From Rhizobacter sp. OV335 (GTDB lineage Bacteria > Pseudomonadota > Gammaproteobacteria > Burkholderiales > Burkholderiaceae_C), in contig NZ_FRCQ01000044.1 of the NCBI RefSeq assembly GCF_900142965.1, forward strand, positions 1 to 38,558: DNA of 38,558 nucleotides, in the 5' to 3' direction. The notes beneath the pieces are model-generated. The model was not told where the DNA came from and ran no database searches. It was given only the letters and a program-made list of their open reading frames with translations. The translations under genes were made by a program, and so were the position numbers. Each line of letters starts with the position of its first letter. Positions within the stretch are counted from its first letter, which is position 1. This document shows positions 1 through 38,558 of this stretch, in pieces.

Positions 1-627
1 CCGGCGCTGCAGGAGCGCAAGGACGGCGACCTGCTGATCCCCGTGCAGTACGTGTCGCGCGAAGGCGAAGGCACCGGCAACCAGCCGCGCACGCTGTACG
101 GCCGCGTCGCCCACGGCCGCGTGAAGGCCGGCGACACGGTACAGGTCTTCCCGAGCAACCAGACCGCGATGGTCGCCGAGGTGCGCCTGGCCGGCGACGT
201 CGTCGACGTGGTCGAGGCCGGCCAGTCGGCGGGCGTCGTGCTCGACCGGCAGCTCGACGTCTCGCGCGGCGACTGGATCTCGACGCCGTCGACCATCCAC
301 GAGACGCAGCGCTTCAGCGCGACGCTCGCGTGGCTCGACACCGAACCCGCCGTCGTCGGCCGCAAGTACTGGGTGCGCCACGGCAACCGCTGGGTGCAGG
401 CGCGCATCACCGCGATCGAGAGCCGGCTCGACATCCACACGCTGGAGGCGATCGACGCGAACCAGCTCGCCGTCAACGAGATCGGCCATGTGATCGTCGA
501 GACCCAACAGGCGCTGCCGGTGGAGTCGTACCAGTCGAACCGCGTCGGCGGCTCGCTGATCATCGTGGACCCGGCCACCAACCGCACCAGCGGGGCGCTG
601 CTGGTCAAAGAATGTTCGCCGTCCTGA
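1..627 (+). CDS. cysN: Sulfate adenylyltransferase subunit 1, C-terminal part (cut by window edge)
   Basis: The reading frame is open from the first base and ends at 627, giving the last 208 residues of CysN, the GTPase subunit that with CysD makes adenosine 5'-phosphosulfate (APS) from sulfate and ATP. What is visible is the part after the GTPase domain: EF-Tu-like beta-barrel domain II (GTGNQPRTLYGRV, AGDTVQVFP) and domain III (RKYWVRHGNRWVQARITAI, NEIGHVIVET), ending in the usual GGSLIIVDPATNRTSGALLV region. There is no fused APS kinase; cysC follows separately 16 nt later. The start, the P-loop and any cysD lie outside the window. Third codon positions are almost all G or C, tighter than in the three genes that follow. 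The family assignment is secure. Confidence 0.95.
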   Translation, partial: PALQERKDGDLLIPVQYVSREGEGTGNQPRTLYGRVAHGRVKAGDTVQVFPSNQTAMVAEVRLAGDVVDVVEAGQSAGVVLDRQLDVSRGDWISTPSTIHETQRFSATLAWLDTEPAVVGRKYWVRHGNRWVQARITAIESRLDIHTLEAIDANQLAVNEIGHVIVETQQALPVESYQSNRVGGSLIIVDPATNRTSGALLVKECSPS

Positions 628-643
628 GAGGCTTGCTCGCGCC

Positions 644-1324
644 ATGACTCCTTCCACGCATTCCCTTGTCCGGCCACGTCTCGGCAATGCCGACACCCAT
701 GCCACTCCCGTGGCACGGGGCGCGACTTGTCTCAACGTGGTGAAGCACCCCAGCCTGGTCTCGGCGGCCGAGCGGCGCGCCCTGCTCCACCAGCAACCGG
801 TGACGGTCTGGTTGACAGGCCTCAGCGGCGCAGGCAAATCCACCTTGGCCTATGCGGTGGAGCGCCGGCTGCATGCCCAAGGGCAGTTGGGATTCGTGCT
901 GGATGGCGACAACATCCGCCACCATCTCAGCAGCGATCTGGGCTTCTCGCCTTCAGATCGGTGCGAGAACATCCGGCGTGTCGCGGAAGTTGCCGCCTTG
1001 ATGAACGACGCGGGGCTGATCGTGTTCACGGCGCTCATCTCGCCACGGCAGGAAGACAGGGAACAAGCGCGATCCATCATCGGCGATGCGAGGTTCATTG
1101 AAGTCCATGTCAGCACGGCGCTGGCCGTCTGCGAAGCGCGGGACCCGAAAGGACTCTACGAAAAGGCTCGAACGGGAGCCATCCCCCAATTCACCGGCGT
1201 GTCGGCACCTTACGAGACCCCACAGTCTCCCGCGCTGCGCATCGACACGGACCTGTGCAGCCTCGACCAATCGGCGCAGAAGCTGATGGACTTTCTCGTC
1301 AGTCGCGGCTCCCTCGTGTCATGA
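644..1324 (+). CDS. cysC: Adenylyl-sulfate (APS) kinase
   Basis: A 226-aa cytosolic kinase that phosphorylates APS to 3'-phosphoadenylyl-sulfate (PAPS). The Walker A motif GLSGAGKS is at residues 59-66, followed by LDGDNIRHHL and the family signatures FSPSDRCENIRRVAEVA, TALISP and DPKGLYEKARTG, so the catalytic core is complete. The roughly 50-residue N-terminal extension before the P-loop is longer than in many CysC proteins. The chosen ATG at 644 has a purine-rich GAGAGG upstream. The stop overlaps the next start as ATGA at 1321-1324, so translation is probably coupled. Next to cysN and before a sulfotransferase, its product PAPS is likely meant for sulfation as well as assimilation; that role is inferred from context. 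Confidence 0.95.
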   Translation: MTPSTHSLVRPRLGNADTHATPVARGATCLNVVKHPSLVSAAERRALLHQQPVTVWLTGLSGAGKSTLAYAVERRLHAQGQLGFVLDGDNIRHHLSSDLGFSPSDRCENIRRVAEVAALMNDAGLIVFTALISPRQEDREQARSIIGDARFIEVHVSTALAVCEARDPKGLYEKARTGAIPQFTGVSAPYETPQSPALRIDTDLCSLDQSAQKLMDFLVSRGSLVS

Positions 1325-2334
1325 CATCGATCCCATCGTTCGCGTTGGCGGACCGCACGGGCACCCTGCCGGTGGTGGACCTGTTCAATGGCGACGCCGA
1401 CGGCATCTGCAGCCTGCACCAATTGCGCATGGCCGAGCCGCGCGCAGGGCGCCTCGTCAGTGGCGTCAAGCGCGACATCGACTTGTTTGGGCAGTTGGGC
1501 GACACGAACCCTCCCAGCGACATCACCGTGCTGGACGTCTCGTTCGACAGGAACGAAGCCGGCGTGCGTCGCGCACTGCAGGCCGGTGGGCGCGTACGCT
1601 ACTTCGATCACCATTCGGCACGCAGCCTGTTCCACCACCCGCGGCTGGAAAGCCACATCGACCCTTCCGCCGTGGTCTGCACCTCCTTGCTGGTGGATCG
1701 CACCCTGGCCGGCCGCTTTCACGAGTGGGCCATCGTGGGCGCCTTCGGCGACAACTTGCTCGAGGTCGCACGCAGTCTTTGCGCGCAGCGCGGGCTCACC
1801 CTGAACCAGACGGCGAGCCTGGAGCAGCTGGGGCAGCTTCTCAATTACAACGCCTACGGCGAGGCCGTGGAAGACCTGCACTTCTCGCCGATCGACCTCT
1901 ATCGAGTGGTGCACAACTTCGAGAGCCCGTTCGGCTTCATCGCCGATGCCGACGAATATCGTCGCCTGGCCGCTGGCCGCGCCGACGACCAGCATCACCT
2001 CGAGGCGCTCGCGCCCTATTGGCGAAGCATCGATGGCGACGTCTATCTGCTGCCGGGCACGGCATGGGCCAGGCGGCTTTCCGGAACGCTGGCGAACCGC
2101 CTCTCCTGCGAAGAGCCCCATCGATCATTCGCGGTCCTCACGCGCCGTTCGGACGGTCACTTCCTGGTCAGCGTCCGCTGTCCTGCTCAGCGCAAGTCGG
2201 CGCAAGCGTTGTGCTGTCTCTATCCAGGCGGCGGTGGGCGGCATGCAGCCGCCGGCATCGATCGTCTGCCGGTGATCGAACTGGAGCAGTTCATCGCCGA
2301 CTTTTCAAACCACATCACAGGGAAACCATCATGA
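1321..2334 (+). CDS. DHH/DHHA1 phosphoesterase, possible PAP phosphatase
   Basis: A 337-aa protein of the DHH phosphoesterase superfamily (RecJ/NrnA type). Metal-binding motifs in order: FNGDADG with Asp25 and Asp27, DVSFD with Asp72, and FDHHSAR with the DHH triad at residues 96-98. Near the C terminus the DHHA1 motif appears as GGGGRHAAAG (about 303-312), where NrnA-type enzymes usually have GGGHxxAAG. The ATG at 1321 is chosen over an in-frame one at 1255 because it forms an ATGA overlap with cysC; the downstream gene starts in the same way. NrnA-family enzymes hydrolyse nano-RNA and 3'-phosphoadenosine 5'-phosphate (PAP). Lying between a PAPS-making kinase and a PAPS-using sulfotransferase, this copy may remove PAP. 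That substrate is an inference. Confidence 0.8.
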   Translation: MTSIPSFALADRTGTLPVVDLFNGDADGICSLHQLRMAEPRAGRLVSGVKRDIDLFGQLGDTNPPSDITVLDVSFDRNEAGVRRALQAGGRVRYFDHHSARSLFHHPRLESHIDPSAVVCTSLLVDRTLAGRFHEWAIVGAFGDNLLEVARSLCAQRGLTLNQTASLEQLGQLLNYNAYGEAVEDLHFSPIDLYRVVHNFESPFGFIADADEYRRLAAGRADDQHHLEALAPYWRSIDGDVYLLPGTAWARRLSGTLANRLSCEEPHRSFAVLTRRSDGHFLVSVRCPAQRKSAQALCCLYPGGGGRHAAAGIDRLPVIELEQFIADFSNHITGKPS

Positions 2335-3422
2335 CCCGTCAGCCCTCCATCTCCACGTCCCATGCGGGTCGCCCCCGCCCGCTTCTGATGGTGCCGTTGC
2401 GTCGATGCGGAAGCCACGCGCTGAGACTCAGGCTGAATTTCAGTGAAGGTTTCTACTCGCCTTACCCGCTGCACATCGTCGATTTCATGCCGCTGGTGCC
2501 CCTCTATGGCGATCTGGCCGAGGACCGCAACTATTTCCAGCTCGTCGTGGACGTCGTCGGCCTGCAGGCCGCCAGCATGGTGAAGTGGCCCGACGTGGCG
2601 TTCGACCCGGGTGAGATCTTCGATGCCGTCAAGGACGAGAAGCGCAGCGTGCACCGCGTGGTGTGGGAGCTGCTCTTGCGCAGCGGCGAGCAGCACCATG
2701 CCCGCGTCGTGATGGACAAATCGCTCGACAGCATCCACTACGCCGCCGAGATGATGGAGCTGTTTCCAGACATGCTGTTCCTGAACGTGGTGAGAGACCC
2801 GCGCGCCCAGGTGGCCTCGATGAACCGCGCGATCATCCATGACTTCGACAGCACGCTCAATGCGATGACGTGGGTCGCCGCGCATGATGCGGCCCAGCGT
2901 CTCGTCCATGCCCATCCGGCCCGCGTACTCACGATCCGATACGAGGATTTCCTCGCTGACCAGGAGCTTGTCCTGCGCGGCATCTGCGACTTCATCGGCC
3001 TGGACTTCCTTCCGCAAATGCTCGACGTGGCGGCTTCCACGGAAGCACGGCAGATGTCGAAGTTGTCGGATCTGTGGTCATCCAACTGCTTCGGTCCCAT
3101 CCCGGCCAACAGGGACAAGTTCAAGAGCCAGCTGAGCGTCGACGAAATCGAGATCATCGAGACGGTGGCGAGAGAGCACATGCGCTCCTACGGCTATGAA
3201 TTCATGACCGATGCGAACGCGCCAATTCCAGACGACGTGGTTCTCGCCTCTCGCGCGCAGCAATCCGCCCTGGGGCGGGTGCAGGCATGGAGCCAACTCA
3301 GCAACGCCAACTACCGCGACTTCGTTCTGCGACGGGTCAGGGCGGACCACCTGGCCTCCGTACGCGAACGCCTGAACCACGCGCACCAATCTCGGCTTCA
3401 TGTCGCGACCACACCTACCTGA
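2331..3422 (+). CDS. Sulfotransferase family protein
   Basis: A 363-aa PAPS-dependent sulfotransferase. The 5'-phosphosulfate-binding loop is RRCGSHALR at residues 24-32, close to the N terminus as the family requires, and the 3'-phosphate-binding segment is VVRDPRAQVASM at about 153-164. Between them is DKSLDSIHYAAEMMELFPDMLF, and further on TIRYEDFLADQELVLRGICDFIGL, both typical. There is no signal peptide or membrane segment, so the enzyme should be cytosolic. The start at 2331 overlaps the upstream stop (ATGA). The acceptor (glycan, lipid or small molecule) cannot be read from the sequence. Codon use in cysC, the DHH gene and this gene looks more relaxed by eye than in cysN or gudD, which would fit acquisition as a block. 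Confidence 0.88.
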   Translation: MTRQPSISTSHAGRPRPLLMVPLRRCGSHALRLRLNFSEGFYSPYPLHIVDFMPLVPLYGDLAEDRNYFQLVVDVVGLQAASMVKWPDVAFDPGEIFDAVKDEKRSVHRVVWELLLRSGEQHHARVVMDKSLDSIHYAAEMMELFPDMLFLNVVRDPRAQVASMNRAIIHDFDSTLNAMTWVAAHDAAQRLVHAHPARVLTIRYEDFLADQELVLRGICDFIGLDFLPQMLDVAASTEARQMSKLSDLWSSNCFGPIPANRDKFKSQLSVDEIEIIETVAREHMRSYGYEFMTDANAPIPDDVVLASRAQQSALGRVQAWSQLSNANYRDFVLRRVRADHLASVRERLNHAHQSRLHVATTPT

Positions 3423-3478
3423 AGTCGTGGCCACCGCAGTCGGGTAAACCCTCGCTGCGATAGCGTGGTCCGAGGTGT

Positions 3479-3496
3479 ATTGTTAACGTTAACAAT
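3479..3496. promoter_or_regulatory. 18-bp perfect palindrome, LacI-family-type operator
   Basis: ATTGTTAACGTTAACAAT is a perfect palindrome with a central CG, the symmetry typical of LacI/GntR-type sugar-acid regulators. It lies 52 bp before the start of the Bug-family remnant and upstream of gudD, in an otherwise GC-rich gap. It probably controls the glucarate unit. The cognate regulator is not in the window. Confidence 0.7.
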
Positions 3497-3548
3497 CGAG
3501 AGGGAAACGCGAGAAGCGCCGACCTCGCACAACCTCCGGAAACCAACC

Positions 3549-3956
3549 ATGCGCTTGCTGACCGCTCTGCCCATCGCCTTGGCCCTCGGCGTTGCGTCGA
3601 TGGCGACGACCGCGCACGCCGAGGCCTGGCCCGACAAGCCCGTCACGCTGCTGGTGCCGTTCCCGCCCGGCGGCTCCAAGGCCGGCGCCACCGGCACCGA
3701 TGAAGCGGGCGTCAAGAACCTCGCGGTCTACTCGTGGCAGGGCATCGCCGCGCCGAAGGGCCTGCCGGCCGAGGTGCGTGCGAAGGCGCATGCGGCGATC
3801 GTCGCGGCGCTGAACGACCCGCAGGTCAGGCAGCAGTTCGTGTCGGTCGGCATGGAGATCGTCGGCAACACGCCGGCGCAGTTCACCGCCTTCCAGCACA
3901 AGGAGTTCGCGCGCTGGAAGACCGTCATCGAGACGGGCAAGATCACCGCAGATTGA
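3549..3956 (+). pseudogene. Bug-family (tripartite tricarboxylate) substrate-binding protein, internally deleted
   Basis: The frame encodes 135 aa where family members have about 300-330. The N terminus is intact: signal peptide MRLLTALPIALALGVASMATTAHA, then AWPDKPVTLLVPFPPGGS, the usual start of the mature protein. After this it jumps directly to the C-terminal region (TDEAGVKNLAVYSWQGIAAPKGLPAEV to ITAD). Roughly 180-200 residues of the two-lobed binding domain are missing, in frame. The remnant could still be secreted but should not bind a solute. Full-length relatives often sit beside sugar-acid genes, so it was probably the uptake component for the glucarate gene downstream. The start at 3549 is preferred over an in-frame one at 3465 because it begins the signal peptide and lies after the operator. 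A real short protein cannot be excluded. Confidence 0.65.
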
Positions 3957-3966
3957 GTATTCGCCG

Positions 3967-4012
3967 GCTTCGACAGGCTCAGCCGGACCCTTCGACAGGC
4001 TCAGGGCGAACG
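3967..4012. repeat. Dispersed repeat, two units
   Basis: Two copies of CTTCGACAGGCTCAG lie about 24 bp apart, the second followed by GGCGAACGG. The same unit, in either orientation, recurs at 14266-14356 and at 38463-38558. It is an intergenic repeat of a kind widespread in Burkholderiales genomes and sits between the Bug remnant and gudD. Confidence 0.85.
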
Positions 4013-4045
4013 GAGTCTGTGGCCCACTGACATCCCTTTTCATCC

Positions 4046-5380
4046 ATGCAAACACCCATCATCACCGCGCTGCGCGCGATCCCCGTCGCCGGGCGCGACG
4101 ACATGCTGCTGAACCTGAGCGGCGCGCACGGCCCGTTCTTCACCCGCAACCTGCTGATCCTGACCGACAGCGCCGGCCGCACCGGCGTCGGCGAGGTGCC
4201 CGGCGGCGAGAAGATCCGCCAGACGCTCGAGGACGCCGCGCCGCTCGTCGTCGGCCAGCCGATCGGCAACCACCAGCAGGTGCTGCAGCGCGTGCAGCAG
4301 GGCTTCGCCGACCGCGACAGCGGCGGCCGCGGGCTGCAGACCTTCGACCTGCGCACCACCATCCATGCGGTCACCGCGATCGAATCGGCCTTCCTCGACC
4401 TGCTCGGCCAGCACCTGGGCGTGCCGGTGGCGGCGCTGCTCGGCGAAGGCCAGCAGCGCGATGCGGTCGAGATGCTCGGCTACCTGTTCTTCGTCGGCGA
4501 CCGCACGCGCACCGACCTGCCGTATGCCAGTGGTGCGAGCGAGCCCGAGGCCGCCGACGACTGGTTCTGCCTGCGCCACGAGAAGGCGCTGGACGCCGAT
4601 GCGATCGTGCGCCTGGCCGAGGCCGCGCAGGCACGCTACGGCTTCAACGATTTCAAGCTGAAGGGCGGCGTGCTGCGCGGCGATGAAGAGGTCGAGGTGA
4701 TCCGCGCGCTGCACGAGCGCTTTCCGACTGCCCGCATCACGCTCGACCCGAACGGCGGCTGGCTGCTGAAGGATGCGATCCGGCTGATGCGCGACATGCG
4801 CGGCGTCGTCGCCTATGCCGAGGACCCGTGTGGCGCCGAGGGCGGCTTCTCGGGCCGCGAGGTGATGGCCGAGTTCCGCCGCGCCACCGGCCTGCCGACC
4901 GCCACCAACATGATCGCCACCGACTGGCGCCAGCTCAGCCATGCGCTCGCGCTGCAGTCGGTCGACATCCCGCTGGCCGACCCGCACTTCTGGACGATGG
5001 CCGGCTCGGTGCGCGTCGCGCAGACCTGCCGCGACTGGGGCCTCACCTGGGGCTCGCATTCGAACAACCACTTCGACGTCTCGCTCGCGATGTTCACGCA
5101 GGTCGGCGCTGCGGCCCCCGGCAAGGTCACCGCCATCGACACCCACTGGATCTGGCAGGACGGCCAGCGCCTGACGAAGGAGCCGCTGCGCATCGAGGGG
5201 GGCCACGTGCAGGTGCCGAAGAAGCCCGGCCTGGGGGTCGAGCTCGACATGGGCGAGGTCGAGAAGGCCCACCAGCTGTACCGCCAGCACGGCCTGGGCT
5301 CGCGCGACGACGCGGTCGCGATGCAGTACCTGGTCCCCGGATGGACCTTCGATCCGAAGCGGCCCGCTTTGGACCGCTGA
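4046..5380 (+). CDS. gudD: D-glucarate dehydratase
   Basis: A 444-aa enolase-superfamily enzyme, matching the usual length (about 446). It dehydrates D-glucarate (and usually L-idarate) to 5-keto-4-deoxy-glucarate in the cytosol, the first step of glucarate catabolism. Visible catalytic features are the KxK motif in FKLKGG (Lys204, Lys206), the metal ligands in [15 protein letters not shown] and TNMIATDW, and the catalytic histidine region [15 protein letters not shown]. The N-terminal capping domain ([20 protein letters not shown]) is complete. No other glucarate-pathway gene (garL, kdgD) is in the window. It is probably controlled by the palindrome at 3479-3496, though a repeat lies between. 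Assignment is secure. Confidence 0.95.
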
Positions 5381-5442
5381 CCTCGATCGTTGAACTTGTC
5401 ACGAACCATGCGGCCCGAGGCGGCTGCAGGGGCGGGTCCTGC

Positions 5443-5469
5443 TCAAGTGGCCTGACCAGTGGTCGATAA
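5443..5469 (+). promoter_or_regulatory. Sigma-28 (FliA) type promoter
   Basis: TCAAGTGG, an 11-bp spacer and GTCGATAA match the flagellar sigma-28 pattern (TAAAGTTT-N11-GCCGATAA) in spacing and most positions. It ends 27 nt before the start of the chemotaxis receptor, the expected class of target gene. Confidence 0.7.
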
Positions 5470-5496
5470 GCCAGCGTCTCCCCTATCCGACGCACC

Positions 5497-7065
5497 ATGC
5501 TCCTCGACAACCTTTCCATCGGCAAGCGCCTCACCGTCGTCCTCGGCCTGATCCTCGGGCTGTCGGTCGCGAGCAGCCTGTATGCGGTGTACACGCTGAA
5601 CCGCACCAGCGCCGAGATCGACGTGATGATCTCCGACAACGTGAAGACCGAGCGCGCGCTGTCCGACTGGCTGCGCTTCACCACCTCGGGCGTGCAGCGC
5701 GCCGCCGCCATCGCCAAGAGCAGCGACCCGAGCCTGATCGAGTACTTTGCCGGTGCCACCGCCGAGTCGATCAAGCTGACCACCGAGCTGCAGAAGCAGA
5801 TCGAGCCGCAGATGAACATGCCCGACGAGCGCCGCCAGTACGAGAAGGTCAGCGAGCTGCGCAAGGGCTACCTCGCGGCGCGCGAAGAGGTCAGCAAGCT
5901 GAAGCTGGCCGGCGATGCCGACGGTGCCAGCCGATCGTTCAGCGAGAGGTTCGAGCCCAAGTCGCGCGAGTACATCGCCGCCGTGCAGGAACTGTGCAAT
6001 GCGCAGCGCGAGCAGCTCGATGCCAACGGCCGCGCCGCCGAAACGCGCCGCGCCGGCGCGAACACGTTGCTGATGGTGAGTGCGGCGCTGTCGCTGCTGG
6101 TGGGCGTGACGCTGGCCGTGATGCTGGCGCGCAGCATCACCGTGCCGCTGCGCCGGGCCGAGGCGATGGCCGATGCGATCGCGAAGATGGACCTGAGCGC
6201 CGCACCGCAGCGGGCCTATGCCGGTGACGAGACCGGCCGGCTGCTGCGCTCGATCGACGCGATGCGCGGCGCGCTGACGCGCACGCTGAACGAGGTGCGC
6301 GGCGTGGCCGACGGCATCTCGACGGCCAGCACGCAGATCGCGACCGGCAACCAGGACCTGAGTTCGCGCACCGAGCAGACCGCGAGCAGCCTGCAGCAAT
6401 CGGCCGCGTCGATGGAGCAGCTGACCGCCACCGTGCGCCAGAGCGCGGATTCGGCCTCGCAGGCGTCGCAGCTCGCGTCGTCGGCGGCCCAGGTGGCGCA
6501 GCGCGGCGGCGAGGTGGTGTCGCAGGTCGTCTCGACGATGGACGAGATCAACACCAGCTCGAAGAAGATCGCCGACATCATCGGCGTGATCGACGGCATC
6601 GCGTTCCAGACCAACATCCTGGCGCTGAATGCCGCGGTGGAAGCGGCGCGGGCCGGCGAGCAGGGCCGCGGCTTCGCGGTGGTGGCGAGCGAGGTGCGCA
6701 GCCTGGCGCAGCGCAGCGCCGACGCGGCCCGCGAGATCAAGGGCCTGATCGGCCAGAGCGTCGACCGGGTCGAGGCCGGCAGCCGACTGGTGCAGGACGC
6801 CGGCAGCACGATGAGCGAGATCGTCGTCAGCGTGAAGCGTGTGACCGACATGATCAGCGAGATCAGCGCGGCGTCGAACGAGCAGAGCCAGGGCATCGGC
6901 CAGGTCAACGTCGCGGTGAACCAGCTCGACCAGATGACGCAGCAGAATGCCGCGCTGGTCGAGGAATCGGCCGCCGCGGCCGAGAGCCTGAAGGACCAGG
7001 CGCAGCGGCTGAGCGGGATCATCGGGACGTTCCGGTTGGCGGATCGGGGCATGATTGCGGCGTGA
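5497..7065 (+). CDS. Methyl-accepting chemotaxis protein
   Basis: A 522-aa inner-membrane receptor. TM1 is near residues 12-34 ([21 protein letters not shown]). A periplasmic four-helix-type sensor domain of about 150 residues follows, then TM2 at about 188-212, a HAMP domain ([19 protein letters not shown] onward) and a long cytoplasmic coiled coil. The signalling tip is intact ([41 protein letters not shown]). The C terminus ends soon after the last methylation helix and lacks an NWETF-type pentapeptide, so it would depend on other receptors for adaptation enzymes. The ligand is not predictable. It is a single-gene unit behind a sigma-28 type promoter. Confidence 0.93.
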
Positions 7066-7113
7066 GTCCATGCGGGCTTGGCGGGGCTGTCAACATTTGA
7101 TAGCGTTGGCCCC

Positions 7114-7323
7114 ATGCCATCCAACGACGCCACAGGAAAACGGTTCGAGAACTCCCCGCGCGAGGAGATCGCTCCAGGCGGCAGCACCGACCAGCGCGAG
7201 GTGATCCGCAACGCGCTGCGGGCCGAGATCCGCAAGGGTGCGGACAGCGGAGCCAGTATCCCTGCTGCTCAGGTGTTCGCCGAAGTGCGCGCAGCACTCG
7301 CGGCCGGCCGTGCGGCTGTATGA
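7114..7323 (+). CDS. Small conserved-looking protein, 69 aa, unknown
   Basis: A short acidic/basic helical protein (REVIRNALRAEIRKGADSG ... FAEVRAALAAGRAAV). The rhythm of the middle and C terminus recalls the tail of ParD-type antitoxins, but no toxin gene follows and the N terminus shows no clear ribbon-helix-helix, so I do not call it an antitoxin. The ATG at 7114 is preferred over an in-frame TTG at 7078. Its stop overlaps the start of the DUF3052 gene (ATGA at 7320-7323), so the two are probably translated together. Confidence 0.6.
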   Translation: MPSNDATGKRFENSPREEIAPGGSTDQREVIRNALRAEIRKGADSGASIPAAQVFAEVRAALAAGRAAV

Positions 7324-7727
7324 CCGCAGGCTATTCCGGTACGCCGCTCTCCAAGAAGCTCGGCTTGAAAGACGGCTGCACGATCGCGCTCCTTGGTGAG
7401 CCGTCCGGCTACCGCATGCTGCTGGCGCCGGTGCCGTCCGGTGTTGAGTTCACCAGCCGGGCAACGGATACGACCGACATCGCGCATGTGTTTGTCACTG
7501 CGCGTGACGGGTTGTCCGTGCACCTGCAATCACTGCGCAAGACACTGAAGCCCGACGCGGCGCTCTGGATCTCGTGGCCGAAGAAGGCATCAAAGGTACC
7601 GACAGACATCACCGAGGACACGATCCGCGAGCTTGCGCTACCGCTCGGGTTCGTCGACATCAAGGTCTGCGCCGTCGATGCGGTGTGGTCGGGGTTGAAG
7701 CTGGTCGTGCGCAAGGAGTTGCGTTGA
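7320..7727 (+). CDS. DUF3052 family protein
   Basis: A 135-aa cytosolic protein with the features of DUF3052: the opening AGYSGTPLSKKLGLKDG, a central FVTARDGLSVHLQSLRKTLKPDAALWISWPKKAS, and the end ALPLGFVDIKVCAVDAVWSGLKLVVRK. The fold resembles a methyltransferase-like Rossmann half, but no cofactor-binding residues are evident and the family has no established biochemical role. It follows the 69-aa gene with a 4-bp overlap. The 183 bp after it hold no gene that I can support. Confidence 0.85.
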   Translation: MTAGYSGTPLSKKLGLKDGCTIALLGEPSGYRMLLAPVPSGVEFTSRATDTTDIAHVFVTARDGLSVHLQSLRKTLKPDAALWISWPKKASKVPTDITEDTIRELALPLGFVDIKVCAVDAVWSGLKLVVRKELR

Positions 7728-7910
7728 AGGCCGGGCCCGAGGCCTGTCGCACGACTGTGCTTGCGTTCCTCGATCGGCACCTGGCCCGGTGAATGCATCC
7801 GCTGCCTGACGCCTGCGCCCCACATCCACAGGCATTTCGACACGCCCCTTACCGGTGCGAACCCGCGGGGGCGGCACGCGGCCCCGCAAGCCGCTAGCAT
7901 CGCGTTCGTC

Positions 7911-8381
7911 ATGGAATTCAGTCCCGAACTGTTCGCGGCGGTGGTCGCCGCAGTCGCCTTTGCCGCCGGCCTCTGGTTCGTGCGAGCCCGCCGCCGCCAA
8001 ACCCGCACCCGCGGCGGCAGCGGCCGTGCGCGCGGCCCGGCCAACCTGCGCTTCACCTGCGCCAACTGCACCAAGCAGTTCACGCATTCGCGCCGCACGC
8101 TGCTCGCCTACGAGCAAGGCGCGCGGCAATTCTTCTGCAGCGCCTGCCACACGCGCTGGCGCGGCTCGCAATCGGTGATCCAGAACCGCACCCACGGGCC
8201 CGGCGAGATGCTGGCCCGCCGCGACGCTCAGCAGGCCAAGCAGACGCAGCTGGCCGAAGCCGCCAAGCGCGTGCAGCCCGGTGCGGCGAACCCCGATGCC
8301 AAACGCGGCTGCCTGGGCCTGGCGGCGTTGCTGGTGGCGGCCCCGGCCGTGCTCGGCTGGGCGGCGTTGCACTACTTTTGA
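7911..8381 (+). CDS. Zinc-ribbon membrane protein, unknown function
   Basis: A 156-aa protein with a hydrophobic N-terminal segment (residues about 5-24, LFAAVVAAVAFAAGLWFV), a basic stretch, and then a treble-clef/zinc-ribbon pair: CANC and, about 30 residues later, CSAC. It ends with a second hydrophobic segment (LGLAALLVAAPAVLGWAALHYF). The two segments would place the zinc ribbon in the cytoplasm between membrane anchors. No enzymatic motif is seen. The ATG at 7911 is chosen because it begins the first membrane segment; a longer frame opens at 7761 but reads through low-complexity sequence. Confidence 0.65.
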   Translation: MEFSPELFAAVVAAVAFAAGLWFVRARRRQTRTRGGSGRARGPANLRFTCANCTKQFTHSRRTLLAYEQGARQFFCSACHTRWRGSQSVIQNRTHGPGEMLARRDAQQAKQTQLAEAAKRVQPGAANPDAKRGCLGLAALLVAAPAVLGWAALHYF

Positions 8382-8462
8382 CGTGCGGCTTGCGAAATCC
8401 GCATGACCCCGGCGGAACAGCTGTGACATAGTGGCCCGATCGAGGCCAGCCCTTCGTTCCCC

Positions 8463-8852
8463 ATGTCTCCTGAGCCCCTGATCGCGGTGCGCGATCTCGA
8501 ATCGAGCCGCCACTGGTACCAATCGGTGCTGGGGCTGCGCAGCAGTGCCGCTGCCGTCGACGACGAAAAACTGCTGAGCGGCGAGCGCGTCGTGATGCGG
8601 CTGCGGCCGTGGGACACCCGCCATCATCCGCACCTCGGCCGGCCCGACACCGCGGTGCGCGGCAACGGCATGCTGCTGTGGTTCCGCACCGATGATTTCG
8701 ACGCCGCCGTGCTGCGCGTGCGCCAGCAGGCCGCCCAGGTGCTCGAAGGGCCCGAGGTCAATCCGAACGTCGGCCAGCGCGAGATCTGGCTGCGCGATCC
8801 CGACGGCTACGTCGTCGTGCTGGCCGGGCCTGAAGGCGAGGTGGCCGCATGA
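8463..8852 (+). CDS. VOC (glyoxalase/bleomycin-resistance) family protein
   Basis: A 129-aa single vicinal-oxygen-chelate module pair. It opens with PLIAVRDLESSRHWYQSVLGL, has a middle LLWFRTDDFDAAVLRVRQQAAQVLEGPEVNP, and ends REIWLRDPDGYVVVLAGPEGE, the classic betaalphabetabetabeta pattern with DPDGYVVVL. Substrate is not predictable. Its stop overlaps the following GNAT start by 4 bp (ATGA), and the next junction overlaps by one base, so three small genes form one unit. Confidence 0.88.
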   Translation: MSPEPLIAVRDLESSRHWYQSVLGLRSSAAAVDDEKLLSGERVVMRLRPWDTRHHPHLGRPDTAVRGNGMLLWFRTDDFDAAVLRVRQQAAQVLEGPEVNPNVGQREIWLRDPDGYVVVLAGPEGEVAA

Positions 8853-9334
8853 CGATGCTTCCCGTGCTCGTGCCGATGCGGCTGGCGTGCTACGCCGCGT
8901 GGGTCGAGGCCAGCGTGCACGGCTATGCCGAATTGAACGTCGCGTCGGGCCGTTGGCCTCAAGAGGGCGCGATCGCGCGCTCGCGGGCCGAGTTCGAGCG
9001 GCTGCTGCCCCAGGGGCTCGCAACGCCCGACCAGCACATCTGCGAGATCTGGTCGGCCGACGGCGCCCAGGCGGTCGGCTCACTGTGGATCGCCTTGCAA
9101 CGCCATCCCGCCGGCATCGGCGCCTACGTCTTCGACATCAAGGTGCTGCCGGCGCACCGCCGCCAGGGCCATGCGCGGCGGGCCCTCGCCGCGCTGGAGC
9201 CGTTCGCCGCGGCGCTCGGTGCCGCCAGCATCGGCCTGCACGTGCACGCCCACAATGCTGGCGCGCGGGCGCTGTACGAATCGCTGGGCTACGGCGTGAC
9301 CGGCCTCAACATGCAGAAGGCGTTGACCGGCTGA
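8849..9334 (+). CDS. GNAT family N-acetyltransferase
   Basis: A 161-aa protein. The acetyl-CoA pyrophosphate-binding loop is in VLPAHRRQGHARRALAALEP, preceded by the strand AYVFDIKVLP and followed by SIGLHVHAHNAGARALYESLGYGV, the standard motif B of the family. The N-terminal region (YAAWVEASVHGYAELNVASGRWPQEGA) is the acceptor-side part and gives no clue to substrate. The start overlaps the VOC gene; the end overlaps the next start as TGATG. Confidence 0.9.
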   Translation: MTMLPVLVPMRLACYAAWVEASVHGYAELNVASGRWPQEGAIARSRAEFERLLPQGLATPDQHICEIWSADGAQAVGSLWIALQRHPAGIGAYVFDIKVLPAHRRQGHARRALAALEPFAAALGAASIGLHVHAHNAGARALYESLGYGVTGLNMQKALTG

Positions 9335-10272
9335 TGGCACGCAACATCGAGATCAAGGCCCGGATCGAGGGCATCGAACACATCGAGCCGCGTGTCGCTG
9401 CGCTGGCGCAGCACGGCCCGGAGCTGATCGCGCAGGACGACACCTTCTTCCGCTGCGACAACGGCCGGCTGAAGCTGCGCGCGTTCTCCGACACCGAAGG
9501 CGAGCTGATCTTCTACCGCCGCGCCGACCAGGCCGGGCCGAAGGAATCGTTCTACGTCCGCTCGTCGACCGCGGAACCGGTGGCGCTGCGCGAGGTGTTG
9601 ACGCTGTCCCACGGCCAGGCGGGCCGGGTGCGCAAGCAGCGCACGCTGTACCTGGTGGGTCGCACGCGGGTGCACCTCGACCGCGTCGAGGGGCTGGGCG
9701 ATTTCCTGGAGCTGGAGGTCGTGCTGCATGACGACGAGGCGGCCGAGGCCGGCGTGGCCGAGGCGCATGCGCTGATGGCGCAGCTGCAGGTGGCGGTGGG
9801 GCAGCTCGTCGAGCGGGCGTATGTCGACCTGATGCCGGCGCTCATGTTGCGCGCCGCGACGCCCGCCGATGCGCCGCTGCTCTACCGCATCACGCGCGAG
9901 ACGATGCACGACCACGCCGTCGCGACCTGGGGCGCCTGGGACGAGGCCCGCGTGCAGCGCGAGTCGATCGAAGACAGCGCATCGCCGAACACGCGGGTGG
10001 TGGTCGTCGATGGCGAGGACGCCGGGCTGCTGTACGTCGATCGCGAGCCCGCGCATCTGCAGGTGCAGCAGATCTACCTGCGCGCGCCATTCCAGCGCCG
10101 CGGGATCGGCCAGCGCCTGATGGGCGAGCTGATCGACGAGGCCCGCCGCGCCCGCGTGCCGCTGCGGCTGCGCGTACTGCGGGTCAACCCGGCGCGGCAC
10201 TTCTACGAGAAGCTCGGCTTCGCCATCACCGCGAGCGAGCCGGACTTTTTCTACATGCAGCGCTTGCCTTGA
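9334..10272 (+). CDS. CYTH domain - GNAT acetyltransferase fusion
   Basis: A 312-aa two-domain protein. Residues 1 to about 170 form a CYTH domain (class IV adenylyl cyclase / thiamine-triphosphatase fold): N-terminal MARNIEIKARI with the ExK-type motif, FFRCDNGRLKLR, GELIFYRR, VRKQRTLYLVGRTRVHLDRVEGLGDFLELEVVL. Residues about 172 to 312 form a GNAT domain (LRAATPADAPLLYRITRE, QIYLRAPFQRRGIGQRLMGELI, RVNPARHFYEKLGF). CYTH enzymes act on triphosphates or form cAMP in a tunnel of basic residues; GNAT transfers acetyl groups. The frame runs through both domains without a gap, so the fusion looks real. The start at 9334 follows from the TGATG overlap. Confidence 0.85.
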   Translation: MARNIEIKARIEGIEHIEPRVAALAQHGPELIAQDDTFFRCDNGRLKLRAFSDTEGELIFYRRADQAGPKESFYVRSSTAEPVALREVLTLSHGQAGRVRKQRTLYLVGRTRVHLDRVEGLGDFLELEVVLHDDEAAEAGVAEAHALMAQLQVAVGQLVERAYVDLMPALMLRAATPADAPLLYRITRETMHDHAVATWGAWDEARVQRESIEDSASPNTRVVVVDGEDAGLLYVDREPAHLQVQQIYLRAPFQRRGIGQRLMGELIDEARRARVPLRLRVLRVNPARHFYEKLGFAITASEPDFFYMQRLP

Positions 10273-10323
10273 TGATGAAACTGCTGGGTGTCGTGACGGC
10301 GCGGGTTGTGGACGGTCACCTCG

Positions 10324-10384
10324 CGTAGCCCGGATGCCAATCCGGGATGTGTCGGACAAACCCCGGATTGGCATCCGGGCTACG
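10324..10384. repeat. REP-like perfect inverted repeat
   Basis: Two perfectly complementary 23-bp arms (10324-10346 and 10362-10384, opening CGTAGCCCGGAT) surround a 15-nt loop. It lies between the convergent CYTH-GNAT and virD4 genes. The CCCGGATNCCAATCCGGG core is typical of REP elements. It may also act as a transcription barrier, but it has no T-run. Confidence 0.8.
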
Positions 10385-10479
10385 GGCGCGCCACAGCCTG
10401 CTCACCCGCGCCTTTGCCGCGCCAACCGAAGAACACGCATCGGCTTATGCAGGCGCAACCCCGCAGCAGGCGCAACCGA

Positions 10480-12252
10480 TCAAGCCGCCGCATCCGTCGC
10501 GTTCTCCTCGGCCGCCTTCGCCACCGGCTTGCGGTACAGCACGCGCGAGGTGTCGGCCTTCACGAAGCAGGTGTAGACCACCTCGGCCAGCCGCTCGGGG
10601 GCGTACAGCACGCCCACGCGCGGCGACAGGCTCAGCATCTCGTTCGGCGAGATCACCGGCACCTCCAGGTCCGACAGCATCCGCTTCGGCGTGTAGGCCT
10701 CGCCGCCGAAGCGGTTGTACTCGACGCTGGCCGATTTGGTCACGCGCACGATCTTCGTGCCCGACAGCAGGCTCGCCCATTCGGCCGTCTCCGGGTCGCT
10801 CGCGCGGTACAGCAGCTTCACCTGGCAGTTCACCAGCACGCCCGATTCGATCGCCTGCACGTTCAGCGTGCGGTCCTCCGGGCTGCGCAGGTCGTGGATC
10901 GACTGGTGCAGCAGCACCATGTTCACCTTGAAGCCGGCGATCGTCGCGAGCGCATCGCTCACCTCCTGCGAGATCATGAACTTCAGCTCGTCGATCGCCA
11001 GCGTCAGCTGGCGCGTGCGCTCGGGCGCGAGGCGCCGCGCCTCCTGGATCACCTCGGTCACGAAGGCCTGCGTCGCGCGGCGGATCGTCGGGTCGTCCAG
11101 CGAGCCGCGCACGTAGATCGTCGCACCCGCCTTCAGCGCCTCGCCGATCTTGTTGCCGCCGCCCTTCTTCGGATTCAGCGACGGCAGCATGCCGAACTCC
11201 ACCAGGTTGTCGTAGAGCCGGCTCGCGCTCTCCTTCAGCGGCTTGCCGTCGTCGCCGCGCTGTTCGAGCGCCGCGCGCAGCCCGGCGATGCTGGTGCCCG
11301 AGCGCGGCATGATGGTGTCGAGGATGGCCCGCTCGCGCGACTTGTAGAAGTCGGAACCGTCGCCGGTGTTGTTGAGCCCGAAGCAGGCGCACAGGCGCGA
11401 GCGCCGGTCGCGCGGCGCGCCGCCCTCGAACGGCGCCCAGCGCGTGTCCTCGTTGCCCAGGTCGATGTAGATGAAGCGCTGGCCGGCGCGCTCGCAGGCC
11501 TCGGCCATGATGTACGGGATGAAGGCATCGGCCTTCGGGTCGATGTAGACCACCGAATGGCCCTGCTCGATCGCCTGCTCCAGCATCACGCCCAGCACCA
11601 CACCCTTGCCGAAGCGCGTCGGGCCGACGATCTGCATGTGCGTCGCGCGAAAGGTCTCGCCCGAGAGGAACATCGGCTTGCCGCCGTTGTCGAGCCCGAT
11701 GAAGACCTGGCCGTCGCGGCGGTGCCGGCGCGGGTCGAAATCGCGCGCCTTCAGCCGGCCCACCTCGTTGCGGATGTCGCTCTGCTTGTGGTCCTCCTGC
11801 CGCACCACCAGCCGCTGCACCAGGCGCGACATCTGCGGCGTCAGGTAGCGCGCCGAGGCCACGCGCGCGGTCCAGCCGAGCAGCATGCCGGCCGGCAGCA
11901 GCCAGCCCCAGCGCCAGGCCTGGCGCGACACGTAGTCGACGAACCAGACGTGGCCCTGGCCCGGCGCGTTGCCGAGCGCCGCGACGGTGGCGAAGTACAT
12001 GCCCGGCCAGAAGATCAGCACCAGCGCGACCAGCGCATACACCGCCACGCGGCGCAGCGCGATCTTCAGCACCTCCCAGATGCCGTACTCCGCCTCCTTG
12101 GCCGGCGGCACGCGCCACGGCAGCACGTTGATCAGCGCGAGCGTCGTCAGCGCCAGCGCCGTGCACACCCACCACCACGGCGTGGACCAGCGCATCGCCG
12201 CGATCACCGCCTGCGAGACCGTGCCGTTCAATGCATCCTGCAGTCCGTTCAT
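10480..12252 (-). CDS. virD4: T4SS coupling protein, VirD4/TraG-type ATPase
   Basis: A 590-aa inner-membrane ATPase that recruits substrates to the T4SS channel. N-terminal membrane segments are visible (WWWVCTALALTTLALINVL; VAVYALVALVLIFWPGMYFATVAAL), with more around WRWGWLLPAGMLLGWTA. The Walker A motif GPTRFGKG is at residues 210-217, followed by VVYIDPKAD and the Walker-B-like LTLAIDELKFM. The end carries KRMLSDLEVPVISPNEMLSLSP and a basic/acidic tail. The start at 12252 overlaps the virB11 stop (ATGA). No relaxase gene is nearby, so whether it loads DNA or protein is open. It is the last gene of block A. Confidence 0.9.
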   Translation of the reverse strand: MNGLQDALNGTVSQAVIAAMRWSTPWWWVCTALALTTLALINVLPWRVPPAKEAEYGIWEVLKIALRRVAVYALVALVLIFWPGMYFATVAALGNAPGQGHVWFVDYVSRQAWRWGWLLPAGMLLGWTARVASARYLTPQMSRLVQRLVVRQEDHKQSDIRNEVGRLKARDFDPRRHRRDGQVFIGLDNGGKPMFLSGETFRATHMQIVGPTRFGKGVVLGVMLEQAIEQGHSVVYIDPKADAFIPYIMAEACERAGQRFIYIDLGNEDTRWAPFEGGAPRDRRSRLCACFGLNNTGDGSDFYKSRERAILDTIMPRSGTSIAGLRAALEQRGDDGKPLKESASRLYDNLVEFGMLPSLNPKKGGGNKIGEALKAGATIYVRGSLDDPTIRRATQAFVTEVIQEARRLAPERTRQLTLAIDELKFMISQEVSDALATIAGFKVNMVLLHQSIHDLRSPEDRTLNVQAIESGVLVNCQVKLLYRASDPETAEWASLLSGTKIVRVTKSASVEYNRFGGEAYTPKRMLSDLEVPVISPNEMLSLSPRVGVLYAPERLAEVVYTCFVKADTSRVLYRKPVAKAAEENATDAAA

Positions 12253-13319
12253 GCGTCGTCGTCCCGGGTGTAGAGCATGCGGCGCATCGACGGGGTCTTG
12301 ACCTGCTCGTGCCGGCCTTCGCGGTGGTTCCAGCGCCACAGCAGGTGGAACTCGCCTTCGTCCAGCTCGGCCACCTCGACGATGCGCCGGCCGTGGTGCG
12401 GTGTCTTCTGCGCGTGGATGATCACGTCGAGGTTGTTGCGCACCTGGCGCTGCACGTGCTCGTACGGAATGGCCGAGAAGCCGGCCGCCGCCAGGTTGGT
12501 CAGCCGGTCGATGGTGTCGAGCGCGCTGTTGGCATGGATGGTCGACAGGATGCCGGAGTGGCCGGTGTTGGCGGCCGTCAGCAGCGCCTCGGCGGCGGCG
12601 CCGTCGCGCACCTCGCCGACGATCAGCCGCTGCGGCTCCATGCGCAGCGCGTTCTTCACCAGCCGGCTCATCGTCAGCGGCTCCACGTCTTTCGCGAAGC
12701 GGTGCGGCGCTTCGAGCGCCACCCAGTGCCGGCTGTCGATCTGCAGCTCGGCGGTGTCCTCGATGCTGATGATGCGGTCCTCCGGCGGGATGAAGTTCGA
12801 CACCGCGTTCAGCAGCGTCGTCTTGCCGCTGCCGGTGCCGCCCGAGACCAGCACGTTGAAGCGGTTCAGCATCGCGAGCCGCAGGTAGCGGAACATCTCG
12901 CGGTTGAACGAGCCGCTGGCCAGCAGCGCCTCGGCGGTGAAGCGCAGCTTCGGGAACAGCCGCACCGTCATGTTGCTGCCGGTCACGCCGGTCGGCGCGA
13001 GCACCGCGTTGATGCGCGAGCCGTCGTCGAGCCGCGCGTCGAGCAGCGGGCGCTCGGTCGGGTGCACCTCCTGGCCGAGCGCGTTGGCGATCTGCTCGAT
13101 CGCGGTGACGAAGTGGAACTCGTTGCTCCAGCGCGCGTCGACCGGCTCGAACTCGCCGTGCCGCATGATGTAGACGCTGTCGAAGCGGTTCACGAAGATG
13201 CCGGTCACGCCCTCGAGCCGGAAGTACGGCTCGATCGGGCTCAGGTAGTGCCGCACCAGCTCCCACTGGAGCTTGACGGCGCTCTGCGCCTGCGGGCTTT
13301 GCGGGTCGTTGGCGGACAT
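12249..13319 (-). CDS. virB11: T4SS ATPase VirB11
   Basis: A 356-aa hexameric traffic ATPase of the VirB11/TrbB/PulE superfamily at the cytoplasmic base of the channel. The N-terminal domain holds GVTGIFVNRFDSVYI. The Walker A motif GGTGSGKT is at residues 160-167, followed by the Asp box (IISIEDTAELQI), the Walker B region LRMEPQRLIVGEVRDGAAAEAL and the His box (TGHSGILSTIHANS). All catalytic boxes are present. The ATG at 13319 is chosen because it starts 1 nt after the preceding stop; an upstream in-frame ATG at 13412 would overlap that gene extensively. Confidence 0.95.
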   Translation of the reverse strand: MSANDPQSPQAQSAVKLQWELVRHYLSPIEPYFRLEGVTGIFVNRFDSVYIMRHGEFEPVDARWSNEFHFVTAIEQIANALGQEVHPTERPLLDARLDDGSRINAVLAPTGVTGSNMTVRLFPKLRFTAEALLASGSFNREMFRYLRLAMLNRFNVLVSGGTGSGKTTLLNAVSNFIPPEDRIISIEDTAELQIDSRHWVALEAPHRFAKDVEPLTMSRLVKNALRMEPQRLIVGEVRDGAAAEALLTAANTGHSGILSTIHANSALDTIDRLTNLAAAGFSAIPYEHVQRQVRNNLDVIIHAQKTPHHGRRIVEVAELDEGEFHLLWRWNHREGRHEQVKTPSMRRMLYTRDDDA

Positions 13320-13320
13320 G

Positions 13321-13782
13321 TCAGCGCAGGCGCGACAGCTCTCGCTGCAGCGCATCGACGTTGTCGGCATGGCGGGCGGCGGCCTGGCGCGCCTGGGTCT
13401 GGGCCTCGGCATCGCCGGCGGGGGCCGCCTTGACGATCTCGCGGGCGCGGGCCAGCAGCTGCTGCTCGGTGCGCAGTTCGGCGTCGATGATCGCGCGGCG
13501 GTCGGTGTCGCGCTCGCGCTGCAGCGCCACCGGGATGCGGCGGTCGGCGGAGATTGATGGCGTGCGCGCCGGCGTGGCGGCTTGCAGCGGCTTCACCGGC
13601 GCATCCAGCGCGGAGGTGCGCGTCGCGAGCGGCGTGCAGTCGCGCTGGCGCGCCTCGGCATCGCCGACCAGGTTGGTGACGATGCTGCGGCCGGGCTCCT
13701 GTTGCGACGGACAGCGGTACAGCGCGGCGTGAGCCGGCAGCCACGCGATGAGCAGGCACGATGAAAGCAATGCGCCCTTCAT
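13321..13782 (-). CDS. Secreted DUF4124-like protein with coiled coil
   Basis: A 153-aa protein with a clear Sec signal peptide ([19 protein letters not shown], cleavage near residue 19). A short N-terminal domain follows ([30 protein letters not shown]) resembling DUF4124, in which a Y/W-C or G-x-I/V-T-N pattern recurs. The C-terminal half is rich in Arg, Glu and Ala and likely coiled coil ([19 protein letters not shown] to [10 protein letters not shown]). It sits between virB11 and a membrane protein, with a 4-bp overlap upstream and a 1-nt gap downstream, so it belongs to the T4SS operon as a periplasmic accessory. No closer function is claimed. Confidence 0.7.
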
Positions 13783-14321
13783 GATGGAGACCTCCAGGTG
13801 GCCACGCCCTGCAGCACCAGCACCAGCACGGCCAGCGGAATGAACGTGCGCTGCAACGGCCAGCGCCGCGTGCGCCGCGCGCGATCGCGCCGGCAGGCCG
13901 GGGCGACCGCCAGCGCCAGCAGCGCGGCGTGCGCGAACGCGGTGGTCGGCACCGCGGCGCCGCGCCCGGCCAGTGCGAGCGCCAGGCACCACACGGCCAG
14001 CAGCGCGTTCAGCGCGAGCGCATAGGCCAGCGCGCCGCGCTGCGGACTGACCTCGAACAGCCCGGGGTCGAGGATCTGCGTCACGCGGTACAGCGCCAGC
14101 ACCGACGGCAGCGCCATCAGCCACGCGAGCCAGGCCGGCGCGAGCACGCTGGTGACGATCAGCGGCGCGCAGGCGGTGATGTAGGGCAGCAGCGACCAGC
14201 GCAGCCGCGCCTGCGCATAGTCGCCGTCGGCCAGGCGCAGCAGCAGCTCGCGCAGGTGCAACCCCGCTCGCCCTGAGCCTGTCGAAGGGTCGGGCTGAGC
14301 CTGTCGAAGCCCTGGTTCCAT
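13779..14321 (-). CDS. T4SS-operon multi-pass membrane protein, unknown
   Basis: About 180 aa with four hydrophobic segments ([79 protein letters not shown]) and basic loops. It lies between virB10 and the DUF4124-like gene. The 5' end is odd: from ATG 14321 the first 20 residues are a translation of the dispersed repeat ([15 protein letters not shown]). A TTG at 14261 (reading [13 protein letters not shown]) lies at the repeat border and could be the ancestral start. Repeat insertion therefore seems to have replaced or displaced the original initiation region. I recognise no family. Confidence 0.65.
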
Positions 14322-14356
14322 GTGCACAGGCCCTTCGACAAGCTCAGGGCGAACGG
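14266..14356. repeat. Dispersed repeat cluster, three units
   Basis: Two units in one orientation (GCCCTGAGCCTGTCGAAGGG; GGCTGAGCCTGTCGAAGCC) and one in the opposite (CCCTTCGACAAGCTCAGGGC) occupy the virB10-to-membrane-protein junction. The opposed units can form a long hairpin. It is the same family as at 3967-4012 and 38463-38558, here inside a T4SS operon. Confidence 0.85.
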
Positions 14357-14373
14357 AGGTGGGTGCCGTCATT

Positions 14374-15819
14374 TCAGCGCATCGATTGCGGTGCCACCGC
14401 CGGCGCGAACTCGTCGATCGGCGCCCACGCACGCAGGAACAGCTCGTCGTCGAGGAACACGTTCATCGGCGTGCCCGGCTTCACGACGATCGTCGGCACC
14501 AGGTTCAGGTAGCGCGACGCGACGCGCCGCCCCACGTCGGCCAGCCCGGCCGCGATCTCGGCGCCGGCATCGCGCCCGGCCAGCACGCTGACCGCGAGGT
14601 TGGTGTCGTTGCTGGTCGAGCGCGCCGCGCGCGTCGCGGCCAGCCCGCCGATCACGCCGTAGGCCGCGACGCCGCCGAGCGTCGCGAGGAAATGCCGGTT
14701 CACGTCGCCCTCCAGCGCCGCGACGCCGGCCCCATCGAGCATCGCGCTGCGCGACAGGTCGATGCGCGCGCCATTGGGCAGCACCAGCCACTGCGCGATC
14801 AGCGCCATGCGCTCGTTGATCGCCTCGTTGACCGGCTTCGGCCGCGCCGAGCTGCCGAGCACCCGCGTGCCCTTCGGGATCAGGATCACGTCCTGGTTCA
14901 GGTCATAGATGTCGCGGGCGATCAGCGCGCGCCAGCGGCCTTCCCAGTCGGAGTTGACCTCGATGTCGAGCACCGCCGCCATCACCGTGCCGACCGGCAC
15001 CAGGTACTCGCCCTCGCGCTGCGCATCGCCCTTCTCGCGGCGCGCGGTGGCCGTCTGGCCGACGATCGCGCCCGAGGCCTGCGCGCCGGCGAGGTCGCGC
15101 ACGTAGCGCGCCGCGTCGTCGCCACTGCCGGTACCGCCACGCACGCGGTCGATCGCCTGGCGCAGCCGCGTCAGGGTCGACTGCGATTGCGGCGTCTGTG
15201 CCTCCGCGCCCACCGCCGCGGCCGCCACGCTGCCGGCGGCCGCCGTGCCAGTGGCCGGCACGCCGCCGCTGCCGGTCGTCGACCCCGTGCGGCGCGGCGT
15301 GTCCTTCGGCTCGCGGGGATCGCGCGGCGCACGCGGGTTCGACACCAGCATCTCCTGCGAGCTCACTGCGGCGAGCGAGCGCTTCAGGTCCTCCATGCGC
15401 GCGGTCTCGCGCAGGTCCTGCTCGGGCGAGCGCGGGGCGGCGGCCGATGGCGGCGGCGCCTCGCGCTGCGCCTCGGCGCGGGCGCGTTCCAGCGCGAGCT
15501 TCTTCTGCCGCTCGGTCTCCAGCCGCGCCGCCTCGACGCGCTGCTTGGCCTCGAAGTCGACGAACGGATCCTGCGGCGGCGGCTTGCCGGTATCGGCCAC
15601 CGGGGCGATCGGCTTCGGCGGGCTGCGCAGCGAATCGACCAGCAGGCCGCCGACGATCAGGCCGCCGAGCACCGCGCCGACGATCACCACGCGCTTGCCG
15701 TGCTGCGAGACCTGCTCGTCGCCGCCCGGCGGCTGGGTCGGCGGCAGGCTGTCGGCGAAGGACTGCGCGGCGGCGCCGGCCGGCGGGTTGTGAGGGGTGT
15801 GCGATGTGGGCTGGCTCAT
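14374..15819 (-). CDS. virB10: T4SS core-complex protein VirB10
   Basis: A 481-aa inner/outer-membrane-spanning scaffold. A short cytoplasmic N terminus precedes a TM at residues 43-63 ([20 protein letters not shown]). A long Pro/Ala/Glu-rich periplasmic linker with charged helix follows, then the conserved C-terminal beta-barrel domain ([74 protein letters not shown]). The antenna region falls in [25 protein letters not shown] 15819 is preferred over ATG 15837: it starts 1 nt after the virB9 stop and has GGGAG about 7 nt upstream. Confidence 0.95.
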
Positions 15820-15820
15820 C

Positions 15821-16804
15821 TCAGGACTCCCGTTCACCCTTGCGGGTGATGCTCAGCGTCTGCTTGCCCGAGTACAGCGTGAACTTCGGGAACAGGCCGC
15901 TGATCTGGTAGGTGCGCGTCGGCTCGTCGTACGCGTAGTCGAGCAGCACCGCCTTGCCGTCGAGCTCGGCCATGATCGACGCGATGCCCTGCGCGCCTTC
16001 CTTCATGCGCACGTAGGTGAAGCGGCCGTCGTCGTACACCGACTCGATCTCGCCGGCGGTCCAGCGCGAGAACAGCCCGGTCTCCCAGCCATAGTTGCTG
16101 TTGAGCTTCTTGCGGTAGGCCTTCATCGAATCGCGCGCCTGGCGCTCCAGCCCGGCGTTGCGCTCGCGCAGCGCGGTCACTTCCTGCCGCGAGTCCTGCG
16201 CATACGAGCCGTCGCTGCGCTGGTCGCCGGCGCGCGCCCAGGCGCCGCGCGAGATCAGCCCCGGGTCGGCCTGGATGTAGACGCAGTGCGAGATCTCCAG
16301 GTTCTCGGGCACGCGCGTGACGAGGAACTCGTAGGCGTTGCCGCTCTGGCCGATCGCCGAGATCGTGGTCGAGCGGCCCTCGCTCGAGCGGCTGGTCGGC
16401 TTGATGAAGATGCGGCTGTTGATCCAGTCGAGCGCCCACAGCTCCTTGTCGCCCATGATCACGTCGATGCCGGCCTCGGGCAGCGCGACGTGGATCTGCT
16501 TGAAGGGCTGGGCCTGCAGCCGGATGATGTCGCCGCGCTGCCAGTTGATCGTGCGGCAGCTCAGCGCCGGCTCGCCGGGGCGCGCCTGGTTGGCGGCGCG
16601 CGCCTGGATGCGCAGGGTGGCCGCGGCCACGCGGCGTGCGGGCGCCACCGGCGGCGCCGAGGCGGCCGGGCTTGCAGGCGACACCGCATTGCGCGGCGCA
16701 TCGCCCGGGCCGTCGAACGGCGTGGATTGCGCGAACGCCGGGCCGGCCACGACCGCGAGGGCGGCCAGCGTCAGGCGGGCGCTGTTGAGCAGAGGGGTGT
16801 TCAT
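15821..16804 (-). CDS. virB9: T4SS core-complex protein VirB9
   Basis: A 327-aa periplasmic/outer-membrane core protein. The signal peptide is MNTPLLNSARLTLAALAVVAGPAFA. A low-complexity Pro/Ala stretch follows, then the VirB9/CagX N-terminal domain (GDIIRLQAQPFKQIHVALPE; KELWALDWINSRIFIKPTS; YEFLVTRVP) and the C-terminal VirB10-binding domain (WETGLFSRWTAGEIESVYDDGRFTYVRM ... YQISGLFPKFTLYSGKQTLSITRKG). ATG 16804 begins the signal peptide; an in-frame ATG at 16834 has a better GAGG site and would add ten residues, so the exact start is unsettled. Confidence 0.92.
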   Translation of the reverse strand: MNTPLLNSARLTLAALAVVAGPAFAQSTPFDGPGDAPRNAVSPASPAASAPPVAPARRVAAATLRIQARAANQARPGEPALSCRTINWQRGDIIRLQAQPFKQIHVALPEAGIDVIMGDKELWALDWINSRIFIKPTSRSSEGRSTTISAIGQSGNAYEFLVTRVPENLEISHCVYIQADPGLISRGAWARAGDQRSDGSYAQDSRQEVTALRERNAGLERQARDSMKAYRKKLNSNYGWETGLFSRWTAGEIESVYDDGRFTYVRMKEGAQGIASIMAELDGKAVLLDYAYDEPTRTYQISGLFPKFTLYSGKQTLSITRKGERES

Positions 16805-16842
16805 CGTGGCGCGTTGCTCCATGGGGAATGTCATTGCGGGCC

Positions 16843-17691
16843 TCAGCCGGTCTGCGCGACCTTGTCGTCGCGCGGCACCGGCGTCGGGTCTTCCTTCAGG
16901 TCGAGCGAGAGGATCTCCAGCCCGAGCGGGTTGGCGATCAGCGAGCCCTTGTTCGCGGCGATCTCGTCCTTGCCCTTGATGCGCCAGCCCATCTGCACGA
17001 TGGCGTTGCGCCGGTCGACGACCGTGCCGTCGGGCTTGCGTTCGGTGAAGGTCGTGAAGACCAGCGTCTCGTACAGCGTCGTGCGGCCCTGCTCGGGGAT
17101 CACCGACGGGATCTGCGTGCGGTGCTGCACCACGCGCACGCGCACGTCGCGTTCGAGGCAGCGCGCCTTGCAATCGGTGAGCTCGGCGGCCACGCGCGCC
17201 GCGTGGTAGTCGTCGGCGCCGAGGAACTGCGCGACCAGCTTGGGCGACAGGAAGAAGCCGACGAAGCGGTAGTCGCCGGTGATGGTCGCGGCATTCTTGC
17301 GGTAGCGCTTCTCGACGAACTCGCTGATCTTCGATTCGAGCGTGGTCTGGAAGAACTCGACCGGGCGCGCCTGGTCGGCGAACTCCACCGTGTACGCGCC
17401 CGACGGATCGAGCTTGACCCAGGCCACGCGCACGTTCGACGCGAAGCGCTGGTCGGCGGTGTACCAGCCGATGGCCGAGAACAGCGTGATGCCCGACAGC
17501 AGCAGGAACGCGACGAACCAGCGCGCGCGGTCGGCCGATGCGGCGGCCAGCAGGTCGAAGCGCGATTGCGCGCGCAGCTTCGTGATCACCGAGTCGGGGA
17601 TCAGGCCCTGCTCGGTGTCGAAGGCGGGCCGCGGCCCACCGGCGCGCACGCTGTCCTTGGGCGGTCGGGGCTTCTTGAGCAGGGGTGTCAT
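16843..17691 (-). CDS. virB8: T4SS inner-membrane assembly protein VirB8
   Basis: A 282-aa bitopic protein: a basic cytoplasmic N terminus, a TM at residues 58-78 (WFVAFLLLSGITLFSAIGWYT), and a periplasmic NTF2-like domain. The end reads MGWRIKGKDEIAANKGSLIANPLGLEI, with the NPLG motif typical of VirB8/TrbF. It is the first gene of block A. The start at 17691 is decided by the promoter: the sigma-54 element at 17728-17742 lies 37 nt upstream, so an in-frame ATG at 17763 would be outside the transcript. Confidence 0.92.
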   Translation of the reverse strand: MTPLLKKPRPPKDSVRAGGPRPAFDTEQGLIPDSVITKLRAQSRFDLLAAASADRARWFVAFLLLSGITLFSAIGWYTADQRFASNVRVAWVKLDPSGAYTVEFADQARPVEFFQTTLESKISEFVEKRYRKNAATITGDYRFVGFFLSPKLVAQFLGADDYHAARVAAELTDCKARCLERDVRVRVVQHRTQIPSVIPEQGRTTLYETLVFTTFTERKPDGTVVDRRNAIVQMGWRIKGKDEIAANKGSLIANPLGLEILSLDLKEDPTPVPRDDKVAQTG

Positions 17692-17727
17692 GGTGGTGTG
17701 TCTCGCGGCGGTCGTGCCCTGACCAGC

Positions 17728-17742
17728 GCAACACCGATGCCA
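17728..17742 (-). promoter_or_regulatory. Sigma-54 promoter of the virB8 operon
   Basis: On the - strand the sequence reads TGGCAT-N5-TTGC, matching 9 of 10 positions of the TGGCAC-N5-TTGC -24/-12 consensus with correct spacing. The -12 GC is about 37 nt before the virB8 ATG. A dyad pair lies upstream at 17844-17890. Confidence 0.82.
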
Positions 17743-17843
17743 GCTTGGGCAGCACGTCTTCACGTTGCGCGAAATCTCAATCGCGCCAAGCAGTTAGACG
17801 GTCTTGCTGCAGCGCTGAAGGCCGCGGCCACGGCGCCGCGACT

Positions 17844-17890
17844 GTGCGCGATGCCGCAAGGTGCGCGGTGGTGCAGGCGGCATTCCGCAC
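17844..17890. promoter_or_regulatory. Tandem 16-bp dyads, proposed activator sites (virB8)
   Basis: GTGCG-N6-CGCAA (17844-17859) and AGGCG-N6-CGCAC (17875-17890) start exactly 31 bp apart. The same paired arrangement lies upstream of the three other sigma-54 promoters here. The pair sits in the divergent gap and could also serve the activator gene at 17974. The second site is the weakest of the eight. Confidence 0.65.
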
Positions 17891-17918
17891 GGACCCGCAA
17901 CGCGGCGTTCGAGGCACC

Positions 17919-17934
17919 CTACGAGTTCTCGTAG
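17919..17934. promoter_or_regulatory. Palindrome before the activator gene
   Basis: CTACGAG-TT-CTCGTAG has perfect 7-bp arms and lies 40 bp before the start of the sigma-54 activator gene. It is a possible operator for that gene. It does not resemble the GTGCG-N6-CGCAC dyads, so a different regulator would be expected. Confidence 0.5.
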
Positions 17935-17973
17935 CTTGCGCGCCGCCCGCAAATCACTACGCTGGACCCCATC

Positions 17974-19377
17974 ATGAAAGTCGCATTGCTTCACTTGTTC
18001 GGCAGCACCCGCGCACAACTCGCGGCCCATTTGCGTGACGGTGGCCTCGACGTGCACGCGGTGTCCAACGCGGAGGACCTGCTGACGCTGATCGCGTCGG
18101 GCGCGGCCGGCGTGGTGGTCACCGACCTACGCCTGCCCGGCGTGCACGAAGGCATGGAGCTGCTGTCGCAGTGCCATGCGATGGACCCGCAGCTCACCGT
18201 GATCGCATTGAGCGACCAGGAAGACACCGCCACCGCGGTCGAGGCGGTGCACCGCGGTGCGCGCGACGTGCTCGCCCCTGACAGGCTGCCGCGCCTGGCC
18301 ACCGCGTGCCGGCAGGCGATCCGCTCGCGCGAACTCACGCTGCAGACGCGCGCGGCCGAGTCGCTGCACGACGGCGAGCTGGCGCCGGTACGAAGAGGCA
18401 TCGTGCCGATCCACGAGGTGCTGCGCGGCAACCACCCGGCGGTGGGCAAGCTGCGCCAGGCGCTGCTGCGGCTCTCGCGCGTCGACACCGACGTGCTGGT
18501 GAAGGCCGAGACCGGGTGCGGCAAGGAGGTGGTCGCGCGCTGCCTGCACGACTACGGGCCGCGCGCCGACAAGCGCTTCGTCGCGATCAACTGCGGCGCG
18601 ATCCCCGAGAACATCTTCGAGAGCGAGCTGTTCGGCCACGAGGCGGGTGCCTTCACCGGTGCGACCAAGCGTCGCATCGGCAAGCTCGAGTACGCGGCCG
18701 GCGGCACGGTGTTCCTCGACGAGATCGAGAGCATGCCGATGGCGATGCAGGTGAAGCTGCTGCGGGCGCTGCAGCAGCGCACGATCGAGCGCGTCGGCGG
18801 CAACGAGCCGATCCGGCTGAGCTGCCGCGTGGTCGCCGCGACCAAGGACGACCTGCTGGAGCTGTCGCGTGCCGGGCGCTTCCGCATCGACCTGTACTAC
18901 CGGATCAACGTGATCGAGCTGTCGCTTCCGCCGCTGCGCGAGCGGCGCGACGACATCCCGCTGCTCGCGCATGCGTTCGCGCTGGAGGCGGCAGAACACC
19001 ACGGGCTGAGCGATGCCGACCTCGACATCGAGTTCGTCTGCCGGTTGATGGTGCGCGACTGGCCGGGCAATGTGCGCGAACTGCGCAATGCGGTGGAGCG
19101 GCATGTGCTGGGCATGCCCGAGCTGGCGGGGGGCGACGACGCGCCGCAGCAGTCGCTGCCGCAGCTGGTGGCGTCGTTCGAGCGCACGGTGATCGAGCAG
19201 TGCTTGCGCATGTGCGGCGGCTCGGTGACGCGGGCCTGCGAGATTCTCCATGTGCCGCGCAAGACGCTGTACGACAAGCTGACGCGCTTCAGCGTGGACC
19301 CGCAGGATTACCGCGGTGACGGGCCGGCGGCGTCGGGGTTCATGCCGATGACGCAGAGCGATTTCGCTGCCGTATAG
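17974..19377 (+). CDS. Sigma-54-dependent activator (NtrC class) with degenerate receiver
   Basis: A 467-aa bacterial enhancer-binding protein. Residues 1 to about 120 form a receiver-like domain. The phospho-acceptor Asp is kept (VVVTDLRLPGV, Asp51), but the acidic pocket after strand 1 is lost (MKVALLHLFGS) and the conserved Lys near residue 105 is replaced (RDVLAPDRL). The AAA+ domain is complete: AETGCGKE Walker A (178-185), ELFGHEAGAFTGA with the GAFTGA sigma-54 loop (225-230), GGTVFLDEIE Walker B, and FRIDLYYRINVIELSLPPLRER. A Fis-type helix-turn-helix is at the end (GSVTRACEILHVPRKTLYDKL). It is divergent from virB8 and the obvious candidate to drive the four sigma-54 promoters in the window. 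Confidence 0.92.
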   Translation: MKVALLHLFGSTRAQLAAHLRDGGLDVHAVSNAEDLLTLIASGAAGVVVTDLRLPGVHEGMELLSQCHAMDPQLTVIALSDQEDTATAVEAVHRGARDVLAPDRLPRLATACRQAIRSRELTLQTRAAESLHDGELAPVRRGIVPIHEVLRGNHPAVGKLRQALLRLSRVDTDVLVKAETGCGKEVVARCLHDYGPRADKRFVAINCGAIPENIFESELFGHEAGAFTGATKRRIGKLEYAAGGTVFLDEIESMPMAMQVKLLRALQQRTIERVGGNEPIRLSCRVVAATKDDLLELSRAGRFRIDLYYRINVIELSLPPLRERRDDIPLLAHAFALEAAEHHGLSDADLDIEFVCRLMVRDWPGNVRELRNAVERHVLGMPELAGGDDAPQQSLPQLVASFERTVIEQCLRMCGGSVTRACEILHVPRKTLYDKLTRFSVDPQDYRGDGPAASGFMPMTQSDFAAV

Positions 19378-19431
19378 GCCCGAGTCTGGCGTCGAGCGGG
19401 CCGAGCGCCGGGCCGCCCCAAGCCGGCCCGC

Positions 19432-19446
19432 GTCCCCTCGGGGGAC
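19432..19446. terminator. Short GC hairpin between convergent genes
   Basis: GTCCCC-TCG-GGGGAC forms a 6-bp stem with a 3-nt loop in the 99-bp gap between the convergent activator and sigma-factor genes. There is no T-run on either strand. It could be a weak bidirectional terminator or part of a GC-rich intergenic repeat. Confidence 0.35.
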
Positions 19447-19476
19447 CGACCGGCGTACTCGCCGGGCGAGGGGTCG

Positions 19477-20259
19477 TCATGTCGCCAACGCAACGTCCCT
19501 CGTCACCCCCGCGCTCTCCAGCGCCTCGCGCAGCGTCTGCAGCGCCGACACCTGCAGCTGCCGGATCCGCTCGCGCGTCACCCCGCGTTCGCTGCTGAGC
19601 TGCTGCAGCGTGCATTCATCGCCGCCGTCGAGCCCGAAGCGCGCGACGATGATGTCGCGCTGGCGTTCCGGCAACTGCGCCACCTGCGCGCGCAGCAGCT
19701 CGGCCAGGCGCGGTGCGTCGCGCTGCTCGGCCACCTCGTCGGCCACGTCGCGTTCGCTGAAGCCGGCGTCCGACAGCTGCTGCTCGACGTCCTCGTCGTC
19801 CATCGGCACCGGCGTGACCGGCACCGCGTCGTGCGACATCTGCAGCCGCAGCGGCGGCCGCACGATCGGCACCTGCATCGCGAGCGCCGTCTGCAGATGG
19901 TGGCGGATCCAGAAGCCCGCATAGGTCGAGAAGCGCAGCCCGCGCGCGCTCTCGAACTTCTGCAGCGCGACCAGCATGCCGACATTGCCTTCCTCGATCA
20001 GGTCCAGCAGCTCCAGCCCGCGGTTCGAGAAGCCACGTGCCATCGAGATCACGAAGCCGAGGTGGTGGCAGATCAGCGCGTCGCGCGCGTCGTCGTCGCC
20101 GCGGTCGATGCCGGCCAGCAGCTCCGACTCGTGCTGCGGCAGCAGCCGCGCGAAGCGGCGCACTTCGCGCATGTAGAGCGTCATCAGCGTCGGCAGCGCC
20201 GCATCGCGGCGCGCCGACGGCTCGGATGGCTCAGCGCGCGGTGGCGGGCTTGCGCTCAT
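19477..20259 (-). CDS. Sigma-70 family alternative sigma factor
   Basis: A 260-aa sigma factor of RpoS/RpoH-like architecture. Region 2 is clear (LICHHLGFVISMARGF, LELLDLIEEGNVGMLVALQKF, RGLRFSTYAGFWIRHHLQ), with a short, acidic and divergent region 3. Region 4 is also present (LPERQRDIIVARFGL, CTLQQLSSERGVTRERIRQLQ with its helix-turn-helix). There is no region 1.1 and no RpoH box. The start at 20259 lies inside the lipoprotein frame (29-bp overlap); an in-frame alternative is at 20283. As the last gene of a short sigma-54-driven operon with a PilL-like protein, it may be a second regulatory tier for the secretion system. Its target promoters are unknown. Confidence 0.87.
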   Translation of the reverse strand: MSASPPPRAEPSEPSARRDAALPTLMTLYMREVRRFARLLPQHESELLAGIDRGDDDARDALICHHLGFVISMARGFSNRGLELLDLIEEGNVGMLVALQKFESARGLRFSTYAGFWIRHHLQTALAMQVPIVRPPLRLQMSHDAVPVTPVPMDDEDVEQQLSDAGFSERDVADEVAEQRDAPRLAELLRAQVAQLPERQRDIIVARFGLDGGDECTLQQLSSERGVTRERIRQLQVSALQTLREALESAGVTRDVALAT

Positions 20260-20407
20260 CGGTGCTGGTGAGCGCGTCGGCACCCAGGTCGCGCTCGACG
20301 ATGCGCGGGTTCGAGGTGGAGCGGCCGCCGTGCGGCGGCGTCGCGGCGCAGGCCGCCAGCAGCCAGGGCAGCAGCAGCACCAGGCATCGGGTGGTGGTGA
20401 GTCTCAT
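20231..20407 (-). CDS. 58-aa lipoprotein, VirB7 candidate
   Basis: A very small gene. The product starts MRLTTTRCLVLLLPWLLAAC, a short basic N region, a hydrophobic core and a lipobox LLAAC with the lipidated Cys at residue 20. About 38 polar residues follow (AATPPHGGRSTSNPRIVERD and on), ending at TGA 20231. The start overlaps the stop of the PilL-like gene (ATGA at 20404-20407). VirB7 proteins are outer-membrane lipoproteins of about this size that vary greatly in sequence, and no other VirB7 is seen near virB8-virB10. The lipoprotein call is firm; the VirB7 role is inferred from size and T4SS context. Confidence 0.75.
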   Translation of the reverse strand: MRLTTTRCLVLLLPWLLAACAATPPHGGRSTSNPRIVERDLGADALTSTDERKPATAR

Positions 20408-20856
20408 CGCATCTCCTTCGCGTCATCGGGCAGGCGTTCCACCGCGACCAGCCGGTTCACGTGATCGACGACCAGCCGGTTGTCCTCGCCGATCAGCAGC
20501 AGCAGCGCCTGCTCGATGCTCATCACGCCGGCATGCGCGGCGATCGCCGGGATGCGACGCTGCAGCACCGCGGCGCTGTCGACCGGGTCGACGGTGCGGT
20601 AGGTGATGCGGTACTGCACCGGCTCCAGCAGCGACTTGATCGCATCGCCGACGGTGCCGCTGCGCGGGTCGAACTCGACCAGCGTGCCGACCTTCAGGCG
20701 ATAGGCGCTGCCGGGGGGGGCTCCGGCAGCGAGCACCGGCTGCGGCAGCATCGCGAGCAGCAGCAGCGCGCACACCAGGCCGACCACGCACCAGCGCAGC
20801 AGCGCGGTGAGTTGCGGCGAGCGCGCGAGCGGGTGAAAGCGCAGGGGAAGTTTCAT
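20404..20856 (-). CDS. PilL-like (PFGI-1-class) periplasmic protein
   Basis: A 150-aa exported protein. A basic N terminus and hydrophobic segment (LLRWCVVGLVCALLLLAMLPQPVLA) act as signal peptide or anchor. The mature part (TVGDAIKSLLEPVQYRITY ... AAVLQRRIPAIAAHAGVMSIEQALLLLIGEDNRLVVDHVNRLVAVERL) follows the pattern of PilL proteins of PFGI-1-type integrative elements: an xxDAxxxLLxxxxYRI helix, a P-A-I/V segment, a second xxxxALxxLxG helix and a final VNRLVxxxR strand. ATG 20856 has AAGGAG 5 nt upstream, which excludes a GTG at 20862. It heads an operon with the lipoprotein and sigma factor, behind a perfect sigma-54 element. Confidence 0.68.
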   Translation of the reverse strand: MKLPLRFHPLARSPQLTALLRWCVVGLVCALLLLAMLPQPVLAAGAPPGSAYRLKVGTLVEFDPRSGTVGDAIKSLLEPVQYRITYRTVDPVDSAAVLQRRIPAIAAHAGVMSIEQALLLLIGEDNRLVVDHVNRLVAVERLPDDAKEMR

Positions 20857-20886
20857 CGTCACTCCTTGCAGTGGCGCCTGTCATGC

Positions 20887-20901
20887 GCAATGGCCGTGCC
20901 A
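20887..20901 (-). promoter_or_regulatory. Sigma-54 promoter of the PilL-like operon
   Basis: On the - strand TGGCAC-GGCCA-TTGC matches the -24/-12 consensus at all ten defined positions, including the G after TGGCAC. The -12 GC lies about 31 nt before the ATG at 20856, with AAGGAG between. It is the strongest sigma-54 element in the window. Confidence 0.88.
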
Positions 20902-20943
20902 TCGCTCTGCATGCCGAGCGCCCGGGCAAAGCGGTGCAGCGTT

Positions 20944-20990
20944 GTGCGGCACGCCGCGCTCGGTGCCGTCACGCGTGCGCCGTGCCGCAC
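20944..20990. promoter_or_regulatory. Tandem 16-bp dyads, proposed activator sites (PilL-like operon)
   Basis: GTGCG-N6-CGCGC (20944-20959) and GTGCG-N6-CGCAC (20975-20990) are spaced exactly 31 bp. They lie 43 bp upstream of the -24 element. The second dyad is a perfect copy of the shared motif. Confidence 0.72.
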
Positions 20991-21007
20991 ATCGATCGGC
21001 GCTTGCG

Positions 21008-21268
21008 TCACGGCTCGACGGGGGCTTCGACGTTGCGCTGCAACTGCGCGACCGCATGCCGCGTCACCGCATCGGCGAGGCCCTCGGTCTCGAGCGCGCG
21101 GGCCAGCATCGCGCCGATCACCACCGAGAGATCGGGGCGCATCTGCAGCTGCTTCTGCACCTGCACGCGGACCTTCAAGGTGGCCTGGAAGAGTTCTTCG
21201 GGAACGGGGACCCAGCGCATCGCGTCGCGCCGCGCGGCAGGGGTGGAGGAGGGTGGCGTGGATGTCAT
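21008..21268 (-). CDS. 86-aa protein, unknown
   Basis: A small charged protein without signal peptide. A Ser/Thr/Pro-rich start is followed by MRWVPVPEELFQATLKVRVQVQKQL, RPDLSVVIGAMLARALETEG and a C-terminal helix. The strand-helix-helix order and the DLSVVIGAMLARALE stretch would fit a ribbon-helix-helix DNA-binding protein, but this is weak. ATG 21268 has GAGGA 8 nt upstream and is preferred over 21376. It is not clearly in the PilL-like operon: 151 bp, holding that operon's own promoter, separate them. Homologues next to T4SS genes would decide whether it is an accessory factor. Confidence 0.55.
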   Translation of the reverse strand: MTSTPPSSTPAARRDAMRWVPVPEELFQATLKVRVQVQKQLQMRPDLSVVIGAMLARALETEGLADAVTRHAVAQLQRNVEAPVEP

Positions 21269-21305
21269 GTGGGTGTTCCTCGCGGTGGTGGACCGGTTTT
21301 CCGGT

Positions 21306-21320
21306 GCAAGCCCCGGGCCG
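21306..21320 (-). promoter_or_regulatory. Weak sigma-54-like element before the 86-aa gene
   Basis: CGGCCC-N5-TTGC (then A) on the - strand keeps GG and GC at the right spacing, 38 nt before the 86-aa start, as at the other sites. It misses two of ten positions and has no convincing GTGCG-N6-CGCAC pair upstream. Confidence 0.35.
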
Positions 21321-21321
21321 G

Positions 21322-21361
21322 CCTTGACAAGCGCGCGGGCCGCCCTAGAACCAGCAGGCGA
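21322..21361 (+). promoter_or_regulatory. Promoter P1 of the DMT-transporter gene
   Basis: TTGACA (21324-21329), a 16-bp spacer and TAGAAC (21346-21351), followed by CAGC. Aligned without gaps, this 40-bp segment is nearly the same as 22658-22697 before the ATP-grasp gene, including bases outside the -35 and -10. The leader to the start is about 95 nt. Confidence 0.72.
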
Positions 21362-21410
21362 TTCCGCACGCGTCAATATGCGGAGGTGACCGCACCTCAG
21401 CGGGATCTGC

Positions 21411-21431
21411 GCATCCGGAAGCTCCGGATGC
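21411..21431 (+). promoter_or_regulatory. Leader hairpin before the DMT-transporter start
   Basis: GCATCCGG-AAGCT-CCGGATGC forms a perfect 8-bp stem with a 5-nt loop. It ends 9 nt before the AGGAGG ribosome-binding site. An ATG at 21428 is buried in the stem, which speaks against its use as the start. A role in translation control is possible. Confidence 0.5.
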
Positions 21432-21454
21432 CTGACATGGAGGAGGTGGCAGTC

Positions 21455-22510
21455 TTGAGCGGACTGCGGGAGTACGCCAGACCGATGTTCTGGTTCGTCC
21501 TGTATTGCCTGGGCGTCCAGTGCGTGCAGTCGTCCAGCCGGGCGATCGCGGTGCTGGGGTTGGCGACGGCCGCGACGGTGCTGTCCGTTCGCTTCCAGGG
21601 CGTTTTCCTGGGAGCGTGGGTGACGGCAGTCGTCCAGGCCGTCCGCGACCGGTCACTCGACGTGTTCCGTCCGCGCTACCTGTTCAACCGGGTGGGGCAG
21701 GCGATCACGCAGACCGGCCAGACCGTCTGCATCCTGTTCGCATCGATGCAGATGTCGGGGCAGTTGCAGTCGGCCATCTCGATGGCCGTGGTTCCGGTAT
21801 GGACGCTGCTGGTCGGCGGGGTGCTGTCCCTGCTCGGCAAGCGGCCGCGGATCGACGGCGCGGCGTGGATCGCACCCGCGATGTACGCCGTGTCCGCCAA
21901 CATGTTCGCGATTCAGGCGCCGAAGACCGAAGGGTCGGTGGCGCTCGGCTTCGCGTTCATGCTGGGTAGCGGGCTGTGCACGACGCTGCTTCACTACCTG
22001 ACCGAGGACGTGGCCAGGAAGGATGAGCTGCGCAACAAGCTGCGCGACCTGAAACTGCGCATCGTGACCACTGCGAACGATGCGCCGGTTCGGGAAAGCA
22101 AGATCACCACGACGCTGTGGCAGAACGGACCGGCAGCTTTGCTGACCGTGCCGTTGTGGTTCATCGCGGTGCCGGGCTTGTCTCTGGATCGGGCAACCGT
22201 TCCGGCGACCTGGCTCGGTGTCACGCTCGTCGTGAGCGTGGCGGTGTTCTCGCTCGGGCAGCAGTTGGCGACGCAACTCGCCTACATCTCGAGCGAGGGG
22301 ACCGATCTGAGCGTCGCGCGGCTGAATACGCTGCGCGGCGTGCAGGTGATCTTCGCTGCCATCCTGGACGTCGTGCTGTTCCAGGTGCTGCCGGGACGGA
22401 TCCAGTGGAGCGCGCTCGCGCTCGTTCCGCTGACGATCGCGGTCGGCTGGCTTCTCACCACCAGCAAGAAGGCCGAAGACGGTTCGACGGGTTCTGCCAC
22501 GTCGGCCTGA
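21455..22510 (+). CDS. DMT/EamA-like multi-pass membrane transporter
   Basis: A 351-aa integral membrane protein with about ten hydrophobic helices, including FWFVLYCLGVQCVQ, AIAVLGLATAATVLSV, SMAVVPVWTLLVGGVLSLL and ALVPLTIAVGWLLTT. The layout, with a late helix pair near RGVQVIFAAILDVVLFQVLPG, is like the drug/metabolite transporter superfamily. An unusual cytoplasmic loop (LTEDVARKDELRNKLRDLKLRI) lies in the middle. The TTG at 21455 is chosen as start: a full AGGAGG (21441-21446) sits 8 nt upstream, while in-frame ATGs at 21428 and 21437 lie in a hairpin or before that site. It pairs with the ATP-grasp gene, which has a near-identical promoter, so export of that enzyme's product is a reasonable inference. 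Confidence 0.75.
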   Translation: MSGLREYARPMFWFVLYCLGVQCVQSSSRAIAVLGLATAATVLSVRFQGVFLGAWVTAVVQAVRDRSLDVFRPRYLFNRVGQAITQTGQTVCILFASMQMSGQLQSAISMAVVPVWTLLVGGVLSLLGKRPRIDGAAWIAPAMYAVSANMFAIQAPKTEGSVALGFAFMLGSGLCTTLLHYLTEDVARKDELRNKLRDLKLRIVTTANDAPVRESKITTTLWQNGPAALLTVPLWFIAVPGLSLDRATVPATWLGVTLVVSVAVFSLGQQLATQLAYISSEGTDLSVARLNTLRGVQVIFAAILDVVLFQVLPGRIQWSALALVPLTIAVGWLLTTSKKAEDGSTGSATSA

Positions 22511-22657
22511 CACGGATGCGATGCGGTCGCGCAGGGTGGATGATTTCTGCCCTGCGCGCCGCATCGTGATGAACGGAAGCGTCGGTTCGATCCAGCAGCT
22601 TTGCTGCTTGATCAACCGGCGCTTCTTCCTTTTCCGGACGCTCATTTGAACGTGCGC

Positions 22658-22697
22658 CCTTGACAGCGTCGGTGCCTGCCCTACACCCAGCGGGCGA
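22658..22697 (+). promoter_or_regulatory. Promoter P2 of the ATP-grasp gene
   Basis: TTGACA (22660-22665), a 16-bp spacer and TACACC (22682-22687), then CAGC. It matches P1 (21322-21361) over 40 bp with no gaps. The leader to the ATG at 22776 is about 85 nt and contains a small ACCCC-GTCT-GGGGT hairpin. The rest of the 265-bp gap holds two short GC hairpins (22529-22557; 22594-22608) without T-runs. Confidence 0.72.
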
Positions 22698-22775
22698 ACC
22701 CCGTCTGGGGTGAGCATGGTTGGAGCGACGGCCGCCCTCTGGGTGGTTGCCGCTTCACGGACGAGAAGAGGCAAG

Positions 22776-23885
22776 ATGAAGGGTGCACGAGCACTGCTCA
22801 ACGGGTATCTGGGACAGGGGTTCCAGAGCGACAACCCGGAGCGCTTGACCGGTGGCGGTACGCAGTACCTCGCCATCTCCACGCCTGGCGACAGGCTCCA
22901 GCTCGACCCGAGCGTGCAGATCCTGCACGCGGAGGCGGACGCTCACCTTCGGCGCTGCGGCCTGAATCCGACGACCGAGGTCGTCTGGGATCAGCGTGCG
23001 GTTCCGCTGCTTCCGGGCGAGTCGTACGTGCCTTGCATGTTCGACCACGCCCACGCGCCGCAAGGCGCGATGGACCAGGAATGGGCCAGGAAGTGGCAGC
23101 AGGTGATCAAGCTCGCGTCGATGAAGTCGGAGTTCCCCGGCGTCATGGAGGAATGGGGATTTTCGGGACTCACCCCGAAGTCCCTGGTCTCCCGGCCCGG
23201 CAACGAAGTCATCATCCCGCTGGACATGGAACCGGTGTGGATCAAGCGCGTCTTCGAGACCAGCGGCGGAGTCAACGTCGAGGGTCCCCTGGAAGACGCC
23301 GACCTGGATGCCGCCGTCCGTCGCTTCCGGCGACGTGGCGAGGCGTTCCAGGTGCAGGAACACATTCCCGGGGACGACTACTCGAACCAGTACTTCGTCG
23401 AATGGGACGGAACGCTGCGCTTCCTGGGGTCGACCAAGCAGGTGGTGATCGGCGGTCACCACGCGGGCAACGAGTCGTCGAAGGACGACTGGGGTCCGCT
23501 GACGCACGCGATCGCTCGGAAGCTGGCGGCTCTCGGGCTGCGCGGCTTCTTCGGGATCGACTTCCGCGTCGACGGTCTGATGGGACTTGTCACGGAGTTC
23601 AACCTCCGCGTCAACGGCTCGTCGGTGCCGGAATACCTGCGGTGGCTCTTCGGTTTGAAGAGCGTCTTCCTCATCAGGGAGACGCCCGTCAATCCGAAGC
23701 TGCAGTTCTCGCAGGTGTTCGACCGGTTGCAGGATGCCGGGCTCGAATTCGACCCGATCACAGGTGGGGCCATGGTCTACCTGTTCGGTTGGTTCCTGAC
23801 CGGCCACACCTTGGGGATCGCCATCTACGGTGATGATCCCCGACCGCGGTACGACGAAGTGAGCAGGCTCCTGCTCGCCTCGTAA
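22776..23885 (+). CDS. ATP-grasp family ligase-like enzyme
   Basis: A 369-aa soluble protein. ATP-grasp features are a nucleotide-binding Lys in PVWIKRVFETSGGVNVEG, the adenine-contact strand AFQVQEHIPGDDYSNQYFVEW, and the Mg-binding C-terminal part GLRGFFGIDFRVDG then VTEFNLRVNGSS, where Glu and Asn of EFNxRxNG are the usual metal ligands. These enzymes join a carboxylate to an amine or thiol through an acyl-phosphate. The substrate-binding N-terminal region is not recognisable. ATG 22776 has AGAGG 5 nt upstream. By analogy with dipeptide-ligase/exporter pairs, this gene and the adjacent transporter may make and export a small molecule; that is inference. A strong terminator follows. Confidence 0.78.
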   Translation: MKGARALLNGYLGQGFQSDNPERLTGGGTQYLAISTPGDRLQLDPSVQILHAEADAHLRRCGLNPTTEVVWDQRAVPLLPGESYVPCMFDHAHAPQGAMDQEWARKWQQVIKLASMKSEFPGVMEEWGFSGLTPKSLVSRPGNEVIIPLDMEPVWIKRVFETSGGVNVEGPLEDADLDAAVRRFRRRGEAFQVQEHIPGDDYSNQYFVEWDGTLRFLGSTKQVVIGGHHAGNESSKDDWGPLTHAIARKLAALGLRGFFGIDFRVDGLMGLVTEFNLRVNGSSVPEYLRWLFGLKSVFLIRETPVNPKLQFSQVFDRLQDAGLEFDPITGGAMVYLFGWFLTGHTLGIAIYGDDPRPRYDEVSRLLLAS

Positions 23886-23923
23886 CTCCGCGGTTCACCA
23901 CGCTCCATCACGTCCGCACCAAG

Positions 23924-23965
23924 ACCGGGGGACAGTGCTTCTGCACTGTCTCCCGGTTTCCTTTT
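23924..23965 (+). terminator. Rho-independent terminator
   Basis: A 15-bp stem (ACCGGGGGACAGTGC paired with GCACTGTCTCCCGGT, one G-T pair) with a 4-nt loop is followed by TTCCTTTT. It lies 39 nt after the ATP-grasp stop. It is the clearest intrinsic terminator in the window and closes the DMT/ATP-grasp cassette. Confidence 0.88.
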
Positions 23966-24021
23966 GGGGCCGCGATTCCGGGAAAATCCTGAGTGAATGA
24001 AACGATTTACAAACGACTTAT

Positions 24022-24037
24022 TGAATGTCATCATTCA
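24022..24037. promoter_or_regulatory. Candidate operator at the RpiR-type regulator start
   Basis: TGAATG-TCAT-CATTCA is an inverted repeat with perfect 6-bp arms just before the regulator's ATG at 24041. A further TGAATGA lies at 23994-24000 in the same AT-rich patch. The placement suggests autoregulation of this operon. Confidence 0.55.
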
Positions 24038-24040
24038 TTC

Positions 24041-24961
24041 ATGCCGTCGTCATCGTCCTCACAAGCTTCCGCGCAGCAGCGCATCGCCGCCGCCGCGCAG
24101 GAGGCCTCGCCATCGCTCGCGCGAGTCGGCCACTGGATGGCGGCGCACCCGATCCAGACGCTGTCGTGCAGCGCCGACGAGATCGCGTCGCTCACCGGCA
24201 CCTCGGTCGCGGCGATCAACCGCTTCTCGGTCGCGGCCGGCTTCGAGGGCTTCGCGCATTTGAAGAGCCTGCTCGGCCGCGAGCTCGAATCGGTGGTCGA
24301 CCCGGTGCGCAAGCTCGACGGTGCGCGCAGCGGCGCCACCGGCCGCGCACCCAAGGCAGGCAAGGCCGGCAAGACGAAGAACGGCGACGCGCCGATCGAC
24401 GGCGATGCCCTCACGCAGGCCGGCAGCGTGCCGCAGATCCAGCGCGCCGCCGGCCGCCTGCTGAAGGCGCGCAACGTCTGGCTGCTCGGCCTGGGCACCA
24501 GCAGCTTCGTCGCCGGCTACGGCGCGCACGTGCTGATGCCCTACCTGCCGCAGGTGTGGGCGATCGCCGGCAGCGGCGGCACCGAGGTCGCGGCACGCCG
24601 CCTTGCGCGCTGCAGCGACAGCGACCTGCTGATCGCGATCTCGCTGCCGCGCTATTCGATCGCCACCGTGCGGCTGGCCGAGTTCGCCCGCAAGCGCGGC
24701 GCCCACGTCATCGCGATCACCGACAGCCCCACCGCGCCGCTCGCGACGATGGCCGACACGCTGCTGCTCGCGCCCGCGCAGCACGCGGTGCTGCCGAGTT
24801 CCGCGCTCGGCGCGCTGGCGGTGATGGAAGCCCTGGTCGCCGCGGTGATGCGGCTCAACCCCGACGGCCTGCGCATCGCGCGTGAGCTGTCCGAATCGGT
24901 GCTGTCGCACCTGACCACCGACGCGCAGTTCCCTGGTCTTCGCAACAAGGACGAGATATGA
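24041..24961 (+). CDS. RpiR/MurR-family HTH-SIS transcriptional regulator
   Basis: A 306-aa regulator. The N-terminal RpiR helix-turn-helix domain (RIAAAAQEASPSLARVGHWM ... DEIASLTGTSVAAINRFSVAAGFEGFAHLKSLL) precedes a Lys/Gly-rich linker. A SIS domain follows (NVWLLGLGTSSFVAGYGAHVL ... IAISLPRYSIATVRLAEFARKRGAHVIAITDS). SIS domains usually bind phosphosugars, but RpiR regulators next to amino-acid transporters are also common. Its stop overlaps the aapJ-like start (ATGA at 24958-24961), placing it first in the operon it presumably controls. ATG 24041 is preferred; a GTG at 23993 would add 16 residues and run through the operator. Confidence 0.9.
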   Translation: MPSSSSSQASAQQRIAAAAQEASPSLARVGHWMAAHPIQTLSCSADEIASLTGTSVAAINRFSVAAGFEGFAHLKSLLGRELESVVDPVRKLDGARSGATGRAPKAGKAGKTKNGDAPIDGDALTQAGSVPQIQRAAGRLLKARNVWLLGLGTSSFVAGYGAHVLMPYLPQVWAIAGSGGTEVAARRLARCSDSDLLIAISLPRYSIATVRLAEFARKRGAHVIAITDSPTAPLATMADTLLLAPAQHAVLPSSALGALAVMEALVAAVMRLNPDGLRIARELSESVLSHLTTDAQFPGLRNKDEI

Positions 24962-26004
24962 AGCAGTACGCCGCCCCGTTCATGTCACAGGTCGCCCGGT
25001 GCGCCATCGGTTGCGCGGCCATCGCGCTGCCGATGGCCGCACACGCCGGCAAGGTGCTCGACGGCATCAAGCAGAAGGGCGTCGTCACCTGCGGCGTGCA
25101 CACCGGCCGCGCCGGTTTCGCACTGGCCGACGGCAGCGGCAAATGGAGCGGGCTCGACGTCGACTACTGCCGGGCCCTTGCGGCCGCGGTGCTCGGCGAT
25201 GCCGAGAAGGTCAAGTACGTGCCGACCAGCGGCCAGACGCGCATCACCGCGCTGCAAAGCGGCGAGATCGACGTGCTGTCGCGCAACACCACCTGGACCT
25301 TCACGCGCGACGCTTCGCTCGGCCTGGCCTGGGTCGGCATCAACTTCTACGACGGCCAGGCCTTCATCGCGAAGAAGAAGCCGGGCCTCGCGAGCGTGAA
25401 GCAGCTCGGCGGCGCCACCATCTGCGTCGATGCCGGCACCACCACCGAGAAGAACCTGGCCGACTACTTCCGCGCGCACAAGCTGCCGTACAAGGCGGTC
25501 GTGTTCGACCAGGCCGAGGCGGCCCAGCAGGCCTTCGCGAGCGGCCGCTGCCAGGCCTTCACCGGCGACAGCGGCGCGCTCGCGGTGCTGAAGGCCACGC
25601 ACCTGAAGAACCCCGACGACTACGTGATCCTGCCCGAGCTGGTCTCGAAGGAGCCGGTCGGCCCGGCGGTGCGGCGCGGCGACGACGAATGGTTCGCGGT
25701 CGCCAAGTGGACGCTCAACGCGATGATCGAAGCCGAAGAACTCGCGATCACGTCGGCCAACATCGACGGGCTCAAGTCCACCAGCAGCGACCCGGCAATT
25801 CGCCGCTTCGCCGGCAGCGGCGACGACCTCGGCCGCTTCCTCGGGCTCGACAAGGACTGGAGCTACCGCATCGTCAAGCAGGTCGGAAACTTCGGCGAGA
25901 GCTTCGAGCGCAACCTCGGCGCACGCTCGTCCGTCAAGCTGCCGCGCGGGCGCAACGGGCTGTGGACGCAAGGCGGCCTGCTGATGTCGCCGCCGCTGCG
26001 CTGA
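24958..26004 (+). CDS. aapJ: General amino-acid ABC transporter, periplasmic binding protein
   Basis: A 348-aa family 3 solute-binding protein of the AapJ/BztA type. The signal peptide ends near AAHA (residue 30). The mature start GKVLDGIKQKGVVTCGVHTGRAGFALAD, GLDVDYCRALAAAVLGDAEKVKYVP, IDVLSRNTTWTFTRD and CQAFTGDSGALAVLK are all characteristic, and the length matches the subfamily. It delivers a broad range of amino acids, often Glu/Gln/Asp/Asn, to the membrane permease. The isoaspartyl peptidase at the end of the operon suggests that peptide- or asparagine-derived amino acids are the relevant cargo. Confidence 0.9.
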   Translation: MKQYAAPFMSQVARCAIGCAAIALPMAAHAGKVLDGIKQKGVVTCGVHTGRAGFALADGSGKWSGLDVDYCRALAAAVLGDAEKVKYVPTSGQTRITALQSGEIDVLSRNTTWTFTRDASLGLAWVGINFYDGQAFIAKKKPGLASVKQLGGATICVDAGTTTEKNLADYFRAHKLPYKAVVFDQAEAAQQAFASGRCQAFTGDSGALAVLKATHLKNPDDYVILPELVSKEPVGPAVRRGDDEWFAVAKWTLNAMIEAEELAITSANIDGLKSTSSDPAIRRFAGSGDDLGRFLGLDKDWSYRIVKQVGNFGESFERNLGARSSVKLPRGRNGLWTQGGLLMSPPLR

Positions 26005-26011
26005 GGTCGCG

Positions 26012-27175
26012 ATGTCGGCAGCATTTCCACCCCTCGGACCGCTCGTGGCTGTACCTGAAGTCGTCGCGGATGCGCCGCCACGTCCGCCGCTGCGTTGGCG
26101 CGTGCTGCTGCCGCAGTTCATCGCGCTGCTCGCCGTGCTGGCATTAGGCGGCTGGCTCGCGCACAACGCGACGCAGAACCTTGCCGCGCGGCATGTCGCG
26201 TCGGGCTTCGGCTTCCTCGACGACAGCGCCGGTTTCGCGATTTCCGAAGGCGTCATCCCCTACGACGCCGGCGACACCTATGCGCGCGCCTTCGCGGCCG
26301 GCATCGCCAACACCTTGCGCGCCGCGCTGCCGGCGGTGCTGCTGGTCAGCGTGCTCGGCTTCGCGGTCGGCATCGCGCAGCTCAGCCGCCACGCGCTGCT
26401 GCGCTGGAGCGCGATCGCGTACGTCGACCTGGTGCGCAACGTGCCGCTGCTGGTGCAGGTTCTGCTGTGGTACTTCGCGCTGACGATGCTGCTGCCGGCG
26501 CCCGAGTCGCCGATGCAATGGAGCGGCCTGGTCTTCCTCAGCAAGGGCGGGCTCGCGGTGGCGGTGCCGCAGCTCGATGCGCTGCTGGCCGCCGGGCTGC
26601 TCGCGCTGAGCCTGCTGCTGCCGTGGATGACCTGGCGGCTGCTCGGCCGGCGCGCCGCAGCCTGGCCGCTCGCGCCGGTGCTGCTCGCGGCGCTCTGGCT
26701 GCTGCAGCCCGGCAGCTGGGACCGGCCGGTGCTGGGCAGCTTCGGCGTCAGCGGCGGCGCGACGCTGAGCCCCGAGTGGCTGGCGCTGGTCGGCGCGCTG
26801 ACGCTGTACGCCGGTGCCTACGGCGCCGAGATCGTGCGCGCCGGCCTGCAGGCGGTGCCGCGTGGCCAGTGGGAGGCGGCGCATGCGCTCGGCCTCACGC
26901 GGGCGCAGACGCTGCGCCGCGTGATCGTGCCGCAGGCGCTGCGGGTGATCGTGCCGCCGTTCGCGAGCCTGGTGATGAACACCATCAAGAACTCGTCGCT
27001 CGCGGTCGCGATCGGCTACCCCGACCTGGTCTCGGTCGCGACCACCTCGCTGAACCAGAACGGGCAGGCGATCGAATGCATCGCGATCATCGCCAGCGTC
27101 TACCTGCTGCTGAACCTGGTGATCGCGCTGGCGATGGGCGCGATCAATACCGCCGTGCAACTCAAGGAACGTTGA
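26012..27175 (+). CDS. aapQ: General amino-acid ABC transporter permease (AapQ type)
   Basis: A 387-aa inner-membrane permease. The N terminus has an early TM (FIALLAVLALGGWLAHNA) and a periplasmic region (FGFLDDSAGFAISEGVIPYDAGDTY) typical of AapQ. A HisM-type permease core follows (YVDLVRNVPLLVQVLLWYFAL). The EAA loop that contacts the ATPase is ALGLTRAQTLRRVIVPQALRV, preceded by GAEIVRAGLQAVPRGQWEAA. It begins 7 nt after the aapJ stop and ends 1 nt before the next gene. Confidence 0.92.
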   Translation: MSAAFPPLGPLVAVPEVVADAPPRPPLRWRVLLPQFIALLAVLALGGWLAHNATQNLAARHVASGFGFLDDSAGFAISEGVIPYDAGDTYARAFAAGIANTLRAALPAVLLVSVLGFAVGIAQLSRHALLRWSAIAYVDLVRNVPLLVQVLLWYFALTMLLPAPESPMQWSGLVFLSKGGLAVAVPQLDALLAAGLLALSLLLPWMTWRLLGRRAAAWPLAPVLLAALWLLQPGSWDRPVLGSFGVSGGATLSPEWLALVGALTLYAGAYGAEIVRAGLQAVPRGQWEAAHALGLTRAQTLRRVIVPQALRVIVPPFASLVMNTIKNSSLAVAIGYPDLVSVATTSLNQNGQAIECIAIIASVYLLLNLVIALAMGAINTAVQLKER

Positions 27176-27176
27176 G

Positions 27177-28244
27177 ATGGATGCGACCCTCGATCGTCCG
27201 CCGTCGCCACCGCCCACGCTGCAGCGGCTGCGCGCGACGTTGTTCTCCGACCTGCCGTCGTCGCTGGTGTCGAGCGCGCTGCTGCTGGTGCTCGGCTGGG
27301 CCGCGTGGCGCCTCGTGCGCTGGGGCGTGCTCGATGCCGTCGTGCAGCCCGATCCCGAGGCCTGCCGCGCGGCGGCCGGTGCGTGCTGGGGCGTGGTCTC
27401 CGAGAAGGCGCGGCTGGTGCTGCTGGGCCGTTTCCCGCAAGGCGAGCAATGGCGGCCGGTGCTCGGCAGCGCGGCCTTGCTGATCGGCGTGTGCGGCGCC
27501 GCGCACCCGCGGCTGTTCGGTCGCGCCGGCGTCGCACTGCTGGCTGGCGCGCTGCTGCTGTTCGGCGTGCTGATGGCTGGTGGCGTGGCCGGGCTCGCGC
27601 CGGTCGGCAGCGACCTGTGGGGCGGGCTGCCGCTGACGCTGCTGCTGGCCGTCACCGGCTGCCTGCTGGGCGTGCCGCTGGGCATCGCGCTGGCACTCGG
27701 CCGGCGATCCACGCTGCCGCTGCTGCGCTGGCTGTGCGGCGCCTACATCGAGGCGGTGCGCGGCGTGCCGCTGATCACGCTGCTGTTCTTCGGTGCCTTC
27801 GTGCTGCCGCTGCTGCTGCCGCCGGCCTGGCGGCTCGACCCGATGCTGCGCATCGCCGCCTGCCTGACGCTGTTCGGCGCGGCCTACCTGGCCGAGATCT
27901 TCCGCGGCGGGCTGCAGGCGGTGCCGCGCGGCCAGCTTGAGGCGGCGCACGCGCTCGGGCTGACGCGCTGGCAGCGCCTGCGCCACATCGTGCTGCCGCA
28001 GGCGCTGCGCGTGACGATCGCGCCGACCGCGAGCCACTTCATCGGCGCGGTCAAAGACACCTCGCTGGTCGCGATCGTCAACGTCTACGACCTGACCGGC
28101 ACGCTGCGGCTGGCGATGGGCGATCCGCAGTGGCAACCCTTTTTCGTCGAGATGTACACGATGGTCGGTGCGGTCTACCTGCTGATCGGCGTGTCGATCG
28201 CGCAGTACGGCCGCTACCTCGGCCGCCGCCATGCCGTGAGGTGA
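27177..28244 (+). CDS. aapM: General amino-acid ABC transporter permease (AapM type)
   Basis: A 355-aa permease, the second half of the heterodimeric channel. The core shows LWGGLPLTLLLAVTGCLLGVPLGIALALGRRS and YIEAVRGVPLITLLFFGAFVLPLLLPP. The EAA loop lies in GGLQAVPRGQLEAAHALGLTRWQRLRHIVLPQAL, strongly similar to that in AapQ, as expected for the paralogous pair. It is slightly shorter than typical AapM (about 380) because the variable N-terminal region is compact. The end (YTMVGAVYLLIGVSIAQYGRYL) is normal. Confidence 0.92.
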   Translation: MDATLDRPPSPPPTLQRLRATLFSDLPSSLVSSALLLVLGWAAWRLVRWGVLDAVVQPDPEACRAAAGACWGVVSEKARLVLLGRFPQGEQWRPVLGSAALLIGVCGAAHPRLFGRAGVALLAGALLLFGVLMAGGVAGLAPVGSDLWGGLPLTLLLAVTGCLLGVPLGIALALGRRSTLPLLRWLCGAYIEAVRGVPLITLLFFGAFVLPLLLPPAWRLDPMLRIAACLTLFGAAYLAEIFRGGLQAVPRGQLEAAHALGLTRWQRLRHIVLPQALRVTIAPTASHFIGAVKDTSLVAIVNVYDLTGTLRLAMGDPQWQPFFVEMYTMVGAVYLLIGVSIAQYGRYLGRRHAVR

Positions 28245-28249
28245 AACTG

Positions 28250-28993
28250 ATGACTGCAACGACTCCGCTGCTCGAGATCTCGGGCCTTCACAAGTGGTTC
28301 GGCGACTTCCATGCGCTGGCCGGTTGCGACCTGCAGATGGCCGAGGGCGAGAAGCTCGTGGTCTGCGGGCCATCCGGCTCGGGCAAGTCGACGCTGATCC
28401 GTTGCATCAATGCGATCGAGCGCCCCGAGCGCGGCCGCATCGTGTTCGACGGCACGCTGCTCGACGATTCGCGCGAGGCGGCGCGTGCGCGGCTGGGCAT
28501 CGGCATGGTGTTCCAGCAGTTCAACCTGTTCCCGCACCTGAGCGTGATCGAGAACGTGATGCTCGCGCCGCAGCTGGTGCAGCGCGAGGCGGCCGCCACG
28601 TCGCGCGCGCAGGCGCAGGCGCTGCTCGCGCGGGTGCGCATCGGCGAGCAGGCGGCCAAGTTCCCCGGCCAGCTGTCGGGCGGGCAGCAGCAGCGCGTCG
28701 CGATCGCGCGGGCGCTGGCGCTGAAGCCGCGGCTGATGCTGTTCGACGAGCCAACGTCGGCGCTCGACCCGGAGATGGTCGGCGAGGTGCTCGAGACGAT
28801 GCAGGCGCTGGCGCGTGACGGCATGACGATGATCGTCGTCACGCACGAGATGGGTTTCGCGCGGCGGGTGGCCGACCGGGTGGCCTTCATGGAGGCGGGG
28901 CGAATCGTCGAGCTGCAGCCGACGGCACGGTTTTTCGACCAGCCGCAGAACGAGCGCACGCGCGCGTTCCTCGGCCAGCTGATGGCGCATTGA
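28250..28993 (+). CDS. aapP: Amino-acid ABC transporter ATP-binding protein (AapP type)
   Basis: A 247-aa ATPase. Walker A is GPSGSGKS, the Q-loop VFQQFNLFPHLSVIENV, the signature LSGGQQQRVAIARALA, Walker B LMLFDEPTSALDPEMV and the H-loop VVTHEMGFAR; all are intact. The length is normal for polar amino-acid transport ATPases. ATG 28250 has GAGG 8 nt upstream; a GTG at 28241 is an alternative giving three extra residues. It completes the transporter with aapJQM. Confidence 0.93.
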   Translation: MTATTPLLEISGLHKWFGDFHALAGCDLQMAEGEKLVVCGPSGSGKSTLIRCINAIERPERGRIVFDGTLLDDSREAARARLGIGMVFQQFNLFPHLSVIENVMLAPQLVQREAAATSRAQAQALLARVRIGEQAAKFPGQLSGGQQQRVAIARALALKPRLMLFDEPTSALDPEMVGEVLETMQALARDGMTMIVVTHEMGFARRVADRVAFMEAGRIVELQPTARFFDQPQNERTRAFLGQLMAH

Positions 28994-28995
28994 GC

Positions 28996-29982
28996 ATGGA
29001 CCGGCCTTACGTTCTCGCGCTGCATGGCGGCGCCGGCACCATTGCGCGCCCCCTTTCACGGGATGCACGCGATGCGCGGCAGGCCGAGCTGCCGTACCAC
29101 GCGGGCTTGCGCGCCGCGCTGTCGTCCGGGCAGGCGGTGCTGGCGCGCGGCGGCAGTGCGCTCGATGCGGTGGTGGCCGCGGTCAGCGCGCTCGAAGACA
29201 ACCCGCTGTTCAACGCCGGCCATGGCGCGGTGTTCGATGCCGATGCCCGTCACACGCTGGATGCCGGCGTGATGGACGGCAGCACGCTGGCGGCCGGTGC
29301 GGTGGCCGGCACGCGCCGCGTGCGCAACCCGGTGCTGGCGGCGCGCGAGCTGCTGCGCGACGGCGGCAGCGTGCTGCTGGGGGCCGAGGGGGCCGACCGC
29401 TATGCCGAAGCGCGCGGGCTCGCGATGGTGGAGCCGGGATATTTTTCGACACCGCAGCGGCTTGCGCAGTGGCGGCGCTTGCGAGCGCAGGCGGCGGGTG
29501 CGACGGCACTCGACCACGACGCGGCGGCGCTGGCTGATGACCCGGTGCCGCTGTCGCCGGAGGCACCGCGGTTCGGCACCGTCGGCGCGGTCGCGCTCGA
29601 TCGGCAGGGGCACCTCGCGGCGGCCACGTCGACCGGCGGCATGACGAACAAGGCGCCGGGCCGCATCGGCGACACGCCGATCGTCGGCGCCGGCGTCTAT
29701 GCCAACGACGCGAGCTGCGCGGTGTCGTGCACCGGCAGCGGCGAGCACTTCATCCGCGCCTGCCTCGCGCACGACATCCATGCGCGCATGCGCTACCTCG
29801 GCCAGGCGGTCGGTGCGGCGGCGCAGGGCGCGATGCTGCAGTCGCTCGAGCCCCTGGGCGGCCGTGGCGGGCTGGTCGCGCTCGGCGCCGACGGCAGCCT
29901 CGCGATGCCGTTCAACTCGCAGGGCATGTACCGGGCCTGGGTCCGTGAAGGCGTGCCGCAGGCGACGGCGGTGTTCGAGTAG
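28996..29982 (+). CDS. iaaA: Isoaspartyl peptidase / L-asparaginase, Ntn hydrolase
   Basis: A 328-aa precursor of the plant-type asparaginase family (E. coli IaaA/EcAIII). It cleaves itself before a threonine that becomes the nucleophile: Thr195 in APRFGTVGAVALDRQG. Other signatures are the opening LALHGGAGTI, NPLFNAGHGAVF, GGMTNKAPGRIGDTPIVGAG and the substrate pocket CTGSGEHFIR. It splits isoaspartyl dipeptides and asparagine in the cytosol. It starts 2 nt after the ATPase stop, so it belongs to the transporter operon and links uptake with asparagine/isoaspartyl-peptide use. Its stop is only 3 nt from the stop of the convergent CHAP gene. Confidence 0.93.
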   Translation: MDRPYVLALHGGAGTIARPLSRDARDARQAELPYHAGLRAALSSGQAVLARGGSALDAVVAAVSALEDNPLFNAGHGAVFDADARHTLDAGVMDGSTLAAGAVAGTRRVRNPVLAARELLRDGGSVLLGAEGADRYAEARGLAMVEPGYFSTPQRLAQWRRLRAQAAGATALDHDAAALADDPVPLSPEAPRFGTVGAVALDRQGHLAAATSTGGMTNKAPGRIGDTPIVGAGVYANDASCAVSCTGSGEHFIRACLAHDIHARMRYLGQAVGAAAQGAMLQSLEPLGGRGGLVALGADGSLAMPFNSQGMYRAWVREGVPQATAVFE

Positions 29983-29985
29983 GCG

Positions 29986-30777
29986 TCACTTTTCCTTCGG
30001 GAACTTGCAGCACAGCGGCCAGATCTGCGTCGGGTCATCCGAGCGGCAGGTGCACATGTCCGCCGGGTCGCCGATCAGGCTTCCGCCGTTGGTGTCCATC
30101 GGCCGGTCGTCCCACGGGAAGTTGTCCGGGTCCCACGCATCGCTCGGCGTGTCGGTCCAGGGCATGTTGGCCGCCAGGTTGTCCTCGGCATGCAGGAAGC
30201 CGCAGCCGCAGCTGGTCTTCACGTTGGCGATCGTCGAGCGCTCGCTGCGCATGTTCTGCTGCGCGATCTGGATCGACGACGGGTTGTAGACCTTGGTGAC
30301 GATCGACACGTGCCCATGCTCCCCGCTCGCGCCGCACATGCCGCGGCCGAACACGAAGATGTCGCCCGGCACCGGCGTGCCCTGGCCCGGCTTGAAGCGC
30401 GACACGCCCTGCGGCAGGTTGAAGGTGCACAGGTCGGCCGCCGACGGCACCACCAGCCGCTTGTGGAAACGGAAGATGTAGTAGCGCTGCGGGAACTCGG
30501 TGCACTGGTAGCCGAAGCCGCTGTTCGTCATCGTGCGGTTGTTGAACGGGTTGCTGGTGTAGGTGTCGTGCCCGTTGGTGCTGAAGATCGGGTTGCCGTA
30601 GCAGTGCTCCTTGTTGAAGATCGGGAACCCGGTCGAATCGGTGAAGTCGGTGAAGCCACCGCGCTGGCCGTCGATGTAGGCCGACGGCGGGGCGCCGCAG
30701 GCGAAGGCCGAAGCGAACTGCGGCAGCGCGGCCAGCGCCAGGACGCGAGCGAAGCGGTGGACAAGCGGAAGCGCCAT
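29986..30777 (-). CDS. Secreted CHAP-domain amidase/peptidase, likely VirB1 substitute
   Basis: A 263-aa exported protein with a signal peptide (LALAALPQFASAFA, cleavage near residue 26) and a CHAP cysteine-peptidase domain. Cys92 is in FGYQCTEFPQRYYIFRF, His156 in SGEHGHVSIVTKV, and the third residue is probably Asn175 in IAQQNMRS. The rest is Cys-rich (CGCG, CTC, CC), suggesting disulfides in the periplasm. CHAP enzymes cut peptidoglycan cross-links or amide bonds. No VirB1-type lytic transglycosylase is present, so this enzyme probably opens the cell wall for the T4SS. ATG 30777 has AGGAG 5 nt upstream. It has its own sigma-54 element 40 nt before the start. Confidence 0.82.
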   Translation of the reverse strand: MALPLVHRFARVLALAALPQFASAFACGAPPSAYIDGQRGGFTDFTDSTGFPIFNKEHCYGNPIFSTNGHDTYTSNPFNNRTMTNSGFGYQCTEFPQRYYIFRFHKRLVVPSAADLCTFNLPQGVSRFKPGQGTPVPGDIFVFGRGMCGASGEHGHVSIVTKVYNPSSIQIAQQNMRSERSTIANVKTSCGCGFLHAEDNLAANMPWTDTPSDAWDPDNFPWDDRPMDTNGGSLIGDPADMCTCRSDDPTQIWPLCCKFPKEK

Positions 30778-30816
30778 GGGATCTCCTGTGAGCGGTCGTC
30801 GATGCCGGAAGCAGTT

Positions 30817-30831
30817 GCCAGCCGCGTGCCA
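30817..30831 (-). promoter_or_regulatory. Sigma-54 promoter of the CHAP gene
   Basis: On the - strand TGGCAC-GCGGC-TGGC (then A) matches 9 of 10 consensus positions, with correct GG-GC spacing. It lies about 40 nt before the CHAP start in the 160-bp gap after the virB6-like gene. An IHF site and a dyad pair lie upstream. Confidence 0.8.
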
Positions 30832-30845
30832 GGACGGCTCGTCTC

Positions 30846-30858
30846 CAAGTGCTTGATT
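30846..30858 (-). promoter_or_regulatory. IHF consensus site upstream of the CHAP promoter
   Basis: The - strand reads AATCAA-GCAC-TTG, a full match to the IHF consensus WATCAANNNNTTR. It lies between the dyad pair and the sigma-54 element, the usual place for the bending protein at RpoN promoters. The same consensus recurs before virB3. Confidence 0.68.
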
Positions 30859-30883
30859 TGCCACACGCGCGCGCGGGCAGGGC

Positions 30884-30930
30884 GTGCGGCTTGGCGCACT
30901 CGCTGGGCGCGCCTGGGCGGCGGCCCGCAC
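30884..30930. promoter_or_regulatory. Tandem 16-bp dyads, proposed activator sites (CHAP gene)
   Basis: GTGCG-N6-CGCAC (30884-30899, perfect) and GGGCG-N6-CGCAC (30915-30930, one mismatch) start 31 bp apart. They lie 53 bp upstream of the -24 element and end 8 bp short of the upstream gene's stop. Confidence 0.72.
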
Positions 30931-30937
30931 GGCCGCG

Positions 30938-31912
30938 TCAGCGTCCGCCGGCAGATCGTGCGGCCGAGCGCGCCACATCCTGCAGCAGCCCACCGGTGCC
31001 CGACATCCCCGCCACCACCGAGGTCGCGAAGCGCCCGGTGCAGGCCATCGCCAGCATGCCGAGCACCAGGAACAGGAACAGCGCGATCAGGTCGTACGGG
31101 CCGTGCACGTCGATGGTCGCGCCCATCGAACCGGTCGCGGCGGCACTCATCGAACGGAAGCCGAGCAGCACCATCGACAGCGTCACCTTCGCGATCAGGT
31201 CGTACATCATCACGTTGAAGAACAGCTTCAGCCAGCCGTCGAACAGGAACGACAGACGGCGGAACAGCAGGAACGGGATCGCGAACCAGCCGACGCCGAA
31301 CGCGATCTCGAAGCACCACTGCATCCACAGCTCCACCACCGTCGCGATCGCGCCGAGCAGCAGGATGCCCAGGCTCGCGACCATGGTCGTGAAGATCGCG
31401 TACGCGCGGTTCGTGATGCAGTCCATCAGCCCGTCGCACACCGGGTGCAGGCTCAGCTGCAGCACGGTCGTGAAGATCTCCTCGGCGAGCGTGCGGTCGG
31501 TGCCGATGCCGGCGATGCTGCCGCCCAGGTGGTCGCCGATGAAGCGCGTGGCCGCGGCGATCGCCGGCATCAGCCCGCGGTAGCCGGTCAGCAGCAGGTA
31601 GACGAAGCCGACGGTGAAGGTCAGTTCCAGCAGGTCGACGATGTCGAAGCCGCGCAGCGCGAAGCCGATGAACTTCCAGGCGAACAGGAACAGCGACAGC
31701 GACGCGAACAGCACGTGCACCACCATGCCGATGCTGGCAGAGGTGAGGGCGGCCGACACGTGCGCCGTCATCGCGTCGTTGGCCTCGCGCAGCGTGACGA
31801 AGATGTCGTGCAGCCACGGCATGTCCGCCGGCGGCGCGGCGTGGGCCGGCAGCACGGCGCACAGCAGCAGCGGCACCAGCAGCCGTGCTGCGCTTCGAGC
31901 CGAGGGGTTCAC
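30938..31912 (-). CDS. VirB6/TrbL-like inner-membrane protein, copy C
   Basis: A 324-aa polytopic protein of the VirB6 type, forming the inner-membrane arch of the channel. It starts with a Sec-like signal peptide (VNPSARSAARLLVPLLLCAVLPAHA). A short periplasmic stretch (MPWLHDIFVTLREANDAM) and at least six hydrophobic segments follow. It shares FRRLSFLFDGWLKLFF and the C-terminal TGRFATSVV with the two upstream copies. The GTG start at 31912 is set by a GTGA overlap with the preceding stop. A Gly/Ser-rich cytoplasmic tail ends the protein. It is the last of three tandem copies. Confidence 0.82.
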   Translation of the reverse strand: MNPSARSAARLLVPLLLCAVLPAHAAPPADMPWLHDIFVTLREANDAMTAHVSAALTSASIGMVVHVLFASLSLFLFAWKFIGFALRGFDIVDLLELTFTVGFVYLLLTGYRGLMPAIAAATRFIGDHLGGSIAGIGTDRTLAEEIFTTVLQLSLHPVCDGLMDCITNRAYAIFTTMVASLGILLLGAIATVVELWMQWCFEIAFGVGWFAIPFLLFRRLSFLFDGWLKLFFNVMMYDLIAKVTLSMVLLGFRSMSAAATGSMGATIDVHGPYDLIALFLFLVLGMLAMACTGRFATSVVAGMSGTGGLLQDVARSAARSAGGR

Positions 31913-32916
31913 CTCGTCACCCAGCGCGTCACGGTGCGCGCCATCTGCCCGAAGTTGATGCCACCGGCCGCCGCGCCCGCGACGATCGCGCTCGCGAAGC
32001 GGCCGGTCGCCAGCAGCGTGAAGATGCCGACCCCGGCGAACAGCATCAGCCCCAGCACCTGGGTCACGTCGTCGATCGGCGCGAGCGTCGGCGGCGTGAA
32101 GCCACCGCCGCTCAGCGCCGCGGCGGTCGAGCCCCAGTAGGTCATCAGCGCCACCACCACCAGCGCGAGGTTGACGCGCGCGAGGATCAGGTAGATGACC
32201 GCGCCGAAGAAGAATCGCAGCCAGCCTTCGAACAGGAACGACAGCCGCCGGTACAGCGTGAACGGCAGCAGCACCGGCCCGGTCGCGAGCGCGATGCCGT
32301 ACAGCCAGAAGCCCCACACGTCGACCAGCATCACCGCGACGCACAGCCCGGCCAGCAGCAGCGAGATCGCGAGCGCCGCGACGATCTGCACCGCGCCGCC
32401 ACGCACGCAGTCGAGGATGTTCAGCGGGTTCCACCCGAGGTGGCAGTTCGGCGAGATCTGCATGCCGTAGGTGACGAGCATGTCGACCAGCGAGGCCGGT
32501 GTCGCGACCGCCGCCGCGGTGCCGCCCCCCAGCCCCATGATGCCGGCCAGCAGCGCCGCGCCGACGAACAGCGCCGCGTTGAAGATGGCCGGCACCACGG
32601 TCGTGAACATGCTCAGCATCAGCCCGGTGAACATGATCTGCACCGCGGTCTCGACCATCTCGCCGAGCTTGAAGCCGCGCAGCGCCCACGAGGTGCACTT
32701 CAGCACGAACAGCGCCAGCGCCAGCACGAAGAACAGCCGCGTGGCGACGTAGTGCATCGCGCCGCCCGAGACGACGGCACTGACGCGGTCGACGATCGCA
32801 TCCTCGAACTGGCCGATGCGCTTGAAGGCATCGTTCAGCGCCGCATGCGCGAGCGGCGTCGCCACCAGCAGCGCGAGCGCGGCCAGCTTCTGCGCACCTT
32901 TCAGCGCGACCGTCAC
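31909..32916 (-). CDS. VirB6/TrbL-like inner-membrane protein, copy B
   Basis: A 335-aa paralogue of the neighbouring genes. The signal peptide is VTVALKGAQKLAALALLVATPLAHA, followed by ALNDAFKRIGQFEDAIVDRV and multiple TM segments. It carries the shared YRRLSFLFEGWLRFFF motif and C-terminal TGRFASAIV. It is the most divergent copy, with an extra Gly-rich hydrophobic segment (IMGLGGGTAAAVATP) and a periplasmic Cys-containing loop (SPNCHLGWNPLNILDCV). GTG start by GTGA overlap at 32913-32916. Confidence 0.82.
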   Translation of the reverse strand: MTVALKGAQKLAALALLVATPLAHAALNDAFKRIGQFEDAIVDRVSAVVSGGAMHYVATRLFFVLALALFVLKCTSWALRGFKLGEMVETAVQIMFTGLMLSMFTTVVPAIFNAALFVGAALLAGIMGLGGGTAAAVATPASLVDMLVTYGMQISPNCHLGWNPLNILDCVRGGAVQIVAALAISLLLAGLCVAVMLVDVWGFWLYGIALATGPVLLPFTLYRRLSFLFEGWLRFFFGAVIYLILARVNLALVVVALMTYWGSTAAALSGGGFTPPTLAPIDDVTQVLGLMLFAGVGIFTLLATGRFASAIVAGAAAGGINFGQMARTVTRWVTR

Positions 32917-33908
32917 AGCGCCACCGCCATCGCCGCCCCGGCCGCGGTGGCCGCGGCGCTCGCCGCCCGCTGCACCACCTCGCCGACGCCGCCGCCGGCC
33001 GCGTTCTGCACGATGGCCGACGCGAAGCGGCCGGTGCTGTAGAGCGTCGCGATGCCCACCGCGAGGAACACCAGCATGCCGACGATCGAGAAGAAGCCGT
33101 CGACGTCGACCGTCTGCGAGGCGGGGATGCCGCCGCCGTGCGCGATGCCGAACATGATCTCCAGCCCGAGCAGCACCAGCGCGAGGTTGACCTTGGCGAC
33201 CATCACGTAGACCACCATGCCGAAGAAGAACTTGAGCCAGCCGTCGAACAGGAACGACAGCCGCTCGAACAGCAGGAAGGGCACCGTGAGCCAGCCGATC
33301 GCATAGGCGATCTGGAAGCCCCACATCGTCCACAGCTCGACCAGCGTCGCGATGATGCCGAGCGCGATCACGATGATGTACGCGAAGATCGCCGCGATCC
33401 ACGACATGACCCCGGGCCCGAGGCAGTCGAACAGGTCGCACGACGAATGGAAGTCGACCTGCACCACCATGCCGAAGATGTTCTCGGCCAGGCTGACCTT
33501 CGGGTCGCGCCCGGAAATGCCGGCCCCGAGCACGTCGGACACGTAGCGGCCGGCGCCGAAGATGGCCGGGAAGATCGCCTTGTACGCGCTCAGGATCAGG
33601 TAGACGAAGAACAGCGTCATCATCAGCGCCATCATGTCCAGCAGGTCGAAGCCGCGCAGCGCGTAGCCGCTGAACTTCCAGACGAACAGCCCGAGCGCGA
33701 GCGCCGAGAACAGCACGTTGACGACCATCTCGATCTCGTGCGTGCCGAGCGCGTCGCCGATCTTCTGCGTGATCTGCTCGGTGACGCTGTCGAACACCAG
33801 GAACACCTCGTGCAGCGCCGGCAGCGACGCGGCGTGTGCCGGCAGCGCCCAGCCGGCGAGCAGCAGCGCGCCGACGATGCCGAGCGCCGCGCGCTCAGAG
33901 CGCCGCAT
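32913..33908 (-). CDS. VirB6/TrbL-like inner-membrane protein, copy A
   Basis: A 331-aa polytopic protein, the first of three tandem copies. Signal peptide MRRSERAALGIVGALLLAGWALPAHA, then SLPALHEVFLVFDSVTEQI, six or more hydrophobic segments, the shared motif FERLSFLFDGWLKFFF, and the C-terminal STGRFASAIV. Two Cys in a periplasmic loop (SSCDLFDCLGPG) match the loop Cys of the other copies (PVCDGLMDCI; PNCHLGWNPLNILDCV), so a conserved disulfide is likely. The start overlaps the end of the VirB5-like gene by 14 bp. Confidence 0.84.
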   Translation of the reverse strand: MRRSERAALGIVGALLLAGWALPAHAASLPALHEVFLVFDSVTEQITQKIGDALGTHEIEMVVNVLFSALALGLFVWKFSGYALRGFDLLDMMALMMTLFFVYLILSAYKAIFPAIFGAGRYVSDVLGAGISGRDPKVSLAENIFGMVVQVDFHSSCDLFDCLGPGVMSWIAAIFAYIIVIALGIIATLVELWTMWGFQIAYAIGWLTVPFLLFERLSFLFDGWLKFFFGMVVYVMVAKVNLALVLLGLEIMFGIAHGGGIPASQTVDVDGFFSIVGMLVFLAVGIATLYSTGRFASAIVQNAAGGGVGEVVQRAASAAATAAGAAMAVAL

Positions 33909-35022
33909 GGCCGGGCGCCCGTTCCACCGCGTCGGCCAGGCGGCGCATCTCGGCGCCGGTTTGCAGCAACTGCGCCTGCAGCTGGCGGCCGTAGCGCAGC
34001 GCGGCGTCCTTCACCGACTCCTCGCGCGCCAGCACGTCGAGCAGCGCGAGCGCCAGCGTGTCGCGCCCGAGCTGCGCGGCCTGGCGCTGCGGCTCGTCGC
34101 CGACCACCTGGCCGGCGGCGATGCGGCGCTTCAGGTCGTCGGCCAACGCCGAGGCGGCGGCGCGCGACGCGAGCGCGCTGCGCGGCATCGACATCGGCGC
34201 GGCACCGCCGCTGAAATCGGGCCCGCCGAGCTGCATCAGCGCCTGCGTCTGCTGTGCCTGCACGCCGGCGAGCGTGCCGCGCAGCGCGGCGAGCTGGGCC
34301 GATTCGGCGGCGTCGGACAACGGCACCGAGGTCGCGGCCTGCATCAGCCCGTCGAGCGCACCCAGCCGCTGCGCGCTGGCCTGGCCGGCGCGCCGCAGGT
34401 CGAGCAGCGTGCGGCTTTCTTCGTCGGCACGCCGGCTCAGCGTCGCGATGCTGGCCTGCATCGTGTCGTTGAGCGACGCCGCACGCGGCTGGCCGGCGTT
34501 CGCGAGCTCGACGCGGCGCGCCAGCAGCCGCAGCGTGTCGGGCTGGAACAGCGGCAGCACCGCGAACGACGGCGCACCGGCCGGCACGTTGCGCGCCGAT
34601 TCGGCCCAGCGCGCGAGCTGCACCGATGCGCGCGGGTCGATCGCCTCGTTCGGGCCGCGCGGCGGGTCGACCTGCGCCAGCCCGGCCGACACCATCAGGC
34701 TCGCAAGATCGCTGACCGGCAGCTCGCGCACGCCGGCCAGCAACTGGCCGAACGCATCGCGCTGCTGTGCGGCCGTCATGCCGGCGGCGCCGTTCGCGGC
34801 GGCGGCGCGGCGTGGTGCCGCCTTCGGGCTGCCGGCCTGCGAGGCGGCGTAGTTCTCCAGCAGTTCCAGCACCTCCTGCCAGCCCTGCGGATCCTGCTCG
34901 AAGGCCTGCGGCGGCAGGCGCTCGATCTCGCGCACCAGGTCGTCGATCTCCGGATCGCCGGCCGCGCGTGCCCACGCACAGCAGCCGAGCATCGCGGCCA
35001 CGAACAGCAGCCGAGGCACCAT
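33895..35022 (-). CDS. Secreted helical protein, VirB5-like candidate
   Basis: A 375-aa exported protein with a signal peptide (MVPRLLFVAAMLGCCAWARA) followed by largely alpha-helical, Ala/Arg/Gln-rich sequence with coiled-coil character (LNDTMQASIATLSRRADEES; DAALRYGRQLQAQLLQTGAEM). VirB5 proteins are periplasmic, helical pilus-tip components encoded between virB4 and virB6, exactly this position, but usually about 220 aa; this one is considerably longer and I see no diagnostic motif. Its ATG shares one base with the virB4 stop (TGATG). The role is inferred from position and export signal. Confidence 0.65.
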   Translation of the reverse strand: MVPRLLFVAAMLGCCAWARAAGDPEIDDLVREIERLPPQAFEQDPQGWQEVLELLENYAASQAGSPKAAPRRAAAANGAAGMTAAQQRDAFGQLLAGVRELPVSDLASLMVSAGLAQVDPPRGPNEAIDPRASVQLARWAESARNVPAGAPSFAVLPLFQPDTLRLLARRVELANAGQPRAASLNDTMQASIATLSRRADEESRTLLDLRRAGQASAQRLGALDGLMQAATSVPLSDAAESAQLAALRGTLAGVQAQQTQALMQLGGPDFSGGAAPMSMPRSALASRAAASALADDLKRRIAAGQVVGDEPQRQAAQLGRDTLALALLDVLAREESVKDAALRYGRQLQAQLLQTGAEMRRLADAVERAPGHAAL

Positions 35023-37556
35023 CACAGGATCCCCTCTTCCTTGAAGCGGGCGAGCGTCAGCTGCATGCCGCGCTGGTAGCCGTGCTCCTCGATCAACGCG
35101 GTGCGGATCGCCGCCTCGCGCGGGTGCGAGGTGTTCATCACGTACTGCTCCGGCTCCACCACCAGGTTGACGATCTTCGCGACGCCCAGTTCCTGCTGCA
35201 CCAGGAAGGCCTGGCGCTTCGGGATCAGCGAGCGGATCGCCTCGCATTCGCCCGCCTGCAGGAACGGGAAGGTCTCGCGGTACAGCGCGTCGTCCATCTT
35301 CGGGTCGGACATGAAGACGAAGGTGCTGGCCGCGCTGCGCACCGCGGCCCAGCTGTCGCTGCGCAGCAGTTCCTCGGGCGACTGCGTCCACAGCTGCACG
35401 CCGGCGCCCCACTTGCCCCAGGTGCGCACCTTGGCCACCAGGTACTCGGCGAACGACTTCAGCCGCAGCGCGTGGTGGCATTCGTCGACGTGCAGTTCCT
35501 TCGGAATGCCGCGCCTGGCCGGGTCCTCGAAGGTGCGGGTGATGCGGTAGAACAGCTCGAGCAGCAGCGGGCGCATCGCGTTCTCGTCGTCGCGCACCGC
35601 CTGCAGGTTGTAGACGCCGACGCGCTTGTCCAGCCCGCCGGCCGAGTCGACGGTGGCGCCGAACAGCGGCGCGTAGCGGCCGGCCATCTGCGGGTCGGTG
35701 CCGCGCGTCCAGCGGGTGAACTTCTGCGCCAGCTGCATCGGCATGTGGGCCACCAGCGAATCGAGCGTGCGCATCGAGGTCGGCAGCAGCAGCGTCTTGC
35801 GGATCGCGCCGTCCAGGTACTCCTGCTCGTTGTGCGCGAGCTGCTGCAGCAGCGGGTCATCGTTGGCCCGCATCATTTCGACCAGCAGCTCGGTCATGTG
35901 CACGACGAAGCCGATGTCGTGCGCGCCCTGGTAGTTGACGAACGGGTTCAGCCCGTGGCGGCCGTCGGCGGTGACGCGGAAGATGCCGCCGTCATCGCCG
36001 AAGGCCTGCGCCAGCGTCTCGGTGCCGGGGTCGATGTCGATCGCGCGGATCACGCCGCCGTACTTCAGGAAGTGCGTCGCCAGCGTGTTCTTCAGGAAGG
36101 TCTTGCCGCTGCGGATCGGGCCGATCCCGACCAGCATCGCGCGCCCGCCGATGAAGTTGCTGAAGAAGAACGGCCGGCCGTCGCGGCTCTCGAGCACGTA
36201 CTGCGCCTCCTCGCCGCCCAGGTCCTCGACGCAGGGCTGGCCGAGGGCGCTCTGGTACAGCAGCGCGGCCGCCGCGCTCTGCGTGCCGTTGAGCACCATG
36301 TCGCGCATGCTCTTGTGCTGGCCGCCGGGCTGCATGGTCTGGTACGCGTAGGGCAGGTCGACGCCTTCCCACACCAGCGAGAGGCCGACGTTGGAGCAGG
36401 CGCGGTCGAGCGACAGCACGGTCTCGCGCAACTGCACCGGGTCGGGGTGGAAGGCGGCGACGAAGCTGTGGCCCTGGCCCCAGGTCTCGTCGAGCGCCTC
36501 GGCCTCGCCGAGCTCGGCGATCTTGTCGGCGATGGCGGGTTTCATCGTCGCCTGCTTCTCGTACAGCGAGCGCTCGCGGCCCTGCAGCACGTCCCACGGG
36601 CTGATCGCGCTGCGTTCCAGCTCGGTCTGCTTGTTGCGGAACAGCATCGAGCGCTTGAACTCGCTGAACGGCGTGAAGCGGTGCATCAGCAAATAGTTGC
36701 CGCGCAGCCGCGCCGGCGAGTCGTCGCCATGGCCCCACAGCCCTTCGCGCACCGGGCTGCCGAGCCGGCTGACGGCGCCGATCTTCACGTACTGGTGCTC
36801 GGCGTCGTCGATCTTCAGCACGTCCATGTTGTGCACGCGCAGGTGGCGCACGTCGCCGCTCGACAGGAAGTGGTCCCAGTTGCTCTCGGGCGGCGTCTCA
36901 TGGCGCGCGGTGTCGAGGCGGCGCGGCTGCAGCGTCGCGAGGAAGCGCATGTGCGCCCACAGCTCGTCGATGCCGAGCTGCTCGACGCCCATGATCCCGG
37001 ACCACTTGGCCACCAGCACCGACAGCGCGTCCTTCAGCATCCACGACTGGCGCTCCAGTTGCTCGGCGAGGTAGAGCAGCGCGCCGTCCTTGCCGAGCGT
37101 CTGCTTCACCATGCGGCGGCTCGAGCTGCTGATGGGTGCCATCGCCAGGTGCTTGACGAGGCCGGCGACGTCGAGCTTGTTGGAGTTCTCGCCCGCCTGC
37201 ACCTCGAAGTAGTGCACCAGGCGCGAGTTGCACAGGTCGCGGCCGTTCAGGAAGGCCTCGCGCTGCTTCGACATCAGGTCGCTGATCGGGTGCTCGCGGC
37301 GCAGCAGCGAGACCTTGGCGCCCTCGAAGTGCGCGAAGTACTGCGTGACCGCGATCGCCTTCGGCAGCGCGCCGTAGATCACGCGGGCGATGTGCGTCAT
37401 GCCCTGGTGGTCGATGGCGGCCATGCCGTCGGGGTCGCGCCCCGACAGCTCGATCGCCCCGATCAGCGAGCCGGTCTTGGTGAGCACGAAGCCGTTGTAC
37501 ACACCGTAGGCGGTGTGCAGGTCCAGCACCGAGCCGATCTTGTCCCTGGCACCCAT
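35022..37556 (-). CDS. virB4: T4SS ATPase VirB4
   Basis: An 844-aa ATPase, the largest T4SS energy component. The N-terminal domain (DLHTAYGVYNGFVLTKTGSL ... GMTHIARVIYGALP) is of the CagE/TrbE/VirB4 type. The C-terminal RecA-like domain has Walker A GPIRSGKT (residues 479-486), RAIDIDPGTETLAQAF, and Walker B LHVDECHHAL (Asp691, Glu692). Further on is GAGVQLWTQSPEELLRS. All nucleotide-binding parts are present. The start at 37556 is 21 nt after the virB2-like stop; the end overlaps the VirB5-like start. It is a normal-length, apparently functional gene. Confidence 0.95.
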   Translation of the reverse strand: MGARDKIGSVLDLHTAYGVYNGFVLTKTGSLIGAIELSGRDPDGMAAIDHQGMTHIARVIYGALPKAIAVTQYFAHFEGAKVSLLRREHPISDLMSKQREAFLNGRDLCNSRLVHYFEVQAGENSNKLDVAGLVKHLAMAPISSSSRRMVKQTLGKDGALLYLAEQLERQSWMLKDALSVLVAKWSGIMGVEQLGIDELWAHMRFLATLQPRRLDTARHETPPESNWDHFLSSGDVRHLRVHNMDVLKIDDAEHQYVKIGAVSRLGSPVREGLWGHGDDSPARLRGNYLLMHRFTPFSEFKRSMLFRNKQTELERSAISPWDVLQGRERSLYEKQATMKPAIADKIAELGEAEALDETWGQGHSFVAAFHPDPVQLRETVLSLDRACSNVGLSLVWEGVDLPYAYQTMQPGGQHKSMRDMVLNGTQSAAAALLYQSALGQPCVEDLGGEEAQYVLESRDGRPFFFSNFIGGRAMLVGIGPIRSGKTFLKNTLATHFLKYGGVIRAIDIDPGTETLAQAFGDDGGIFRVTADGRHGLNPFVNYQGAHDIGFVVHMTELLVEMMRANDDPLLQQLAHNEQEYLDGAIRKTLLLPTSMRTLDSLVAHMPMQLAQKFTRWTRGTDPQMAGRYAPLFGATVDSAGGLDKRVGVYNLQAVRDDENAMRPLLLELFYRITRTFEDPARRGIPKELHVDECHHALRLKSFAEYLVAKVRTWGKWGAGVQLWTQSPEELLRSDSWAAVRSAASTFVFMSDPKMDDALYRETFPFLQAGECEAIRSLIPKRQAFLVQQELGVAKIVNLVVEPEQYVMNTSHPREAAIRTALIEEHGYQRGMQLTLARFKEEGIL

Positions 37557-37577
37557 GGCCGGTCGCGTCCGTGGGGG

Positions 37578-37907
37578 TCAGAGCGTGATGTTGCCGGCGC
37601 CGCCGAACTGTGCGATCCACAGTGCGGCGTTCATGATCGCGATGCCGGCGACCACCACCCGCAGCACCGGGCCGAAGATGCCGTCCTTGGGGGCGAACAC
37701 CCAGGTGCAGAAGGCCGCGACGATCGAGACCACGACGACTGCCTTGCCGAACGGCCCGGTCATGAAGTTCGCGAAGGCCTGCAGGAAGGTGCGCAGGCTG
37801 TCGAAGTTGGCGGCGGTGGCCTGCGCGTGGGCGGAGGCGCTGAGCAGGGACAGCAGCACGCCGGACAGTGGGGCGGCGGCACGCCGCGCGAGGAATTGAA
37901 CACGCAT
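37578..37907 (-). CDS. virB2: VirB2-like pilin
   Basis: A 109-aa small membrane protein: a long signal peptide (MRVQFLARRAAAPLSGVLLSLLSASAHA), a short polar stretch, then two hydrophobic helices (GKAVVVVSIVAAFCTWVFA; VLRVVVAGIAIMNAALWIAQF) separated by PKDGIFGP. This is the classical layout of VirB2/TrbC pilins, the subunits of the T4SS pilus. AGGAG lies 8 nt before ATG 37907. It follows virB3 rather than preceding it as in Agrobacterium. Confidence 0.85.
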   Translation of the reverse strand: MRVQFLARRAAAPLSGVLLSLLSASAHAQATAANFDSLRTFLQAFANFMTGPFGKAVVVVSIVAAFCTWVFAPKDGIFGPVLRVVVAGIAIMNAALWIAQFGGAGNITL

Positions 37908-37927
37908 GGAAGGCACTCCTGTGGTTT

Positions 37928-38239
37928 TCACTTGTTGAAGGGGACGATGACGACGCGCCGCGGGTTGCGCGCACAGGCCGACCAGCGGACCGGGCGGCCC
38001 ACGGAGCGCTGCCAGGCGAGCAGCGCGCGTGGGTCGTCGTTGTAGATCGCGAACAGCACGCCGAACAGCAGGCCGCCCATCGCGAACGCGAAGACGAACG
38101 GGATCTGCGTGAGCATCGCGACCGTCAGCACTGCCGCGCCGATGAACTGCTTGCTGGGGATGCCCCAGATCGTGTTCTCCCGCGCGAAGATCTTCACCTC
38201 CTGCAGGCTGCGGTCGGTCTTCGCTGTCTTCTCTGCCAT
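37928..38239 (-). CDS. virB3: VirB3-like T4SS inner-membrane protein
   Basis: A 103-aa protein: a polar N terminus (KIFARENTIWGIPSKQFIGA, with the family's short motif around the first helix) and one or two adjacent TM segments (AAVLTVAMLTQIPFVFAFAMGGLLFGVLF). A cytoplasmic end carries the YNDDPRALLAW pattern common in VirB3/TrbD. It is the first gene of block B; a sigma-54-like element lies 38 nt before its ATG. GGAG lies upstream at a slightly long distance. Confidence 0.88.
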   Translation of the reverse strand: MAEKTAKTDRSLQEVKIFARENTIWGIPSKQFIGAAVLTVAMLTQIPFVFAFAMGGLLFGVLFAIYNDDPRALLAWQRSVGRPVRWSACARNPRRVVIVPFNK

Positions 38240-38276
38240 GGCGTGTTGCTCCGGGGGTCAGGCCACGTGAGCTATC

Positions 38277-38291
38277 GCGAGAGGCATGCCA
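38277..38291 (-). promoter_or_regulatory. Sigma-54-like promoter of the virB3 operon
   Basis: On the - strand TGGCAT-GCCTC-TCGC matches 8 of 10 consensus positions and keeps the invariant GG and GC at the correct distance, 38 nt before virB3. Alone it would be marginal. The IHF site and the dyad pair upstream make it convincing. Confidence 0.68.
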
Positions 38292-38330
38292 TGGCGACCG
38301 GTGGCCGGATTGGCTGACGGCGATGCGCCG

Positions 38331-38343
38331 CAAGCCCTTGATT
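38331..38343 (-). promoter_or_regulatory. IHF consensus site upstream of virB3
   Basis: The - strand reads AATCAA-GGGC-TTG, a full match to WATCAANNNNTTR. It lies between the sigma-54 element and the dyad pair. Flanking bases (TTTG on the + strand) are also shared with the site at 30846-30858. Confidence 0.68.
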
Positions 38344-38402
38344 TGTCTTGTGAATCGCGCAGACGGCAGGTGGTCCACGGCGTGGATGCGGGGGTCATCG
38401 AC

Positions 38403-38449
38403 GTGCAGCACTTCGCACTGCCTCGCCGCGCGCGTGCGGACGCCCGCAC
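38403..38449. promoter_or_regulatory. Tandem 16-bp dyads, proposed activator sites (virB3)
   Basis: GTGCA-N6-CGCAC (38403-38418, one mismatch) and GTGCG-N6-CGCAC (38434-38449, perfect, extended to CGCGTGCGG-N4-CCGCACGCG) are 31 bp apart. They lie 112 bp upstream of the -24 element. Confidence 0.74.
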
Positions 38450-38462
38450 GCGGCACCCCCGC

Positions 38463-38558
38463 CCCGTTCGCCCTGAGCCTGTCGAAGGGCCTGCTCGCAT
38501 GGCACGACGGCTTCGACAAGCTCAGCCTGAACGGGGGGAGAGAACCCGTTCGCCCTGA
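38463..38558. repeat. Dispersed repeat cluster at the window end
   Basis: Units of the CTTCGACA-GCTCAG family: GTTCGCCCTGAGCCTGTCGA, then an inverted unit (GGCTTCGACAAGCTCAGCCT), and a third beginning GTTCGCCCTGA that is cut by the window edge. The cluster lies just upstream of the virB3 activator sites and may mark the outer border of block B. Confidence 0.85.

Follow-up and report, generated by a model that had tools for sequence, protein, structure and literature searches.

At glnA, the paired NtrC enhancer serves a sigma-54 promoter through two dimer sites lying about three helical turns apart. Tandem sites for DctD at the dctA gene of Sinorhizobium (Rhizobium) meliloti are said to have been described by Ledebur and Nixon in 1992 and by Scholl and Nixon in 1996. 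The S. meliloti dctA region compared here carries a perfect copy of the dyad with a weaker copy 33 bp upstream, and the same arrangement is present in the other Sinorhizobium dctA regions (4/4). We infer that the weaker copy is the published second DctD site. The consensus quoted in PMC11077940 has the core GTGCGG-N4-CCGCAC and the extended form TGTGCG...CGCACA. In Vibrio vulnificus, the activator DctD2 operates unphosphorylated and is activated by dephospho-IIAGlc, according to PMC11077940 and PMC9040800.

The window, that is, the whole 38.6 kb stretch of Rhizobacter DNA that was analysed, carries elements of this kind next to secretion genes (Table 1). The sequence-only reading had placed two GTGCG-N6-CGCAC dyads, with starts 31 bp apart, before each of four sigma-54-type promoters, and all eight dyads lie where it had put them. 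Mismatches to this pattern number 1+2 (first plus second dyad) in the 17844/17875 pair, 1+0 at 20944/20975, 0+1 at 30884/30915, and 1+0 at 38403/38434, which bears out the claim of one perfect copy at three promoters.

Table 1. Features of the secretion locus and its predicted control elements (UAS, paired-dyad element; promoter scores on the scale defined in the text).
Feature	Position	Strand	Remarks
VirB9 (CagX), VirB10 (TrbI), two small genes, VirB11 ATPase (T2SSE), VirD4-like coupling protein	10480..16804	-	Two small genes without Pfam match
VirB8	16843..17691	-	PF04335
Sigma-54-like promoter TGGCATCGGTGTTGCG, virB8 block	17727..17742	-	Score 13.9 of 15.1
UAS 1: two DctD-type dyads 31 bp apart	17844..17890	-	Upstream of virB8 block, between virB8 and activator gene
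CTACGAG-N2-CTCGTAG dyad	17919..17934	+	Upstream of conserved TACGCT before activator gene; proposed regulator operator
DctD-like sigma-54 activator	17974..19377	+	PF00158, PF00072, PF02954; degenerate receiver, AAA+ with GAFTGA, Fis-type HTH; proposed UAS binder
Sigma-70-family factor	19477..20259	-	RpoS-like by best model, below curated cut-off
Small protein	20404..20856	-	Weak PilL2-like match below curated cut-off; first gene after UAS 2
Sigma-54-like promoter TGGCACGGCCATTGCG, 20404 gene	20886..20901	-	Score 14.4 of 15.1
UAS 2: two DctD-type dyads 31 bp apart	20944..20990	-	Upstream of 20404 gene and sigma factor
CHAP-domain protein	29986..30777	-	PF05257; VirB1-like role inferred
Sigma-54-like promoter TGGCACGCGGCTGGCA, CHAP gene	30816..30831	-	Score 14.1 of 15.1; -12 half departs from TTGC
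UAS 3: two DctD-type dyads 31 bp apart	30884..30930	-	Upstream of CHAP gene
Three tandem VirB6/TrbL proteins	30938..33908	-	PF04610 in each
Protein at VirB5 position	33905..35017	-	Named by position; without family match
VirB4 ATPase	35022-37556 (block 35022..38239)	-	
VirB2 pilin	37578-37907	-	
VirB3-like	37928-38239	-	Named by position
Sigma-54-like promoter TGGCATGCCTCTCGCG, virB3 block	38276..38291	-	Score 13.4 of 15.1; -12 half departs from TTGC
UAS 4: two DctD-type dyads 31 bp apart	38403..38449	-	Upstream of virB3-virB2-virB4-virB6 block

GC-rich DNA could produce such pairs by chance, and two counts lean in that direction. The single dyad is not enriched in the window (77 matches at 2 mismatches or fewer vs 123 expected). 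The genome-wide total of 31-bp pairs stands at chance level, because the pattern with up to 3 mismatches occurs at 6 places in the whole 6.9 Mb genome vs 7 for a reversed control pattern. It is the spacing that is enriched: the window holds 4 pairs at 31 bp with up to 3 mismatches in total, vs a mean of 0.12 pairs at each alternative spacing between 16 and 1000 bp. The pairs also cluster, with 4 of the 6 genomic places, including all three one-mismatch ones, falling in the window. Across the locus in five genomes, 19 pairs occur at 31 bp vs 0.58 on average, and never more than 6, at any one alternative spacing between 16 and 500 bp. We therefore reject chance, to which we assign a negligible likelihood.

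The remaining two genomic places fall within coding ORFs, and neither has a sigma-54-like site scoring at least 13.4 within 300 bp. A genome scan for many pairs away from sigma-54 promoters, a result that the sequence-only reading had named as contrary to itself, thus returned just these two chance-like places. Single dyads occur at 82 places (vs 275 with the control), and among the ten such loci inspected, none outside the window has both a partner dyad and a sigma-54-like site. Neither the pair pattern nor an element model gave further targets in the genome. This model was trained on the same 19 elements that it scored and was applied to the 150 top-ranked first-look candidates of each genome. 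In the five genomes with the locus, every match at E 7.5e-5 or below was a locus element, and the strongest match elsewhere had E 0.03. In two genomes of the same genus lacking a VirB4 hit (G003 and G010), no match was better than E 0.13.

Four further genomes have an orthologous locus in which the same four genes are again preceded by the pairs. Over all five loci, including the one in the window, the GTGCG-N6-CGCAC pattern gives 4, 4, 4, 4, and 3 pairs at 31 bp. Comparison of the orthologous upstream regions, which the earlier reading had proposed, shows the spacing constant at exactly 31 bp in 19/20 elements and 32 bp in one, while the distance from the proximal dyad centre to the sigma-54-like site (the best in about 260 bp) varies from 64 to 141 bp over all 20. 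The sequence between the dyads is not conserved. In Caldimonas, the pair stays with virB8 though about 8 kb separates it from the activator gene; the exceptional 32-bp element, with a poor score of 17.2 bits, precedes the 20404 homologue of this genome. The activators of G000, G002, and G006 are 97-98% alike, and the independent lineages therefore number about three. The family scan figure of 2/399 understates the genus, because G006 and G007 carry the locus but were not among the genomes drawn. Near more distant homologues, pairs were found at 4/17 loci, a count made without a control.

All four pairs in the window have a sigma-54-like -24/-12 site between the pair and the next gene, scoring at least 13.4 of 15.1 on a scale that is our own weighting of the consensus; 6 sites in the window reach this score when both strands are counted. 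Since GC-rich dyads of such shape suit many regulators, the pairs might instead serve some unrelated dimeric regulator, such as a repressor, whose dyad is the same by coincidence, with sigma-54 activation proceeding through other sequences. Such a reading sits poorly with the placement of 20/20 elements 64-141 bp upstream of sigma-54-like sites, with the presence of a DctD-like gene in the locus, and with the dyad itself, which is the core of the DctD site as quoted in PMC11077940. We regard it as quite improbable. Over the 19 elements, mismatches to GTGCGG-N4-CCGCAC average 1.5 (distal) and 1.4 (proximal) of 12. The outer base before the element is C in 14/19 and T in 3/19, where the extended DctD consensus has T, and the outer base after it is A in 10/19, where that consensus has A. 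NtrC-type sites were also considered and rejected: the paired layout resembles that at glnA, but the dyad differs from the NtrC consensus and the target is another.

The candidate binder is the product of 17974-19377. It has the attributes of a bacterial enhancer-binding protein, namely an AAA+ domain with intact GAFTGA and Walker motifs and a Fis-type HTH. Its identity to the protein encoded beside dctA at the S. meliloti locus is 45%, and it shares with S. meliloti DctD a KT-L/F-YDKL helix. In a tree that carries a long-branch warning and whose outgroup labels (NtrC, PEP) are our own, these two proteins split from two other activator groups with support of 99/98. Because the dyad matches the DctD core and the activator groups with DctD-like proteins, the elements are read as DctD-type tandem enhancers placed on a secretion system.

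The boxes could, however, belong chiefly to another DctD-like protein whose gene lies outside this locus, leaving secretion under a conventional kinase-regulator pair such as one for C4-dicarboxylates. The box is the general DctD box, and the activator has five further matches in the genome with E values of 1e-60 or lower; the top one (C23, 44% identical) has a kinase-like sequence near its gene. Yet the recognition helix of the C23 protein differs from that of the linked activator, one-mismatch pairs occur nowhere else in the genome, and 0/6 pair places lie near C23. Moreover, each of the other four genomes with the locus encodes a 74-98% identical orthologue of the linked activator. Hence, we consider binding by another such protein unlikely. 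Control of dicarboxylate transport is likewise not borne out: the four elements precede secretion genes, and neither pattern nor model turned up another element in the genome.

With the linked activator as the preferred binder, its receiver domain departs from the DctD scheme. Of the acidic pair, phospho-Asp, and Lys of a functional receiver, the first Asp of the acidic pair and the Lys are missing in 5/5 orthologues compared, the second Asp in 4/5, and the phospho-Asp in 1/5. The receiver thus looks unable to take a phosphate. A tblastn search with two DctB-like queries (E up to 0.01) found no DctB-like kinase in the window or in 11 locus pieces; the same search recovered the kinase in both control loci. 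V. vulnificus DctD2 is reported to be a similar case in being DctD-type and able to work without phosphate on sites resembling the R. meliloti DctD box, but it has an intact receiver and a known partner, whereas the receiver here is degenerate.

Taken at the level of sequence, the products of the four blocks make up a VirB/D4-like type IV secretion system, with homologues of VirB2, VirB4, VirB6, VirB8-VirB11, and VirD4. The VirB4 protein falls below curated cut-offs in Pfam and NCBIfam and matches TrwK/VirB4 chains at E 1.9e-8. The sigma-70-family factor probably belongs to the unit driven from UAS 2. The nearest plasmid-borne VirB4, 46% identical, is on an Eleftheria terrae plasmid with the same core VirB/D4 genes; the 42 kb examined contain no annotated activator gene and no 31-bp pair at up to 4 mismatches, and an origin of the circuit from a mobile plasmid was rejected on these grounds. 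Titles and abstract openings yielded no sigma-54-controlled type IV secretion operon, a weak negative since this scope takes in few subscription papers. Among the matches listed for Rhizobacter and type IV secretion, nothing concerned the locus.

The nearest relative in design is thus S. meliloti dctA, which has the same core dyad, two sites about three helical turns apart, and dyads upstream of a TGGCACG-N4-TTGC promoter. The spacing there is 33 rather than 31 bp, and one site is perfect and one weak, whereas both are of similar strength here; the present locus further differs in its secretion-gene targets, the lack of a DctB-like kinase in the locus, and the degenerate receiver. The paired-dyad design is less novel than first thought, because the published DctD box and tandem-site design match it. 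The architecture was already known, and what appears new is the regulon and the degenerate receiver.

With a probability of roughly 0.86, we propose that the elements are DctD-type tandem enhancers bound by the linked activator, which would switch on the four secretion blocks together. The earlier suggestion, an enhancer on which two activator dimers cooperate, agrees with the dyad pairs, the three-turn spacing, the unconserved spacer, the variable promoter distance, the conservation over four further genomes, and the linked GAFTGA activator. In each 47-bp element, the spacing of three helical turns would set the two GTGCGG-N4-CCGCAC boxes on the same side of the helix. A pair of activator dimers would occupy them next to each other, presumably cooperatively, and assemble an AAA+ ring. 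Through a DNA loop, the bound activator would then reach the sigma-54 polymerase, which sits 64-141 bp downstream, and bring about promoter opening. The four blocks, one of which also carries the RpoS-like sigma factor, would come on together. Input to the activator may be a partner protein or transcription of its own gene through the 17919 dyad instead of phosphorylation.

A wider proposal is offered tentatively, at somewhat less than even odds. A DctD-type regulator may have lost phosphorylation and its kinase and become a dedicated master switch for type IV secretion, governed via the CTACGAG-N2-CTCGTAG dyad at the level of its own transcription (or else by a partner protein), acting through strictly 31-bp paired enhancers, and launching a second wave via the RpoS-like sigma factor in its regulon.

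Because the dyads keep 31 bp while the surrounding DNA drifts, the locus offers a natural test of how rigid tandem-enhancer spacing is. The sequence also predicts how transcription of a rare secretion system would be wired, with one activator and four promoters. The enhancer design of dicarboxylate transport would here have been reused for secretion, its phosphorylation input apparently lost.

The minus strand of the window, which is the entire contig, encodes a VirB/D4-like type IV secretion system organized in four blocks, every one of which starts with one of four paired-dyad elements plus a sigma-54-like site. VirB4 scores under the curated cut-offs of two libraries and matches TrwK/VirB4 structures (E 1.9e-8), and the names VirB3 and VirB5 rest on position. 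The system is rare. With a cut-off of E 1e-120, VirB4 was detected in 2 of 399 family genomes, one of them the source genome, in a sample without the locus carriers G006 and G007; at 1e-80, the 399 order genomes gave a single hit, the source genome itself. The GTDB collection holds three loci, two in Rhizobacter and one in Caldimonas mangrovi; at the locus, the genome is most closely related to Rhizobacter sp. Root1238 and SG703.

Features of the secretion locus and its control elements
Feature	Position	Strand	Remark
Paired-dyad element	17844/17875		dyad starts
CTACGAG-N2-CTCGTAG dyad	17919-17934		upstream of conserved TACGCT, before activator gene
DctD-like activator gene	17974-19377	+	
RpoS-like gene	19477-20259		sigma-70 family, within secretion locus
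Small PilL2-like gene	20404-20856	-	
Paired-dyad element	20944/20975		dyad starts
Gene for 86-aa protein	21008-21268		
Intervening genes	21485-29982	+	separate two blocks of secretion locus
Paired-dyad element	30884/30915		dyad starts
VirB6/TrbL paralogues	30938-33908		three in tandem, one block
Paired-dyad element	38403/38434		dyad starts
Block: virB3-virB2-virB4-(virB5 position)-three virB6		-	
Block: CHAP-domain gene		-	
Block: small PilL2-like gene + RpoS-like sigma factor		-	
Block: virB8-virB9-virB10-two small genes-virB11-virD4		-	

The RpoS-like gene is kept with the locus (59-97% in the other four genomes that carry it) and suggests a cascade from sigma-54 to a second sigma factor. 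The 86-aa protein, which lacks a Pfam match, accompanies the locus in 5/5 genomes at about 51-82% identity and is a candidate regulator. Of the intervening genes, the first two lack a Pfam match; after them come components of amino-acid ABC transport and a protein of the asparaginase family. The two unmatched genes have relatives at the same position in G002 and G006, and none turned up in the pieces from G007 and Caldimonas.

The sequence-only reading had described eight GTGCG-N6-CGCAC dyads in pairs with starts 31 bp apart, and all eight were located at their positions. Single dyads do not exceed chance in the window (77 with at most two mismatches vs 123 expected at 69% GC). At 31 bp start to start, four pairs have at most three mismatches in total, where other distances between 16 and 1000 bp average 0.12 each. 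A whole-genome scan (6,898,072 bases) with the same limit of three mismatches returned six places, four of them in the window, and the three places with a single mismatch are all among these four. The two outside are embedded in coding ORFs, and neither has a sigma-54-like site closer than 300 bp. A reversed control pattern gives seven places; the genome-wide number is thus what chance would give, and the evidence resides in clustering and match quality. The original observation was right.

The locus also occurs in G002 (activator 98% identical), in G006 (97%), in G007 (74%, gene order rearranged) and in Caldimonas mangrovi (77%, split over two contigs). Entries G431 and G430 duplicate G002 and G006, judging from their identical contig places and match scores, and were not counted; OV335 (G000), G002 and G006 are nearly one lineage, which leaves about three independent ones. 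Comparison of orthologous upstream regions with the initial pattern bore out the pairs, as 4, 4, 4, 4 and 3 per genome keep 31 bp; at any other distance (16-500 bp), the total over the five genomes averages 0.58 and reaches 6 at most. The twentieth element, before the Caldimonas homologue of the PilL2-like gene, is weak (17.2 bits) and spaced at 32 bp. A sigma-54-like site (best in about 260 bp) lies 64-141 bp from the proximal dyad centre in 20/20 elements; hence, spacing is held while promoter distance drifts. The half sites at the outer ends are the most conserved part, and the 15-bp spacer has no invariant and no 90% column. In Caldimonas, the pair still precedes virB8 with the activator gene about 8 kb off, so the pair belongs to virB8. 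In the five genomes with the locus, every match of a 19-element model at E 7.5e-5 or better is a locus element, and the next non-locus match has E 0.03; in G003 and G010, of the same genus with no VirB4 match in the family sample, its best match was 0.13. These same elements were the training set of the model, and its scoring covered the 150 top first-look candidates of each genome, which makes the count with the initial pattern the more independent of the two tests.

S. meliloti dctA is preceded by two copies of the dyad: a perfect one, which starts 91 bp ahead of the promoter, and 33 bp further up a weaker one with two mismatches to GTGCG-N6-CGCAC and 4/12 to GTGCGG-N4-CCGCAC. The same arrangement appears in 4/4 other Sinorhizobium dctA regions. 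PMC11077940 gives TGTGCGgnnntCCGCACA as the R. meliloti DctD site and places two DctD sites before dctA. The core of the dyad is thus that of the DctD box, with the outer T of that site kept in only 3/19 elements. In an uncontrolled count, 4/17 loci of more distant homologues (L045, L046, L047, L053) have pairs at 31-33 bp that deviate at no more than 4 of 24 bases; for L047 and L053, a strong sigma-54-like site is about 77 bp away. In a tree carrying a long-branch warning, the activator and S. meliloti DctD split from two other activator groups (99/98). The activator also carries DctD's KT-L/F-YDKL helix; among curated models, NtrC fits it best, with a score far under the cut-off of that model.

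The activator's receiver retains its Pfam match and is degenerate in the five orthologues. All 5/5 lack the first aspartate of the acidic pair as well as the conserved lysine, 4/5 lack the second aspartate, and the Caldimonas protein is missing the phospho-aspartate too. GAFTGA and Walker motifs are intact. The activator is probably incapable of being phosphorylated. Searched at E 0.01 with two DctB-like probes that detect both control loci, neither the window nor 11 pieces of the locus yielded a DctB-like kinase. Given the degenerate receiver and the lack of a kinase match, a protein partner or control of the activator's own transcription is the likely input. Vibrio vulnificus DctD2, with dephospho-IIAGlc as its partner protein (PMC11077940; PMC9040800), offers a parallel for the former. 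The dyad before the activator gene looks like the operator of some regulator, and is a candidate for input through transcription. It is kept in 5/5 genomes (TTACGGG-N2-TTCGTAG in G007). A degenerate pattern from these copies has no other exact match in G000, G002, G006 and G007 and two further ones in Caldimonas, where a second exact match lies at 6882-6897 of piece L069; with one mismatch, it is not commoner than its control.

The enhancer reading of the paired dyads is well supported at the sequence level, and the element appears to be of a known kind, the DctD-type tandem enhancer. A search of the titles and abstract starts of available papers found no sigma-54-controlled type IV secretion operon. 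The novelty lies in the apparent deployment of a DctD-type enhancer for type IV secretion, in the strict 31-bp spacing of two balanced sites, and in the probable inability of the activator to be phosphorylated.
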